A stretch of DNA of 64,000 nucleotides, taken from assembly GCF_009646095.1 (NCBI RefSeq), contig NZ_CP045725.1, forward strand, positions 1,054,001 to 1,118,000, read 5' to 3'. The stretch comes from Raineyella fluvialis (GTDB lineage: Bacteria > Actinomycetota > Actinomycetes > Propionibacteriales > Propionibacteriaceae). Below are positions 1 to 64,000 of this stretch, one piece after another. Under the pieces are notes generated by a model that saw only the letters and a program-made list of their open reading frames with translations, made no database searches and was not told the origin of the DNA. Each line of letters begins with the position of its first letter. Within the stretch, counting starts at the first letter, position 1. The translations under genes were made by a program, and so were the position numbers.

Positions 1-2
1 TC

Positions 3-41
3 GACCGCGAGACGGCGAACGCCGTCACCATCCGGGAATGA
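3..41 (+). CDS. 3' end of an upstream gene (partial)
   Basis: An open frame enters from the left edge and encodes the last twelve residues (DRETANAVTIRE) before a TGA stop. Its stop overlaps the ATG of the AraC-type regulator in an ATGA arrangement, which suggests the two genes are co-transcribed. The product cannot be identified from so few residues. Confidence 0.4.
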   Translation, partial: DRETANAVTIRE

Positions 42-487
42 CGCCCGGTCCACGTGGCACCATCGCACACGTGACCGACAACACCTCGCGCCTGCGCGAC
101 CTGGCCCTCCTGCGGACGGTCCGCGACCGGATCGATCGGGACTACGACCAGCCGTTGGACGTGGAGGCGCTGGCTCGCGGCGTGCACATGTCGTCAGGTC
201 ACCTCAGTCGGATGTTCCGGGCGGCGTACGGTGAGTCGCCGTACGCCTACCTGATGACCCGGCGGATCGAGCGGGCGATGGCACTGCTCCAGCGCGGCGA
301 CCTCGACGTCACGGCGGTCTGCTTCGCTGTCGGCTACTCCTCGCTGGGCACCTTCAGCACCCGGTTCTCCGAGTTGGTCGGCATGCCGCCGAGCGCCTAC
401 CGGCAGACGGCGTCCCAGTGGGCCGGTCTGCCGGCGTGCGTGGTCAAACAGATCGCCCGACCGACCCGCAATACCGGTCAGGAATGA
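38..487 (+). CDS. AraC-family transcriptional regulator
   Basis: A 149-residue protein that is little more than an AraC-type DNA-binding domain. Residues about 30-125 hold the two helix-turn-helix units: VEALARGVHMSSGHLSRMF, then the family signature around DVTAVCFAVGYSSLGTFSTRF, ending GMPPSAYRQ. There is no N-terminal sensing domain, so it is a short stand-alone AraC regulator. The ATG at 38 overlaps the stop of the preceding gene; a GTG at 71 is the alternative start. A VOC-domain gene follows 38 bp downstream on the same strand. Short AraC regulators are often found next to VOC genes, so control of that gene is a reasonable inference. Confidence 0.85.
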   Translation: MTPGPRGTIAHVTDNTSRLRDLALLRTVRDRIDRDYDQPLDVEALARGVHMSSGHLSRMFRAAYGESPYAYLMTRRIERAMALLQRGDLDVTAVCFAVGYSSLGTFSTRFSELVGMPPSAYRQTASQWAGLPACVVKQIARPTRNTGQE

Positions 488-525
488 AGAAGCATCGTCA
501 CCGGCCCCCGTCCTAGCGTGGAGAC

Positions 526-932
526 ATGGACATCACCATTCACTCCACGTTCCTCCCGCAGACCGATCCGGAGGCGTCCCTCGCGTTCTGGCGCGACACC
601 CTCGGCTTCGAGGTCCGCCTCGACGTCGGTTCCGGGGCCATGCGCTGGCTCACCATCGGCCCGGCCGGTCAGCCCGACACCAACATCGTCCTCGCGCCCC
701 CGCGGTCGACCCGACCTTGAGCGACGACGAGAAGCGCACCATCAACGAACTCATCGCCAAGGGCAGCTACGCCATGGTGCTGCTCAGCACCGACAACCTC
801 GACGACACGTTCGCCACGGTGGAGGCGAGTGGCGCCGAGATCGTCCAGGAGCCCACCCAGCAGCCGTGGGGCGTCCGCGACTTCGCGGTCCGCGACCCCG
901 CCGGCACCATGGTGCGGGTCAACCAGCGCTGA
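526..932 (+). CDS. VOC (glyoxalase/dioxygenase-fold) protein, frameshifted as sequenced
   Basis: Two half-ORFs together make one VOC protein of about 135 residues, a normal single-module length. The first half (MDITIHSTFLPQTDPEASLAFWRDTLGF) has the usual opening strand and helix. The second half (ELIAKGSYAMVLLSTDNL, then WGVRDFAVRDPAGTMVRV) has the typical closing strand with the RDPAG turn. The frame breaks in the C5 run at 697-701; one extra C restores LAPPAVDPTLSDDE. GGAGAC precedes the ATG. The substrate is unknown. It could be a real pseudogene, but the loss matches eleven other single-base losses in the window. Confidence 0.75.
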
Positions 933-1075
933 GCCGGCCGGCCCTGGCCTTCCTCGTTCGGGTCGCTTGGGCACACAGGGTCCACACATGATGGTCATAC
1001 CCATGACATGCGACCGATGCCAAGATGAACGCAGGAGGCGGGGCACGGGACCGACCAGGGCACGGGGAGGCGAGC

Positions 1076-1909
1076 ATGGCCATACGGCACATCCGCAGGC
1101 GTGGGCTCGCCGCCGGTGCGGCCGGTGTCGTCCTGGTCACGGCCGCGTACGGTCTGCCGGCGGCCGCCCACGGCGATCTGCTCGCGCGCTTCCTGCATCC
1201 CGGCGCCACGAGCGCAGCAGCCGCCCCTGCACTGACGACCCCGACCACCCCGGAGCCGACCACCCAGGAGCCGACCACCCCGGAGCCGACCACCCAGGAG
1301 CCGACCACCCAGGAGCCGACCACCCAGGAGCCGACCACCCAGGAGCCGACCTCGGCCTCGGCCTCGGCCTCGGACCTGCACGCGAGGATCGTCCAGGCCT
1401 CCTGCACCGCGGCGGTGCTCGACTCGCCCTCCGGTTCGTGGCTGGTCACCGCCGCGCACTGCGACGTGCCGGAGTCGATCGAGGCCGCGGGCCGTACCTG
1501 GACCGTCATCGACCACGTCACGACCGATGACGTCACCACCGCGGGCACGAGCACCGAGGACCTCGCCCTGCTGCGGGTGGACGGCGACATCGAAGCGGCA
1601 GTGGGCGGTGGATTCGTCGTCGGCACCGCGCCCGTTGACGGGTCGGCGGTGTCGATCTGGGGCTACCCCTCGGCGACCGGCGAGTTGATCGGCTGCGACC
1701 AGATCGCCGTGACCGTACGGTCCAACGCGATCGCCGTGGACGACTGCGACCTTCCCGACGGGACCAGCGGGTCGCCGTGGTACACCGCCGACGGCGTCCT
1801 GCACGGGGTGACCGGAGGGCCCGACGACGGCGGCACCAGCGACTGGGACACCGAATCGATCCGCTTCACCGACGACACCGTCGCGTGGATCAGGTCGGTG
1901 GTCGGCTGA
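1076..1909 (+). CDS. Secreted or membrane-anchored trypsin-like serine protease
   Basis: A 277-residue protein. The N-terminus MAIRHIRRRGLAAGAAGVVLVTAAYG is a positively charged, hydrophobic export signal or anchor. It is followed by a Thr/Pro/Glu linker (about residues 57-91) and a chymotrypsin-fold domain. The triad is visible: His in LVTAAHC, Asp in TSTEDLALLRV, Ser in DLPDGTSGSPW. The ATG at 1076 has GGAGG six bases upstream, so it is preferred over the in-frame ATG at 1025. It should act outside the cell. Its stop lies directly beside the convergent stop of the ric gene. Substrate unknown. Confidence 0.85.
   Translation: MAIRHIRRRGLAAGAAGVVLVTAAYGLPAAAHGDLLARFLHPGATSAAAAPALTTPTTPEPTTQEPTTPEPTTQEPTTQEPTTQEPTTQEPTSASASASDLHARIVQASCTAAVLDSPSGSWLVTAAHCDVPESIEAAGRTWTVIDHVTTDDVTTAGTSTEDLALLRVDGDIEAAVGGGFVVGTAPVDGSAVSIWGYPSATGELIGCDQIAVTVRSNAIAVDDCDLPDGTSGSPWYTADGVLHGVTGGPDDGGTSDWDTESIRFTDDTVAWIRSVVG
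1244..1348 (+). repeat. Seven tandem 15-bp units encoding (TT[P/Q]EP)7
   Basis: Seven in-frame units of ACCACCCAGGAGCCG or its ACCACCCCGGAGCCG variant encode TTPEP/TTQEP. They form the extended stalk between the export signal and the protease domain. Unit number could change by slippage without breaking the frame. An SASASAS tract follows. Confidence 0.9.
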
Positions 1910-2620
1910 TCAGCGCAGGCCACCCACCCGGTAGTGCAGCTCCAGCGCCCTCGGCAGCAGGATGTTGCCCTCCTTGTGGACGTGCAGGTGCAGGTCGGTC
2001 TCCAGCACATGCAGCCGGAGCATCATCGCCGCGTAGGAGGAGCATCCGTCATCCGGGGTCGTGTAGCCCCCGGTGATCCGGCGGAGCTGGCCGACGAGGT
2101 CACCGATGATGTCGTGTTCGTCGGTCAACCTCTGCACCGCGTCCACGAAGGACGTTCCACGCATCCGTACCGGCGTCTGCGTACGTTCCAGCTGGGCGAT
2201 CGCCGGGAAGACGATGCGCTCCTCCCGGGTGAGGTGGACGTCGAGATCCGCCACCAGTCGGTCGTACACGGCGAGGATCCGCTTCAGTTCCGGGTGGCGC
2301 TCCGCGTGCGCACTGACGACGGTGGCGACCAGCACCTGCAGCCGGGGCAGTTCCTCCCACAGATAGGCGTGGTGGGTGTCGACGATGTCGTGCGCCAGCC
2401 CGGCCAGATCGGCGCTCGTCACCCGAAGTGGCGCCGACTCGCCCGGCAGCTCCAGCGCCCGGGCGACGAGTTGGGCGTCCAGGCCCCGGGCGGTGGCGGC
2501 TTCGAAGAGACTGCGCTGTCCCCCACAGCAGTACTCCAGGCCGTACGCCTCGAGGACGGACGCGCGGCGCAGGTCCTCGGTGACGAGGTCGCTGAGCAGT
2601 GAAGAGGTGAGGACGGTCAT
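1910..2620 (-). CDS. ric: Iron-sulfur cluster repair di-iron protein (RIC/ScdA/YtfE family)
   Basis: A 236-residue protein matching the ScdA/YtfE pattern. The N-terminal DUF542 part carries the YCCGG motif (about residue 29). A hemerythrin-like four-helix domain follows, with spaced di-iron ligands: DIVDTHHAYLWEE, HAERHPEL, LDVHLTREERIVFP, TDEHDIIGD and LHLHVHKEGNILLP. Such proteins repair Fe-S clusters damaged by nitrosative or oxidative stress in the cytoplasm. The ATG at 2620 is preceded by GGGAG. The longer ORF upstream has no such support. A 17-bp tandem repeat lies just upstream. Nitrite reduction elsewhere in the window could be a source of NO, but that link is inference. Confidence 0.88.
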   Translation of the reverse strand: MTVLTSSLLSDLVTEDLRRASVLEAYGLEYCCGGQRSLFEAATARGLDAQLVARALELPGESAPLRVTSADLAGLAHDIVDTHHAYLWEELPRLQVLVATVVSAHAERHPELKRILAVYDRLVADLDVHLTREERIVFPAIAQLERTQTPVRMRGTSFVDAVQRLTDEHDIIGDLVGQLRRITGGYTTPDDGCSSYAAMMLRLHVLETDLHLHVHKEGNILLPRALELHYRVGGLR

Positions 2621-2632
2621 GGTCGCTCCCTT

Positions 2633-2666
2633 GCGATGCGGTCGGATCTGCGATGCGGTCGGATCT
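2633..2666. repeat. Two tandem copies of a 17-bp sequence upstream of ric
   Basis: GCGATGCGGTCGGATCT occurs twice head to tail, 13-46 bp upstream of the ric start codon, where a promoter or operator is expected. It could be a duplicated regulator site or a simple slippage product. Confidence 0.7.
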
Positions 2667-2898
2667 CGCCCGGCGAGCCGGGCGATGTGGCGACCGTACG
2701 CGCGGTGGCGCCAGTGCGCCTTGACGCGGATCAAGAACACCGGCACTCCAGGTCGGGGTTCCCGCGTTCGAGCCTCGCGAAAGTGCCCAGAGCTTTACAG
2801 TGAAAATGTTCCGCCCCTCGCCGGTCACGATGAGGGCAGCGCCCCGCTGCGCACGAGCCCGGCCCGTACGAGGCAGGGCACGGCCAGAGGAGGCTGTC

Positions 2899-3675
2899 AT
2901 GCGAACCATCGTGGTGACCGGTGCCGCATCAGGCATCGGCAGGACACTGGCGGGGATCCTCGCCGACCGAGGCGACAGGGTCATCGGCGTCGATCTCCAC
3001 GATGCCGACGTCACAGCGGATCTGACCACCCCGGAGGGGCGGACGGCGCTGGTCGAGCGGGTGCGGGAGGTGTCGGGCGGCTCGATCGACGCGATCGTGG
3101 CGAACGCCGGACTCGCCCTCGCCATCCCGAAGACCGTCTCGGTCAACTTCTTCGGGGCGATCGCGACGCTGGAAGGGTTACGGCCCCTGCTCGCCGGGTC
3201 GGCCGCGCCGCGTGCGTCAGTGACGTGCTCGATGGCGTCGCTCTATCCGCCGGACCAGGAGCTGCTCGACGACCTGCTGGCCGACGACGAGACCGCAGCC
3301 CTTGCCCGAGCCGAGGTCCTCGCCGCCGACCCGAAGCTCTCTGCCCTGATCTACGGCACGACGAAGCAGGCGCTGGCGAAGTGGGTCCGCCGCCGCGCCG
3401 CGACCGCGGACTGGGCGGGAGCCGGCATCCCGCTCAACGGCATCGCCCCCGGCATCGTGCTGACACCGATGACGAAGGACCTGACGTCCACCCAGGAGGC
3501 GGTCGATGCGCTCCTGCAGCAGGTCCCGATGCCACTGAACGGGATGATGGGGCCCGAGGTCCCCGCCCGGCTGCACGCCTGGCTGGTCTCCGAGGAGAAC
3601 AGCCACCTGTGCGGGCAGATCGTGTTCGTCGACGGAGGCTCGGACGTGGTGATCCGGGGCGATTCGACCTGGTGA
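2899..3675 (+). CDS. SDR-family NAD(P)-dependent oxidoreductase
   Basis: A 258-residue short-chain dehydrogenase. The nucleotide-binding TGAASGIG motif is at residues 7-14, NAG lies in AIVANAGLA, the catalytic Ser in CSMASLY, and Tyr/Lys in YGTTKQALAKW. The C-terminus has the usual GQIVFVDGG. A loop between the Ser strand and the Tyr helix (YPPDQELLDDLLADDETAAL) resembles the 3-alpha-hydroxysteroid dehydrogenase subgroup, but the substrate is not determined. The ATG at 2899 has AGAGGAGG upstream. It faces a convergent aldo/keto reductase. Confidence 0.85.
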   Translation: MRTIVVTGAASGIGRTLAGILADRGDRVIGVDLHDADVTADLTTPEGRTALVERVREVSGGSIDAIVANAGLALAIPKTVSVNFFGAIATLEGLRPLLAGSAAPRASVTCSMASLYPPDQELLDDLLADDETAALARAEVLAADPKLSALIYGTTKQALAKWVRRRAATADWAGAGIPLNGIAPGIVLTPMTKDLTSTQEAVDALLQQVPMPLNGMMGPEVPARLHAWLVSEENSHLCGQIVFVDGGSDVVIRGDSTW

Positions 3676-3698
3676 ACGTCAGGCCAACGAGCTGACGG

Positions 3699-4706
3699 TC
3701 AGGACGGGCGACCCGCCGGGGCCCGAGTCAGCGCGGGGTCCCGGACGACGACGTCACCGAGCACCTCGTCGATGCGGGTCATCAGTTCCGCCGGGATGGT
3801 GACGCCGGAGGCCGCGACGTTGTGGGCGATCTGCTCGGGTCGCGAGGCGCCGACCAGGGCGGCGGCGACGTTGCCGTTCTGCAGCACCCAGGCGATCGCC
3901 AACTGGGCCATCGACAGCTCCAGCTCGTCGGCGATCGGGCGCAGGTCCTGCACGCGGGCGACCAGGTCCTGGTTGTCGAGGAAGCGCTTGATGAAGGTGG
4001 CGCCGCCCTTCTCATCGGTGGCGCGGCTGCCTTCGGGGGCCGGGGCGCCAGGCTTGTACTTGCCGCTCAGTACGCCCTGGGCCATCGGGGACCAGACGAT
4101 CTGGGAGATGCCCAACTCCTCGGAGGCGGGGATGACCTCGGGCTCGATCACCCGCCACAGCATCGAGTACTGCGGCTGGGAGCTGACGATCCGGAAGCCG
4201 AGCTGGGTGGCCAGTTCCTGGCCGGCGCGCAGCTGCTCGGCGGTCCACTCGGAAACGCCGATGTAGAGCGCCTTGCCCTGGCGGACGATGTCGCCGAAGG
4301 CCTGCATGGTCTCTTCGAGCGGCGTCTCCACGTCGTAGCGGTGCGCCTGGTAGAGGTCGACATAGTCGGTGCCGAGCCGCTTGAGTGAGCCGTTGATCGA
4401 CTCCATGATGTGCTTGCGCGACAGGCCGCTGTCGTTGTGGCCCTTGGGACCGGTCGGCCAGTAGACCTTGGTGAAGATCTCCAGGGATTCGCGCCGCTCA
4501 CCGTTCAGGGCTTCACCGAGGACGGTTTCGGCGGCGGTGTTCGCGTACGTGTCAGCGGTGTCGAAGGTGGTGATGCCGGCGTCCAGCGCGGCGTGCACGC
4601 AGGCGATCGCCGTCTCGCTCTGCACCTGCGAGCCGTGGGTGATCCAGTTGCCGTACGTGATCTCGGAGATCTTGAGACCGGAATTGCCGAGGTAACGGAA
4701 CTTCAT
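3699..4706 (-). CDS. Aldo/keto reductase (potassium-channel beta-like group)
   Basis: A 335-residue NADPH-dependent aldo/keto reductase with the (beta/alpha)8 signature. The catalytic Asp and Tyr are in TFDTADTYAN, Lys in IFTKVYW and His in LYQAHRYD. The opening MKFRYLGNSGLKISEITYGNW and the ending with QNGNVAAALVGASRPEQI are typical of the AKR6/YghZ-like group. It reduces aldehydes or ketones in the cytosol; the exact substrate is unknown. It is a stand-alone gene, convergent with the SDR. Confidence 0.88.
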   Translation of the reverse strand: MKFRYLGNSGLKISEITYGNWITHGSQVQSETAIACVHAALDAGITTFDTADTYANTAAETVLGEALNGERRESLEIFTKVYWPTGPKGHNDSGLSRKHIMESINGSLKRLGTDYVDLYQAHRYDVETPLEETMQAFGDIVRQGKALYIGVSEWTAEQLRAGQELATQLGFRIVSSQPQYSMLWRVIEPEVIPASEELGISQIVWSPMAQGVLSGKYKPGAPAPEGSRATDEKGGATFIKRFLDNQDLVARVQDLRPIADELELSMAQLAIAWVLQNGNVAAALVGASRPEQIAHNVAASGVTIPAELMTRIDEVLGDVVVRDPALTRAPAGRPS

Positions 4707-4835
4707 GCTGCGACTCTAGCCCGCTGCCCGCGCCGTGCGGGTTCCCTTCCGATGCCCTTCCGGTGCGCTTCCGGCGCCGTGTCAGTGGTCTGCCGGAGAC
4801 TCTTCTTATCGAACGTACGTGTCTTTGGGGGAATC

Positions 4836-6218
4836 ATGTGGGACTGGTCGGAGGCTGTCGATGCGGATCGGTTGCCGCGTCCGGAGGCGGAGGATCTGGG
4901 GATCGGGATCCAGGGTGCGGCGACGGCTCAGGCCCGAGGTGACGCCAGACTCCTGGAGCTGGTCGGACAGTTCGACGCGGGCGCGGGGTGGGCGTGGTTC
5001 GAGGGGATCACCTCGTGCGCCCATTGGCTGGGGTGGGCCTGCTCGATGAGTCCGGGCACGGCTCGGGAGCACGTGCGCGTCGCGCGAGCCCTGCGCTCCA
5101 TGCCGAGGGTGGCGGAGCTCTTCGCCGACGGCGCCCTGACCTACTCGAAGGTTCGCGAAGTGACCCGGCTCGTCGGGCGGGTCGAGGAGGGCGGTCTGTG
5201 TGAGTTGGCCCGGGCCCAGACCGCCTCGCAGTTGGCCCGCACGGTCCGCTCGTACCGCGCGCACAGCGGGACGCATCTGGGTCAGGTCGAACGACGCCGG
5301 CTGTCGTGGCAGGAGACCGATGACGGCATGGTCACCCTCAGCGTTCGCATGTTGCCTGAGGAGGCCGCGACGGTACGCGGGGCCGTCGAGGCGGCGACTG
5401 ATCGTCACCTCGACCAGCCGGACGATCCGCTCGCCTCGGATGGCGACCCGGCCGACCGGCCGGTGATCGACCCCGTCGCGGCACTGTGCGACGTGGCCCG
5501 CGGCTACCTCGACGGGGCCCCGACCACCAGCGTCGACGACCCGAACCTGGTGGTGGTCCATGTCGGCCTCGAGACGCTCGCCGGAGTGGCGCTTGCGCCC
5601 AGCGAGGACGTTCCCGCGGGAACGCCGCCGGACCCCACAGCCGGGTCGGGATCAGCGGATCTGCGGGCTTCGCAGGCCTGGATCGAACGTGGCGGACCGA
5701 TCGAGGCGGCGACCGCGGCCCGGCACGCCTGTGACGGCGACGTCGTCGGGATGATCATCGATGCCGAGGGTGACGTGTTGGCCATGGGCAGGACCCGACG
5801 GTTCGCCACGCCTGCCCAACGACGCGCCCTGCGGGTCAGGGACGGGGGCTGTCAGTTCCCCGGCTGTCAGCAGCGACGGCGCTTGAAGGCGCACCACATC
5901 GCCTTCTGGGCCAATGGCGGATCCACCGATCTGGACAACCTGTTGCTCCTATGCCAAGCCCACCACACGTACGTGCACGAGGGCGGCGTGGAGGTGACCG
6001 GACGTGCCGGGGCCTGGGTCTTCACCCTGCCTGACGGACGGCCCATCAGCACCGGCGACGCTCCGGATCCCGACCTAGTGGAAAGCATCCTGCTGGACGC
6101 AGCCGCAACGGCTGCCGAAGAGCCGGACCGGATCTTCCCGCCCCTGGCCGGGGAAGGCTTCAGCCTCTATGAATGCGTCCAGGTCCTCTTCGACATCGAG
6201 CTGCCCAGCGCCGCCTGA
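4836..6218 (+). CDS. DUF222/HNH endonuclease-domain protein (13E12 type)
   Basis: A 460-residue protein with an N-terminal DUF222 region (residues about 20-330, including FEGITSCAHWLGW and ADGALTYSKVREVTRL) and a C-terminal HNH nuclease fold. The HNH is seen as RDGGCQFPGC, LKAHHIAFWANGG, TDLDNLLLLCQAHHTYVHEGG. The family is present in many copies in actinobacterial genomes and is often considered mobile or selfish; its role is not settled. The ATG at 4836 has GGGGGA upstream. It lies alone between two leftward gene groups. Confidence 0.88.
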   Translation: MWDWSEAVDADRLPRPEAEDLGIGIQGAATAQARGDARLLELVGQFDAGAGWAWFEGITSCAHWLGWACSMSPGTAREHVRVARALRSMPRVAELFADGALTYSKVREVTRLVGRVEEGGLCELARAQTASQLARTVRSYRAHSGTHLGQVERRRLSWQETDDGMVTLSVRMLPEEAATVRGAVEAATDRHLDQPDDPLASDGDPADRPVIDPVAALCDVARGYLDGAPTTSVDDPNLVVVHVGLETLAGVALAPSEDVPAGTPPDPTAGSGSADLRASQAWIERGGPIEAATAARHACDGDVVGMIIDAEGDVLAMGRTRRFATPAQRRALRVRDGGCQFPGCQQRRRLKAHHIAFWANGGSTDLDNLLLLCQAHHTYVHEGGVEVTGRAGAWVFTLPDGRPISTGDAPDPDLVESILLDAAATAAEEPDRIFPPLAGEGFSLYECVQVLFDIELPSAA

Positions 6219-6276
6219 CCGCTGGATCCACCACCGGACTGGATCACCACCTGAAATCTCGCCGGACCTGCGCGCT

Positions 6277-8459
6277 TCAGCCCGCGATGCCCAGGGCCAA
6301 CGGCAGGACGGCCGGCGCCCCCGCTCGGCGCAGCATCCGTCCCGCGACCGCCATCGTCCAGCGGGAGTCGACCAGGTCATCGACCAACAGGACGGGGCCG
6401 TCGAGTCCGGCCAGGCGGTCGGCGAGCTCGGCGGGCATCTCCCAGCGGTCCCAGACCGAGGCGAGCCGGAAGGCGCTGTTACCGGTCGTCGTCGGCCCTA
6501 CGCCGGCGCGCACCGGAAGCAGGCCCAGGTCGGTCAGCCGCCCGACGCAGGCGAGGCCGGAGACGAGCGAGGCGACCAGTTGCGGACGGCCGACGGATCC
6601 GACCCCGATGACCGCGACCGGGCGTACGGCCCAGTCCCAGCCACTCAGTACCCGAACGCAGGCCTGGGCCAGGGAGGGCGGCAGAGGGCGGTCGACCGGC
6701 CGGCCCTCGCTGTCCGCGGCGAACAGTTCCCGCAGGGTCCGGCCATGCCCCAGATCTGTCAGTCGGGCGACGGCACGGCCCTCCTCGACGGTCTCGTCGG
6801 TCGGGATCCGCCCCTTGAGCCCGATGCCGAGCCGGTCCATGCCGGAGGGCCACTGGTGCCGGGCCTCGATCGGCACGCCGACGTGGTCGAGTTGGGCGCC
6901 GGCCAGCGCGAGGGCCCCCTCAGGGACGTCCTCCGCGTACCAGGCCTGCTCCCCCACCGCAGCCAGGCAGACATCACACCGCCCGCAGGGATGGGCCTGC
7001 GGATCGTCGAGCTGGGCTGTGAGGAACTCCATCCGGCAGGTGGCGCCCCGCTCGTACTCGAGCATGGCCTGCTGTTCGGCGGCCCTGGCGGCGGCGATCC
7101 GCCCATAGCGGTCGGCGTCGTACGTCCACGGGGTCCCGGTGGCGATCCAGCCCCGGTCGACCTTCTCGACGGCGCCGTCGACGGCGAGCACCTTCAGCAG
7201 CAGCTCCAACGGCGTACGGCGGATGTCGACGCGGGCCTCGAGCGCCGCGACCGACAGCGGCCGACCGGCCTCCGCCAGCGCGGTGAGGACGGCGGAGGCC
7301 TTGGCCTGGCTGGGCATCGAGGCGGACGCGAAGTACTGCCAGATGTCGCGGTCCTCCGGCCCGGGCAGCATCAGGACGTCGGCGCTCGCCACACCGCGGC
7401 CGGCGCGGCCGACCTGTTGGTAGTACGCGACAGGTGACGAGGGCGCCCCGAGGTGGAGGACGAAGCCCAGATCCGGCTTGTCGAAGCCCATTCCGAGCGC
7501 ACTGGTCGCCACCAGTGCCTTCACCGCGTTGGTCTTCAGGGCCTGTTCGGCGGCCTCGCGGTCGGCGGGGTCGGTCCGGCCCGTGTAGGCGAGCACGCGG
7601 TGGCCGTGGGCGGCGAGCAGGCGCGCCGTGTCCTCCGCGGCTGAGACCGTGAGCGCGTAGATGATGCCGCTCCCGGGCAGGTCACCGAGGTGGGCGAGCA
7701 GCCAGCCGAGGCGGTGACGGGAGGTCGGCAGCGTTAGGACACCGAGGCGGAGGGAGTCCCGCGCGAGTGGGCCACGGACGACGAACACCTCGTCGGACGC
7801 CGCTGTGGCCGCGGCCGCGGCCGCGGTGGCGGTCGCGGGAGCATCCTCGAGACGTACGCCCAGTTGTTCCGCGACGTCGGTGATCACCCGACTGTTCGCG
7901 GTGGCGGTGGTGGCCAGGATCGGCACGCCCTCGGGGAGTCGGGCGATCAGGTCGCGGATCCGCCGGTAGTCGGGCCGGAAGTCGTGGCCCCAGTCGGAGA
8001 TGCAGTGCGCCTCGTCGACGACCAGCAGTCCCATGTCGGCGACCAGGGCGGGGAGCACCGTCTCGCGGAACCGCGGATTGGTGAGCCGCTCCGGCGAGAT
8101 CAACAGCAGGTCGATGTCGCCGGCGTGCACCGCGGCGATCGTCTCGTCCCACTCCGTGGCGTTCGCCGAGTTGATCGCCGCCGCACGGATGCCGGCCCGC
8201 CCCGCCGCGGCGAGCTGGTCCCGCATCAGCGCCAGCAGCGGCGAGACGATGACCGTCGCCCCGGCCCCTGGCGACGGCGGAGCAGGCAGGACACGAAATA
8301 GACGGCCGACTTCCCCCAGCCGGTGCGCTGGACCACCAGGGCCCGGCGCCGGTCGGCGACCAACGCCTCGATCGCCTCGAACTGCCCGTCGCGGAAATCC
8401 GCCCCCGGCACTCCGGTCAGGTCGTGCAGGATCGTCCGAGCCTCGTCACGCAGTGACAT
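6277..8459 (-). CDS. recQ: RecQ-like ATP-dependent DNA helicase, frameshifted as sequenced
   Basis: The N-terminal part (residues 1 to about 65) has FRDGQFEAIEAL and a Walker A-like VVQRTGWGKSAVYF. After a frame break come the other helicase motifs: LLVVDEAHCISDWGHDFRPDY (DEAH), ILATTATANSRV, VATSALGMGFDKPD and YYQQVGRAGRG. A Zn-binding CRMEFL...CGRCDVC element follows. The last 150 residues resemble a phosphoribosyltransferase fold (GPVLLVDDLVDSRWTM), common in actinobacterial RecQ. The break lies at the C4 run 8259-8262; one base restores PGATVIVSPLLALMRD and a 727-residue protein. It starts 9 bp after the M3 peptidase gene. Confidence 0.82.
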
Positions 8460-8468
8460 CGGCGAGCC

Positions 8469-10418
<1,950 letters not shown>

Positions 10419-10458
10419 GGGCAGCACTGTACGAGGTGCCGGGGACACTCCGGCCCCG

Positions 10459-11211
10459 TCAGCGCTGCAGCAGACGACCCGCCACGTAGGCCAGTTCGGG
10501 GTCGGCGCCCTCGGCCAGCTCTCGCAGCAGCCCTGTCGTCCGCACCGGGTCCAGCCGGCTCAGCGCACAGGCCATCGCCAGCCGGACATCCGGCTCAGGA
10601 TCGATCAGGTGCCTCGCCAGTACGGGGATGGCGTCGTCGGCCCCGGGACTGCCGAGGTCGGACAGCGCGTCCGCCGCATGGATCCGGACGATCGGGTCAC
10701 GGTCGTCGACGGCGGCGATCAGCGGCCCGGTCGACCACGCCGACAGCACGAGCAGGGCGTCGGTGAGGGCGTCGCGGACCGCCGCGTCGCCGTGCCCGAG
10801 GCGCGCGATCAGTGCGGGGACGACCTCGGGGCTGCCGGTCGAGGCCGCCGCCCGGCAGGCCTTGACCGCGACCACGGGATCCTCGTCGGCGAGCACCGGG
10901 ATGATCGGGCGGACGACGACGTCACCGCCGATCTTGCTGAGGACGTGGGCGGCCTGCGCCCGGACCGCGCTCTCGGCGCTGTAGAGCTGCACCATCAGGG
11001 CGTCCATCGCCTGGTCGGCGTGCTGCACCGTCGCCCAGGTGATCATCTCCTTGACGGCGGGGTCGACCTCCGTGCCCAGCCGGGCCACGAGGACGGCGGC
11101 GGCCTCGGGATCATCGGAGGTGCCGAGGTCCATCGCGGCGCGCAGCCGCACGTTCTCGTCCTTGTGGGACAGCCGCTGGGTGAGGGCGCTGGTCGTGGGT
11201 CGGCTGGTCAT
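10459..11211 (-). CDS. HEAT-repeat protein
   Basis: A 250-residue protein built almost entirely from paired-helix HEAT repeats, seen as recurring D-x-VR-x-A-A patterns: HKDENVRLRAAMDLG, SAESAVRAQAAHVL, HGDAAVRDALTDAL, DRDPIVRIHAADAL and DPEPDVRLAMACAL. No catalytic motif is present, so it probably acts as a protein-binding scaffold. GGAGGAACC precedes the ATG at 11211. It heads a leftward run with the M3 peptidase and recQ. Its partner is unknown. Confidence 0.8.
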   Translation of the reverse strand: MTSRPTTSALTQRLSHKDENVRLRAAMDLGTSDDPEAAAVLVARLGTEVDPAVKEMITWATVQHADQAMDALMVQLYSAESAVRAQAAHVLSKIGGDVVVRPIIPVLADEDPVVAVKACRAAASTGSPEVVPALIARLGHGDAAVRDALTDALLVLSAWSTGPLIAAVDDRDPIVRIHAADALSDLGSPGADDAIPVLARHLIDPEPDVRLAMACALSRLDPVRTTGLLRELAEGADPELAYVAGRLLQR

Positions 11212-11385
11212 GGTTCCTCCTCGTTCCGAGACTAGATGACGGCTCAACTCCCTGGCCGGCGCCCCGGCAGGTGCGCATCGACCGGCACCGCCGCGCGGGG
11301 AGAAGCACGCGCGTACGTGGGAGAACCATGAGAAGGAGCCCGACGGATTGGAGATCGGCCCGCGGGCGGTCCTAGGTTGGTAACG

Positions 11386-12630
11386 ATGTCGTTATATTTC
11401 GCGCCGGACCAGACCGTGAGCCGCCGGTCGAGCGCCGATGCCTACGGGCGCCGTGTGTTCGCCACCGGTGCACGGCGTCGTACGGCACTGTGGACGGCGC
11501 TGGTCTGGTGGACGATCCTCTGGGCGGCCGTCAGCGCCTACCACGGGCTCTACTCGTGGCACTACTTTCGCACCGGCGGCACGGCCCTGCTCGACCCGAC
11601 GTCGCACGGCGGCCTGCATGTGTTCGCCACCCATCCGGAACTCCAGATGGGTCCGCTGACGCTGGTGGTCGCCGCGCTGCTCGTCGCGGTCGCCGGAGCC
11701 TCCGCGAGTGGCTGGGTCGGCGCCGCCCTGATGCTGGGGCTCGGCATCCTCGACCTGTGGTTCCTCTGGCAGGCCGGAGCCGCCGGGTCGACGAGCGGGC
11801 GGACGACGGGGCGGACCGGCGGCGGGGCACCCGCCGGCCGGGTCGTGGCCGTGGCCGGGGCGATGATGTTGCCCGTCTGGTCGGTCGTCGCGGTGCACTA
11901 CGGGCATCTGGACGACGTCTTGGCGATGAGCCTGGTCTGCGCCGGTCTGCTGCAGGCGACCCGGGGCCGGTCGTGGTCCGCCGTGGTCCTGCTGGCCCTG
12001 GCGACCGCCGCGAAGCCGTGGGCGCTCCCGATGATGCTGATCGCCTGGGGCGAGCGGGAGGGCCGGCTGCGCCGGGCGGTGGTGGGCCTGGTCGCCGTCG
12101 TGCTGCCGTGGCTGGCCTTCGTCATCGCCGATCCGCGCACGCTCACCGTGGGCTCGTTCACCATCACCACCGAGCTCGACTCGGTGCTGCGAGTGCTGGG
12201 CGTGACCTCCCCGACGACCCCGGCATGGGACCGTCCGGCACAGCTGCTGCTCGGCGTCCTCGTCGCCTGGCTGTGTGCCCGGCGCGGTCGGGTCGGCTGG
12301 ATCCCGCTCGCCGTGATGGTGACCCGGCTGCTCCTCGATCCGGGCACCTACCTCTACTACACCAGCAGCCTGGCGCTGGCGGCGGTGGCCGCCGACCTCG
12401 TCGGCCGCCGCACCGGCCGGGTGCCGTGGCTGACGATCGGCGTGACGGCGTGGTTCGTCGTCGACCTGTTCCTCAAGCTGCAGTTGCGTTTCGGCCTCGC
12501 CGGCCGGTACCGATCCGTCGTCCTGCTCGCGCTGGTCGCGCTGGTCTGCGCGGTCACCGCGACGCCTGTCCGCTGGATGGATCGGCTCCGGTCGTCGGAC
12601 CGTACGACCCTGGCCCGCAGGGCGGCCTGA
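11386..12630 (+). CDS. Polytopic membrane protein, GT87-like glycosyltransferase candidate
   Basis: A protein of about 414 residues with some nine to eleven hydrophobic segments. VAVHYGHLDDVLAM after a long hydrophobic helix and ATAAKPWALPMMLIAWGE resemble polyprenyl-phosphate mannosyltransferase-type (GT-C/GT87) proteins, where an Asp in an extracytoplasmic loop and a Lys-Pro pair are typical. The acceptor is unknown. The ATG at 11386 is the likely start; a TTG at 11377 is in frame. It stands alone between divergent leftward groups. Confidence 0.6.
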   Translation: MSLYFAPDQTVSRRSSADAYGRRVFATGARRRTALWTALVWWTILWAAVSAYHGLYSWHYFRTGGTALLDPTSHGGLHVFATHPELQMGPLTLVVAALLVAVAGASASGWVGAALMLGLGILDLWFLWQAGAAGSTSGRTTGRTGGGAPAGRVVAVAGAMMLPVWSVVAVHYGHLDDVLAMSLVCAGLLQATRGRSWSAVVLLALATAAKPWALPMMLIAWGEREGRLRRAVVGLVAVVLPWLAFVIADPRTLTVGSFTITTELDSVLRVLGVTSPTTPAWDRPAQLLLGVLVAWLCARRGRVGWIPLAVMVTRLLLDPGTYLYYTSSLALAAVAADLVGRRTGRVPWLTIGVTAWFVVDLFLKLQLRFGLAGRYRSVVLLALVALVCAVTATPVRWMDRLRSSDRTTLARRAA

Positions 12631-12690
12631 GACCAGAACACCAGGTCGACGACTGTCGGGATGTGAGCGCCGCCGACCCGGCGAAGGGGG

Positions 12691-13773
12691 TCAGTGCGTC
12701 CCGGCGAAGGCGTAGTCGGTGTAGCCGCGGGCGCCGCCGATGTAGAAGGTCGTCATGTCCGGGACGTTCTCGCCCAGAGAGTCGCGCCACCGCTCCACGA
12801 GGTCCGGATTGGCGATGAACGCGCGACCGACGGTGACAGCGTCGGCGAGTCCGTCAGCGACGATGTGCCGCGCCTGTTCGTGATCGGTGACGTTGGAGAA
12901 GCCGCTGTTCAGCAGGAAGGCTCCGCCGTCGTAGTTCTCCCGCAGGTGGCGGACCAGGTCGCCGTCGATGTCCGCGTGCAGCACGGACAGGTAGGCAGTC
13001 CCGAGGCCGCGCAGGCCGTCGAGCAGGGCATCGTACGTGGCGAGCACATCCGTACGGTCGAGTTCGAGGACGCCTTGGATGTTGTGCTCGGGCGAGATGC
13101 GCAGGCCGACGCGCCCGGCGCCGATCGCCGCGGCCACGGCGCGGACGACCTCGACGACGAAGCGCGCACGGTTCCGTGGGGACCCGCCGTACTCGTCGGT
13201 GCGGGTGTTGGACACGGGGCTGAGGAACTCATGCAGCAGATAGCCGTTCGCGCCGTGGAGTTCGACCCCGTCGACCCCGGCATCGACGGCCCGGCGCGCC
13301 GCGGCGACGAACTCGTCGCGCACCCGCGCGAGGTCCTCGGTCGTCAGAGCGTGCGGCACCGGGGCGTCGGCCTTGCCCTCGGGCGTGTGGACCATGACCC
13401 CCGCGGCGACCGCACTGGGGGCTTCCGGCTCCTGACCGCGGGCGACCGCGGGATGGGCCATCCGACCGGCGTGCATGACCTGCATGACCAGGGTGCCGCC
13501 GCGGGCGTGCACGGCGTCGGCGACGCGGCGCCACCCGGCGGCCTGCTCGTCATCGGCGATGCCGGCCGCGCCCATGTAGCCGCGGCTGCGGAAGGAGGGG
13601 AACGTCCCCTCGGTGACGACGAGGCCGGCGGAGGCGCGCTGGGAGTAGTACTCGACCAGCAGGTCGTTCGGGACGCCGTCCTCACCGGCGCGCTGCCGGG
13701 TCATCGCCCCGATCGTCACGCGATTGCGCAGATGCAGGTCTCCGGCGTCGATGGGGTCGAACAGTTCGGTCAC
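12691..13773 (-). CDS. Old-yellow-enzyme family ene-reductase (NADH:flavin oxidoreductase)
   Basis: A 360-residue FMN-dependent (beta/alpha)8 protein of the NemA/OYE class. Diagnostic segments are LRNRVTIGAMTRQRA, LVMQVMHAGRMAHP, DGVELHGANGYLLHEFLSP (His and Asn that bind the substrate carbonyl), NTRTDEYGGSPRNRARF and DAVTVGRAFIANPDL. It reduces activated double bonds, for example in maleimides, enones or nitro compounds. The GTG at 13773 with AGGAC upstream is the start. An XRE-type regulator gene ends 124 bp upstream on the same strand and may control it. Confidence 0.88.
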   Translation of the reverse strand: MTELFDPIDAGDLHLRNRVTIGAMTRQRAGEDGVPNDLLVEYYSQRASAGLVVTEGTFPSFRSRGYMGAAGIADDEQAAGWRRVADAVHARGGTLVMQVMHAGRMAHPAVARGQEPEAPSAVAAGVMVHTPEGKADAPVPHALTTEDLARVRDEFVAAARRAVDAGVDGVELHGANGYLLHEFLSPVSNTRTDEYGGSPRNRARFVVEVVRAVAAAIGAGRVGLRISPEHNIQGVLELDRTDVLATYDALLDGLRGLGTAYLSVLHADIDGDLVRHLRENYDGGAFLLNSGFSNVTDHEQARHIVADGLADAVTVGRAFIANPDLVERWRDSLGENVPDMTTFYIGGARGYTDYAFAGTH

Positions 13774-13897
13774 GGCAGGTCCTCTCGGGTCAACAACGGT
13801 CCGCTGGATCGACGCTGACCCGCCCCTGCTCAACCGCGGGCCGCCGCGGGCTATTCCCGGCGGCGGATCCGGTGCCCACGACGCCGGTCGGTGGTGG

Positions 13898-14773
13898 TCA
13901 ATGGCCGGCCTCCACCACGGCGGTGGCGGCCCACGAGGCGAGCAGTCGCAGCGCGTCCTCCGTCCTCGAACCGGGCTCGGCCGCGTAGATCGTCAAGGTG
14001 AGCCCGGGCTCGGACAGCATGTCGACGCTCTCGTAGGCCAGCTCGAGATCACCCACCACCGGGTGGCGGAACATCTTCGTCCCCGCCCCGTGGAGCCGTA
14101 CGTCATGGCTGCTCCAGCGCTGCCGGAAGGGTTCGCTCAGGGTGGACAGCTCCCCCACCAGGTCCTGCAACTGCCGGTCGTGCGGGGCCCGTCCGGCCTC
14201 GGTACGCAGGATCGAAACGCTGATGTCCGCGGCCGTCTCCCAGTCCGGATAGAAGTCGGACGCTTCCCGGTCGAGGAAGGTGAAGCGGGCGAAGTTCGGC
14301 ACGCCGGCGCTCGTGCGCTCGTACAACGGGGAGTGCATCGCCCTGCCCAACGGGTTCGTCGCCAGCAGGTCCATCCGAGCGTTGCGGACGATGGCCGGAC
14401 CACCCGTGATCGTGTCCAACACCCACTGCAGGCTCGGCGGCGGGGTCCACGGTCGGGCCGTCGAACGACGCGGACGCAGCAGGGCGCTGGTCCCTTCCGC
14501 CGCCTCCGCCAGCAACAGCAGGTGCGCCCGCTCCGCGTCGTCGAGCCGCAGCGCCTGGGCGATCGACTGCAGGACGGACGGGCTCACCCCGCCCAGCCCG
14601 CCGCGTTCAATCCGGGCGTAGTACTCGACGCTCATCCCTGCCAGCGCTGCCACCTCGCTGCGGCGCAACCCGGGCACGCGGCGACGCCCTGCCTCCGGGA
14701 GCCCCACGTCACGGGGCGTCACCTTCGCCCGACGCGACGTCAGGAACTCGCGCACCTCGGCCGAATTGTCCAT
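13898..14773 (-). CDS. XRE-family regulator with MmyB-like ligand-binding domain
   Basis: A 291-residue regulator. The N-terminal helix-turn-helix (residues about 10-80: GLRRSEVAALAGMSVEYYARIERG) is followed by a PAS-like MmyB domain seen as LLATNPLGRAMHSPLY and FRHPVVGDLELAYESVDM. Such proteins often control adjacent efflux or oxidoreductase genes and may bind fatty-acid-like ligands. The ATG at 14773 is divergent from the MFS pump gene with 101 bp between, so shared control is likely. The ene-reductase lies downstream. Confidence 0.87.
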   Translation of the reverse strand: MDNSAEVREFLTSRRAKVTPRDVGLPEAGRRRVPGLRRSEVAALAGMSVEYYARIERGGLGGVSPSVLQSIAQALRLDDAERAHLLLLAEAAEGTSALLRPRRSTARPWTPPPSLQWVLDTITGGPAIVRNARMDLLATNPLGRAMHSPLYERTSAGVPNFARFTFLDREASDFYPDWETAADISVSILRTEAGRAPHDRQLQDLVGELSTLSEPFRQRWSSHDVRLHGAGTKMFRHPVVGDLELAYESVDMLSEPGLTLTIYAAEPGSRTEDALRLLASWAATAVVEAGH

Positions 14774-14874
14774 GCCCCCACGGTACGGGCGAAGGCAGCG
14801 CCGTAGGGATGTCCTGCTGGTACACCCCTTCGCAGGGACTCCCGCACGCATCCGACGGCGGCCAGAGTGGTGGC

Positions 14875-16125
14875 GTGAGCGTACGCGAGATAGCCCGGGA
14901 CGATGCAGCGGAGGAGGCCGACGTCGGCCGCGGGGCACGGCTGACCGGTGGGATGCAGGCGGCCGTCGTGCTGATCGGGGGGATCGCACCGCTGGCCACC
15001 GACCTGTACGTGCCGGGCTTCCCCCGCGTGGCCGCCGACCTGGGCGCCACCGCCACCCAGGTACAGCTCACCCTGACGACGTTCTTCCTCGGCATGGCGC
15101 TGGGTCAGCTTGTCGGCGGCCCTGTCTCCGATCAACGGGGACGGCGCCGCCCGCTTCTCGGGTCGCTGGTGGTCCTGGTGCTGACATCGCTGGCCTGCGC
15201 GGTCGTGCCGTCCGTCACCGCCTTGATGGCGTTGCGGTTCCTGCAGGGGCTCAGCGGCGGCTGGGCCATGGTGATGGCGAGGGCGATGGTGGTGGACCTG
15301 GCGCACGGTGACGCGCTGGTGCGGGCCATCAACCTGATCGCGGGCGTCGGCGGGATCGCCCCGATCGTCGGCCCGCTGCTGGGTGGAGTGATCCTCCAGC
15401 TGGCGTCGTGGCGCGCATCGTTCCTTGTCGTCGCAGGATTGGCGGCGACGATGGCAGCTGCGGTGACGCTCGTCGTTCCGGAGACCCTCCCGCCCGATCG
15501 TCGGCACAGCGGGGAAATGCGGGAGCTGGCCCACGCCGCCCGCGACGTGCTGGGCCAGCGGAGGTTCGTGGCGTACGCGGTGGTGGTCGCGTTCTCGATG
15601 GGCGTGACCTTCGCGTACGTGGCGACCTCGGCCTTCATCCTGCAGTCGATGAACGGCTTGTCCCCGATGCTCTACTCGGTCGCCTTTGCGGCCAATGCCG
15701 TCGGGCTCGCCGTGGCCACCCTGCTGGCGGGACGGCTGGCCGGACGTGTCCGCACCCGGTCGGTGATCGGGGTGGGATTGGCCCTCACCGGCGTCGTCGG
15801 ACTGGTGCTGCTGGCCGCCGCGATCTCATGGGGGATGCCGCTGTGGGTCGCACTGATCGGATTCTTCACGTTGATGAGCGCCCAGGGACTGGTCGGCGCG
15901 AACGCCGGCGCACTGGCGTCCCTCGAGGTGCCCGACCATCCCGGCACCGGCTCGGCGGTGCTGGGCTTCCTGCAGTGGTGCATGGCGGGGGTCATCGCCC
16001 CGCTGGCCGGCCTCGGCGGCGACCGTACGGCCGTCCCCATGGCGGTGATCATCATCGTGCTGACCACCGGGTCCCTCACCGCGATGGCCCTGACCGTGCG
16101 GCGCACCCCACGACTGAACACCTGA
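14875..16125 (+). CDS. MFS drug efflux transporter (Bcr/CflA type)
   Basis: A protein of about 416 residues with twelve predicted membrane segments. Marks of the Bcr/CflA group are PLATDLYVPGFPRVAADLGAT near the N-terminus, GQLVGGPVSDQRGRR between helices 2 and 3, and RFLQGLSGGWAMVMARAMV in helix 4/5. It likely exports small molecules using the proton gradient. The GTG at 14875 is the likely start. It is divergent from the XRE regulator and followed 60 bp later by an alcohol dehydrogenase. Confidence 0.85.
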   Translation: MSVREIARDDAAEEADVGRGARLTGGMQAAVVLIGGIAPLATDLYVPGFPRVAADLGATATQVQLTLTTFFLGMALGQLVGGPVSDQRGRRRPLLGSLVVLVLTSLACAVVPSVTALMALRFLQGLSGGWAMVMARAMVVDLAHGDALVRAINLIAGVGGIAPIVGPLLGGVILQLASWRASFLVVAGLAATMAAAVTLVVPETLPPDRRHSGEMRELAHAARDVLGQRRFVAYAVVVAFSMGVTFAYVATSAFILQSMNGLSPMLYSVAFAANAVGLAVATLLAGRLAGRVRTRSVIGVGLALTGVVGLVLLAAAISWGMPLWVALIGFFTLMSAQGLVGANAGALASLEVPDHPGTGSAVLGFLQWCMAGVIAPLAGLGGDRTAVPMAVIIIVLTTGSLTAMALTVRRTPRLNT

Positions 16126-16185
16126 AAGACCGAGACCCAGCAGAGAAGACCCAATGACTCACACCCCAACGAAAGGCAACCACCC

Positions 16186-17207
16186 ATGCGTGCAGTGAAG
16201 TTGTACGGAAGCCATGACGTGCGCGTCGAGGACGTGCCGATGCCCACGATCCGCGAGGATGGCGATGCGATCATCAAGCTCGCTGCCGCCTGCGTGTGCG
16301 GCTCGGACCTGTGGGCCTACCGAGGCATCGACCCCATCACGGACCCGATCACGGTCGGCCACGAGTACTGCGGCACGGTCGTCGAGGTCGGCCCGAGCGT
16401 ACGCAACGTGCAGGTGGGCGACTTCGTCGTCGGCTCGTTCTTCGCCTCCGACGGCACCTGCGAGATCTGCCGGTCGGGCTATCCCAGCGGCTGCGTCGAC
16501 CGGCGCGGTATGGGCGGTGAGAACTGCCAGGCCGAGTACGTCCGCGTCCCGCTGGCCGACGGCACCCTGGTCGCCACCCCTGGCCAGCCCGAGCCCGATC
16601 TCATCCCCAGCCTGCTGGCGGCATCCGACGTCCTGGGCACCGGCTGGTTCGCCGCCAAGGCAGCCGAGGTCGGCCCGGGCAAGACCGTCGCCGTGATCGG
16701 GGACGGAGCCGTCGGCCTCCTCGCGGTCATGGCCGCTCAGCAGCTCGGCGCCGAGCGGATCATCGCGATGAGCCGCCACGCCGACCGGCAGAAGCTGGCC
16801 CTCGAGTTCGGCGCCACCGACATCGTCACTGAGCGTGGGGACGAGGGCGTGGCCAGGATCAAGGAGATGACCGGCGGGCTCGGCGTGCACAGCGCGCTCG
16901 AGGCGGTCGGCACCCAGGAGTCGATGATGCAGGCGATCCGGTCCACCCGGCGCGGCGGTCATGTCGGCTACGTCGGCGTCTCCCACGACGTCACTCTGCC
17001 GGGACTGGAGCTGTTCTTCAGCCACGTCCACCTGCACGGGGCCCGGCGCCCGTCCGCGCTTACCTGCCGGACCTGATCGATCGGATCATGACGCGCCGGA
17101 TCGACCCCGGCCGTGTCTTCGACCTCGAGCTGCCCTTCGACCGAGCGGCCGAAGCGTACGCCGCAATGGACGAACGTCGCGCCATCAAGGCGCTCCTGCG
17201 GTTCTGA
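16186..17207 (+). CDS. Zinc-dependent alcohol dehydrogenase, frameshifted as sequenced
   Basis: A medium-chain dehydrogenase of about 340 residues once one base is restored. The catalytic zinc ligands are in CVCGSDLWAYRG and GHEYCGTVVEVG. The structural-zinc cysteines are in ASDGTCEICRSGYPSGC. The NAD(P)-binding motif is VAVIGDGAVGLLAV. The frame breaks at the G4 run 17038-17041; one extra G continues through PVRAYLPDLIDRIMTRRIDPG to ALLRF and a TGA at 17205-17207. It follows the MFS pump gene and its stop overlaps the ATG of the lipoprotein gene. Confidence 0.82.
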
Positions 17208-17812
17208 TGTCGCGGGTCCTGAGCCGAGGTCAGCGTCCGGCTGGGGGTACGGGGCACCTGCGAAACGCGGTGCATCGACGTGGACTCACGGTGGTCCTGC
17301 TGGCAGCTGCCCTGCTGCCGGCAGGATGCGCCGGTGGGGCGCGGGGAACGGCCGCATCGGTCTCCCCTGCCGTATCGGTCTCCCCGGTCGCGACCTCCCC
17401 ATCCGCCCAAGCGAGCCAGGAGGAAGCGAGCATGGCGCCCACCGAGCACGGCCGGACAACCCGAATCCGGGTGCGCGCAGAGGGCGTGGTGCTGCTCGGG
17501 CGTCTGGACGACAACCCCGCGGCGCGGGCGCTGGTCGAACAGCTCCCCGTCACCCTGACCTTCCGGCATTTCAACGCAGCGGAACTGATCTCCCCACTCC
17601 ACAGGCCCCTGCCGATGGCCGGCATGCCGGCAGGCGCCGACCCGTCGCCGCAGGACATCGGCTACTACGCCCCCTCGCGTGACCTGGTGTTCTACTACGG
17701 CGACGTCGGGTTCTGGAACGGCATTGCCATTCTCGGGAGCTTCGAGAGCGACCTTGCCGCGCTCGCGCACCACGACGGCGACGTCACCGCCACCGTCGAA
17801 CTGATGCAGTGA
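17207..17812 (+). CDS. Lipoprotein with cyclophilin-like fold domain
   Basis: A 201-residue protein. The N-terminal hydrophobic stretch GLTVVLLAAALLPAGCAGG ends in a lipobox (LPAGC), so the mature protein should be anchored outside the membrane. A Ser/Pro/Val-rich linker follows. The C-terminal 120 residues (RIRVRAEGVVLLGRL, LPVTLTFRHFNAAELI, DIGYYAPSRDLVFYYGDVGFWNGIAILG) match the cyclophilin-like fold family seen in small actinobacterial proteins. The function is unknown. Its ATG overlaps the dehydrogenase stop (TGATG), suggesting coupling. Confidence 0.72.
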   Translation: MSRVLSRGQRPAGGTGHLRNAVHRRGLTVVLLAAALLPAGCAGGARGTAASVSPAVSVSPVATSPSAQASQEEASMAPTEHGRTTRIRVRAEGVVLLGRLDDNPAARALVEQLPVTLTFRHFNAAELISPLHRPLPMAGMPAGADPSPQDIGYYAPSRDLVFYYGDVGFWNGIAILGSFESDLAALAHHDGDVTATVELMQ

Positions 17813-17934
17813 GGGCTGAGCACACGGCGCTCGGCCACGTGGGGGGCCAGCCTCGGCTCCCGGGTGGCCGAGACCGCCCGGACCTGGATCGCCGGTCGCG
17901 CAGGTTCCTTCGGCAAGGAGCTGGGACCCCGGGC

Positions 17935-19494
17935 TCAACCGGCCTGCGGCACCAACTCCCGCAGCAGCTTCTCCACCGATCCCCGGCACCCCCCACAGCC
18001 TGACCCGGCCCGGGTCGTCGTACGGACCTCCTCGACAGTGGAGCAGCCGCCGCTGATCGCCTCGCTGATCGTGCCGGCCGCCACCCCCGCGCAGCGGCAG
18101 ACCGTCGAGGCGGGCGTGAGCTCCTCCTCCCCGCCGTCGGCACCGTCCAGGCGCAGCAGCACCGACAGGTCGACCGGGGCAGGCCGGCCGGAGGCGTGCA
18201 GCAGGGCGAGTTCGGCGCCAGCTCGAGGCATCCCGAGGCTGATCCAGCCCACCACGACGCCGTCGCGCACGACCGACTTCACCAGCTTCCCGCGGGCCCC
18301 GTCGACCCACAGGGCGACGCCCTGGCCGGCCGGCTGCGGCTGCCAGGGTTCGCCGGCCAGCAGACCGCCCGCGCCGAAGTCGAGCCGGCGGGCCTTCAGC
18401 CGGATGCTGTCGACGTCCTCCTCGACCAGCGGTTCGAGTGGACCCGGGTCGTTCCGGAGCGCCGCGAGGAGGCGGCGGGCGAGCCACTCGGCCTGGCGCC
18501 AGCCGGGGCCCACCAGGCCCATCGGCCCTCGGCCCACGCGCGCCGGGCAGACCGGGCAGGAGGGGTCGTCGCAGAGCACCTCGGCACAGTCGCCGAGGGC
18601 GAAGACCCGTGCCTCGGGATCGGCCTCCAGTTCGTGGTCGACGACGATGCCGCGGGCCACCCGCAGCCCCGCCCCCTCGGCGATCCGGGTCCTCGGCGTG
18701 ACGCCACAGGACAGCACGAGGACGTCGCCTTCGACCGTACGACCGTCGGCGAGCCGCAGCGCACGGAAGGCGCCGGTCGCGTCGCGGAGCACCTCCTTGG
18801 CCACCGCGTCGGTGACCACCTCGACCCCGTGGCGGGCCAGCACGCCGTTGAGCATCGCGCCGGCGATGGCGTCGGTCGAGCGGGTGAGCAGCCACGGCCG
18901 GTGGTGCACGACGGTGACGGGGCAGCCCTCCTCATGCGCGGCCAGGGCCACCTCCACCCCGAGCACCCCGCCGCCGAGCACGACGACCCGGCCGCGACGC
19001 GCGACGGCCTCGCGCAGGTCGGCGGCGTCCTCGGGGGTCCGCAGGACGGTCACCCCGGGCGGCAACAGCGCGGCGGCACCGGGATCGGGGTTGATGCCGC
19101 GGAGCACCGGGAGGTTGGGCCGGGCACCGACGGCCAGCACGACGAGGTCGTAGTCGAGCGTCGCCGGGGTCCGGGTGACGGTGTCGACGACGTGCGCCTG
19201 CCGGGCGGAGCGGTCCAGCCAGGTCACCTCGGTGCCCGTGAGCACCTCGACGCCGCGGGAGGTCCAGTCCTCGAGGTCGAGAAGGGCCAGTCCGTCCTCG
19301 TCGAGGCGGCCGACGCCGTACTCGCCGACGAGCACCCGGTTGTAGCCCACACGGCTCTCGGCGCCGACCACGGTCAGGCGCAGGTCGCCGCTGGCGACGG
19401 CGGGCAGCAGTTCGTCGACCAGGCGAACGGCGACCGGGCCGAAGCCGATCACCAGCAGGTGGTCGCCGCGGCGGGGTTCGTACTTCTGGATCAT
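17935..19494 (-). CDS. FAD-dependent reductase subunit of assimilatory nitrate reductase (NasC-like)
   Basis: A 519-residue flavoprotein. The first FAD-binding site is near LLVIGFGPVAVRLVDELL; the second nucleotide-binding site is VVVLGGGVLGVEVALAAHEEG; FALGDCAE is the typical FAD-binding end motif. The C-terminus is a BFD-like [2Fe-2S] domain with Cys pairs in VCRCAGV and GSGCGGCRG. It probably passes NAD(P)H electrons to the molybdenum subunit encoded next to it. The ATG at 19494 overlaps the nasA stop by four bases (ATGA), so the long N-terminal ORF extension is not used. It is the last gene of the leftward nitrate operon. Confidence 0.8.
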   Translation of the reverse strand: MIQKYEPRRGDHLLVIGFGPVAVRLVDELLPAVASGDLRLTVVGAESRVGYNRVLVGEYGVGRLDEDGLALLDLEDWTSRGVEVLTGTEVTWLDRSARQAHVVDTVTRTPATLDYDLVVLAVGARPNLPVLRGINPDPGAAALLPPGVTVLRTPEDAADLREAVARRGRVVVLGGGVLGVEVALAAHEEGCPVTVVHHRPWLLTRSTDAIAGAMLNGVLARHGVEVVTDAVAKEVLRDATGAFRALRLADGRTVEGDVLVLSCGVTPRTRIAEGAGLRVARGIVVDHELEADPEARVFALGDCAEVLCDDPSCPVCPARVGRGPMGLVGPGWRQAEWLARRLLAALRNDPGPLEPLVEEDVDSIRLKARRLDFGAGGLLAGEPWQPQPAGQGVALWVDGARGKLVKSVVRDGVVVGWISLGMPRAGAELALLHASGRPAPVDLSVLLRLDGADGGEEELTPASTVCRCAGVAAGTISEAISGGCSTVEEVRTTTRAGSGCGGCRGSVEKLLRELVPQAG

Positions 19495-21648
19495 CGGGGG
19501 TCCTTCCGGGACGACGGGACCCGTCCGGGACGCTCGGCCGCAGCGACCCGTACGGACACCGGGGTGGCCTTGAAGTCGGGCATCCCGGAGACGGGGTCGG
19601 TGCGCGATTCGACGACCCTGTTGACGGCGAGGGGGCCGGCGAAGTGGAACGGGACGAAGACGGTGTCGGGGCGGATGGTGGTGGACAGGACGGCGCGGGC
19701 GAGGGCGCACCCGGTGGTGGACCGCACCTCGGTGAGGTCTCCGTCGGCGATGCCCCAGCGCTGGGCGGTGTCCGGGTGGATCTCCAGTCGGGGCTCAGGG
19801 ACGGCCGCGGCCAACGACGCGACCCGGCGAGTCTGGTTGCCGGACTGGTAATGCTCCAGCGTGCGGCCGGTCGTCAGCACCAGGGGGCGGCGCTGCGCCC
19901 CGGCGATCTGGCGGGACGGACAGGGACGAGGCGCGCCCGGCCGTCGGGGTGACCGAAGCGGTCACGGAAGACGCGGGGAGTGCCGTCGGGCCGGCTGCCC
20001 GGGGCGGGCCAGTGGTGGGCCGCGTCCTCCGCGTCGAGCAGGGCGTGGGAGAGCCCGGAGTAGTCCGCCCGGCCCCCGCCGAGGCTCGGGCGAGCTCGTC
20101 GAACACCTCCGCCGGGTCGGTCGACCACGTGCCCGGGGCGCCGAGTCGTGCGGCGAGGTCGGTGATGATCCGCAGTTCCCCGCGGACGCCGGGGGGAGGG
20201 TCGACCGCCCGGCGGCGCCGCAGCACGCGGCCCTCGAGGTTGGTCATCGTCCCCTCCTCCTCGGCCCACTGCGGCACCGGCAGCACCAGGTCGGCGTGCC
20301 TGGCGGTCTCGGAGAGGAAGAAGTCGGCGACGACAAGAAAGTCGAGCCGGTCGAGGGCCTGCGCGACGCCACCGGCGTCGGGGGCGCTGACGACCACATT
20401 GGCGCCGTTCACCCACAGGCAGCGGACGCCGCCCTCGCGGCCCAACCCCGCGAGCAACTCGACCGCAGGGAGGCCGGGGCCGGGGAGGGACGCGGGGTCG
20501 ACACCCCACACCGCCGCCACCGCGGCGCGGTGCGCCGGGTCGGTGATCGAGCGGTAGCCGGGCAACTGGTCGGCCTTCTGGCCGTGTTCGCGGGCGCCCT
20601 GTCCGTTGCCCTGACCGGTGAGGGTGCCGTAGCCGGAGCCCTCTCCGCCGGGTAGCCCGAGCAGCAGGGCGAGGTTGATCGCGGCGGTGGCGGTGTCGGT
20701 GCCGTCGGCGTGTTGTTCGACGCCGCGGCCGGTGAGGACGTACGTCCCGCGGGGCCGGGCGGCGAGCCGGCGGGCGACCTCGCGGATCCGGTGGGCGGGG
20801 ACGCCGGTGACGGTCTCGGCCCGCTCCGGCCACCAGGCGTTCAGTGTCGGGCGGAGCCGATCGAGCCCGACCGTACGCTCCGCGAGGTAGGCGTGGTCGA
20901 CCAGGTCCTCGGCCACCACGACGTGCGCCAGGGCCAGCAGCAGGACGAGGTCGGTGCCCGGCGTGGGCTGCAGGTGCACCCCGCCCCCGTCGCCGGTCAG
21001 CGCGGCGGTCGCCGAGCGGCGAGGATCGATCACCAGCAGGCCCCCGGCGGCGCGGGCCGCGGCGAGGTGCTGGACGAAGGGCGGCATCGTGTCGGCCGGG
21101 TTGGAGCCGATCAGCAGCACGGTGTGGGCGTCGTCGAGGTCGGTGACCGGGAACGGCAGGCCGCGATCCAGGCCGAAGGAGCGGTTGCCGGCCGCCGCCG
21201 CGGACGACATGCAGAACCTGCCGTTGTAGTCGATCCGCGACGACCCCAGCGCGATCCGGACGAACTTGCCGAGTTGGTAGGCCTTCTCGTTGGTCAGGGA
21301 GGCGCCGCCGAACACGCCGACGGCATCCGGACCGTACGTCGCCTGCGCTCGCCGGATCGCGGCCACCCACCGGTCGTACGCCTCGTCCCAGCTGACCGGC
21401 TCGAAGCTTCCGTCGGCCCGCCGTGCCAGCGGCGTGGTGAGCCGGTCGGGGTGGTCGAGGAGTTCCGCGGCGGTCCAGCCCTTGCGACACAGGCCGCCGC
21501 GGTTGGTGGGGAACTCACGCGGTACCACGGTCAGCATCGGCGTCCCTGTGGGGGCCGTCGCCGCGGTGTCCGCACCGACGAGGCTCATCGCGCACTGCAG
21601 CGCACAGTAAGGACAGTGGGTCGAGGTCCGGGTCGTGGCGCGCTCCAT
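19491..21648 (-). CDS. nasA: Assimilatory nitrate reductase, molybdopterin catalytic subunit, two frameshifts as sequenced
   Basis: Three ORF pieces make a protein of about 719 residues. The N-terminal [4Fe-4S] site is THCPYCALQC with a later LCRKG. Molybdopterin-binding segments are VGVFGGASLTNEKAYQLGKF, YNGRFCMSS, VLLIGSNPADTMPPF and GYGTLTGQGNGQGAREHGQKADQLPGYR (positions roughly 340-370). The C-terminal domain has LTTGRTLEHYQSGNQTRRV and FVPFHFAGPLAVN. The breaks are at the C5 run 20073-20077 and the G3 run 19913-19915; each is repaired by one base. It reduces nitrate to nitrite in the cytoplasm. It lies 11 bp after narK and overlaps the flavoprotein gene. Confidence 0.85.
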
Positions 21649-21659
21649 GGGGTGCCCCG

Positions 21660-23099
21660 TCAGACCTTGGCCCGCGCCATGGCGCCCGACCGCAGGTAGA
21701 CGACGACGGTCAGCAGCACCGCCAGCAGGTAGAAGGCGATGAACCCGTCGAAGGCGTCGGTGTAGGCACCGGTCGCCCGGCGGGAGGCCGCGAGGGCCTG
21801 CGGGATGAGGAAGCCCCCGTACGCCCCGACGGCCGCGATCAGCCCCAGCGCGGCCGAGGACATGCGTTCCACCGACACGGTGCCGCCGGCGGTCCGCCGC
21901 TCACCACGGGCGCGGTAGACGGCGGGGATCATCCGATAGGTCGACCCGTTGCCGATCCCCGCCGCGATGAACAGGGCCAGGAACAGCAGCAGGAAGGGCA
22001 GGAAACCGGCGCTGCGCGGGGTGACCGCCAAGGCGGTGGCGAGGCCCGCCATCGCGGCGAAGGCGAGCACGGTGATGCGCGCGCCGCCGAGCCGGTCGGC
22101 CAGCTTGCCACCGTACGGTCGGGACAGGGAGCCGACCAGCGGGCCGAGGAAGGACAGCGACACGGCCACGGTGCCGACCGCGACGGTCGAGTAGGTGGGG
22201 AACAGGTCGGCGATGAGCTTGGGGAACACCCCGGAGAAGCCGATGAACGACCCGAAGGTGCCGATGTAGAGCAGCGACAGCAGCCAGAAGTGGGGTTCGC
22301 GGATCGCGGCGAGCGAGCCGGCCAGGTCGCCGCGGGCGTGGGACAGGTTGTCCATCCAGCGCATCGCGGCAGCGGCGGCCAGCAGGATCAGCGGGACCCA
22401 GATCCATCCGGCCAGCGGCAGGCGCAGCGTGCCGGCGGCGCCGATGCTGATCACCAAGGGGACGACCAACTGCGCGACGGCCGCGCCGAGGTTGCCGCCG
22501 GCGGCGTTGAGCCCGAGCGCCCAGCCCTTCCGTTCGGCCGGGAAGAACCAACTGATGTTGGCCATCGACGAGGCGAAGTTCCCACCGCCGAAGCCGGCCG
22601 TGGCGGCGACGAGCAGCAGCCCCCAGAACGGCGTCTCGGGCCGCGACAGCACCGCACCCATACCGATCGTCGGGATGAGCAGGAGCAGGGCGGACACCAC
22701 CGTCCAGTTGCGGCCGCCGAAGCGGGGGACCATGAAGGTGTACGGGACACGCAGCGTGGCACCGACCAAGGACGGCATGGAGATCAGCCAGAACAACTGG
22801 CTGTCGGTGAGGTGGAAGCCCGCGCCGGGCATCTTCACCACGGTGATCGACCAGAGCTGCCAGACGATGAAGCCGAGGAACTCACAGGCGATGGACCAGC
22901 GCAGGTTGCGGGCCGCGATCCTGCGCCCCTCGCCCTCCCACTGGACGTGGTCCTCGGGGTCGTACCCGTCGATCCAGCGGCCGGATCGTACGGACAGCGC
23001 GGCGGGGTGGTGCCCGGGGGGCGCGGAGGTGGCGGGGGGCGCGTGCTGGTCGGTCACCCCGGGGGTGGCCGGCTGGGGGGTCTCGTCGACGATGCTCAT
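21660..23099 (-). CDS. narK: Nitrate/nitrite transporter (NarK/NasA MFS family)
   Basis: A 479-residue MFS transporter with twelve hydrophobic segments. The two nitrate-signature glycine-rich helices are clear: ATAGFGGGNFASSMANISWFFP and GIGNGSTYRMIPAVY. An Arg in helix 2 (GATLRVPYTFMVPRFGGR) matches the substrate-binding Arg region of the family. A 70-residue cytoplasmic N-terminus precedes the first helix. It imports nitrate and may exchange nitrite. It lies between nirD and nasA. Confidence 0.92.
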   Translation of the reverse strand: MSIVDETPQPATPGVTDQHAPPATSAPPGHHPAALSVRSGRWIDGYDPEDHVQWEGEGRRIAARNLRWSIACEFLGFIVWQLWSITVVKMPGAGFHLTDSQLFWLISMPSLVGATLRVPYTFMVPRFGGRNWTVVSALLLLIPTIGMGAVLSRPETPFWGLLLVAATAGFGGGNFASSMANISWFFPAERKGWALGLNAAGGNLGAAVAQLVVPLVISIGAAGTLRLPLAGWIWVPLILLAAAAAMRWMDNLSHARGDLAGSLAAIREPHFWLLSLLYIGTFGSFIGFSGVFPKLIADLFPTYSTVAVGTVAVSLSFLGPLVGSLSRPYGGKLADRLGGARITVLAFAAMAGLATALAVTPRSAGFLPFLLLFLALFIAAGIGNGSTYRMIPAVYRARGERRTAGGTVSVERMSSAALGLIAAVGAYGGFLIPQALAASRRATGAYTDAFDGFIAFYLLAVLLTVVVYLRSGAMARAKV

Positions 23100-23147
23100 G
23101 GGGAGGCCTTCCGTACGTCGCGGGGTTTCGTGACTGGCTGGGGATGG

Positions 23148-23519
23148 TCAGGCGGCGAGGGACACTTCGACCCAGCCGTCGACCAGGCGGGTCGGGTGGA
23201 CCGGCAGGGCCAGGGCGGGGTCCCCGACGCAGCGGCCGGTGGTGAGGTCGTAGACCTGCTTGTGCAGGGGGGAGGCGACGGTCGGCCGATCGGCGCCGTC
23301 GACGCGGGTCGAGCCGGTGATGCCGCGGGCGATGACGCCGGCCCCGGTGGCGGGGTCGACGTGGCCCACGGCGTGCACCCCGTCCTCGAGGAGGAAGAGG
23401 GCGACCTGGCGTCCGTCGACGAGGGCGGCCTCGCCGAAGCCCGGTTCGAGATCGGCGACGCGGCAGATCCGGCGCCAGTCGACGGCGTCCGCGGTGTCGG
23501 GGATGAGGGTCTGGGTCAT
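23148..23519 (-). CDS. nirD: Nitrite reductase (NADH) small subunit NirD
   Basis: A 123-residue Rieske-fold protein. The fold is visible (WRRICRVADLEPGFGEAALVDGRQVALFLL, then SPLHKQVYDLTTGRCV). The CxH and CxxH cluster ligands of true Rieske proteins are absent, which is normal for NirD. It is the accessory subunit of the siroheme nitrite reductase NirB. Unusually it is divergent from nirB instead of following it, and it heads the leftward operon with narK and nasA. Confidence 0.88.
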   Translation of the reverse strand: MTQTLIPDTADAVDWRRICRVADLEPGFGEAALVDGRQVALFLLEDGVHAVGHVDPATGAGVIARGITGSTRVDGADRPTVASPLHKQVYDLTTGRCVGDPALALPVHPTRLVDGWVEVSLAA

Positions 23520-23574
23520 GACGGCTCCCGGTGATCTGGGGGTTGCGGAGTGCTTTCGACGCTAAGGACGGGCT

Positions 23575-23612
23575 GTTACGCGCTCCGTCGCCGCCGGTGA
23601 ACGCGGCGTTAC
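23575..23612 (-). promoter_or_regulatory. Candidate GlnR operator for nirD-narK-nasA
   Basis: Read leftward, half-sites GTAAC, TTCAC, CGACG and GTAAC are each separated by exactly six bases (11-bp period). This follows the actinobacterial GlnR pattern GTnAC-n6-GaAAC, although one half-site is poor. It lies 56-93 bp upstream of the nirD start. Confidence 0.5.
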
Positions 23613-23640
23613 AGGCCTCTCTCGCCGTGCGGCCGATGCC

Positions 23641-23689
23641 GTGAACTCGATGTCACGGAGCGGTGACGACAGCGGAACCGCGATGTGAC
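23641..23689 (+). promoter_or_regulatory. Candidate GlnR operator for nirB-nnaR
   Basis: Five half-sites in strict 11-bp phase: GTGAA, GTCAC, GTGAC, GGAAC and GTGAC, each separated by six bases. This is a strong match to the GlnR box layout (GTnAC-n6-GaAAC-n6-GTnAC). It ends 47 bp before the nirB start codon, a position fit for activation. Confidence 0.65.
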
Positions 23690-23736
23690 GGCCGCTTCCT
23701 AGCGTGGAGTCAGGCCCGATAACCCCAGGAGGACCC

Positions 23737-26447
23737 ATGACCCCCACGAGCCCGCACCCCACCGGTCCGATGGTCGGACGCCCCGCAGGCAGCCGCCACC
23801 TCGTCGTCGTCGGCGGAGGTCCCGCGGCCCACCGTGTCGCGCGCTCGCTGGCCGAGGCCGTCGACGCGGGTCGTACGGTCGGCTCCCCGGTGCACGTCAC
23901 CGTGATCAGCGAGGAGCCGGCCCTGCCGTACGACCGGGTCGCCCTCTCCACCGCCCTGTCCGCCCCCGACACCGACCTCACCCTCGGCGATCCCGGCCTG
24001 TGGGAACGCCCCGACGTCGACCTACTCACGGGCGAGCGGGTGCTGGCGATCGACCCCGAACGGCGGCTTGTCACGACGACCCTGCAGGAGGTGGCGTACG
24101 ACGAACTGGTGCTGGCCACCGGGTCGTACGCCTTCCGTCCGCCGATGCCGGGCGCGGAGGCCCTGCACGTCTACCGAACGCTGGCCGACATCGCCACGCT
24201 GACGGGCGAGGCCGAACGCCTGCGCGAGGAACTCGGCCGGGCGCCGCGGGCCGTCGTCATCGGTGGCGGCCTGCTCGGCCTGGAGGCGGCCGCCGGCATG
24301 AAGCACCTCGGCTGCGAGTCGGTCGTGCTGGAACGGGCCGACCGGCTGATGGCCACCCAGCTCGACCTCGGCGGCGGCGAGGCGCTCTCCCGACTGGTCA
24401 CCCCGACCGGGATCGCCGTGCGGGCGGGTGTCACGACCACGCACGTCGAGGTCGTCGACGGTCGCGTGGTCGGCATCGGGCTGGAGGGCGAGGACCTGCT
24501 GCCGGCCGACCTGGTGGTGGCCGCCATCGGCGTACGTCCCCGCGACGAACTGGGACGCGAGGCGGGCCTGGAGATCGGGCCGCGCGGCGGCATCATCATC
24601 GATGCGGCCTGCGCGACCTCGACGCCGCACGTCTGGGCCATCGGCGAGGTGGCCTGCTTCGAGGGCCGTTGCGTCGGCCTGGTCGCCCCGGCCACCGCGA
24701 TGGCCGACGTCGTCGCGGATCGGATCACCGGTGGCGCGGCGACCTTCGAGGGCTTCGACACCTCGACCAAGCTCAAGCTCTCCGGTGTCGACGTCGCGTC
24801 GTTCGGCGACGCGTTCGCCACCACGCCCGGCGCGCTGGAGGTGGTGTACGCCGACCCCGCCCGGGGCCTCTACCAGAAGCTGGTGGTCTCCGACGACGCC
24901 GGCACGCTGCTCGGCGGAGTGCTCGTCGGCGACGCCTCGGCGTACGCGGCGCTGCGTCCCCTGGTCGGACGGAAGCTCCCGGCCGAGCCCGCCGCCTACC
25001 TCGCCGCCGGCGGGGAGGGGGTGCCCGACACGGACCTCCCCGACGACGCGATGCTGTGCTCGTGCAACGGCGTGGCGGCGGGCACGGTCCGGGCCGCGGT
25101 GCGCGGTGAGCTGGGCGACCCGTGCCACGACGTGCCCTCGCTCAAGGCCTGCACCAGGGCCGGGACGACCTGCGGCTCCTGCGTCCCGTTGCTGAAGAAG
25201 ACCCTCGACGCGGAGATGGCCGCGCAGGGCCTGGAGGTGTCGACCGCGCTGTGCGAACACTTCCCGATGCCCCGGGCGGCGCTGTTCGAGGCCGTGCGGG
25301 CGCTGCAGCTGCGCTCGTTCGAGGAGATCCTCGATCGGTTCGGCACCGGGCTGGGCTGCGACGTCTGCAAGCCGACAGTCGCGTCGATCCTGGCCACCCA
25401 GTACGACGAGTACGTCCTGGACGCCGGCCGGGCCGGGCTGCAGGACACCAACGACCGGGCGCTGGCGAACATGCAGAAGGACGGCACCTACTCGGTCGTG
25501 CCGCGGATCCCGGCCGGCGAGATCACCCCGAGGGCCTCGCGGTGATCGCACAGGTCGCCCAGGACTACGGCCTCTACACGAAGATCACCGGCGCGCAGCG
25601 GATCGACATGTTCGGCGCCCGGCTGGAGCAGCTGCCGGACATCTGGAAGCGGCTCGTCGACGCGGGGTTCGAGTCCGGGCAGGCGTACGGCAAGTCGCTG
25701 CGGACGGTGAAGTCGTGCGTCGGCAGCAGTTGGTGCCGCTACGGCGTGCAGGACTCGGTCGCCATGGCGATCGACCTCGAACTGCGCTACCGCGGCCTGC
25801 GCTCGCCGCACAAGCTGAAGATGGCCGTCTCCGGCTGCGCCCGGGAGTGCGCCGAGGCCCAGAGCAAGGACGTCGGCGTGATCGCGACCGACAAGGGCTG
25901 GAACCTGTGGGTCGGCGGCAACGGCGGGATGACCCCGCGCCACGCCCAGTTGCTCGCCCAGGACCTGAGCGACGAGATGCTGATCAGGTGCATCGACCGG
26001 TTCCTGATGTACTACATCCGCACGGCCGACCGGCTGCAGCGTACGGCTCGGTGGATCGAGGAGCTCGACGGTGGGCTCGACCACCTGCGCGAGGTCGTGG
26101 TGGAGGACTCGCTGGGTATCGGCGCCGACCTCGAGGCGGCGATGGCCCGGCACGTGGAGCACTACCAGGACGAATGGGCGGCGACGCTCAACGATCCGGA
26201 GCGGCTGCGCCGGTTCCGGTCCTTCGTCAATGCGCCGCTCACCCCCGACGACGGCCCGGCGTACGTGGTGGAACGGGGTCAGCGCCGCCCGGCCACCGCG
26301 GCCGAACGCGCCGGTGTGCTGGCCGAGGGCGTCGAGGCGTACGAGGCGCCGGCGCGCGAACCGGTGCTGCTGGCCGGGCCGCTGCTTCCGGTCGGGTCGC
26401 ACCTGCCGGTCGGGTCGCAGACGGGACGCGATGGCGGCACGGCTTGA
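23737..26447 (+). CDS. nirB: Nitrite reductase (NADH) large subunit NirB, frameshifted as sequenced
   Basis: About 903 residues after repair. Domain order: FAD/NAD oxidoreductase (VVVGGGPAAHRVARSLAEA; VVIGGGLLGLEAAAGMKHLG; VWAIGEVACF), BFD-like [2Fe-2S] domain (LCSCNGVAAGTV, TCGSCVPLLKK), a second Cys-bearing linker (GLGCDVCKPTVASIL), then the siroheme/[4Fe-4S] domain with SCVGSSWC and SGCAREC. It reduces nitrite to ammonia in the cytoplasm with NirD. The frame breaks in the C4 run 25526-25529; one C restores GEITPEGLAVIAQVAQDYGLYTKITG. AGGAGG precedes the ATG at 23737. nnaR follows after 62 bp. Confidence 0.9.
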
Positions 26448-26509
26448 TGGGCCTCCGCCGGGATCCGTACGCTGCGATCAGTGCCACTTCCGGGAGAGGG
26501 GACCGACCG

Positions 26510-27657
26510 ATGAGCCAGGCCGAGACCCGCGGCTCCGGGCCTGACGCGCTGCCGCTGCTCGGGTTCCGGATCGGGGTGACCGCGCACCGGCGCGCCGAGG
26601 ACCTGATCGCGGCCTTCGAACGACGCGGGGCGGTCGTGCTGCACGTTCCCGTGCTGCGGATCGGCCCGGTGGCCGAGGACACCGCGCTGCTGGCCGACAC
26701 CCGCCAGGTCCTGGCCACCCCACCTGACATCACCATCGTGTCGACCGCGTACGGCATGCGCCGGTGGGCCGAGGCAGCCGACGCCGCGGGGCTGATGGAC
26801 GACCTCGTCGAGGTGCTGGGCCGGTCCCGGCTGATGATCCGCGGGACGAAGGCCCGTGGGCAGGTCCGGGCCCTCGGACTCGACGACGCCGGGGCGCCGG
26901 ACGGCGAACTGACCGCCGAACTGGTCGACCTGGCGCTGGCGGAGGGGGTGGCGGGGAAGACGATCGTCGTGCAACTGCACGGGTACACCGACCACCACCA
27001 GCTCGAGCGGCTGCGGGAGGCCGGGGCCACCGTCCTGGCCGTGGAACCGTACCGGTGGTTGTCCGGGGAGGACCTCGCCCCCTGGACCAGCTGATCGAGA
27101 CCGTGGCCCGCGGCGCACTGGACGTCGTGACGTTCACCAGCGCACCGGCCGTGGATGCCCTGCTCGATCGGGCCCGCGACATCGGCGCGCTGGACGGGCT
27201 GCTCGAGTCACTGCGCTCCGGCGAGGTCGTCGCGGCGGCGGTGGGGCCGGTCACCGCGGGACCGCTGGAGGAGCTCGGCGTGCCGGTGCAGTACCCCGAC
27301 CGGCACCGGATGGGCGCGATGATCAAGGAGGTCACGGACTTCCTCACCACTGCCCGCTGCCGGATCGTCGCCACCGGCGCCGGCCCCTTGGAGTTGCGCG
27401 GCCATGCGGTGATCGTGGACGGTGAGCCCGTCGACCTGTCCCCGGGATCGATGCGGATCCTGCGTCGCCTGGCGGCGACACCCGGTCATGTGGTGAGCCG
27501 AGAAGACCTGTTGGCCGAGCTGTCCCCCGGCACCACCCCGCACGCCCTCGACGTGGCGGTCAATCGACTGCGCGCCGCCCTGCCCGACGGGCGCGTGGTC
27601 CGGACGATTCCACGGCGGGGCCATCTGCTGGTGGTGGATCCGGCGGGTCTGGGCTGA
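26510..27657 (+). CDS. nnaR: NnaR-type nitrate/nitrite assimilation regulator (HemD-like plus winged helix), frameshifted as sequenced
   Basis: About 382 residues after repair. Residues 1 to about 270 have the uroporphyrinogen-III synthase fold (FRIGVTAHRRAEDLIAAFERRGA; TIVVQLHGYTDHHQLERLREAGA; DVVTFTSAPAVDALL; AAVGPVTAGPLEELGV). The C-terminal 100 residues form an OmpR/PhoB-type DNA-binding domain (GSMRILRRLAATPGHVVSREDLLAEL; HALDVAVNRLRAAL; GHLLVVD). In streptomycetes and mycobacteria such proteins (NnaR) co-activate nitrate genes with GlnR. The break is the C5 run 27078-27082. A uroporphyrinogen synthase activity cannot be excluded. It directly follows nirB. Confidence 0.8.
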
Positions 27658-27727
27658 GCTTCCGCCACCCGGTAAGGATCGTCGGCTCGAGCACCACGGC
27701 CAAGACTCTGCAACGGTCAGCGGTGTG

Positions 27728-28897
27728 ATGCCGAGCACATCGCGCCTAAGAGGGTTGCGTCTGCGGACAAACGGGGCGGTGTGGGTGTTCGACCCCCAGA
27801 ACATCATCGGCGAACCCGCCACCTGGTGGTGGAACCCCCTGTCCTACGTCACCGGCATCGCCCAGGCCGAGGAAATGGCCGCCCTGTTCGCCGCCTCCAG
27901 CAAGGACGCCGATGCCAGAACCGACGCCTACTTCGACACCGCCGCTTCGAACTACCTCGCCTGCCTGCTCCTGGCCGCCGCCACCGGTAACGAACCCATC
28001 ACCACCCTCTACCGGTGGGCGTCGAACCCCGACGACGAAACCCCCGCCCTCATCCTCCGCATGGCCGGACACACCGGCCCCGCGACCACCCTGTTCGCCA
28101 TCATCGCCCTCTCGGAGCGCCAACGCGACGGCGTCATCGGGACCGCCGCCAAGATGCTGACCTGGCTCACCAACCCCGACCTGCTGCCCTGGATCACCCC
28201 CGGGGCAGGTGAGCGGCCCGAGTTCCGGCCCGACGCGTTCGTGCGCTCCACCCAGACCCTCTACCTGGTCTCCATGGAAGGACGCGGCACCGCCCGCGCC
28301 ATCGCCGCCGCCCTCACCGTCGCCGTCGTCAGAGCAGGCGAGCAGTACGCCTCCCACTCCCCCGGCGGCCGACTCCCCGTCCCGCTGATGGTCATCCTGG
28401 ACGAGGCCGCCAACGTCGTGCGCTGGCCCGACCTCCCCGACCTCTACTCCCACTTCGGCTCCCGCGGGATCGTGATCTCCACGTTCCTGCAGTCCTGGAA
28501 CCAGGGCGTGGCCGCCTGGGGCCGCGACGGCATGGAAAAACTCTGGTCCGCCGCCAACCTGCGCGTCATCGGCGCCGGCATCGCCCAAGCCGACTTCCTC
28601 ACCAACACCTCCCGCCTCATCGGCGACCACGACGTCGTCCGCCACGACACCTCCACCTCCGGCAAAGGCGGCGGCATCTTCGACTCGGGGCGCTCGACCT
28701 CGACCCGGCTGCAACGTGAGTCGATCTTCGAGCCCGGCGAACTGGCCTCCCTGCCCCGGGGACGGGCGGTCATGCTCTCCTCCGGCGCCCCCGCCGCCCT
28801 CGTCGAACTACGGCACTGGAGCACCTGCGACTACGCCGACCAGGTACGGGCCTCCGAGACCTACTACACCAACCTCGCCACCCAGAAGGCACCATGA
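27728..28897 (+). CDS. Type IV coupling protein (TraG/VirD4-like), N-terminally truncated
   Basis: A 389-residue C-terminal portion of a conjugative coupling ATPase. It starts within the segment RGLRLRTNGAVWVFDPQNI that normally follows the membrane helices and Walker A. Walker B is present (VPLMVILDEAANV), as are the RGIVISTFLQSWNQG and LRVIGAGIAQADFL segments. No Walker A or membrane anchor is present, so the gene is a remnant and probably inactive. Homology begins about 90 bp after the nnaR stop, marking the left edge of the island. Its stop overlaps the next ATG (ATGA). Confidence 0.75.
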   Translation: MPSTSRLRGLRLRTNGAVWVFDPQNIIGEPATWWWNPLSYVTGIAQAEEMAALFAASSKDADARTDAYFDTAASNYLACLLLAAATGNEPITTLYRWASNPDDETPALILRMAGHTGPATTLFAIIALSERQRDGVIGTAAKMLTWLTNPDLLPWITPGAGERPEFRPDAFVRSTQTLYLVSMEGRGTARAIAAALTVAVVRAGEQYASHSPGGRLPVPLMVILDEAANVVRWPDLPDLYSHFGSRGIVISTFLQSWNQGVAAWGRDGMEKLWSAANLRVIGAGIAQADFLTNTSRLIGDHDVVRHDTSTSGKGGGIFDSGRSTSTRLQRESIFEPGELASLPRGRAVMLSSGAPAALVELRHWSTCDYADQVRASETYYTNLATQKAP

Positions 28898-29519
28898 GCG
28901 ACCCCACCAGCCAGGAGACGACCAGCGAGAAGGCGACCAGCCAGGACGCCGCTGCCAACGAGATGACGCAGTCACCTCTGCAGGCGGCCGAGGAGGCTCT
29001 GCGCGCCGCACGGGCCGCCCTCGACGACGCTGTGGCCAACGGGTCCTCGGCCGACGTGCTCACCGCCCAGGACGTCGTGGACCGGGCACAAGCCCAGGTC
29101 GACGCCCTGCGCACCGGCGCCATCGAGGCCGACAACGCCGCCTACAGCGCCACCGTCGCCGACGACCTCGAACAGGCCACCGCCGATGAGCACCCGATGC
29201 TCTACTCGAACTCGGCCGACTGGCTGGTCGGCTACATGCTCCCCATGTGGCGACGCGGACCCGAAGCCCGCTGGTGCACCAAATGGTGGCTCCACGCCGA
29301 GGCCTACACCCGCATCGAAGCCCTCTGGCGCACCTGGGAAGCCCTCCGCTACGAAGGACCCCACGGCATCGCCACCTGGCTCCTCACCTACGCCGACCCC
29401 CTCATGCGCGAACTCACCACCCCCACCGGACCCGTCCGCAAATGCCACCCCCTCACCGGCGAACACGACCAACTACCCGCCTGGACCGCCGAACCACCAC
29501 CCCCGGCATCTTCAACTGA
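28894..29519 (+). CDS. DUF4913-domain protein of conjugative elements, frameshifted as sequenced
   Basis: About 208 residues. The first 90 are Ala/Glu/Asp-rich and likely helical (AAEEALRAARAALDDAV). The DUF4913 core is LYSNSADWLVGYMLPMWRR, WCTKWWLHAEAYTRIEALWRTWEALR, GIATWLLTYADPLMRELTTPTGP. The frame is broken in the C5 run 29500-29504; with one more C it ends as PPPGIFN and TGA at 29517-29519, seven bases before an AGGAGA ribosome site of the next gene. As written, the ORF runs on and falsely fuses to that gene. DUF4913 genes usually accompany coupling-protein genes; the function is unknown. Confidence 0.72.
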
Positions 29520-29532
29520 AAGGAGACACAAG

Positions 29533-30113
29533 ATGGACCTTGGTTTGATCACGTCGGGGGTCGGCCGGGACGCGCTCATGTGGGCTTTCAAGACTCGAGC
29601 CCAACTTCTCAGGGCCCAACTGAACGAATGGGACGACCTCGACCAGGCCGTCGAGCGGGTCACCGACATAGAACGACGAACAGGCGTCAAGCTGCCCGCT
29701 GCGAAGGCGGGCCTCCGTGACGAGGCAGCACGCAAGCTTGCTCACCGGCTGGTCTGGAACGACTGGATCGCGGGGCGACATGCCATCTGGCGGTGGGTCG
29801 AGGGGATCTTGCTGGCCGTTGGGGGCCTCTCGTTCTTGGTGGGTGTGTTCCTTCTCTCGTTGCCCCACCCCGCCCGCGGCTTCCTGGCTTTGGTCGGCAC
29901 CGTCATCATGGCGGCCCCCTCGGGATGCACTGGTTGGTGGGAAAGACGCCGAAGCTGAAAGACAAAGAGAACAAGCTGTACAAGGCACTCAATGGGGATG
30001 CCCCCGAACAGGCCAGCACCCCCGAAGAGCCCAGCGCCCTCCAAGAACGTTTGAGCACCGAGAAGATGCCCGACGCCACCACCGAACTCCCCGAAGCTCT
30101 ACCGCTTGGCTAA
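29533..30113 (+). CDS. Small two-helix membrane protein of the island, frameshifted as sequenced
   Basis: About 193 residues after repair. An N-terminal amphipathic helical region (MWAFKTRAQLLRAQLNEWDDLDQAVERV) is followed by two membrane helices (GILLAVGGLSFLVGVFLLSL and ARGFLALVGTVIMAA) and a charged C-terminal tail (GKTPKLKDKENKLYKALNG...). The break is in the C5 run 29915-29919. It has its own AGGAGA site. The family is not recognised; the position suggests an accessory protein of the former conjugative element. Confidence 0.55.
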
Positions 30114-30268
30114 CCCCCAGTCCGACCACTAGCGTGCGAGACCTTGGGGCGACTTCACCAGGGTTCTTGCACGTTCGTGGTGCGATCAAGAACTCCCGGC
30201 AGCAGCACTGACCCGGTCTATATTCCTCTCGGTGTGAGCGAATCCATACGGTCCCGTACAGGGCTGTC

Positions 30269-30282
30269 GGTTCGTTCGAACC
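30269..30282. promoter_or_regulatory. Perfect inverted repeat upstream of the IPT-cutinase gene
   Basis: GGTTCG-TT-CGAACC, a 6-bp perfect inverted repeat, lies in the 208-bp non-coding stretch between the small membrane protein and the giant exoprotein. It may be an operator. A TATATT at about 30218-30223 could be a -10 element, but no matching -35 was found. I see nothing else in 30114-30321. Confidence 0.3.
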
Positions 30283-30498
30283 TGGGCTGAGCCACTCCTC
30301 GGTAGTGTCTGCCTCGATCGTGTGGGCGAAACTTGGGGGCTGGTCATGCGGAAACTCGGCGTTGCGATTTATCAGCTCCTAGCTGCTTTGCTGCGACGAG
30401 TTGTCGCCCACGCCTGGGGAGAGCGGCACCACGCGGCGGCTCCCAGGGGCCGCAGGCGGATATGGATCGAGCTGATCACTCTAGATCGCCCCCGTCGC

Positions 30499-33400
30499 AT
30501 GGAACGAATCTTCAAGGCCGTGCTGACCAGCTTGCTCGCTGTCGCTCTATTCCTGCCGGGTTCGGTCGGCACTGCAATCACCAGTGCCAGTGCAGCTCCT
30601 GGCGCAACCATTCCAGTGGTGGGGTCGCTGAGTCCCTCGACCGGTTCGACCTCGGGTGGGGTCCTGGTCACGATCACCGGCACCGGCCTGACCGGGGCGA
30701 CCTCAGTGATGTTCGGCAAGACCGCGGGCACCCAGATATCCGTGATTTCCGACACGAGCCTGAGTGTGCTGAGTCCAGCCGCGTCCGCCGGGACTGTCGA
30801 CGTGCGCGTGACGACTCCCGGCGGAACATCACAGAAGAGTAAGGCCGACTCGTTCACGTTCGTGCCCGCACCAGTACCGACCGTGGGGTCGCTGAGTCCC
30901 TCGACCGGTTCGACCTCGGGTGGGGTCCTGGTCACGATCACCGGCACCGGCCTGACCGGGGCGACCTCAGTGATGTTCGGCAAGACCGCGGGCACCCAGA
31001 TATCCGTGATTTCCGACACGAGCCTGAGTGTGCTGAGTCCAGCCGCGTCCGCCGGGACTGTCGACGTGCGCGTGACGACTCCCGGCGGAACATCACAGAA
31101 GAGTAAGGCCGACTCGTTCACGTTCGTGCCCGCACCAGTACCGACCGTGGGGTCGCTGAGTCCCTCGACCGGTTCGACCTCGGGTGGGGTCCTGGTCACG
31201 ATCACGGGCACCGGCCTGACCGGGGCGACCGCGGTGATGTTCGGCACCGTGGCAGCCACCAACGTCGTGGTGGTCTCTGACACCCAACTCACCGCGACCA
31301 GCCCCGCGATGAAGACCGCGGGCGGCATCGACATCACCGTGACCACCCCCGGCGGGACCACCGCCACCACCCCCACCGACCGGTTCACCTTCGCCGATGT
31401 TCCGACCCTGACCCAGGTCTCCCCGGCAGCGGGCCCGACCGCGGGAGGGACCACCGTCACGATCACCGGCACCGGCCTGACCGGGGCGACCGCGGTGATG
31501 TTCGGCACCGTGGCAGCCACCAACGTCGTGGTGGTCTCTGACACCCAACTCACCGCGACCAGCCCCGCGATGAAGACCGCGGGCGGCATCGACATCACCG
31601 TGACCACCCCCGGCGGGACCACCGCCACCACCCCCACCGACCGGTTCACCTTCGCCGATGTTCCGACCCTGACCCAGGTCTCCCCGGCAGCGGGCCCGAC
31701 CGCGGGAGGGACCACCGTCACGATCACCGGCACCGGCCTGACCGGGGCGACCGCGGTGATGTTCGGCACCGTGGCAGCCACCAACGTCGTGGTGGTCTCT
31801 GACACCCAACTCACCGCGACCAGCCCCGCGATGAAGACCGCGGGCGGCATCGACATCACCGTGACCACCCCCGGCGGGACCACCGCCACCACCCCCACCG
31901 ACCGGTTCACCTTCGCCGATGTTCCGACCCTGACCCAGGTCTCCCCGGCAGCGGGCCCGACCGCGGGAGGGACCACCGTCACGATCACCGGCACCGGCCT
32001 GACCGGGGCGACCGCGGTGATGTTCGGCACCGTGGCAGCCACCAACGTCGTGGTGGTCTCTGACACCCAACTCACCGCGACCAGCCCCGCGATGAAGACC
32101 GCGGGCGGCATCGACATCACCGTGACCACCCCCGGCGGGACCACCGCCACCACCCCCACCGACCGGTTCACCTTCGCCGATGTTCCGACCCTGACCCAGG
32201 TCTCCCCGGCAGCGGGCCCGACCGCGGGAGGGACCACCGTCACGATCACCGGCACCGGCCTGACCGGGGCGACCGCGGTGATGTTCGGCACCGTGGCAGC
32301 CACCAACGTCGTGGTGGTCTCTGACACCCAACTCACCGCGACCAGCCCCGCGATGAAGACCGCGGGCGGCATCGACATCACCGTGACCACCCCCGGCGGG
32401 ACCACCGCCACCACCCCCACCGACCGGTTCACCTTCGAGAGCGCCTGCGGCAGCACCTACTCCCAGTTTGTGGACGTGTACGGAGCGATCACGTCGAACA
32501 CCGATTGGGGGCCCGAATGTGCCAATGTCTACGTGCTCCACGGAATTGTCGGTGTGGCCCCCGGTGTCCAGCTCACTCTTGAGCCGGGGAGCTTGATCGA
32601 GGCAAACAGCGACGGCTCCTTGCAGGTCGGCGGCACGCTGACCATATCCGGCAACGGAGCATCGCCTGTGGTGGTCACATCCACAGGCGACGCCTCCGGC
32701 GGTCAGCCCATTCCCAACGTCGCTTACCCGCCCCCAGCGAGCACAACCTGGGGAGGCGTGAATGTGTTGGCTGGTGGTGTGGCCCGGGTCTCTGGGGCCA
32801 GCATCCGATACGCGAGTTACAACGGGCTGAGCGTCGCCAATGGCGGATCCGCCGACGTGACCGGCTCCCAGTTCATCAGCAACGGAACCGGGATCTCGTT
32901 CGATCCGGGTAGCAGCGGGTCGGTGACGGGGGACCAGTTCACCGGAGGTACCACCGGCCTGGTCGTGACAGATGGCGCCAACGTCACCATCGACGCTGAC
33001 AGCTTCACCGCAATGCAGACCGGCATCTCCTTGTCGAACCCGGCCACGATCGTGTCGAACTGCACCTTCGACACCATCAACGCCGACACGATCAAGGTGA
33101 GCACGTCCTCGCCGTTCGATCCGGCCAAGATCACCCAGGGCAACACCGCCACCAACTCCCCCATCAACGGCGTCCACCTCAAAGACCCCGTCTTCGCCGA
33201 CGGAGCCACACTCTTCGGCCGCCCCGGGTGGGGCCTCGTCCTCTCCAACGCATCCGGGTCCACGGTCAACGTACCCGCCGGTTCTTCCGTCACGGTCCCC
33301 GCGGGGGCGGTCATCAAGTTCCAATTCCTGGACCACTGGCCCTTTGGTGCGGATCGGGGCGTCCTCGCTGTCGCGGGTGTTCTCAACGTCAATGGGACGT

Positions 33401-35403
33401 TGACCAAGCTCAACGACGACACCGCCGGCGGCCCCATCTCCACCACCGTCACCTACACGGACTCCTACTACGGCTCGCACTTCCAAAGCGTCGACGTGTT
33501 GGCTGGTGGTGTGGCCCGGGTCTCTGGGGCCAGCATCCGATACGCGAGTTACAACGGGCTGAGCGTCGCCAATGGCGGATCCGCCGACGTGACCGGCTCC
33601 CAGTTCATCAGCAACGGAACCGGGATCTCGTTCGATCCGGGTAGCAGCGGGTCGGTGACGGGGGACCAGTTCACCGGAGGTACCACCGGCCTGGTCGTGA
33701 CAGATGGCGCCAACGTCACCATCGACGCTGACAGCTTCACCGCAATGCAGACCGGCATCTCCTTGTCGAACCCGGCCACGATCGTGTCGAACTGCACCTT
33801 CGACACCATCAACGCCGACACGATCAAGGTGAGCACGTCCTCGCCGTTCGATCCGGCCAAGATCACCCAGGGCAACACCGCCACCAACTCCCCCATCAAC
33901 GGCGTCCACCTCAAAGACCCCGTCTTCGCCGACGGAGCCACACTCTTCGGCCGCCCCGGGTGGGGCCTCGTCCTCTCCAACGCATCCGGGTCCACGGTCA
34001 ACGTACCCGCCGGTTCTTCCGTCACGGTCCCCGCGGGGGCGGTCATCAAGTTCCAATTCCTGGACCACTGGCCCTTTGGTGCGGATCGGGGCGTCCTCGC
34101 TGTCGCGGGTGTTCTCAACGTCAATGGGACGTTGACCAAGCTCAACGACGACACCGCCGGCGGCCCCATCTCCACCACCGTCACCTACACGGACTCCTAC
34201 TACGGCTCGCACTTCCAAAGCGTCGACGTGTTGGCTGGTGGTGTGGCCCGGGTCTCTGCAGCCAGCATCCGATACGCGAACAACGGACTAAACGTGGCCA
34301 GCGGCGGATCCGCCGAGGTAACCGGCTCCCAGTTCATCAACAACGGAACCGCGGTCACTGTGGCCGGCGTCTTGGAAGCTACTGGCGTGGACGTGCGCAA
34401 CACCGGGACCGGAATCAAGGCAGTCTCAGCCTCACGAACGCTATTTCGTGGCTCGTTCACGCAAGTGAATACAGGAATCTCAGCTGATGATTCTTCTTAT
34501 GTCGATGCTCGCGACGTGAATTGGGGGGCAGCTTCTGGTCCTGCTCCAACTGGGGCTGGCGCCGCAGCGATCGGACCAGTCCTCTATTACCCTTGGAGCG
34601 GCTATACTGCTCCCGTAGTAGCACCCATCGCAGCAACGACTAACGTTCCGAATGTATCGACATGCTCAAACATTCTCGCTTTCGGTCTACGTGGATCGGG
34701 CGAGTTGCCTCAATGGAGCGGTCAGGTGGATAATGGACTAGAAGCGGCATATTTCAGCACATGGGAGGAGGGAATGGGGAAACCTGGCCAGACTGCCTAC
34801 GACGCCTACAAATCAGTAGCGCAGGCCAAGGATCCCTCGCTCACAATCGAACAAATCGGAGTCAGGTATGAGGCTAAGCCGGTCGCAGTCTTGCCGTGGG
34901 AGTTCCAGCACAGCATTGATGATGGAGTGGCAAAGACGCTGCAGTACCTACGAGATGCTCACGACAGGTGTGGCTACGCTGGCCAGCGCTACGTGCTTAT
35001 CGGGTACTCACAAGGTGCTGCCGTGATCCATAAAGCACTGACCCAGCTCACGCCGGAAGAGCTCGACCTGATCCAAGGGGTGATTCTAGTTGGCGACGCA
35101 GGACGTCAGCCCGACGCGCGTGAGCATCTCTTCGAAGGGCTGGACGCTTCCGGGAATCTGAAGGTGGCCGGTTGGTGGGTCGCTGGCGCGAACGGCATGC
35201 TTGCACTGCAAACTCAGGGCATCCCAGACAGTCTGACCTCCAAGACCTACTCGTTGTGCCACGCAGGAGACCCGATCTGCACGATGACACCCACCAACGG
35301 AATGGGTGTGTGGCTGCAAATGGCGCTCCAATGGCCCAGCCACACCGGTTACTCGGAGCCCGAACTCGCAGCCTTGACAGAGGAGATGTTTCGCAGCTAC
35401 TAG
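30499..35403 (+). CDS. Giant secreted protein: IPT/TIG repeats, parallel beta-helix and C-terminal cutinase-like esterase
   Basis: 1634 residues from the ATG at 30499, whose product opens with a clear signal peptide (MERIFKAVLTSLLAVALFLPG, cleavage likely after ASA). In-frame starts at 30322 (GTG) and 30346 (ATG) would add 59 or 51 residues. Order: seven IPT/TIG immunoglobulin-like repeats of 87-88 residues; a right-handed beta-helix region with two identical 244-residue units and part of a third; then a cutinase/alpha-beta hydrolase domain with GYSQGA (nucleophile Ser), CHAGDPIC (Asp) and a His in SHTGY. It should act outside the cell as a binding protein carrying an esterase. Base composition falls after about 34400. 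No sortase or anchor motif is seen. Confidence 0.8.
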   Translation: MERIFKAVLTSLLAVALFLPGSVGTAITSASAAPGATIPVVGSLSPSTGSTSGGVLVTITGTGLTGATSVMFGKTAGTQISVISDTSLSVLSPAASAGTVDVRVTTPGGTSQKSKADSFTFVPAPVPTVGSLSPSTGSTSGGVLVTITGTGLTGATSVMFGKTAGTQISVISDTSLSVLSPAASAGTVDVRVTTPGGTSQKSKADSFTFVPAPVPTVGSLSPSTGSTSGGVLVTITGTGLTGATAVMFGTVAATNVVVVSDTQLTATSPAMKTAGGIDITVTTPGGTTATTPTDRFTFADVPTLTQVSPAAGPTAGGTTVTITGTGLTGATAVMFGTVAATNVVVVSDTQLTATSPAMKTAGGIDITVTTPGGTTATTPTDRFTFADVPTLTQVSPAAGPTAGGTTVTITGTGLTGATAVMFGTVAATNVVVVSDTQLTATSPAMKTAGGIDITVTTPGGTTATTPTDRFTFADVPTLTQVSPAAGPTAGGTTVTITGTGLTGATAVMFGTVAATNVVVVSDTQLTATSPAMKTAGGIDITVTTPGGTTATTPTDRFTFADVPTLTQVSPAAGPTAGGTTVTITGTGLTGATAVMFGTVAATNVVVVSDTQLTATSPAMKTAGGIDITVTTPGGTTATTPTDRFTFESACGSTYSQFVDVYGAITSNTDWGPECANVYVLHGIVGVAPGVQLTLEPGSLIEANSDGSLQVGGTLTISGNGASPVVVTSTGDASGGQPIPNVAYPPPASTTWGGVNVLAGGVARVSGASIRYASYNGLSVANGGSADVTGSQFISNGTGISFDPGSSGSVTGDQFTGGTTGLVVTDGANVTIDADSFTAMQTGISLSNPATIVSNCTFDTINADTIKVSTSSPFDPAKITQGNTATNSPINGVHLKDPVFADGATLFGRPGWGLVLSNASGSTVNVPAGSSVTVPAGAVIKFQFLDHWPFGADRGVLAVAGVLNVNGTLTKLNDDTAGGPISTTVTYTDSYYGSHFQSVDVLAGGVARVSGASIRYASYNGLSVANGGSADVTGSQFISNGTGISFDPGSSGSVTGDQFTGGTTGLVVTDGANVTIDADSFTAMQTGISLSNPATIVSNCTFDTINADTIKVSTSSPFDPAKITQGNTATNSPINGVHLKDPVFADGATLFGRPGWGLVLSNASGSTVNVPAGSSVTVPAGAVIKFQFLDHWPFGADRGVLAVAGVLNVNGTLTKLNDDTAGGPISTTVTYTDSYYGSHFQSVDVLAGGVARVSAASIRYANNGLNVASGGSAEVTGSQFINNGTAVTVAGVLEATGVDVRNTGTGIKAVSASRTLFRGSFTQVNTGISADDSSYVDARDVNWGAASGPAPTGAGAAAIGPVLYYPWSGYTAPVVAPIAATTNVPNVSTCSNILAFGLRGSGELPQWSGQVDNGLEAAYFSTWEEGMGKPGQTAYDAYKSVAQAKDPSLTIEQIGVRYEAKPVAVLPWEFQHSIDDGVAKTLQYLRDAHDRCGYAGQRYVLIGYSQGAAVIHKALTQLTPEELDLIQGVILVGDAGRQPDAREHLFEGLDASGNLKVAGWWVAGANGMLALQTQGIPDSLTSKTYSLCHAGDPICTMTPTNGMGVWLQMALQWPSHTGYSEPELAALTEEMFRSY
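30619..32440 (+). repeat. Seven tandem IPT/TIG repeat units (264/261 bp)
   Basis: Units start at 30619, 30883 and 31147 (264-bp period, type A), then 31396, 31657, 31918 and 32179 (261-bp period, type B). The third unit begins as type A and switches to type B near 31205, which looks like recombination between repeat types. Copies within a type are nearly identical at the DNA level. Confidence 0.92.
32764..34227 (+). repeat. Two 732-bp direct repeats in the beta-helix region
   Basis: 32764-33495 and 33496-34227 appear identical throughout by eye. A third copy begins at 34228 and diverges from about 34258. Each unit encodes 244 residues from VLAGGVARVSGASIRYA to YGSHFQSVD. Identity this high suggests very recent duplication or gene conversion. 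Confidence 0.9.
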
Positions 35404-35876
35404 AACGTCCATCCCTGCGCCGCCACGAACTGCGGCAGCGTCAAGCACGGCACGTCCATGGCTTCGCACACGTCTGGGATTCGCGGCTTGGTCAACTTGC
35501 CGCTCCGCGTCTCCTGCGTGACGACTGTTCCCTCGTGGGCGAGTGCGAGGGCGATCACGAAGGGATCCGCGCCGCTCTTGTTACTTCCCAGGCTGATCAG
35601 TTTCGGATGGGCATCCAAAACTCTTGACGTGGCCTCTTGGACCTCGCGGGTTAGCGGCACGAAGAGCCCCTTCTGTGCCCGCACCCATTTGGCCGTGTCA
35701 TCGTCGTGTCGGGACACTTCCCGCTTCACCTCATCCACCGCACGCACTAGCCCTGAGGCGATCATCACCTCGATGTTCTTCCACACGCCGAGGAAGGCGG
35801 AGGGGATGAAGATGTCACGCCGCCCGTTGATGAACGCGCCGGAGTCGAACGAATAGTAGGGCAGCAATTGCTTCAT
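35400..35876 (-). CDS. DUF4411 PIN-like protein, putative toxin
   Basis: A 158-residue protein with the DUF4411 layout: YYSFDSGAFINGRR at the start (first acidic residue), AVDEVKREVSR, then GADPFVIALALAHEGTVVTQE (second acidic cluster). This is a PIN-like ribonuclease arrangement. Its gene begins 3 bp after an XRE/ImmA-type gene, and DUF4411 genes are commonly paired with such genes. Its TAG stop shares bases with the TAG stop of the exoprotein gene on the other strand. Toxin activity is inferred from the family and context. Confidence 0.7.
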   Translation of the reverse strand: MKQLLPYYSFDSGAFINGRRDIFIPSAFLGVWKNIEVMIASGLVRAVDEVKREVSRHDDDTAKWVRAQKGLFVPLTREVQEATSRVLDAHPKLISLGSNKSGADPFVIALALAHEGTVVTQETRSGKLTKPRIPDVCEAMDVPCLTLPQFVAAQGWTF

Positions 35877-35879
35877 CCT

Positions 35880-37049
35880 CTAGGAACCGGACACCTCGGC
35901 CAGTCGGGCAATCTGCCCCACTTTGGCGTCCAAGTACTCGGCGGCAGTGGTGCTGTCGATCAAGGAGCGTCTATGCGCACCTGCGACGGTCCTGACATAT
36001 CCCTTCCCAAGATCACGAGCCTTGGTGAAGTAGAACGATCCACCCGAGGGCCTCTTCTTGACTGCGGCGGATCCTTGCTGCGCTTCCCTGAACGCTTGAT
36101 AATCGGCCAGCGATACTTGCTGGAGGGTGACCAGCCGTCGCAGAAGTGCCTCGACGCTAACACCAAACGGCCTGGCGGCCTCGATGAGGTCTCCCAAAAT
36201 CCATGGATCGCCTGGGTGGTGTTGCCTGACAAGCACGGAGCCCAGGACACTCTCGCGGGGCATCAGGATCTCAGCAGCGAGGGCGTTGCAGCGGGCTTCC
36301 AATCGACGGTCCTCGGTGACTGCGTACTGGTCGGTGGTCATATCGCACAGGCCCTCCGTGTGGAGCAGGAGGTGCATGTACTCGTGGAGCAGTGAGAAGA
36401 GCCTGCCGCGGGGTGCGTCCGCACCATTGAGCATGATGACAGGCACCTCATCGAAATAGAGGCTGAATGCACGCATCTCTTCCACAGAGACGAGCCCACC
36501 CTGCGTAGACATGACAAGAACACCCGCATCCTCCAGCGCCCGCGTCCAGTAGCCGAGGTGGCTGTACTCGTCAGACGATGCTGTGGGTACCTTCAAGTCC
36601 ACGAGGCTCATGAGACGCCGGCGGACGCTCTCGGCAAGCTGCTCGTCCGTTCCACGAAGTTGCGACAGGCGCCAATCGCTGGGTGGCCTTTCCTGGTCCA
36701 GCTCCGCGAGCTCCAGGAGAACATCTCTTTGGAAGTGGGCACGGCGATACTCCCCGTGCAGCGCGGTAGACCACCCACCCGATTGACTCGGACCCAACCG
36801 GCGGAAGTTCCGCAGAGTCTCGTATCCCTCGGGCGGTTCGGGCAGGTAGAACACCGCCAAGGGCCGACGATAGACCGTGGTGGCCTTGCGCAGTTGCGTG
36901 ATCGTGGGACGTTTTTGACCCGCTTCCCACGCTGCAATCAAGTCCTCAGGGACGCCAATCTTGCGCGCGGCCGCAATCGGCTGGATATTTGCGCTGGTGC
37001 GCGCCCACTTCAGCAACTCCGGCTTGACGTAGGCGGAGATCGAAGGCAT
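35880..37049 (-). CDS. XRE helix-turn-helix plus ImmA/IrrE-type metallopeptidase domain protein
   Basis: A 389-residue protein. The N-terminal helix-turn-helix covers residues 1-65 (IQPIAAARKIGVPEDLIAAWEAGQKRP). The ImmA/IrrE (COG2856) domain has the zinc motif HEYMH in LFSLLHEYMHLLLH and the later RLEARCNALAAEILMP. Such proteins act as antitoxins or as proteases that remove a repressor. The ATG at 37049 is chosen over 37067 because the conserved part begins at once. It is the first gene of a two-gene operon with DUF4411. GC content is lower than the chromosome. Confidence 0.8.
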   Translation of the reverse strand: MPSISAYVKPELLKWARTSANIQPIAAARKIGVPEDLIAAWEAGQKRPTITQLRKATTVYRRPLAVFYLPEPPEGYETLRNFRRLGPSQSGGWSTALHGEYRRAHFQRDVLLELAELDQERPPSDWRLSQLRGTDEQLAESVRRRLMSLVDLKVPTASSDEYSHLGYWTRALEDAGVLVMSTQGGLVSVEEMRAFSLYFDEVPVIMLNGADAPRGRLFSLLHEYMHLLLHTEGLCDMTTDQYAVTEDRRLEARCNALAAEILMPRESVLGSVLVRQHHPGDPWILGDLIEAARPFGVSVEALLRRLVTLQQVSLADYQAFREAQQGSAAVKKRPSGGSFYFTKARDLGKGYVRTVAGAHRRSLIDSTTAAEYLDAKVGQIARLAEVSGS

Positions 37050-37397
37050 GTAGCCAGTCTCTCCCAAAGCTCTAACATTTGTTCCGCGTTAAGTAACTTC
37101 GCAGCCAGAGGAGTCGGTCCGGCCACCCCGGCATGGCCCAGGTGATCGGCAGTTGGACTCAAGCCGGCGACGGGGGCGCTCCCACGTCAGCCTTCACTGC
37201 AGGTCTCGCCGTACGTCCCGCCGGTCAGGACGGATTGGGTGAATATTCGGTCTGAGGGGCACCACCAGTAGTGGGTTCGAGCGCCACCGTCCGGGTGACG
37301 GGTTAGTTGGCTTGAGCGCCGGGGTTGGCGTGGTTCAGCGCCATCCTGTCAGGCTCCTTCTGCCATGCGCCTACCGCATGGCAGAAGGAGTATCGCA

Positions 37398-38959
37398 ATG
37401 GTACGAAGGATTCAGGCGAAGTCAGTGCTTCGTCTCCGGGCCGAGGGCCTGTCAGGGCGAGCGATCGCCGCGTCCCAGCAGATGTCGCGTCACAGTGTCG
37501 CGGCGGTGATCGACGCCGCGCAGGAGGCCGGGGTCGGCTGGGACGACGTCGCCGACCTGCCCGAGGCCGAGGTGTATGGCCTGTTGTTCCCGGGCCGGGG
37601 TGAGCATGTCAGTGTGTTCAGCGAGCCGGACTGGGCCGGGGTCCACCGGGAGTTGGCCCGGGTCGGGGTGACGCTGCGTCTGCTGCACGCCGAGTACGTC
37701 GACGCCACGACCGGTGCTGGCCAGGTGGCGATGGGCTATGACCGGTTCTGCAAGTCCTACGGCCACTATCTGCTGGTGACCGGCGCCTCTTCGCGGGTTG
37801 GTCACAAGGCCGGCAGGACCGTCGAGGTCGACTGGTCGGGCCCACCATGAAGCTCACCGACCCGATGGCCGGGACGACGCAGAAGGTGTACTTGTTCGTG
37901 GGGTGTCTGCCGTTCAGCCGGTATGCGTTCGTGGAGCCGGCCCAGGACATGCGCCAGGACACCTGGCTGCGGGCGCACGTGGCGATGTTCGAGTTCTTCG
38001 GCGGGTCGGTGCCCCGGATCGTGTCGGACAACCTGAAGACCGGCGTGATCACCCATCCCCGGGAGGGTGAGATCGTGCTGAACGACGCCTACCGCGAACT
38101 CGCTGCCCACTACTCGGCGGCCGTGCTGCCGGGGCGGGTCCGCAAGCCGAAGGACAAGCCGAGCGTGGAGAACACGGTCGGCAACATCGCCACCGCCGTG
38201 ATCGCCGCGCTGCGCGCCGAGACGTTCACCAGCCTGGCGCAGTTGCGGGCGGCGATCCGGGAACGACTGGCCGACTACAACGCCGCACCCTTCCAGAAGC
38301 GCGCGGGCTCACGGGCCTCGGTGTTCACCAGCGAGGAGGCGCCGCTGCTGCGGCCTCTGCCGGCCGTGGCGTTCGAGATCTCCGCCTGGGTCCGGGGCCG
38401 GCGGGTCGGGCGCGATGGGCACGTGGTCTGGGCGCGCAACCGGTACTCGGTGCCGTTCGTCCACATCGGGACCCATGTCGACCTGCGCGTCACCGACACC
38501 ACGCTGGAGGTCTGGCGCCACGACGAACGCCTGGCCTCCCACCCGCTGCTAGCGGCCACGGCGGTCAACCAGTACCGCACCCGGCCCGCCGACCTGCCCG
38601 ACGGCAAGCCCTGGCGCGAATGGGACCCCGACCGGGTCAGGGCCTGGGCGGGCCGGATCGGCCCCGACACCACCACCGTCGTGGATCGGATCTTCGCGTC
38701 CGTGACGGTCGACGAGCAGGGCCTGGACCCGGCCCTGGCCGTCCTGCGCCTGTCACGGCGCTACTCCGCGGCCCGGCTGGAAGCCGCCAGCCGGATCGCG
38801 CTCACGGCGGGCATCCGCTCGCCCCGCTACGCCCACCTGCAGCCGATTCTGGCGACCGGGCAGGACAAGACCCGCCCCGACCACACCCCACCACCGCGCG
38901 AGAGCGCCGACGCCGGGTTCGTCCGCGGGGCCGACTACTACGCCGGAGGGGCCCGATGA
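37398..38959 (+). CDS. istA: IS21-family transposase IstA, frameshifted as sequenced
   Basis: About 520 residues after repair. An N-terminal helix-turn-helix (VLRLRAEGLSGRAIAASQQMSRHSV) precedes the DDE core: first Asp in TVEVDWSG, second in RIVSDNLKTGV, Glu in KPSVENTVGN. A C-terminal Mu-type beta-barrel region (RNRYSVPFVHIGTHVDLRV) follows. The frame breaks in the C3 run 37841-37843; one C gives DWSGPTMKLTDP. AGAAGGAG precedes the ATG. It cuts and joins DNA with help from IstB. Confidence 0.85.
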
Positions 38960-39708
38960 GCGCCCTGGACATGGAGACCAAGCGCAAGCTGCGCGAGATG
39001 GGCGCGGCCGACCTGGCCGCCGCGCTCGAAGCCCAGGACGAGGCCCTCACGATGGATCTGCCGTTCGCCGAACGGGTCCGGCTCGCGGTCGACGACGCGC
39101 ACGGCGCGTTCACCGACACCAAGGTCGCCGGCCTGATCCGCCGGGCCGGGCTGCGCTACCCGCACGCCGACCTACGCGCCCTCGACCTGATCGAGCAACG
39201 TGGCCTGGACCGCACTGTTCTGGCCGAACTGGCGACCTGCCGGTTCATCACCGCCAACCGCAGCGTGGTCCTGGAAGGCTTCACCGGCTCGGGCAAGTCC
39301 TACCTCGCCTCCGCGCTGGCCCGCAACGCCTGCCACCACCGGATCCGGGCCCACGTGATCCGGATGCCCGACCTGGTCGAGGCCTGGACCCTGGCTCGCG
39401 ACCAGACCCAGGGCGCCACCAAGTTCCTGCGCAAGTACGCCGCGTTCAACCTCCTCGTGCTGGACGAGTGGCTCCTCGACCAGCCAGACGAGGCCACCCG
39501 GACCATGCTGCTCGAACTGATGGAACGCCGCCACGACACCGGCTCCACCGTGTTCGCCACCCAGTACCCCAAGAAGGACTGGCACCAGCGCCTCGGCGGC
39601 GGAGTCCGCGCCGACGCGATCATGGACCGGATCGTCCACACCGCCATCTGGATCAACACCGGCACCATCAATATGCGCGAACGAGCGGCCCGGACCCAGA
39701 CCCCCTGA
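38956..39708 (+). CDS. istB: IS21-family helper ATPase IstB
   Basis: A 250-residue AAA+ ATPase. Walker A is EGFTGSGKSYLASALA, Walker B FNLLVLDEWLLD, sensor region STVFATQYPKKDWHQRL. It binds target DNA and stimulates IstA. The ATG overlaps the istA TGA (ATGA), so translation is coupled. Confidence 0.92.
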   Translation: MSALDMETKRKLREMGAADLAAALEAQDEALTMDLPFAERVRLAVDDAHGAFTDTKVAGLIRRAGLRYPHADLRALDLIEQRGLDRTVLAELATCRFITANRSVVLEGFTGSGKSYLASALARNACHHRIRAHVIRMPDLVEAWTLARDQTQGATKFLRKYAAFNLLVLDEWLLDQPDEATRTMLLELMERRHDTGSTVFATQYPKKDWHQRLGGGVRADAIMDRIVHTAIWINTGTINMRERAARTQTP

Positions 39709-39716
39709 CCCCCGGT

Positions 39717-39752
39717 GAGCGCCAGCGGCACCCACCCACGCCGCTGGCGCTC
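39717..39752 (+). terminator. Strong stem-loop after istB
   Basis: A perfect 13-bp stem (GAGCGCCAGCGGC paired with GCCGCTGGCGCTC) with a 10-base loop lies 9 bp after the istB stop. There is no U tract, so it could also be part of the IS end structure. Confidence 0.5.
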
Positions 39753-39822
39753 TCCCGCACGACCAGGTGGCGCTCAAACCCGATAACCGGTGGCACCCAG
39801 CGTCCAGAACGGGTGGCTCTCA

Positions 39823-40278
39823 GACCACCAAATACTCAATTGGGCGCCCCTGTTGGACGTGAGGTCACCCCGAGGGGGTGCGACCCACTTCCGGCTGGAG
39901 GTCCTGAAGAGGCGCATGGGGGGAGCGTCTCCCCAGGACCAGATTGAGTGTAGTGAGTCGATCGATCAGCCTCGTCGTTGGATCGATGTGGCGCCTGACA
40001 CGGAGTTCGGTCAGGAGCTGATCTTATAGGCGTCGCACGCCACAAAGCGATGTCGCCGCTGTCGCAACCCGGCGCGGAGAATGCCACGGCTCTTGCCACG
40101 CTCAGCCCCTCCCGGCATCAACGTCATCCTTGTGGCCGGGCACGTGGACAGGTAGAAGGCACCCACTGATGAGTAGGCGAGGCCGAACCTTCCCCATCGT
40201 GGGTCGATGAACTCGTCCGGCGCTTCGCCCAGATAGAGGTTGCCCTGGCGACGCTGGCAATCCTGACCATGGTTAGCC
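39823..40278. other. Intergenic stretch with possible gene remnant
   Basis: About 455 bp between the IS21 right end and the repeat-protein gene. On the minus strand, an open frame from roughly 40290 to 40011 (NLYLGEAPDEFIDPRWGRFGLAYSSVGAFYL) has coding-like codon use but no clear start and overlaps the end of the neighbour in another frame. It may be a small gene or a decayed C-terminus. Nothing else is recognised here. Confidence 0.25.
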
Positions 40279-41253
40279 TCAGTCAGGACCGCTGGCCACG
40301 ACACGCTGCCAGACCCACGGCGCGATCGATACGGGGAATTCGATGAATGTGTAGGCAGCCCGCAACTGGGGAGACAATAGGTAGACCGCCCAGAATGCGA
40401 GGACAACCAAAGCCGTCAACATGACTGCCGCAGTGCGCTCATCCTCATTCAAAGCATCCTTGGCGTTCGAGGATCTGCTCGCTGCCGCCAGCGAGGCGGC
40501 AGCAGCGATCTCCAGAGGGGGTGCAGTAAGCCCCGCCTCTTCCGCCAAGTCCCCGGGCACCAGATCTTCAGGGAAAGAGCCATCCGCCAAGAGACGATCC
40601 CAGGTCGCATCTTCCAGGCCAGCCACCCTCGACCCGCCCGGAGCGGACGAGTCGGTTCCACCGACCGTCTTCGACAGCGCAGCGAACGCATCCTTCATGA
40701 TCGTGGTCGTGTCGAACCCGGCCAACGCCCCCTGCATCAACTTGGACGTGTTGAAGAGGTTGGCCACGGTCGCCGTCGTGTCGAACCCGGCCAACGCCCC
40801 CTGCATCAACTTGGACGTGTTGAAGAGGTTGGCCATGGTCGCCGTCGTGTCGAACCCGGCCAACGCCCCCTGCATCAACTTGGACGTGTTGAAGAGGTTG
40901 GCCACGGTCGCCGTCGTGTCGAACCCGGCCAACGCCCCCTGCATCAACTTGGACGTGTTGAAGAGGTTGGCCATGGTCGCCGTCGTGTCGAACCCGGCCA
41001 ACGCCCCCTGCATCAACTTGGACGTGTTGAAGAGGTTGGCCACGGTCGCCGTCGTGTCGAGCCCGGCCAACGCCATGCTCGCCCGAGAAGCGGGAATTTC
41101 GGACTGCCTCGTCTGTTGAGACTTGGAATCAGCAGCCTGATCACCCGGCTGTCTGTGTTGGTAGCAGAACGGATCCCCCGGCCGCTTGCATCGTCGCCCG
41201 GACCTAGTTACTGCTTGACATCTACTGTGCTCCGGTTCGACGAGCTCGTCCAT
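40279..41253 (-). CDS. Unrecognised repeat protein with N-terminal Cys/His motif and C-terminal membrane helix
   Basis: A 324-residue protein from the ATG at 41253; an in-frame TTG at 41277 is possible and neither has a good ribosome site. Residues 8-32 form a compact Cys/His motif (CQAVTRSGRRCKRPGDPFCYQHR) like small zinc-binding modules of the DUF5763 kind. Next come five 23-residue repeats (GFDTTATVANLFNTSKLMQG), alternating V and M at one position, plus a degenerate unit. A helix (AAVMLTALVVLAFWAVYLL) near the end should cross the membrane. No enzyme motif is visible. It is the last gene of the island and has no partner gene. Confidence 0.55.
   Translation of the reverse strand: MDELVEPEHSRCQAVTRSGRRCKRPGDPFCYQHRQPGDQAADSKSQQTRQSEIPASRASMALAGLDTTATVANLFNTSKLMQGALAGFDTTATMANLFNTSKLMQGALAGFDTTATVANLFNTSKLMQGALAGFDTTATMANLFNTSKLMQGALAGFDTTATVANLFNTSKLMQGALAGFDTTTIMKDAFAALSKTVGGTDSSAPGGSRVAGLEDATWDRLLADGSFPEDLVPGDLAEEAGLTAPPLEIAAAASLAAASRSSNAKDALNEDERTAAVMLTALVVLAFWAVYLLSPQLRAAYTFIEFPVSIAPWVWQRVVASGPD
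40711..41055 (-). repeat. Five tandem 69-bp repeats
   Basis: Units start at 40711, 40780, 40849, 40918 and 40987, with a degenerate flank at 41056. Copies differ by one base that alternates (ccacggtcgcc versus ccatggtcgcc), giving Val and Met in turn. The pattern therefore repeats as a 138-bp dimer. Confidence 0.92.
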
Positions 41254-41501
41254 GCCGGGACCATACCGCGAGGTCAATCCTTCATGGTGCTCTCACTGTT
41301 GAGGCAGCCGAGAGCGGAGGCAACAGTCAATGAACGGCCACTGCTCCTTGCTGAGCTTGGAGCAGACGCCAACCCGAGATCCTGCTTGACACGTTCCCCG
41401 TCAGAACCATCTAACAATCTCGTTCGTTTGATAGACACCAGCCCAGTGAGTGCGAGACGCGGGCAAAGAACCGTCGGATTCTGTCCAACAAACTATGTCC
41501 G

Positions 41502-41519
41502 GTCAACGTATGAGTTGAC
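41502..41519. promoter_or_regulatory. Inverted repeat upstream of the formamidase gene
   Basis: GTCAAC, six bases, GTTGAC: a perfect 6-bp inverted repeat 152 bp before the formamidase start. It could be an operator for an unidentified regulator. Confidence 0.3.
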
Positions 41520-41566
41520 GGTCACCCAATCCGCGTCTCCCGAGTTCCCTGGATGGCTCCCCAGCC

Positions 41567-41593
41567 GTAACAGCTCCGTCGATCCCCTGTCAC
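41567..41593 (+). promoter_or_regulatory. Candidate GlnR operator for formamidase
   Basis: GTAAC, GTCGA and GTCAC, each separated by six bases, fit the 11-bp GlnR phasing with two good outer half-sites and a poor middle one. It ends 77 bp before the start codon of a nitrogen-releasing amidase. Confidence 0.4.
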
Positions 41594-41670
41594 CGCACGC
41601 GTCATCACCCTCACTAGCGTCCGGAACGGGCTATCCGGCTCGGACAGAAATACAACGACGGGGAGACACC

Positions 41671-43023
41671 ATGGCACCCACGGGCAAGGAAGCAGCAGAG
41701 CTCATCGAACGCGGGGTGGGCCGTCGCGGTCTCCTGGGAGCTGCGGCCGCCATGGGCGCGATTGCCACCCTCGGCGGCTCCACGAATCGGGCCTTCGCCG
41801 CCCCGAAGGCGACCACATCCACCGGCGGCGGCGATTTCTTCCGCGGCGTGCTGCAGCCGGGCCAGGGCCCCATCGCCGGCCAGCACTACCTGTCGTCGCG
41901 AACAGAGGACGTGCTGTGGGGGTACGTCCCGACCGTCCACGCGGCACCGGTGGCGACCATCGGCTCCGGCGAGACGATCACCATCGACGCCCTGTCGCAC
42001 GAGGGGATCCTCGAGGACCAGGGCCGCGATCCTTTGGGCTGGTTCGGCGCCCACGGTGTGCCGCGGACCCGGGTCCTCGACGACGCCATCGACGTCGCCG
42101 CGAACTACCACCGCACCCAGCGGTCCTTCGACATCGACGGCCCGCACGTGGTGACCGGTCCGGTCGCGGTCACCGGCGCCGAACCGGGCGATGTGCTGAA
42201 GATCGAGACGCTGGACCTGCTCGCCCGGGTCCCGTACGGCGTGGTGTCGAGTCGCCACGGCAAGGGAGCCCTCGGGCGGACCGCCACGGGAGCTCCGGCG
42301 GGGATCACCCTCGACGAGGTGATGCCGCCCATCGCCACCGACGGCCGGGCCACGAAGGATCCCACCCGGTACGGCAACGTCTCGGTCTTCGCGTCGGTCA
42401 ACGGCAACCACGGGATGATGAATGACGGGGCGCACACCTTGCAGTTCCCGCTCCGGCCGTTCTTCGGCATGATGGGCGTCGCGTTCAGCGAGGCCCAGGG
42501 CCTCACCGACCCGAGTGCCAACTCGATCCCCCCGACGCTCGGCGGGGGCAACATCGACATCCGCCAGCTCGGGGTCGGTTCGGCCTTCTACCTCCCGGTG
42601 AAGGCGCCCGGCGCACTGTTCTACGTCGGTGATCCGCACATGGCGATGGGTGACGGGGAGGTCGCCCTCACGGCGATGGAGGGATCGATCCGCGGGACCT
42701 TCCGGTTGACCGTGTGCAAGCCGGGCAGCGGTGACGCCCCGAGCGTGGCCTATCACTACCCCTTCGCGGAGACCGCCGAGCACTGGATCCCGATCGGCCT
42801 CTCCGATCCGGACGGCTCGAGCGGCGGCCAGATCAACGACCTGAACATCGGCATGCGAAGGGCAGTGGTCAATGCCCTCGACTTCCTCGAGCACGACAAG
42901 GGGTTGAGCCGGTCCGTGGCGTACGCCTACCTCTCGGCCGCGGCGGATTTCGTGGTGTCGCAGGTGGTCGACCGTACGGTCGGCGTGCATGGCCTGATCA
43001 GCAAGAGCGACCTGGTCGGCTGA
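41671..43023 (+). CDS. Tat-exported acetamidase/formamidase family protein
   Basis: A 450-residue protein. The N-terminus has a twin-arginine signal (GVGRRGLLGAAAAMGAIATLGG) ending near AFA-AP. The rest is the acetamidase/formamidase fold: HYLSSRTEDVLWGY, VTGPVAVTGAEPGDVLKIETL, the NHGMMNDGAHTLQFPLRPFFGMMGV segment and YVGDPHMAMGDGEVALTAMEG. It hydrolyses formamide or short amides to release ammonia. GGGAGA precedes the ATG at 41671. Export of this enzyme is unusual; most family members lack a signal. Confidence 0.85.
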   Translation: MAPTGKEAAELIERGVGRRGLLGAAAAMGAIATLGGSTNRAFAAPKATTSTGGGDFFRGVLQPGQGPIAGQHYLSSRTEDVLWGYVPTVHAAPVATIGSGETITIDALSHEGILEDQGRDPLGWFGAHGVPRTRVLDDAIDVAANYHRTQRSFDIDGPHVVTGPVAVTGAEPGDVLKIETLDLLARVPYGVVSSRHGKGALGRTATGAPAGITLDEVMPPIATDGRATKDPTRYGNVSVFASVNGNHGMMNDGAHTLQFPLRPFFGMMGVAFSEAQGLTDPSANSIPPTLGGGNIDIRQLGVGSAFYLPVKAPGALFYVGDPHMAMGDGEVALTAMEGSIRGTFRLTVCKPGSGDAPSVAYHYPFAETAEHWIPIGLSDPDGSSGGQINDLNIGMRRAVVNALDFLEHDKGLSRSVAYAYLSAAADFVVSQVVDRTVGVHGLISKSDLVG

Positions 43024-43140
43024 CCGTGCGGGATCCGGCGGAGCCCGGCCCACCAACCTCGTGGACCGAGGCCGGGGAACGTGGTCACGACGGCCGAGGA
43101 TGGCCGAGGATGGCCGACGGTTCTCAGGGCCGCCGATGAC

Positions 43141-43181
43141 TCTGAGCCTGGCCGACCTTGCAAGATCGGCCAGGCTGAGAA
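43141..43181. terminator. Near-perfect long palindrome, likely terminator
   Basis: AGCCTGGCCGA and TCGGCCAGGCT flank an inner CTTG/CAAG, giving a hairpin of about 15 pairs with one mismatch, extended further by TCTGAG/CTGAGA. It lies 117 bp after the formamidase stop and has no T run. Confidence 0.45.
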
Positions 43182-43213
43182 TCGTCGCGCTGCCTGAGAA
43201 TCGTCGCGCTGCC
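43176..43213. repeat. Two tandem copies of a 19-bp sequence
   Basis: TGAGAATCGTCGCGCTGCC twice, with a third partial copy (TGAGAACC) after it, overlapping the right arm of the palindrome. It lies in the 286-bp gap between the formamidase and alarmone synthetase genes. Confidence 0.75.
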
Positions 43214-43309
43214 TGAGAACCTTCACGCCGTCCGAGAGAGACCGCACCGCCGGGATCCATCGGCCACCTCCGGGGCCACCGTCGTGTCACGGGCCCTACC
43301 CTGGAAGCT

Positions 43310-44035
43310 ATGGGCGATGACATCGATGCTGATGATCCCCGCGAGGACACCTTCGCAGCGCACGAGCGGCTGGTGGACCACGGCAGCGAACTCGCCCGGG
43401 TGCTGATGACCTATCAGGCCGGCATCGACGAGATCATGACCAAGCTGACGATCCTGCGGCGCGAGTACGAGAACGCCTACGACTACAACCCCATCGAGCA
43501 CCTGGCGGCCCGGCTCAAGTCCCCCACCAGCATCCTCGCCAAGGCTCGCCGGCGACACGTCGAGCCGACGATCGAGGGGGTACGCGGGGCGATCACCGAC
43601 ATCGCCGGGGTCCGGGTGATCACGTCATTCGAGAGCGACGTCTACCGCGTCCGCGACGTCCTCTGCCAGCAGGAGGACCTCACCGTGCTGCTGGTGAAGG
43701 ACTACATCGCCGAGCCGAAGCCGAACGGCTACCGCAGCCTCCACGTCATCGTCGAGGTCCCCGTCTTCTTCACCGACCGGATCGCCCGGGTCCCGGTGGA
43801 GGTGCAGTTCCGCACCATCGCCATGGACTTCTGGGCCGCGCTGGAGCACAAGATCTACTACAAGTTCGACCGTACGGTGCCCGAGGCACTGCTCGACAGT
43901 CTCTACAGCACCGCGTTGACCTCGGCGAAGCTGGACGCCGACATGGAGGCACTGCACCGCCAGATCCGTGGCGCGGAACCCCAACTGCTCGACGGCGTTC
44001 ATCCCCCGACGGACGGGGGGTCGGTGCCGTTCTGA
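43310..44035 (+). CDS. Small alarmone synthetase (RelA/SpoT-like GTP pyrophosphokinase)
   Basis: A 241-residue single-domain (p)ppGpp synthetase without the HD hydrolase or TGS/ACT regions of long Rel proteins. The synthetase core includes LKSPTSILAKARRR, ITDIAGVRVITSFESD, EPKPNGYRSLHVIVEVP (the conserved YRSLH), VPVEVQFRTIAMDFWAALEHKIYYK. It transfers pyrophosphate from ATP to GDP or GTP in the cytoplasm and is of the RelQ/RelP size class. Its stop is 3 bp from the convergent TetR stop. Confidence 0.88.
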   Translation: MGDDIDADDPREDTFAAHERLVDHGSELARVLMTYQAGIDEIMTKLTILRREYENAYDYNPIEHLAARLKSPTSILAKARRRHVEPTIEGVRGAITDIAGVRVITSFESDVYRVRDVLCQQEDLTVLLVKDYIAEPKPNGYRSLHVIVEVPVFFTDRIARVPVEVQFRTIAMDFWAALEHKIYYKFDRTVPEALLDSLYSTALTSAKLDADMEALHRQIRGAEPQLLDGVHPPTDGGSVPF

Positions 44036-44038
44036 GGG

Positions 44039-44731
44039 TCAGGCCGGATCCTCGAGGAACGCCCTCGCCTCTCGTACGGCCAGATCGATCTCCACGTCGC
44101 CCACTCCGAGCATCCGCAAGCAGGCCTTGGCGATGTCGCCCTCGTACTCGGTCCGGAAGCGATCCGCCGTTCGCAGGCCGATCACCGACTCGACGAGTTG
44201 CATCACCAGGGTTCCGCAGAGCGTACGGTCGACCAGCGGCACCACCGCCCCGGCGAAGTCGCCGTAGACAGTGATCAGCTCGTGCCTCTCGGCGCGGAAC
44301 CCCGCGAACTGCGCCTTCTCCTGGACCTCCGGAAGGCCGTACAGGCTGGCGATGTTGTGCCGGGCACCCGCAAGCAGCCGGACGTCCGCGATCACCAGCG
44401 CACACAGCCTGACGGCCGGGTCATCGGGCGCGTCCGGATCCTCCCGGAGCCGGACGGCGAAGGCCAGGCTCGGCCGGATCGAAGAGGAGAGCAGCACCAA
44501 CAGGACCTCGTCCTTGCTGGCGAAGTGGTAGTACACCGAGGCCTGCCGGATCCCGGCGCGCTCGGCGATCTGCCGGGTGGTGCAGGCGCCGAAGCCCTCT
44601 TCCACGAACAGCGCCGCCGCCGCGTCGAGGATCTGGTCGCGGGTGGAGAGACCGGACGCCTGGGTCGCCGGGTTGGCCCGCGGCCGACCCGGGCGCCGGG
44701 GATGATCCGTTGCCTGGGTCACGTCAGGCAT
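44039..44731 (-). CDS. TetR-family regulator of the guanidine/urea operon
   Basis: A 230-residue regulator. The helix-turn-helix at residues about 27-75 (LSTRDQILDAAAALFVEEGFG, TTRQIAERAGIRQASVYYHFASKDEV) is standard TetR. The C-terminal ligand domain is not informative. The ATG at 44731 is 26 bp after the allophanate hydrolase stop, so it is probably the last gene of that operon. A candidate operator is the 18-bp palindrome at 53491-53508 before the first gene. Confidence 0.85.
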   Translation of the reverse strand: MPDVTQATDHPRRPGRPRANPATQASGLSTRDQILDAAAALFVEEGFGACTTRQIAERAGIRQASVYYHFASKDEVLLVLLSSSIRPSLAFAVRLREDPDAPDDPAVRLCALVIADVRLLAGARHNIASLYGLPEVQEKAQFAGFRAERHELITVYGDFAGAVVPLVDRTLCGTLVMQLVESVIGLRTADRFRTEYEGDIAKACLRMLGVGDVEIDLAVREARAFLEDPA

Positions 44732-44757
44732 TATGGCACCGGCGGGCCACAGGGCCG

Positions 44758-46449
44758 TCATCTCGCGGCCACCCAGGAACGCCAGCCTCCCCAGGCGGTG
44801 ATGTCCTCGGCGTCGGCCACGGCCGCCGGTTCGCAGAGGAAGCCCGGGACCACGCGGCCGTCCTCCAGCTCGACCGAGCCGATCGTCATCGGCCGGGGCA
44901 AGCCGGCGACGAGGTGGCCCAGGCCCGCCACCGGCAGCCGCCACAGCTCTCCGACGACGGACGCACCCCCGGCGTCCCCCCGGACCCGGACCAGCCCCGG
45001 CTTGGCCGGGGTGGTCGCCAACGCGTACAGGCGATAGATCGGCCCCGTCCGCACCGGCCCGACCAGGACACCACCGCGAGCGGTGAGCTCATGGTTGAGC
45101 GGCATCCCGGACAGGTGCGCGCCGACCACGACGAGCTCGACGCCATCGCCGTCCCGAGAGATCTCCGCGACGATCCCGGCCAGCAGGTCGTCCGCCCCAG
45201 CCGGAGCCGTGAGCATGGCTCCGAAGGGCAGACCCGAGACGGTTCCGGCGGGGAAGGCGATCGACGCCATGTCGAGCAGGTTCGCGTAGTTGGTGAACCT
45301 GCCCATTGCCGCGTTGATCGCCACCGGATCCGCCCTCACGGCCTCGATCGTCGGGTGGCGGGTGGTGGTCGGCGTCAGCAGCGCGTCGACGTCGGCGAAC
45401 GTCCGCTCCGCCGCCACCGCCAGGAACTCGAGCCGCGCCAGGTCGTCGAACAGGTCCGCGGCCGTCGGCTCGCCGGAGGCCAGCACGATCGCCGCGACCG
45501 TGGGATCGATCTCCTCCCCCACCAGGTCACGGTGCCGGGCGATGAACGGCCCCACCGCGGCGAACCGTTCCGCCACGAACGCCCCGTCGTACAGCAGGCC
45601 GGCGGCCTCCAGGAAGGGGTCCAGGTCGACCGGTACGACCTCGGCGCCGGCGGCCCGGCACCGCGTCACCAGGGCGTCGTACGCCTCGCGCCAGCCGGGC
45701 TCCAGCTCCCCCAATTGCTCGGGGAACGGCACCCCCAAGCGGACCTGGCGGGCCGGTCGCGCGGCAGGTCTCAGGGCTCGGTCCCGGATCCTGCGGGCCG
45801 CGATCTCCTGGTCATCACCGGTGATGGCCCGGACGGCCGTCCGGGCGGCGTCCAGTGATCGGGCGAAGACCGTGACGCAGTCCAGACTGCGGCAGGCCGG
45901 GACGACACCGGCGGTGGAGACCAGCCCCCGCGTGGGCTTGATGCCGACGATGCCGTTCAACGCCGCTGGCACCCGCCCCGAGCCGGCCGTGTCGGTGCCC
46001 AGGGCGAGGTCGACGAGACCGAGTGCGACGGCGACTGCCGAGCCGGAGCTCGACCCGCCGGAGACCCGCGATGGGTCCCAGGCGTTGCGCACCGCGCCGT
46101 ACGGGCTGCGGGTGCCGACCAGCCCGGTGGCGAACTGGTCGAGGTTGGTCTTCCCGATCAGCACCGCGCCCGCCGCCCGGAGCCGCGCGACGGCCTCCGC
46201 GTCCTCCGCCGGATCGTACGCGTACGCGGGGCAGCCGGCCGTCGTCGGCAGGCCCGCCACGTCGATGTTGTCCTTCACCGCCACGACCGACCCGGCGAGC
46301 GGCAACTCCTCCCCGGCGGCCACCCGCGCGTCGACGGCTGCCGCCTGGGCGAGCAGCGTGTCGGGATCGGCGAGGGAGATCCAGATCTCCGGCCGCCCCG
46401 ACGAGGCGATGGCGTCCAGAGCGGCGGCAGCCCGCTCCACGGCCGTCAT
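44758..46449 (-). CDS. atzF: Allophanate hydrolase
   Basis: A 563-residue amidase-signature enzyme with a C-terminal allophanate hydrolase domain. The Ser-cisSer-Lys triad is visible: Lys in VAVKDNIDVAG, Ser residues in RVSGGSSSGSAVAVA and TDTAGSGRVPAALNGIVGIKPTRG. The C-terminal domain (ELVVVGAHLSGMPLNHELTARGG; GPIYRLYAL) is the region that acts on the N-carboxyurea product. It converts allophanate to ammonia and CO2. Its ATG overlaps the carboxylase stop (ATGA). Confidence 0.92.
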   Translation of the reverse strand: MTAVERAAAALDAIASSGRPEIWISLADPDTLLAQAAAVDARVAAGEELPLAGSVVAVKDNIDVAGLPTTAGCPAYAYDPAEDAEAVARLRAAGAVLIGKTNLDQFATGLVGTRSPYGAVRNAWDPSRVSGGSSSGSAVAVALGLVDLALGTDTAGSGRVPAALNGIVGIKPTRGLVSTAGVVPACRSLDCVTVFARSLDAARTAVRAITGDDQEIAARRIRDRALRPAARPARQVRLGVPFPEQLGELEPGWREAYDALVTRCRAAGAEVVPVDLDPFLEAAGLLYDGAFVAERFAAVGPFIARHRDLVGEEIDPTVAAIVLASGEPTAADLFDDLARLEFLAVAAERTFADVDALLTPTTTRHPTIEAVRADPVAINAAMGRFTNYANLLDMASIAFPAGTVSGLPFGAMLTAPAGADDLLAGIVAEISRDGDGVELVVVGAHLSGMPLNHELTARGGVLVGPVRTGPIYRLYALATTPAKPGLVRVRGDAGGASVVGELWRLPVAGLGHLVAGLPRPMTIGSVELEDGRVVPGFLCEPAAVADAEDITAWGGWRSWVAAR

Positions 46450-49400
46450 CGCCCGGCCCCTGCCGCAACCGTCAGCCCTGCGGACCGGCCGGCCGGGTCC
46501 GCTGGGGCGTCGGGCGCCTCCGACGAGGCTGGCGCGTCCGAGCCGCCCACAGGACCATGCGGCCCCACGACCGCCAGCACCTGGCCGGCCGACACCTGGT
46601 TGCCCGCCGTGACGTGGAGCGCCGTGACGATCCCGTCGCCTGGGGCGGTGACGCGGGTCTCCATCTTCATCGCCTCCAGGGACACGAGCCGGTCACCCTT
46701 GCGGACACGATCGCCGACAGCCACGTCGACGTTCAGCACGTTGGAGACGAACGGCGCCTCGACCCCGACGTGCCCCGCGGGCACCTCGATCGTCGCGACG
46801 GCTTCCACGTGGGGGTGCTGGAGCTGGACGTCGAATTCCCCCGAAGCGTGCCAGCGCTCCTTCTCCTCGGCGAACGCCCGCTCCTGGGTGCTGCGGAAAC
46901 GGTCGATCGACGCGGAGTTCTCCGCAAGGAAGCGGGTGTAGTCCCCGTAGTCGAAGACGCCGTCGGTCACCTCGGCATGGGAGGCCCGACCGGCCTCGAC
47001 GTCGGCGCGCATCGAGAGGAGTTCGTCGGCCTCGACCGGGTACCACTGGATCCGGTCGAAGAACCGCAGTGACCACGGGTGCTCGGCGAACATGCCGGCA
47101 CGACGGAAGCGGTTCCACACCTGGGTGGTCCGGCCGACGAACTGATAGCCGCCGGGCCCTTCCATCCCGTAGATGCAGAGGTAGGCACCGCCGATGCCGA
47201 CCGAGTTCTCCGCGGTCCAGGTCCTGGCCGGGTTGTACTTGGTGGTGACGAGACGGTGGCGGGGATCCAGCGGCGTGGCGACCGGGGCGCCCAGGTAGAC
47301 ATCGCCCAGCCCGAGGACCAGGTAGCTGGCGTCGAACACGATCCGCTTGACGTCCTCGACGCTGTCCAGACCGTTGATCCGGCGGATGAACTCGATGTTC
47401 CACGGCGTCCAGGGTGCGTCGCTGCGGACGCTGTGCATGTAGCGCTCGATCGCCACCCGGGTCGCCGGGTCGTCCCAGGACAGCGGTAGCCGGACGACGC
47501 GGGACGGCACGGTGAGCTCGCGGGTGTCCGGGAGGGCATCGTCCAACTCCCGGAGCAGCCCCATCAGCGTGCTGGCCCGTCGGCGGGTGGGATCGGTGTG
47601 CACCTGGAGGGAGCGGATGCCCGGGGTGGCGTCGATGACGCCGGCCGGGGCCTCCGCGCGGAGGGCGTCGAGCAGGGCCTGGACCCGCATCCGCAGGCCG
47701 ATGTCGAGGACCTGCTCGCCGTACTCGACGATGATGTTGTCGTCGCCGTCACGGCGGAAGGTGAGGGCCGGTCGGTCCTCGCGTGCGTCGATCCGGGCCA
47801 GCACCCCGTCGTCGCCGTCGCCGACTCCGGTCAGCCGGGCGGCCGAGGCCCTGGCCCGTAGACCGGCGGCCTCCTCGTCCCGCACCGGGACGAAGCGGAC
47901 GGTGTCACCCGGACGCAACTGCCCCAGCTTCCACCGCTCGCCGGAGGCCACGACGGCGGGGCAGACGAACCCGCCGAGGCTCGGCCCGTCCGGGCCCAGG
48001 ATGATCGGGGTGTCGCCGGTGAAGTCCAGAGCGCCCACCGAGTAGGGGGTGTCGTGGATGTTGCTGGGGTGCAGGCCGGCCTCCCCGCCGTCCTCCCGGG
48101 CCCAGGTGGGACGGGGACCGAGCAGACGGACGCCGGTGCGATCGGAGTTGAAGTGCACCTCATAGTGGGCGGCGTACAGGTCGTCGATGTCGGCACGGGT
48201 GAAGAACTCCGGGGCCGCATGCGGTCCCTCGGTGACGCCGATCCGCCAGTCCCGGGTGAGCCGGGGTCGCCGCGCCAGTGGCACCGGGCCTGCGACCGGG
48301 GCGAGGCCCTCCGGTTCGGCGGCGCGTAACACGTCGCCGGCCTGCAGCGCTCGCCCGGCATGCCCGCCGAAGCGGCCCAGGGTGAACGTCGAGGCGCTGC
48401 CGAGATAGCGCGGCACGTCGAGGCCGCCACGGACGGCCACGTACGTCCGCTGCCCCGGGCCCACGATCGACCCGATCTCGACGGCTTCACCGGCGGGCAC
48501 CTCGAACGGCGTCCACCACGGGATCGACTCCCCGGCCATGGTCGCCTGAGCCGGCGCGCCCCCAGACAGATCCAGGTGGGATGCGAGAAGCGCAGGGTGG
48601 GGCCGGTGGCCGTGCACTCCAGCCCGGGGGCACCCTCGGGGTTGCCGAGCGCGCGGTTGGCCTCCCGCAGGGAGACATCGTCCATCGGGCCACTCGGCGG
48701 CACACCGATGTCCCAGTGGCCGAGGCGGCCGGGCAGATCCTGCACCGTCGTCATCAGGCCGGGCTGCTCCACGTCGATCCGCGGCTCCGGGTCGCGCACC
48801 CCGTCCAGGGTGTGCGTGTGGTGGGTGACACCGGCGACGTCATCGCGGCGGAGGACCGTACGCAACAGCCCGAGATTGGTCTGCACGCCGTCGATCCGCA
48901 CCTCGTCGAGCGCCGCGGCCAGGCCGGCCAGGGCAGCCGCGCGATCCGCGCCGTGCCGGATGACCTTGGCGACCATCGGGTCGTAGTGGGTGCTGACCTC
49001 GCTGCCGGTCTCGATCCACGCGTCGACGCGGACGTCCGAGGCGGGCCATTCGACCCGGGTGACCAGGCCGGCGCTGGGCCGGCCGCCGTGGTTCGGGTCC
49101 TCGGCGTAGATCCGCGCCTCGACGGCATGGCCGGTCGGTCGCAGGTCGGCCGTCATGAGGTCCGTCACGCCGGCGGGACCCTGGCCGGCCAACCGCAGCA
49201 TCTGCTCGACGAGGTCGACCCCGAAGACCTCCTCGGTGACGGGGTGCTCCACCTGGAGCCGCGTGTTGACCTCGAGGAAGGACGCCTCCTCCCGGAGCGG
49301 GTCGTAGACGAACTCGACGGTGCCGGCGCTGCGGTAGGCCACCGAGGCGGCGAGGCGACGGGCGGAATCGTGCAGTGCCGCCCGGACGTGGTCGGGCAGG

Positions 49401-50176
49401 CCGGGGGCCGGCGCCTCCTCGACGACCTTCTGGTTGCGACGCTGCAGGGAGCAGTCCCGGTCGCCGAGGATGACCACCCCGCCGGCGCCGTCACCGAAGA
49501 CCTGCACCTCGACGTGCCGGGCGGGGCTGACCAGTCGTTCGAGGAAGATTCCGGCGCTGCCGAAGCTGGCGGCGGCAAGGCGGCCGACACGGTCGTACGC
49601 GTCGGCGACCTCGGCAGGTCCGGAGCAGGTGAGCATGCCGATACCACCTCCGCCTCCGGTGGCCTTGACCATCACCGGGTAGCCGATGCGCTCGGCTGCG
49701 TCGACGGCCTCCTGGGCCGAACCGAGCAGGCCGGTGCCGGGCATCAGGCAGACTCCGGCCGCCTCGGCCAGTGACCGGGCGGTGTGTTTGAGGCCGAACT
49801 GCTGCAACTGCTCCGGAGTCGGGCCAACGAAGGCGATCCCGGCCGCCTCGACACGCCGGGCGAAGTCGGCGTTCTCCGACAGGAAGCCGTAGCCCGGGTG
49901 GATGGCACCGGCACCGGTCGACCTGGCCGCCGCGAGCACCGCGTCGACGTCGAGGTAGGAGGCCCGCGCACTGGCCGGGCCGAGCAGCACCGCCTCGTCG
50001 GCCTCGCGGACGTGCGGGGCCGACGAGTCGGCCTCGGAGTAGACCGCGACGGTCCGCAGGCCCAGGTCGCGAGCCGTCCGGATGATCCGCCGGGCGATCT
50101 CACCGCGATTGGCGACGAGGACGGTGTCGAAGGCCCAATCCGGGCCGGTGATCGCGGGCGTACGCGTGGTGCTCAT
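46446..50176 (-). CDS. Biotin-dependent guanidine (or urea) carboxylase, frameshifted as sequenced
   Basis: About 1243 residues after repair. Domain order: biotin carboxylase (VLVANRGEIARRIIRTARDLG; VKATGGGGGIGM; EFVYDPLREEASFLEVNTRLQVEHPVTEE), AHS2/KipA-like domain ([44 protein letters not shown]), AHS1/KipI-like domain, then the biotinyl domain with the AMKME motif (LVSLEAMKMETRV). The break is at the C5 run 48559-48563; one base gives [11 protein letters not shown]. The two DUF1989 genes directly upstream point to guanidine as substrate. Overlaps both neighbours by four bases. Confidence 0.85.
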
Positions 50177-50918
50177 CGGTGCTCCTCGGGGTCCGTGACG
50201 ATCATCCGCAGTGGGGTCGGATTGAACTCGTTGCAGGGGTTGTTCATCTGCGGGCAGTTGGAGACCAGCACCAGGAGGTCCTTTTCCGCCCGGAAGGCGA
50301 CCCGGCGGCCCGGCCCGGAGATGCCGTCGACGATGCCGAGGGCGCCGTCCGCCTCGACCGGCACGTTCATGAACCAGTTGAGGTTCGAGACCATGTCCCG
50401 GGCGCCCAGGTCGTAGCGCGACCCCTCGGCGAGGAAGTTGTCACGGCAGGCGTGCTCGGTCAGCGTGTGGTGCCCGTAACGCAGGGTGTTCGACTCCTTG
50501 CTACAGGCACCGCCGATCGTGTCCTGGCGGTCCACCTCGTTGGCCACGACGGTGGCCAAGGGCTCACCGAGGGTGGAGCGGAGCACTGTCCCGGTCCGTA
50601 CGTAGGCATTGCCCTGCCAGGCGAGGGTGTCCGGGACGCTGTAGCGCTCGTCGGTGTCGTCGGCGTTGAACAGCAGGCAGTCCCCGATTGGTTGCCGCCG
50701 ACGTCCACGATGGTCAGGACCTGACCGGCGGCCAGGCGCACGGACCACGGCGCCCGGGCGGGGACGACCTCGTCCCGTACGATCGCGCCGTCGGTCAGGG
50801 GGCCGGCGAGGTCGAGGACCGTCCCTTCGGCGTACCGCGAGGCGTCCAGCACCTCACCGAGCGGGAGAGGGCAGGTGGGCGTACGGCCCATGGCGTCCAC
50901 GATGGTGGCAGTGGTCAT
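50173..50918 (-). CDS. DUF1989 protein (UAAP2), probable carboxyguanidine deiminase subunit, frameshifted as sequenced
   Basis: About 248 residues after repair. Conserved DUF1989 segments are DCLLFNADDTDERYSVPDTLAWQGNAYV, GGACSKESNTLRYGHHT, RDNFLAEGSRYDLGARDMVSNLNWFMNVP and SNCPQMNNPCNEFNPTPLRM; the Cys residues are likely metal ligands. The break is in the C4 run 50682-50685; one base joins GGNQ to GDCLLFN. Paired DUF1989 proteins beside a carboxylase and allophanate hydrolase have been shown in other bacteria to form carboxyguanidine deiminase. It begins one base after the UAAP1 stop. Confidence 0.82.
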
Positions 50919-50919
50919 G

Positions 50920-51804
50920 TCACAGTCCTCGCGCGGTCAGGTAGTCGGCGGTGTTCAGGTAGGCCCGGTGGATCTCGGGCGAGGTGTCCCGGAGGGGGTC
51001 ACCCGCGGCGGTGGGGGCGCCGCGCCAGGCGTGCACCCGGAGCATCCCGTTGGTGTAGTCCGGGCGCGGGTCCAGCGGGTGCGGGGAGGTGGCGACGAGC
51101 ACGATGAGGGGCATCTCCGCCACGAGTTCGACGCTGCGGCCGGCGCCCGCCGACCCGGTGAAGGTCAGCGTCCCGTCCTCCTCGACGCGTACGCCCTGGA
51201 AGAAGGAGACGCTCGGCGGCAGGTCCCGAGGCGTCAGGCCATGCTTCGCGGCTGCCAGGGTGAACAGGGACCGCCCGGAGGGCGACGCGCTCTCCGGGGC
51301 GCAGGCGCCGTACTTGGCGATGGCTGCCGCATCCGACAACGAGCCGCAGAAGCCGTCGTGGTGACCGGAGTCGTCGGCCACCAGGGTCGCCAGCACCCGC
51401 CCGTCCCCGGAGAGCAGCGGATGTCCAGCTCCGAGGTAGGCCTGCCAGGGAATCTTCATCGTGTCCGCGACGTTCAGCCGCTCCCAGGGCTCCAGCGCGT
51501 TGAACAACAGGAGGTGCGCGCAGGCGGTGCCCTCGACATCCTCGAGCCGTACGTGCGTCCCCGCCGCCACGACCTTGTGGGTGTAGTTGCCCCCCGCGAC
51601 CGTCTCGGCCCAGACCAGACCCTCCGGGTCGACCCCGGCCGGGACGTACGGCGAGGAGGCGGCCGGCAGATACGGCATGGCCTCGGCGCGCCGCCCGGTC
51701 CGGCCGCGTGCGTCGTCACGCGCTGCCAGGACGGTATCGGTGCGGTGTTCCTCCTGGGGGCTGAGTGCCTGAGGGCCAGGCTGGTCGTGGGTCACTGCGG
51801 TCAT
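50920..51804 (-). CDS. DUF1989 protein (UAAP1), probable carboxyguanidine deiminase subunit
   Basis: A 294-residue protein. The DUF1989 core starts about residue 65: GGNYTHKVVAAGTHVRLEDVEGTACAHLLLFNA, RLNVADTMKIPWQAYLGAGHPLLSGDGRVLATLVADDSGHHDGFCG, then PSVSFFQGVRV and VELVAEMPLIVLVATSPHPLDP. The ATG at 51804 has AGGGGA upstream. It is the partner of the UAAP2 product. The N-terminal 60 residues are less conserved and may be disordered. Confidence 0.85.
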   Translation of the reverse strand: MTAVTHDQPGPQALSPQEEHRTDTVLAARDDARGRTGRRAEAMPYLPAASSPYVPAGVDPEGLVWAETVAGGNYTHKVVAAGTHVRLEDVEGTACAHLLLFNALEPWERLNVADTMKIPWQAYLGAGHPLLSGDGRVLATLVADDSGHHDGFCGSLSDAAAIAKYGACAPESASPSGRSLFTLAAAKHGLTPRDLPPSVSFFQGVRVEEDGTLTFTGSAGAGRSVELVAEMPLIVLVATSPHPLDPRPDYTNGMLRVHAWRGAPTAAGDPLRDTSPEIHRAYLNTADYLTARGL

Positions 51805-51865
51805 GGGGATCCCCTCTAGGGTGGGTCGGGACGTACGTGTGGGGATGGACGGATGAGGTGGCGGG

Positions 51866-53470
51866 TCAGGCGAGGTCGGCGACGGGCTCGGCGACCTCGA
51901 CCTGTCCACGGGCGTGGACGGCGGCCAGCGGGATGCGGGTGGCGTGCGGGTGGAGGCGCCGGTGGACGAGCACGCCGACGACCAGGCAGAGGCCGATGAA
52001 CAGCACCGCGCTCCACTGCAGCCACCAGGTGCCGCCGGTGAGGTCGTAGACGGCGGCCCGCGGCCAGGCGAGGTTGACCACCGCGACGACCTGGTAGGCG
52101 ACGGCGAGGACGTTGACCGGGATGCCCCAGCGGCCCAGGGAGAACAGCGGCCGTCCGGTCTCGTCGAGTTCCTCCACGGTGCCGAGCCCGAGCCGGGCCT
52201 CACGGACACGGGCGATGAGCAGGGGGACGGTCACACCCAGGTAGGCCAGGTAGATCATCGCGATGCAGAGGCTGGCCAGGGCGGTGAAGATGGCGGTCTG
52301 GTGCAGGTTGACCGCCAGGGCGAGCGCGGCCAGCACACCGACGACGATCGAGGAGACGATCGGGGTGCCCGTCCGGGGGGAGACCATGGACAGCGCGCGG
52401 TGGAAGGGCAGGGCCTTCTGCCGGGCCATCGAGAACATCATCCGAGAACCGGAGGTCTGCACCGCCAGGGTGCAGGAGAAGACCGCGATGGCCACGTCGG
52501 CAAGCAGGATGCGCCCACCGACAGGCCCGAGCACCTCGTTGAGGACCCAGGGCAGACCACCGGTGGCGAGGTTGCCGTCGGTGAGGCTGGGGGCCGCGAA
52601 GAGGGCGCCCATGATGAGCAGCCCGCCGCCGATCCCGGAGACCCACAGGGCCCGCAAGATCGTCCGAGGTGTGGTGCGCCGCGGCGTCGTCGTCTCCTCG
52701 GACAGCTCGCCCGCAGAGTCGAAGCCGACCATGACGTACGCCGCCATCAGGCCGGACGCGAGCCAGGCGGAGAGCACGGACGACCCGGGTGCGAGGTTGG
52801 CCCCGGTGGCGGTGAACAGGATCGCGGGGCCCCGGTGGGCGTGGAACAGCAGCGCCGCGACGATCGCGACGACCCCGACGATCTCGAGCACTGTGCCGGT
52901 GGAGTTCACCAGCGCCATCACGCGGACGCCGACGACGTTGATGACGGTCGTCACGACGAGGAGGCACACCCCGAGCACAACGGCGTTCGCCGCCCCGGTG
53001 GCGGAGGTGGGGGCCGCGTCGGCGCCCGGGCCGCCGACGAGTTGGAAGCCGGACCAGATGGCCGGTAGGACCGCCTGCAGGGCGATCGCCGCGGTGGCGA
53101 CCGTGAGGATCTGGCCGATGATCATCAGCCAGCCGGTGAACCAGCCGAGGGTCTGGCCGCCCAGCCGGGAGGACCACTGGAAGATCGCCCCGGAGATCGG
53201 GAACCGCGCGGCGAGGGTGGAGAAGTTGAGTGCGACGAGGTACTGGCCGAGAAAGACGAGCGGCCAGGTCCAGAAGAACGCTGCGCCGCCGAAGCCGAAC
53301 CCCAAGGCGAAGAGCTGGAAGACGGTGGTGAGGATGGAGACGAAGGAGAATCCCGCCGCGAAGGACGAGAAGCTTCCGACACTGCGGTGGAGTTCCTGCC
53401 GGTACCCGAACCGGGCGAGGTCCTCGGGTTCGGCCTGTGCGGGCACGAAGCCCGCGGTGGTGGTGGCCAT
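51866..53470 (-). CDS. APC-superfamily permease of the guanidine/urea operon
   Basis: A 534-residue amino acid/polyamine/organocation permease with about twelve membrane helices. The first helices (VGSFSSFAAGFSFVSILTTVFQLFALGFGFGG) have the glycine-rich unwound region that binds substrate. GFDSAGELSEETTTPRR is a family hallmark. Permeases of this type are often encoded with urea-carboxylase-type genes and may import guanidine or a related nitrogen compound. It is the first gene of the operon, behind a GlnR-like box and a palindrome. Confidence 0.85.
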   Translation of the reverse strand: MATTTAGFVPAQAEPEDLARFGYRQELHRSVGSFSSFAAGFSFVSILTTVFQLFALGFGFGGAAFFWTWPLVFLGQYLVALNFSTLAARFPISGAIFQWSSRLGGQTLGWFTGWLMIIGQILTVATAAIALQAVLPAIWSGFQLVGGPGADAAPTSATGAANAVVLGVCLLVVTTVINVVGVRVMALVNSTGTVLEIVGVVAIVAALLFHAHRGPAILFTATGANLAPGSSVLSAWLASGLMAAYVMVGFDSAGELSEETTTPRRTTPRTILRALWVSGIGGGLLIMGALFAAPSLTDGNLATGGLPWVLNEVLGPVGGRILLADVAIAVFSCTLAVQTSGSRMMFSMARQKALPFHRALSMVSPRTGTPIVSSIVVGVLAALALAVNLHQTAIFTALASLCIAMIYLAYLGVTVPLLIARVREARLGLGTVEELDETGRPLFSLGRWGIPVNVLAVAYQVVAVVNLAWPRAAVYDLTGGTWWLQWSAVLFIGLCLVVGVLVHRRLHPHATRIPLAAVHARGQVEVAEPVADLA

Positions 53471-53490
53471 GGCTGCCCCTCTTGCTCATT

Positions 53491-53508
53491 ATCTGTCGAG
53501 CGACAGAT
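53491..53508. promoter_or_regulatory. 18-bp palindrome, candidate TetR operator
   Basis: ATCTGTCG-AG-CGACAGAT, a perfect 8-bp inverted repeat with 2-bp spacer, ending 20 bp before the permease start codon. Length and position fit a repressor site; the TetR regulator encoded at the operon end is the natural candidate. Confidence 0.6.
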
Positions 53509-53546
53509 ACCTGGGACCCATCGTTGTGGCCCGGGAGGCGGCGGTG

Positions 53547-53573
53547 GTTTCGCCGGGGTGACAGCTCTGTAAC
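53547..53573 (-). promoter_or_regulatory. Candidate GlnR operator for the guanidine/urea operon
   Basis: Read leftward: GTTAC, GTCAC and GAAAC, separated by exactly six bases each. GTCAC-n6-GAAAC is a full match to the core GlnR consensus. It lies 77-103 bp upstream of the permease start. Confidence 0.65.
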
Positions 53574-53775
53574 CGGTGGGGCGCGCGGATGACGATCACG
53601 TGTCCGAGCGACTCGACCGGCGCGGGTGCCAGGAGGGGTCCAGGTGTGCAAGAGGGGCTTGGCGCTGGCTCCATCAAGGGGCGACAATTCAGACAAAGGA
53701 CAGGGCGGGGGGCCCACCCACTAAGAACGGGGCGGATTTCTGGCGCCACCCCGATGACCGAGGGTTGGTGCGACA

Positions 53776-54303
53776 GTGATCAAGCACACCGCAGTGGGAG
53801 TGGCCGCCCTGGCCGCCTCGCTCCTCCTCGCCGTTCCACCCCAGGCCGCCTCGGCCGCGGAGGCGGCCCAGACGTATTCCACCCATGCCTACATCACCCA
53901 GTACGGATGGCCGGACAACAGCGGCGAAACCGAGGAGGTGCACGGCGGCAACCTGATCGCCTACCCGGTGATCCACTCGTCCGCCGGGGGGCGCGGTACT
54001 TACTCGAATCCGCGGACATTCGCCAGTGATGAAAGGGAGTTCCCGGTCGGGACGAGGATCTACGTCCCCGCTTTCCACCTGTACTACATCATGGAAGACC
54101 AATGCGTGGAATGTGAAAGCGATTGGTCCGGCGGAAAGCGCCACATCGATCTCTGGATCGGCGGGAACGGCACCGATGACGACGCCGTCCTGGCGTGTGA
54201 GGACAAGTGGACCCGCGACAGCGGTCGCATCCTCGTGAACCCACCCGCCGGTCTGCCCGTCGGTCCCCCGCTGTACGCCCGGTGGCGCGGTGGGTGTCTG
54301 TGA
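53776..54303 (+). CDS. Small secreted protein, possible double-psi beta-barrel (3D/RlpA-like) fold
   Basis: A 175-residue protein from a GTG start. A signal peptide (HTAVGVAALAASLLLAVPPQAASA) is followed by a mature domain of about 145 residues. AYPVIHSSAGGRGTYSNPRTFASDEREFPVGTRIYVP, then YYIMEDQCVECESDWSGGKRHIDLWIGG, resembles the G-x-ID-x-W/Y ending of 3D and RlpA-like barrels, where the Asp-x-x-x-Asp pair is functional. Three Cys residues suggest an external disulfide. The fold call is tentative; the role, perhaps in cell-wall binding, is unknown. Confidence 0.6.
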   Translation: MIKHTAVGVAALAASLLLAVPPQAASAAEAAQTYSTHAYITQYGWPDNSGETEEVHGGNLIAYPVIHSSAGGRGTYSNPRTFASDEREFPVGTRIYVPAFHLYYIMEDQCVECESDWSGGKRHIDLWIGGNGTDDDAVLACEDKWTRDSGRILVNPPAGLPVGPPLYARWRGGCL

Positions 54304-54380
54304 CGACCGCGGCGCGGCGCGGAATGCCGCGACGCTGAACTGATATCGGGATCTGTAGCGACGAAGGTGCAGGCCAGGTC

Positions 54381-55295
54381 ATGACGATGGCGGTGAGGCC
54401 CGGCGTCTGGCGGCAGGACGTTTTGACGCGCGTCGGCCGGATGACGACGGAGATCGAGTCCCGGCAGGACAGCGCGGCGCCGGAGGACGCGCTGCTGCTG
54501 AACCGGGCCAGGAACTACCTGGCGACTGCCGCCGGGTTGGCCGAGGACGGCCTGAATCCCCTGGAGTGGTGGACCGGGAGCCAGATCGAGGCGGCCTGGT
54601 CGCAGCTGCGCCTGGCCGAGGAGAACCTCGTCCGCGCCTCCTCGCACGACGCCGGCGTGCTCCGCGCCGACGCCCTGACCGAACTCGCCCACGCCGTGTC
54701 CGTCGGCGTCGCGGCCACCGACCCGCGGCTGGCGGCCCTGCGGGAAGCCCTCGCCGCCCCGGCCCCCGACCTGACCCAGCTGCGCGAACTCACCGTCCGG
54801 GTCACGGTGGCCGCGCACCTTCTCAGTGACCAGATGCACCAGGCCCAACGCGGGTTCCGCAACCAGCTGCGCGGGATCACGATCCTGCTCATCGTGCTCG
54901 CGGTCGTCACCGTGGCCGGCGTCTCGGCCGTTCCCGGTGCCGAGGCACTCATCCCCCGCCCGGACGGCCTCGCGATGCTGCCGGCCCTCCTGCTGGCCTT
55001 CGGGATGGGCGGCATCGGCGCCCTGTTCAGCGCGGTCCCGTCGTTGTCCCAGATGCCCCAGCAGATCTCCCCGTTCAACACGGCCCGGGAACAGGCCACG
55101 TTGAAGGTGATCACCGGCGCCTGGTCGGCGGTCGTCGGGCTCGTGGTGGTCGCCGCGGGGATCAGCGGCGGCATCACCGGCGACCCGATGACGGTGCCGG
55201 GTTTCGCGATCGTGTCGGCGCTCTTCGGAGCGCAGCAGGAGGCCCTGACGCGGTTCGCCGACCACAAGGCGGCCACGATGACCCCCGGAGCCTGA
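54381..55295 (+). CDS. Membrane protein of unknown function
   Basis: A 304-residue protein. The N-terminal 160 residues are predicted soluble and helical (LLLNRARNYLATAAGLAEDG, IEAAWSQLRLAEENLVRASS). Three or four membrane helices follow (GITILLIVLAVVTVAGVSAV, LAMLPALLLAFGMGGIGALFSAV, TGAWSAVVGLVVVAAGISGG, FAIVSALFGAQQEALTRFAD). The family is not recognised. An in-frame ATG at 54441 is an alternative start. It ends before a convergent terminator. Confidence 0.6.
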   Translation: MTMAVRPGVWRQDVLTRVGRMTTEIESRQDSAAPEDALLLNRARNYLATAAGLAEDGLNPLEWWTGSQIEAAWSQLRLAEENLVRASSHDAGVLRADALTELAHAVSVGVAATDPRLAALREALAAPAPDLTQLRELTVRVTVAAHLLSDQMHQAQRGFRNQLRGITILLIVLAVVTVAGVSAVPGAEALIPRPDGLAMLPALLLAFGMGGIGALFSAVPSLSQMPQQISPFNTAREQATLKVITGAWSAVVGLVVVAAGISGGITGDPMTVPGFAIVSALFGAQQEALTRFADHKAATMTPGA

Positions 55296-55339
55296 GCCCG
55301 AGGAGCCTGAGCCCCGGGAGCCTCAGCCCCCGGAAAAGC

Positions 55340-55392
55340 CGTACGGCGCCCCCGTCACGGGGCGAGGCGTGGCCTCTCGGAGGCGCCGTACG
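55340..55392. terminator. Bidirectional stem-loop between convergent genes
   Basis: CGTACGGCGCC and GGCGCCGTACG form an 11-bp perfect stem around an inner CCCCGTCACGGGG hairpin. It lies between the stop of the membrane protein and the stop of the araD-like gene, fitting a shared terminator. CCTGAGCCCCGGGAG-like short repeats precede it. Confidence 0.6.
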
Positions 55393-55435
55393 ACGTCCTG
55401 TTCCCCTCAGTGAAGGCCGCTGGCCTCCGCGGCGC

Positions 55436-56161
55436 TCACGACGCGCCCTCGGCGTGCTGGCCGTAGACGTTCTGGTAGCGGTACCAGAGCTTGTCGATCA
55501 TGTCCTGCGGGAGGGGCGCGACCGGGCCCTTCAGCTGGGCGATGCTGACGGTGCGCGCGACCTCCTCGCACATCACCGCCGCCTTGACCGCGTCGCGGCC
55601 GTCGGCACCGATGGTGAAGGGCCCGTGCTGGGCCATCAGAACGGCCCGTGAGCGCTGGCCCTCGAGCGTTTCGACGATCCCGCGCCCGATCGAGTCGTCG
55701 CCGATGATCGCCAGGGGCCCGACCGGGATCGGGCCACCGAACTCGTCCGCCACCATGGTGAGAACGCACGGGATCTCCTGACCCCGGGCCGCGAAGGCGG
55801 TGGCGTACGTGGAATGGGTGTGCACGACCCCACCGACGGCCGGCATGTGCCGGTAGACGTACGCATGGGCGGCGGTGTCGGAGGAGGGGTTCAGCCCGGT
55901 CGAGGTCCAATCCTCGACCTTGGTCCCGTCCATCCTGCAGACCACCATCCGCTCCGGCGCCAGGGCGTCGTACGTCACTCCGGACGGTTTGATCACGAAG
56001 AGATCCGCACCCGGCACCCGTTCCGAGACGTTGCCGGCGGTCCAGGACACCAGGCCCCAGCGGGGCAGTTCGGCGTGCAGGGCGGCCACCCGCTCACGGG
56101 TCTCCGCCACGGCCTGCCGGACGTCGTCCGGCAGTGAGTCGAGTTCAGTCATCTGCGCCAT
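55436..56161 (-). CDS. Class II aldolase/epimerase, L-ribulose-5-phosphate 4-epimerase (AraD) family
   Basis: A 241-residue protein from MAQ at 56161 (238 from the ATG at 56152). Zinc ligands are the His pair in GGVVHTHSTYATAFA and a later His in VLMAQHGPFTIG. GLVSWTAGNVSERV and VIKPSGVTYDALAPERMVV are family hallmarks. It epimerises or cleaves a phosphorylated ketose; the exact substrate is not fixed. It is the last gene of the leftward polyol operon, 240 bp after rpiB with a short tandem repeat between. No strong ribosome site is seen. Confidence 0.85.
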   Translation of the reverse strand: MAQMTELDSLPDDVRQAVAETRERVAALHAELPRWGLVSWTAGNVSERVPGADLFVIKPSGVTYDALAPERMVVCRMDGTKVEDWTSTGLNPSSDTAAHAYVYRHMPAVGGVVHTHSTYATAFAARGQEIPCVLTMVADEFGGPIPVGPLAIIGDDSIGRGIVETLEGQRSRAVLMAQHGPFTIGADGRDAVKAAVMCEEVARTVSIAQLKGPVAPLPQDMIDKLWYRYQNVYGQHAEGAS

Positions 56162-56178
56162 CCCAATGTCGAGGGGTC

Positions 56179-56238
56179 GGAATCGTGGTGGTGGGAATCG
56201 TGGTGGTCGGAATCGTGGTGGTGGGAATCGTGGTCGTC
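56179..56238. repeat. Four tandem 15-bp repeats upstream of the araD-like gene
   Basis: Four units of GGAATCGTGGTGGTG/C, the last ending in GTCGTC, immediately before the araD-like start. If translation began further upstream they would encode RFPPPRFRPP units. The 241-bp gap between the rpiB-like gene and this gene otherwise contains nothing recognised. Confidence 0.85.
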
Positions 56239-56393
56239 GGGCGTCGTGGTCGTCGATGGAGGTTGACACCGGCCCCGGGTCCGGGTGGGGGGATCCGAAC
56301 CCGGGGCAGGTGCTTCCCGGTCAGGGACCGGGAGTCTCAGCCGACCCGTCGAGACGTCCCGCTGGGACGTCCCGTCGATCGGCAGGTGGGTGA

Positions 56394-56852
56394 TCAGCAG
56401 TCGTACGAGTTGATGGCGGCCACCTTCGTCGCCGACGGCGAGCCCTCGTCGAAGGTGTAGCCGAGCCACTCCTTGGCCAACCGCCGGGCGAGTTCGATGC
56501 CGACGACCCGCTGGCCCATGCAGAGCACCTGGGCGTTGTTGCTGAGCACCGAACGCTCCACGGAGTACGAGTCGTGGGCGGTGACCGCCCGTACGCCATG
56601 GACCTTGTTCGCGCTGATCGCCATCCCGAGACCGGTGCCGCAGATCAGCAGACCGCGGTCAGCCTCGCCCTCGGCGATCTTGCGGGCCGCATCGACGGCG
56701 ATGTGGGGGTAGTCCGTCAACTGCTCGGAGTCCACGCCGACGTCGATCACCTCCGCGACGCGCTCGTCCTTCTCCAGGTCCGCCTTGATGCGTTCCTTGT
56801 AGTCGTAGCCGGCGTCATCGGCGCCGACCACCACGCGGTACTTCTCCGTCAT
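56394..56852 (-). CDS. RpiB/LacAB-family sugar-phosphate isomerase
   Basis: A 152-residue protein with the RpiB fold: [16 protein letters not shown] at the start, [68 protein letters not shown] in the middle. The Cys of LICGTGLG is the usual catalytic base. It interconverts an aldose and ketose phosphate. In polyol pathways of mycobacteria, close relatives act on erythrulose phosphates. Its ATG overlaps the kinase stop (ATGA), so the two steps are probably consecutive. Confidence 0.88.
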
Positions 56853-58591
56853 ACCTGTTCACCTCCTTGAGCCTTGCGGCTCGCCAGTACGGTGGCGACC
56901 TCCACGGCGCACATCGCCAGGGACGTCGCACCCGCATCGGGGGTCCCGATGCTGCGTTCTGCCAGGGGTCGGGCGCGCCCGACCTTCGGCGCGAGGGCGG
57001 CCGTCGCGGCCGCGGCCTCTACGGCGACCTGGGCGGAATCCGTCCAGGCCTCGGTGAGGGACCGTCCGGCGGCCACCTCCTTCTCGAGCCCGTCCACGAA
57101 GGGGACCAGCGCGTCGAGCATCGTCTTGTCGCCGACGTGCGCCTTGCCGAGGGTCAGCATCGAGTCGAGGAAGGCCCTCGCCCCCGCCACGACGTCGGTC
57201 GGGGCGAACGCCTCGGTGTCGTCACCGAGCGCCTCGCCGAACGCCTGCAGGGCTCGGCCCCACAGTACCCCGGAGGTCCCACCGGCCTTGCCGGCCCAGG
57301 CCTCGCCGGCCGCACCGAGCACGGACCGTACGCCGCCGCCTGCGTCAGCCGCCGTGCGGGCGGCCTCCAGGGCGTGGCCCACGCCGCGGACCATGCCGCG
57401 GCCATGGTCGCCGTCACCGGCGACAGCGTCGATCCGGGCCAGTTCGTCCTCCTCGGCCCGCATCTTGGCATCCATCGCCGCCAGCGCCGCCACGGCGACG
57501 CCAGCCGCTGCCCGGGAGGCTTCACTGCCCTCACGTACGGCGTCGCCGCTGGAGACCAGCGAGGAGAGGTCGCGTTCCGGCGCGTCGTGACGGTCCACCG
57601 CGCCCTTCTTGTAGGCGGGGGTGTCCGCGGGTGCGGTCCAGTACTTCTCGAGTTCGTCGTCGAGGTAGGCCAGGGTCAGCGAGATGCCGGCCATGTCGAG
57701 GCTGGTGACCAGTTCCCCGACCTCGGGGTCGACGACCGTGTAGCCGCGTTCGGCCAACTCGGCCGCGACGGTCTTCCAGACCACGAAGAGCTCTTCGTAC
57801 TTGGTGGCGCCGAGTCCGTTCAGGATGACGCCGACCCGCTTGGTCGAGTCGGCCGGCTCCTCCGCCAGGACCCGCTCAAGCAGCAGCAGCCCGAGGTCCC
57901 GGGCGGGGAGCAGATCGCTCTCCGCGATCCCGGGCTCCCCGTGGATGCCCAGACCGACACCCATCCGTCCTGCCGGGACGTGGAACAGCTTGTCGGACGC
58001 GCCTGGCATGGTGCAGCCGTCGAGGCCGACGCCCATGGTGCGGGTGCGGTCGTTGGCCTTCGCCGCGAGCCGTTCGACCTCGGCCAGGTCGGCACCCTCG
58101 TCGGCGGCGGCACCGGCCACCTTGAAGACGACGAAGTCTCCGGCGATGCCGCGCCGCTTCGCGATCTCGGCGATCGGGGCACTGGCCACGTCGTCGGTGA
58201 CATAGAGGTTGCGTGTCTCGATGCCCTCGGCGTTGAGCCGGTCCTGGGCGAGGTTGAAGTTCATCACGTCACCGGCGTAGTTGCCGGTGATGAAGAAGAC
58301 GCCGCCGCCGTTCTGCGCGGCCCGACCCACGTTGTAGGCGTCCTCGGTCGAGGGCGAGGTGAAGATGTTGCCTACCACCGCCCCGTCCGCGAAGCCGTCG
58401 CCGACGACCCCGCAGAAGGCCGGGTAGTGCCCCGAGCCGCCACCGACGACGACGGCCACCTTGCCCTCCGGGGTCGCGGCTCGGCGGACGACGCCACCGG
58501 GGACCTGCACCACGTAGCGGGAGAAGGCGTCACAGAAGCCGTCGAGGGCGTCCTCCATGAAGGTGTCGGGATTGTTGAACAGATGAGTCAT
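56849..58591 (-). CDS. Dihydroxyacetone-kinase-family kinase (DhaK-DhaL fusion, ATP-dependent)
   Basis: A 580-residue single-chain kinase. The DhaK part (residues 1-330) has [38 protein letters not shown] and [11 protein letters not shown], whose His forms the hemiaminal with the ketose. The DhaL part (from about 370) has [13 protein letters not shown] with the Mg-binding Asp residues and [17 protein letters not shown]. It phosphorylates a short ketose such as dihydroxyacetone or erythrulose. The partner genes (isomerase, epimerase/aldolase) favour a four- or five-carbon polyol pathway over plain dihydroxyacetone use. Confidence 0.9.
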
Positions 58592-58698
58592 TGCGCAGTC
58601 CTTTCGCTCGCTTGCTCATCGCGAGGATGACCGGCCGGGCGGCCGGCGCGGTGGGTGGATGTGGCCCGCCCACCGGCCGCTCCGGGCCGTGAGATGGC

Positions 58699-59820
58699 TC
58701 AGCGGATGCGGTCTCCGCTGTCCTTGTCGAACAGGTAGACCCGCTTCGGCGGCGCCGAGAAGGTCACCGACTGGCCGGTCTCGAGCTGCAGCTCGGCGGG
58801 GGTCTGGACGACCAGGGGCTTGTCCGGGACGGCCGGGTGGTTGACCCGGGCGATGCCGTGCTCCATCAGGTCCTCGTAGACGAAGATCGAGCCGCTGAGT
58901 CCCCTCGTCACGTTCTTCATCGTGCAGTCCTGGGGACGGATACCCACGGTCACCTCGGCGCCGTCGGGGGCGTTCTGTGCCGCAGTCTCCAGGACGTCGT
59001 TCCCGACCCGGATCATGGTCCGGCCCCCGTCGCGGACGACCGTGGCGGTGAAGAGGTTGATGCTCGGCTCGCCGACGAAGTCGGCCACGAAGAGGTTCGC
59101 CGGATCGTCGAAGATCTCGTCGGGGGTGCCGAACTGCTGGATGATGCCGGCGTCCATCACGGCCATCCGGTCCGACAGCGTCATCGCCTCCAACTGGTCG
59201 TGGGTGACCACGATCGTCGTGTAGCCGAACTGCCTCTGCAGCAGCTTGAGCTCGCGACGCACGTGCTGGCGGGCCGACGCGTCGAGGTGACCCAGCGGCT
59301 CGTCGAGCAGCAGCACGGGAGGCTTGCGGATCAGGGCCCGGGCCAGCGCGACGCGCTGCTTCTGGCCACTGGAGAGGGAGGCCGGCCGCAGGTCCAGCAG
59401 GTCGTGCATCTCCAGGCGGTCCGCGAGCTCGTCCACCGTCTTGTCCGGATCGGCCACCCGTTTGCCGGCCTTCAGACCGTACGCCAGGTTCTCCCGGACG
59501 TTGAGCGGCGGGTAGAGGGCGTAACTCTCGAAGCCGACGCCCACGTTGCGCTTGCTCGGGGGGAGGTCGTTGACCCGGGTCGTGCCGATGAAGACGTCAC
59601 CCGAGGTGATGGTCTCCAGGCCGGCGACCATCCGCAGCGTCGTGGTCTTGCCACAGCCGGACGGGCCGAGCAGGGTGATCAGCTCGCCGGGTTCGATGTC
59701 GAGGTCCATCGACTTGACGGCCTCGACACCCTTCTTGCCGCTGCGGTAGACCTTGCGAACGTTGCGGAGCCGCAGGGGCAGGGCCTCGCCGCCCCGCAGC
59801 TCGTCGACCTTGGCGCTCAT
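58699..59820 (-). CDS. Sugar/polyol ABC transporter ATP-binding protein 1
   Basis: A 373-residue ATPase of the MalK/UgpC group. Walker A is LLGPSGCGKTTTLRM, Q-loop region GFESYALYPPLNVRENL, signature LSSGQKQRVALARAL (LSSGQ instead of LSGGQ), Walker B PPVLLLDEPLGHLD, switch His in VVTHDQLEAM. A C-terminal TOBE/OB domain (VTVGIRPQDC) follows. Its start overlaps the stop of the second ATPase. Two different ATPases suggest a heterodimer, as in the GlpS/GlpT glycerol system. Confidence 0.9.
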   Translation of the reverse strand: MSAKVDELRGGEALPLRLRNVRKVYRSGKKGVEAVKSMDLDIEPGELITLLGPSGCGKTTTLRMVAGLETITSGDVFIGTTRVNDLPPSKRNVGVGFESYALYPPLNVRENLAYGLKAGKRVADPDKTVDELADRLEMHDLLDLRPASLSSGQKQRVALARALIRKPPVLLLDEPLGHLDASARQHVRRELKLLQRQFGYTTIVVTHDQLEAMTLSDRMAVMDAGIIQQFGTPDEIFDDPANLFVADFVGEPSINLFTATVVRDGGRTMIRVGNDVLETAAQNAPDGAEVTVGIRPQDCTMKNVTRGLSGSIFVYEDLMEHGIARVNHPAVPDKPLVVQTPAELQLETGQSVTFSAPPKRVYLFDKDSGDRIR

Positions 59821-60977
59821 TCGCCCAACTCCTTCTCGATGTCCTGGGGACTGGCGGCCGCGGTGCGTCCCAGGGCGGATCCGATCCGTGGGGTGTCCTC
59901 TCCCTCGGCGCCGCCCGCGAACAGGTGGACGTTCGGCAGGTGGATGTCGAGCACCACCTCTTCGCCCTCCTGGTAGGCCCGGTCGGCGCGCTCGACGACG
60001 ATCAGGTTCCCGTCACCGACCTCGATGTCCAGTTCGACGTCGCGGCCGAGCCGCTCCGTCAGACGGATCCGGCCGTCGACCCGCATCCAGCCTTCGCGCG
60101 CCACCTCACGGTTCACCATCAGCTCGCTGGGGCGCATGCCGATGCGCAGCGCCTGCCCCTCGGTGAGCCCCAACTCGGCCGGCGCCGCGAACTCGACGGC
60201 CCCGCCGAGTGCCCGGACCCTGCCGCCGCTGACGGTTGCCTCGGCCAGGTTGATCTCGGGCTGGCCGACGGCCTTCGCGACGAAGGTGTCGACCGGCTCG
60301 CGCCAGATCTGCTCCGGTGTGCCGATCTGGACGAACCTGCCCTTGCGCAGCACCGCGATGCGGTCCGCCAGGGCCAGGGCCTCCTGGTAGTCGTGGGTCA
60401 CATAGAGAGTCGTGGTGTTCGACTGGGACGCGATCGCCTTGAGTTCAGCGCGCATCGACGCGCGCAGCTTCGCGTCCAGGTGGGACAGCGGTTCGTCGAG
60501 GAGGTAGATGCTGGCCGGTCGGACCAGCACCCGTCCCAGCGCGGTGCGCTGGCGCTGACCGTTGGACAGCTCCTTCGGGAACCGGTCGAGCAGGTGGTTG
60601 ATACCCAATGTGGTCGTGACATCGTCGATCCGACGCTTCCGCTCTTCCTCCGAATAGTGCGCGTGACGTCCCGACTTCAGGGGGGACGCCAGGTTCTGGG
60701 CGACGGTCTTCTGCGGGTAGAGCGCGTAGCTCTCGAACGCCATCGCCACGTTGCGGTGGTACGGCTCCACCTGGGTCATGTCGACCCCGGCGATCTCCAC
60801 ACTGCCGTCATCGATCTCGACCAGACCGGCGACGGCCTTGAGGGTGGTCGTCTTGCCGGCGCCGGACGGACCGAGGATGACGAAGAACTCGCCGTCCCGC
60901 ACGTCGATCGTCAGATGGTCGATGGCAGTGACGTCACCGTACTTCTTGGTCACGTCCTGGATCTTGAGAGTTCCCAT
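59817..60977 (-). CDS. Sugar/polyol ABC transporter ATP-binding protein 2
   Basis: A 386-residue ATPase. Walker A is LGPSGAGKTTTLKAV, Q-loop region AFESYALYPQKTVAQNL, signature LSNGQRQRTALGRVL (LSNGQ), Walker B ASIYLLDEPLSHLD, switch His in YVTHDYQEAL. The C-terminal TOBE region includes LRIGMRPSELMV. The ATG at 60977 overlaps the permease stop; the upstream extension of the ORF is another frame of that permease. It probably pairs with the first ATPase. Confidence 0.9.
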   Translation of the reverse strand: MGTLKIQDVTKKYGDVTAIDHLTIDVRDGEFFVILGPSGAGKTTTLKAVAGLVEIDDGSVEIAGVDMTQVEPYHRNVAMAFESYALYPQKTVAQNLASPLKSGRHAHYSEEERKRRIDDVTTTLGINHLLDRFPKELSNGQRQRTALGRVLVRPASIYLLDEPLSHLDAKLRASMRAELKAIASQSNTTTLYVTHDYQEALALADRIAVLRKGRFVQIGTPEQIWREPVDTFVAKAVGQPEINLAEATVSGGRVRALGGAVEFAAPAELGLTEGQALRIGMRPSELMVNREVAREGWMRVDGRIRLTERLGRDVELDIEVGDGNLIVVERADRAYQEGEEVVLDIHLPNVHLFAGGAEGEDTPRIGSALGRTAAASPQDIEKELGE

Positions 60978-61840
60978 CAGCCCTTCACCGCCCCGAAGCT
61001 CAGGCCCTGGACCAGGTAACGCTGAATGGTGAGCGCCAGGATCAGCGGTGGCAGGGCTCCCACCACGCCGGCCGCTGCCGTCAGGTTGTAGTACGCCTGT
61101 CCGCCGCCACCGAGGAACTTCGTGATGGCGACCGTGACCGACCCCGAGTTCGTCAGGATCAGCGGGAACATGTAGTTGTTCCAGGCGAAGATGAAGGCCA
61201 ACAGGGCCGAGGCCGCGATACCGGGCCGGACCAGCGGCAGCGCCACCATGGTGAAGGCCCGCCGGCGGGTGTAGCCGTCGAGCAGGGCCGCCTGCTCCAG
61301 GTCCTCGGGAAGGTCCTCGAAGTAGGAGCGCAGGATCCACACCACCAGGGGCATGGTGACCAACTGCAGCACCCAGACCATGCCGAGAGAGGTGTCGAAC
61401 AGGCCGATCGTGTTGTAGATCACGAACAGCGGGACGATGACCATCAGCTCGGGGGCGAAGCGGAAGCTCAGCAGGTTGAACATCAGGCTGTCGGACCCAC
61501 GGAAGCGCCACCGGCCAGCAGCGTACGCGGCGGGGATGCCGACGAGCAGCGAGATGACCACGGCGCCCAGGCAGTTGATGGTGCTGGACAGGATGGCGGC
61601 CGGGAAGTTGACCGAGGTCAGCAACGTGCCGCGCTCGGTGAGCACGGTGACGAAGTTGTCCAGGGTCGGCGCGAACTTGAAGTAGGTCGTGGTCTGCTCC
61701 GACGGCGTCTTCAGGGCCAGCATCACCATCCAGACGATGGGGAAGAGGCTGAAGACGAACCAGCCCAGGATCGCCAGGTCCGCGATCACCGCCGGGACGG
61801 TGAATCGCTTCTGGCCCGGCATCAATTCCTTCTGTGCCAT
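60977..61840 (-). CDS. Carbohydrate ABC transporter permease (MalG-like)
   Basis: A 287-residue permease with six membrane helices. The EAA loop is LPEDLEQAALLDGYTRRRAFTMVALPLVRPG, typical of MalG-type subunits that contact the ATPase. Starts at ATG 61840, just before the preceding permease stop (61842). Works with the neighbouring permease and binding protein. Confidence 0.9.
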   Translation of the reverse strand: MAQKELMPGQKRFTVPAVIADLAILGWFVFSLFPIVWMVMLALKTPSEQTTTYFKFAPTLDNFVTVLTERGTLLTSVNFPAAILSSTINCLGAVVISLLVGIPAAYAAGRWRFRGSDSLMFNLLSFRFAPELMVIVPLFVIYNTIGLFDTSLGMVWVLQLVTMPLVVWILRSYFEDLPEDLEQAALLDGYTRRRAFTMVALPLVRPGIAASALLAFIFAWNNYMFPLILTNSGSVTVAITKFLGGGGQAYYNLTAAAGVVGALPPLILALTIQRYLVQGLSFGAVKG

Positions 61841-61841
61841 G

Positions 61842-62789
61842 TCACGCCTCCGATCCGGCAGCACGGGCCTGGGCACGACCCAGGAGCTTCACCAACTGCT
61901 GGGCGGTCAGGTACACGATGATCCACAGGATGAACATGTACGTGGCGCCGCCGGAGTAGTTGAAGTTGATGATCGAGTTGATGTACGCGTTCACCTGCAG
62001 GGTGCTGGTCGCGTGGCCGGGACCACCCTGGGTCAGCACGTACACGATGTCGAAGACCTTCAGGCAGTCCATGAACCGGAAGATGACGGCGACCAGGATG
62101 TACGGCCACATCATCGGCAGCATCAGCCGCCGGAACATGTAGAACCAGTTGGCGCCGTCCACGGCGGAGGCCTCGAAGGGCTCCCGCGGCAGGGACCGGA
62201 CGCCCGCGAGCACGAGGATCGCGACGAACGGGGTGTAGATCCACAGGTCGACCAGGATGATCGACCAGAGCGCACGGTCGGCGCTGAGGAAGTCGTACGT
62301 CGACCCGAGGCGGAAGATGTGGTTGAGGATGCCGAACTGCGGGTTGAACATCAGCTTCCAGATCACCGCGGCGATCACCGGCGCGATCATCAGCGGGAGG
62401 ATCAGCACCTTCTCGAAGATCTTGCCGATCATGCTCGACCGGTTCAGCAGCAGCGCGATGATCACCCCGAGGATGGTCTCGACGACGGTCGCCACGATGG
62501 CGAACGTGCCGGTGATCCGGACCGAACTCCAGAAGAGCGGGTCGGTGAAGACCGCGACGTAGTTGCCGACGGCGATGAAGTGCGGGTTGGGCTCGGTCGC
62601 CCGGTAATTGAGGAAGGTGTAGCCGACGCCCTGGACGAAGGGGTACAGGATGCCGATCAGGATGATGGTGGCCGGGATGGACAGGATGTAGGGACGCCAC
62701 TTACGCCTGGCAGGCGACACGGCCGGGGGCTGGTGCCCACCGACCGTGTCGTCAGCACTGCGCATCGCCCCGTGTTGGCGGATGCTCAT
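61842..62789 (-). CDS. Carbohydrate ABC transporter permease (MalF-like)
   Basis: A 315-residue permease with six membrane helices after a 28-residue cytoplasmic N-terminus. The EAA loop is LPREPFEASAVDGANWFYMFRRLMLPMMWP; VYVLTQGGPGHATSTLQVNAY is a family hallmark. Starts may also lie at the internal ATG coding MRSADD (62765). Lies 47 bp after the binding-protein gene. Confidence 0.9.
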   Translation of the reverse strand: MSIRQHGAMRSADDTVGGHQPPAVSPARRKWRPYILSIPATIILIGILYPFVQGVGYTFLNYRATEPNPHFIAVGNYVAVFTDPLFWSSVRITGTFAIVATVVETILGVIIALLLNRSSMIGKIFEKVLILPLMIAPVIAAVIWKLMFNPQFGILNHIFRLGSTYDFLSADRALWSIILVDLWIYTPFVAILVLAGVRSLPREPFEASAVDGANWFYMFRRLMLPMMWPYILVAVIFRFMDCLKVFDIVYVLTQGGPGHATSTLQVNAYINSIINFNYSGGATYMFILWIIVYLTAQQLVKLLGRAQARAAGSEA

Positions 62790-62836
62790 GGTGGATTGAG
62801 GACCTTCCGATCCTGGGAACGGCCGACGCGCAGGCG

Positions 62837-64000
62837 TCAGCTGTTCACCTTGTTGGTGTTGGAGGAGGCCAGGGAGTCCAGCGTCGACTTCGCGTCGGCA
62901 CCGCCGTAGATGCTCTGCAGCGCGACGGCCCAGTCCTCAGTCGTCTCGAGGAAGCGCTTCTGCGGGGTGAAGAGCACCTTCGCCTGGGGCACCTGGGCCT
63001 CGAAGGCCTCCAGGTAACCCGGGAACGACCCCAGGGTCTGCTTGAACGAACCGTTGAACACCGAGGTGCGCACCGGGTCCGCGAACGCACCCGACTTCAC
63101 GGCCTTGTTCATAGCGTCCTTGCCGGAGGCCCACTGCATGAAGAGCCACGCGGCCAGCTTGTTCTTCGAGTTGGCGTTCATGCCCCACGCCCAGGTCCAG
63201 ATATTGGTGGCCAGGCTGCCACCGGGACCGGCCGGGCCCTGGTGCCAGGCGAGCTGGCCTGCCATCTTCGACGCACCCTTGACGTTCTTCGGGTACGTCG
63301 CCGAGTCGGCGTCGTACACCATCATCGCCTTGCCGTCACCGAGGTCACCGGTGCAGTTCGGGTACTCGTACGTCGTCCAGGAGGTCGGGCCCGCGGCCTT
63401 GGCCAGGTCGGCCCACTTCTTGGTGAAGTCGACGGCCGTCGGGGAGTTCATCACGGCAGTGAGCTTGCCGTTCTGGACCTCGTAGTCCTTGCCGCCCATC
63501 CGGCTGTACTGGGTCATGAAACCGGGGTGGATGGTCGCCCACGACTTCGACCCGCGGAAGGCGATGCCGTACTGGTCGTTCTTGCGGTCGGTGAGGTCGG
63601 TGGCCAGCTGGATGAAGTTGTCGAAGGTCTCGGCAGGCTTGATGCCCTTCTTGTCGAACACCGTCTTGTTGTAGGCGATGTTGTTCAGCTCGAAGCCCCA
63701 CGGCAGGGCGTACGTGCCACCGGTACCCGCCGCGCTGCCGACCTTGAAGTCCCACTTCATCGACGTGCGCAGGCCTTCGAAGAAGTCGTTGTAGTCGAAC
63801 TCCGCCCCGGTCGCCGCGCTGTTGTTGATCCACGGGTCCAGGTCCTCGAGCCACCCGGGCGGGCCGTACTGCCAGACCCAGTAGGCGCCCATCATGAACA
63901 CGTCGTGGGTCGAGCTCTTGCCGGCGAGCTCGGTGTTGAGCTTGGTGAAGTAGTCGGCCTCGGGGACCAGGTCGGCGGTCACCGTGATCCCGGTCAGGTC
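62837..64000 (-). CDS. Extracellular sugar/polyol-binding protein of the ABC transporter (partial)
   Basis: The C-terminal 387 or so residues of a family 1 solute-binding protein; the signal peptide lies beyond the window end. VPEADYFTKLNTELAGKSSTHDVFMMGAYWVWQYG is the ligand-contact region with aromatic residues. LNNIAYNKTVFDKKGIKPAETFDNFIQLATDL and IWTWAWGMNANSKNKLAAWLFMQWASG are typical. It binds the substrate outside the cell and delivers it to the two permeases. It is the first gene seen of the operon. Confidence 0.9.
   Translation of the reverse strand, partial: DLTGITVTADLVPEADYFTKLNTELAGKSSTHDVFMMGAYWVWQYGPPGWLEDLDPWINNSAATGAEFDYNDFFEGLRTSMKWDFKVGSAAGTGGTYALPWGFELNNIAYNKTVFDKKGIKPAETFDNFIQLATDLTDRKNDQYGIAFRGSKSWATIHPGFMTQYSRMGGKDYEVQNGKLTAVMNSPTAVDFTKKWADLAKAAGPTSWTTYEYPNCTGDLGDGKAMMVYDADSATYPKNVKGASKMAGQLAWHQGPAGPGGSLATNIWTWAWGMNANSKNKLAAWLFMQWASGKDAMNKAVKSGAFADPVRTSVFNGSFKQTLGSFPGYLEAFEAQVPQAKVLFTPQKRFLETTEDWAVALQSIYGGADAKSTLDSLASSNTNKVNS

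Follow-up and report, generated by a model that had tools for sequence, protein, structure and literature searches.

One-base losses at G/C runs in the Raineyella fluvialis genome assembly are almost certainly uncorrected consensus errors

The window (the whole stretch of DNA analysed here, 64,000 nucleotides) covers C1:1054001–1118000 of G000, the one-contig genome of Raineyella fluvialis (3,649,865 bases, three rRNA operons). Its G+C content is 69.7%, that of the genome overall being about 70%. The stretch carries genes of the VOC/glyoxalase and RecQ families, an alcohol dehydrogenase gene, the nitrate genes nasA, nirB and nnaR, an IS21-type element, and a urea-carboxylase-type gene with UAAP neighbours. 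A reading made from the sequence alone had placed twelve one-base losses at runs of C or G in these and neighbouring genes, and had attributed them to under-called homopolymers in an unpolished assembly. All twelve runs are present at the reported positions; ten are 4–5 bases long and two are 3 bases long. An Rfam search of the window returned no family at gathering score, and a protein from the window had no match when viral contigs were searched with it.

Three genomes of the same genus (G001, G002 and G003) served for comparison, of which G003 is the closest. Much of the window is collinear with G003, at a DNA identity of 79–87% depending on the piece, and no DNA match was obtained for window positions of about 11.2–17.9 kb and 27.7–41.7 kb in the 100 kb of G003 sequence set against the window. 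Reading frames were compared protein-to-DNA between 544 kb of G000 and 780 kb of G003, a comparison restricted to genes with at least 80 bits and 60% identity, which took in 237 G003 genes and 85,886 aligned residues. This sample amounts to 16% of G000, and the figures given below for spread are figures for the sample only. Messy frame events (17 of 49) were excluded from the clean counts; a few of the clean events sit in G003 frames that lack a family match. Fragments of broken genes were each compared separately with homologs, unmended. A second approach, the frame-switch scan, used a codon-usage model that allows frame switches and was trained on G003 genes, homology not being used at the site; switches within 30 bases of the relevant stop were removed before counting. 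When a break lies near a stop and a start codon is close by, the scan takes the break for two overlapping genes, which probably explains its failure at nirB. Since it also misses the breaks in nnaR, the VOC gene, the alcohol dehydrogenase gene, the membrane-protein gene and istA, its rates are lower bounds.

Eight of the twelve sites are covered by G003: those in the VOC gene, recQ, nasA (two sites), nirB, nnaR, the carboxylase gene and the UAAP2 gene. At each of them, a G003 protein encoded in a single frame aligns in consecutive segments with two different frames of the window, the shift being of loss type; the window thus behaves at all eight as if one base were missing. Seven are also clean at the DNA level, the exception being nasA near 19913; the alignment with G003 shows one-base gaps on the window side in the VOC gene, recQ, nasA (20078), nirB, nnaR, the carboxylase gene and the UAAP2 gene, with no compensating gap nearby. 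The protein-to-DNA comparison with G003 listed no further frame breaks in the window. Relatives carrying the same frameshifts would have spoken against assembly error, and none was found: of the eight testable sites, none is broken in G003.

The first of these sites is the run at 697–701 (forward strand) in the VOC/glyoxalase-family gene. The 135-residue G003 ortholog, which matches PF00903, aligns in two frames as parts of 59 and 77 residues (95% and 87% identity), and between 600 and 750 frame 0 takes over from frame 1 in codon usage. For the RecQ-family helicase gene (run at 8259–8262, reverse strand), residues 1–67 and 65–715 of the ortholog fall in two frames, the window ORF begins only at position 66 of profile TIGR01389, and the frame-switch scan gives a signal at 8265. 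The assimilatory nitrate reductase gene nasA (reverse strand) is broken twice. Its first break (run at 20073–20077) is a single clean gap separating ortholog residues 20–533 from 533–595, and the scan places it at 20083. The second (run at 19913–19915) separates residues 533–595 from 583–713, with a scan signal at 19919; its exact position is uncertain because the local DNA alignment is messy (net −1).

Profile searches show four of the split genes independently of G003. In nirB (run at 25526–25529, forward strand), positions 1–574 and 567–794 of the 794 in TIGR02374 are divided between two ORFs; the gap is clean, the G003 ortholog (903 residues) lies in one frame and the gene is open in G002 too (875 residues). 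The gene nnaR, coding for a uroporphyrinogen-III synthase with a response-regulator-like C-terminus (run at 27078–27082, forward strand), has positions 6–187 and 186–375 of the 381 in NF005568 on two ORFs, again with a clean gap and a single-frame ortholog. The urea-carboxylase-type gene (run at 48559–48563, reverse strand) is split within CT_A_B, positions 1–50 and 51–261 of 261 lying on different ORFs, and its ortholog is a single-frame protein of 1281 residues scoring above the cut-off for TIGR02712. The UAAP2 gene (run at 50682–50685, reverse strand) is split within DUF1989 (positions 1–41 and 30–168 of 168); its single-frame ortholog is above the cut-off for TIGR03424. These last two genes belong to a group of the urea-carboxylase-type gene and UAAP neighbours at 46446–50918, and no riboswitch family reached the Rfam gathering score in the window.

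The remaining four sites lie outside the G003 cover, and two of them are borne out by homologs from elsewhere. The alcohol dehydrogenase gene (run at 17038–17041, forward strand) matches a 345-residue homolog (L208) with residues 2–294 in frame 1 and 291–344 in frame 3 (72% and 76% identity), a shift of −1 with an overlap at 17040–17052; the comparison uses one of five homolog frames, the other four being antisense or out of phase. The istA gene of the IS21-type element (run at 37841–37843, forward strand) was compared with a 519-residue plasmid IstA, a single protein accession present on two plasmids. Residues 1–149 match 37398–37844 in frame 3 and residues 148–519 match 37838–38956 in frame 2; this +2 shift is of loss type modulo 3. 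The last two, both on the forward strand, are probable breaks of loss type and the weakest of the twelve: codon usage and expected gene ends speak for them. At the end of the DUF4913 gene (run at 29500–29504) a plasmid homolog stops about three codons past its aligned end, so a gene end near 29518 is expected; the −1 frame has a stop there, and the domain-bearing frame stays open to 29958. The scan switches at 29472, and codon usage around the site is ambiguous. In the gene called a membrane protein by the sequence-only reading (run at 29915–29919), frame 0 replaces frame 1 near 29915 as the frame with the best codon usage, and the frame-switch scan did not pick this break up.

Three of these sites (DUF4913, the membrane-protein gene and istA) fall in the stretch at about 27.7–41.7 kb. 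It also holds, between nnaR and the DUF4913 gene and immediately adjoining both, a gene for a TraG/TraD-like coupling protein of 390 residues (27725–28897) whose match to PF02534 begins at profile position 89, and which is probably left over, truncated, from a conjugative element. Further along lies an ORF of 1693 residues (30322–35403) that encodes several TIG domains together with a right-handed beta helix and is cutinase-like at its end. Some real decay is probably present in this stretch, because its TraG-like gene has no N-terminal part. Run errors might thus occur throughout while one or two of istA, the DUF4913 gene and the membrane-protein gene are truly lesioned, a version compatible with the main explanation. 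The absence of the stretch from G003 and the local run at istA of only 3 C are in its favour, yet the breaks in the mobile stretch share their loss-type direction with all the rest, and we regard such a mixture as unlikely.

Within the window, the frame-switch scan reported six switches, all of loss type and all at or near six of the twelve sites; the least exact were those at 29472 (28 bases off) and 48548 (11 bases off). The same kind of event recurs across the genome. In the 237 compared genes there were 49 frame events, 45 of loss type and four of gain type. Those clean at the DNA level number 32 and comprise 30 one-base losses, one one-base gain and one two-base gain. A G/C run of at least 4 lies within 7 bases of 27 of the 30 clean losses, against 10.2% expected for random positions in the same genes, and a run of 5 lies within 7 bases of 15 of them, against 2.0% at random positions; the remaining three are at a run of 3. 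Clean cases occur about once per 8–9 kb of gene aligned to the relative. In this respect the window does not stand out from its genome: it has 7 clean losses in 33.8 kb of aligned gene and the rest has 23 (0.103 per kb), the rate in the window being about twice that elsewhere (P = 0.063).

The scan gave a similar picture over the larger regions. Loss and gain counts were 69 and 10 in 544 kb of G000, 9 and 2 in 780 kb of G003, and 3 and 3 in 140 kb of G001, corresponding to 12.7 and 1.8, 1.2 and 0.3, and 2.1 and 2.1 per 100 kb, respectively. A loss-type switch was present in 25 of 30 bins of G000 (bins of about 15–20 kb) versus 7 of 37 in G003. Fourteen of the 69 losses cluster in 7.5 kb at the start of the contig (G000:C1 2055–9567). 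This cluster would be accounted for by low coverage at the end of a contig, but the stretch is perhaps foreign; the region around it (L200, G000:C1:1–20000) shows weak matches to GmrSD restriction enzymes. The scan found no loss-type switch in the last 35 kb of G000, a part in which the comparison with G003 gives one loss, at 3633909. Runs of 5–6 are not depleted in G000, so the shortening can concern no more than a minority of runs. Of runs with 7 or more bases, 364 kb of G000 contained 1, 620 kb of G003 contained 10 and 140 kb of G001 contained 2.

A lineage could, in principle, have acquired hundreds of real one-base slippage deletions in weakly selected genes. Many bacteria can lose recQ, uvrC, recX, rimO, nasA and nirB, all of which are among the broken genes, and the six long essential loci that were tested (rpoB, a dnaE and genes matching the tRNA synthetase family PF00133) are all open in G000, as true decay would have it. 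Decay would, however, be expected to spare essential genes, and two single-copy ones are broken. The sole S12-family locus in G000 (rpsL) covers profile positions 24–109, whereas positions 2–109 are covered in G001, G002 and G003; the sole EF-Tu match above cut-off (tuf), in a search listing matches up to E 1e-20, covers positions 52–394, whereas those of the three relatives cover 2–394. Each gene has one clean loss, and the parts on either side are 98% and 100% identical to G003 in rpsL and 100% and 95% identical in tuf. A cell whose sole rpsL and sole tuf are frameshifted should not live, so these two breaks are very unlikely to exist in the DNA of the cell, and the remaining breaks look just like them. 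Further clean losses lie in orthologs of recR, the glutamate synthase large subunit gene, hisC, cobM, a UvrA-family gene, the transhydrogenase beta gene, whiA, uvrC, recX and rimO. A second dnaE-type polymerase gene (L177, around G000:C1:2556406–2559260) is split in G000 and has longer matching pieces in the three relatives; it is probably another run error.

Nor does the rate of breakage drop with conservation: with the gene classes in order of increasing conservation, losses per 10 kb are 0.85, 1.16, 0.93 and 1.48. Decay should also leave a mixture of lesions with nonsense codons among them, but losses outnumber gains 30 to 2 among the clean events and convincing in-frame stops are nearly absent. 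Within the aligned parts (76,717 residues) there are 37 in-frame stops, and for 36 of them the codon model fails to score both flanks as coding. Most of the 37 may be wrong choices of start or frame. The one other, with coding calls on both flanks, falls near the gene start, at residue 19 in a match of 298 residues. As G003 and G001 are also free of the pattern, true gene decay is a very improbable account of it.

The short runs might instead be real and be tolerated, if RNA polymerase or the ribosome slipped at G/C runs and the proteins were still made. In AT-rich insect symbionts, homopolymer slippage does rescue frameshifts. In the present case the shift is absent from G003 at all eight covered sites and from nirB of G002, so the shift site is not conserved in the orthologs as it would be for programmed frameshifting, and inspection by eye showed no shift signal beyond the run itself. 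One of the three G000 copies of 23S rRNA is affected as well (L184, G000:C1:1007964–1011046): one C run in it is 5 bases long, against 6 in the eight other copies, two from G000 and six from G003 and G001. Reading frame is irrelevant in rRNA, and this short run therefore counts against such slippage. The 23S copies of G000 show other variants too among the differences listed, and none was listed among the three 16S copies. Slippage is accordingly even harder to credit than decay, and that a free-living, high-GC actinobacterium should have hundreds of real one-base gaps in G/C runs, including rpsL and tuf, all rescued in this way is extremely improbable.

Under-called homopolymers in an inadequately polished assembly, as originally proposed, predict losses in excess of gains, a location at runs, spread over the genome regardless of gene importance, and absence from relatives, and each of these was observed. 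Since mistakes of this one kind turn up genome-wide, and even in indispensable single-copy genes, the twelve breaks are almost certainly errors of sequencing. The consensus would report one base too few at a minority of G/C runs, shifting the reading frame, with the errors scattered across the portions of the 3.65-Mb contig that were sampled; an error-prone read type combined with inadequate polishing is the presumed cause. Given this spread over the contig, the broken genes are probably intact in the organism, and for the nitrate and urea/guanidine carboxylase genes it is reasonable to infer as much.

The pattern is thus a matter of data quality and a warning on the record, and not new biology. 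Extrapolation from the clean cases gives about 370 breaks genome-wide as a lower bound, and anyone relying on this assembly for gene content or pathways would be misled about many genes. In particular, it provides no ground for concluding that nitrate assimilation, RecQ or the route through the urea/guanidine carboxylase has been lost. The record needs re-polishing before use.

Comparable errors have been described in other assemblies. In the long-read assemblies of one study, the Kastor paper, deletions were commonest after four to five identical bases (PMC12007338). As in G000, the one-base homopolymer deletions described there, mostly after runs of that length, break genes and are revealed by a relative; the example given favoured A/T runs, whereas the 30 clean losses of G000, a genome of about 70% G+C, are at G/C runs (PMC12007338). 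The Homopolish paper reports that systematic homopolymer indels, when left uncorrected, shift frames and raise pseudogene counts, and quotes an excess of 151–5298 pseudogenes for one pipeline and R9.4 data (PMC8011154). The reads in that account are nanopore reads and the G000 assembly possibly derives from another read type, but the errors are alike: those that escape polishing there are mainly homopolymer indels that shift reading frames (PMC8011154).
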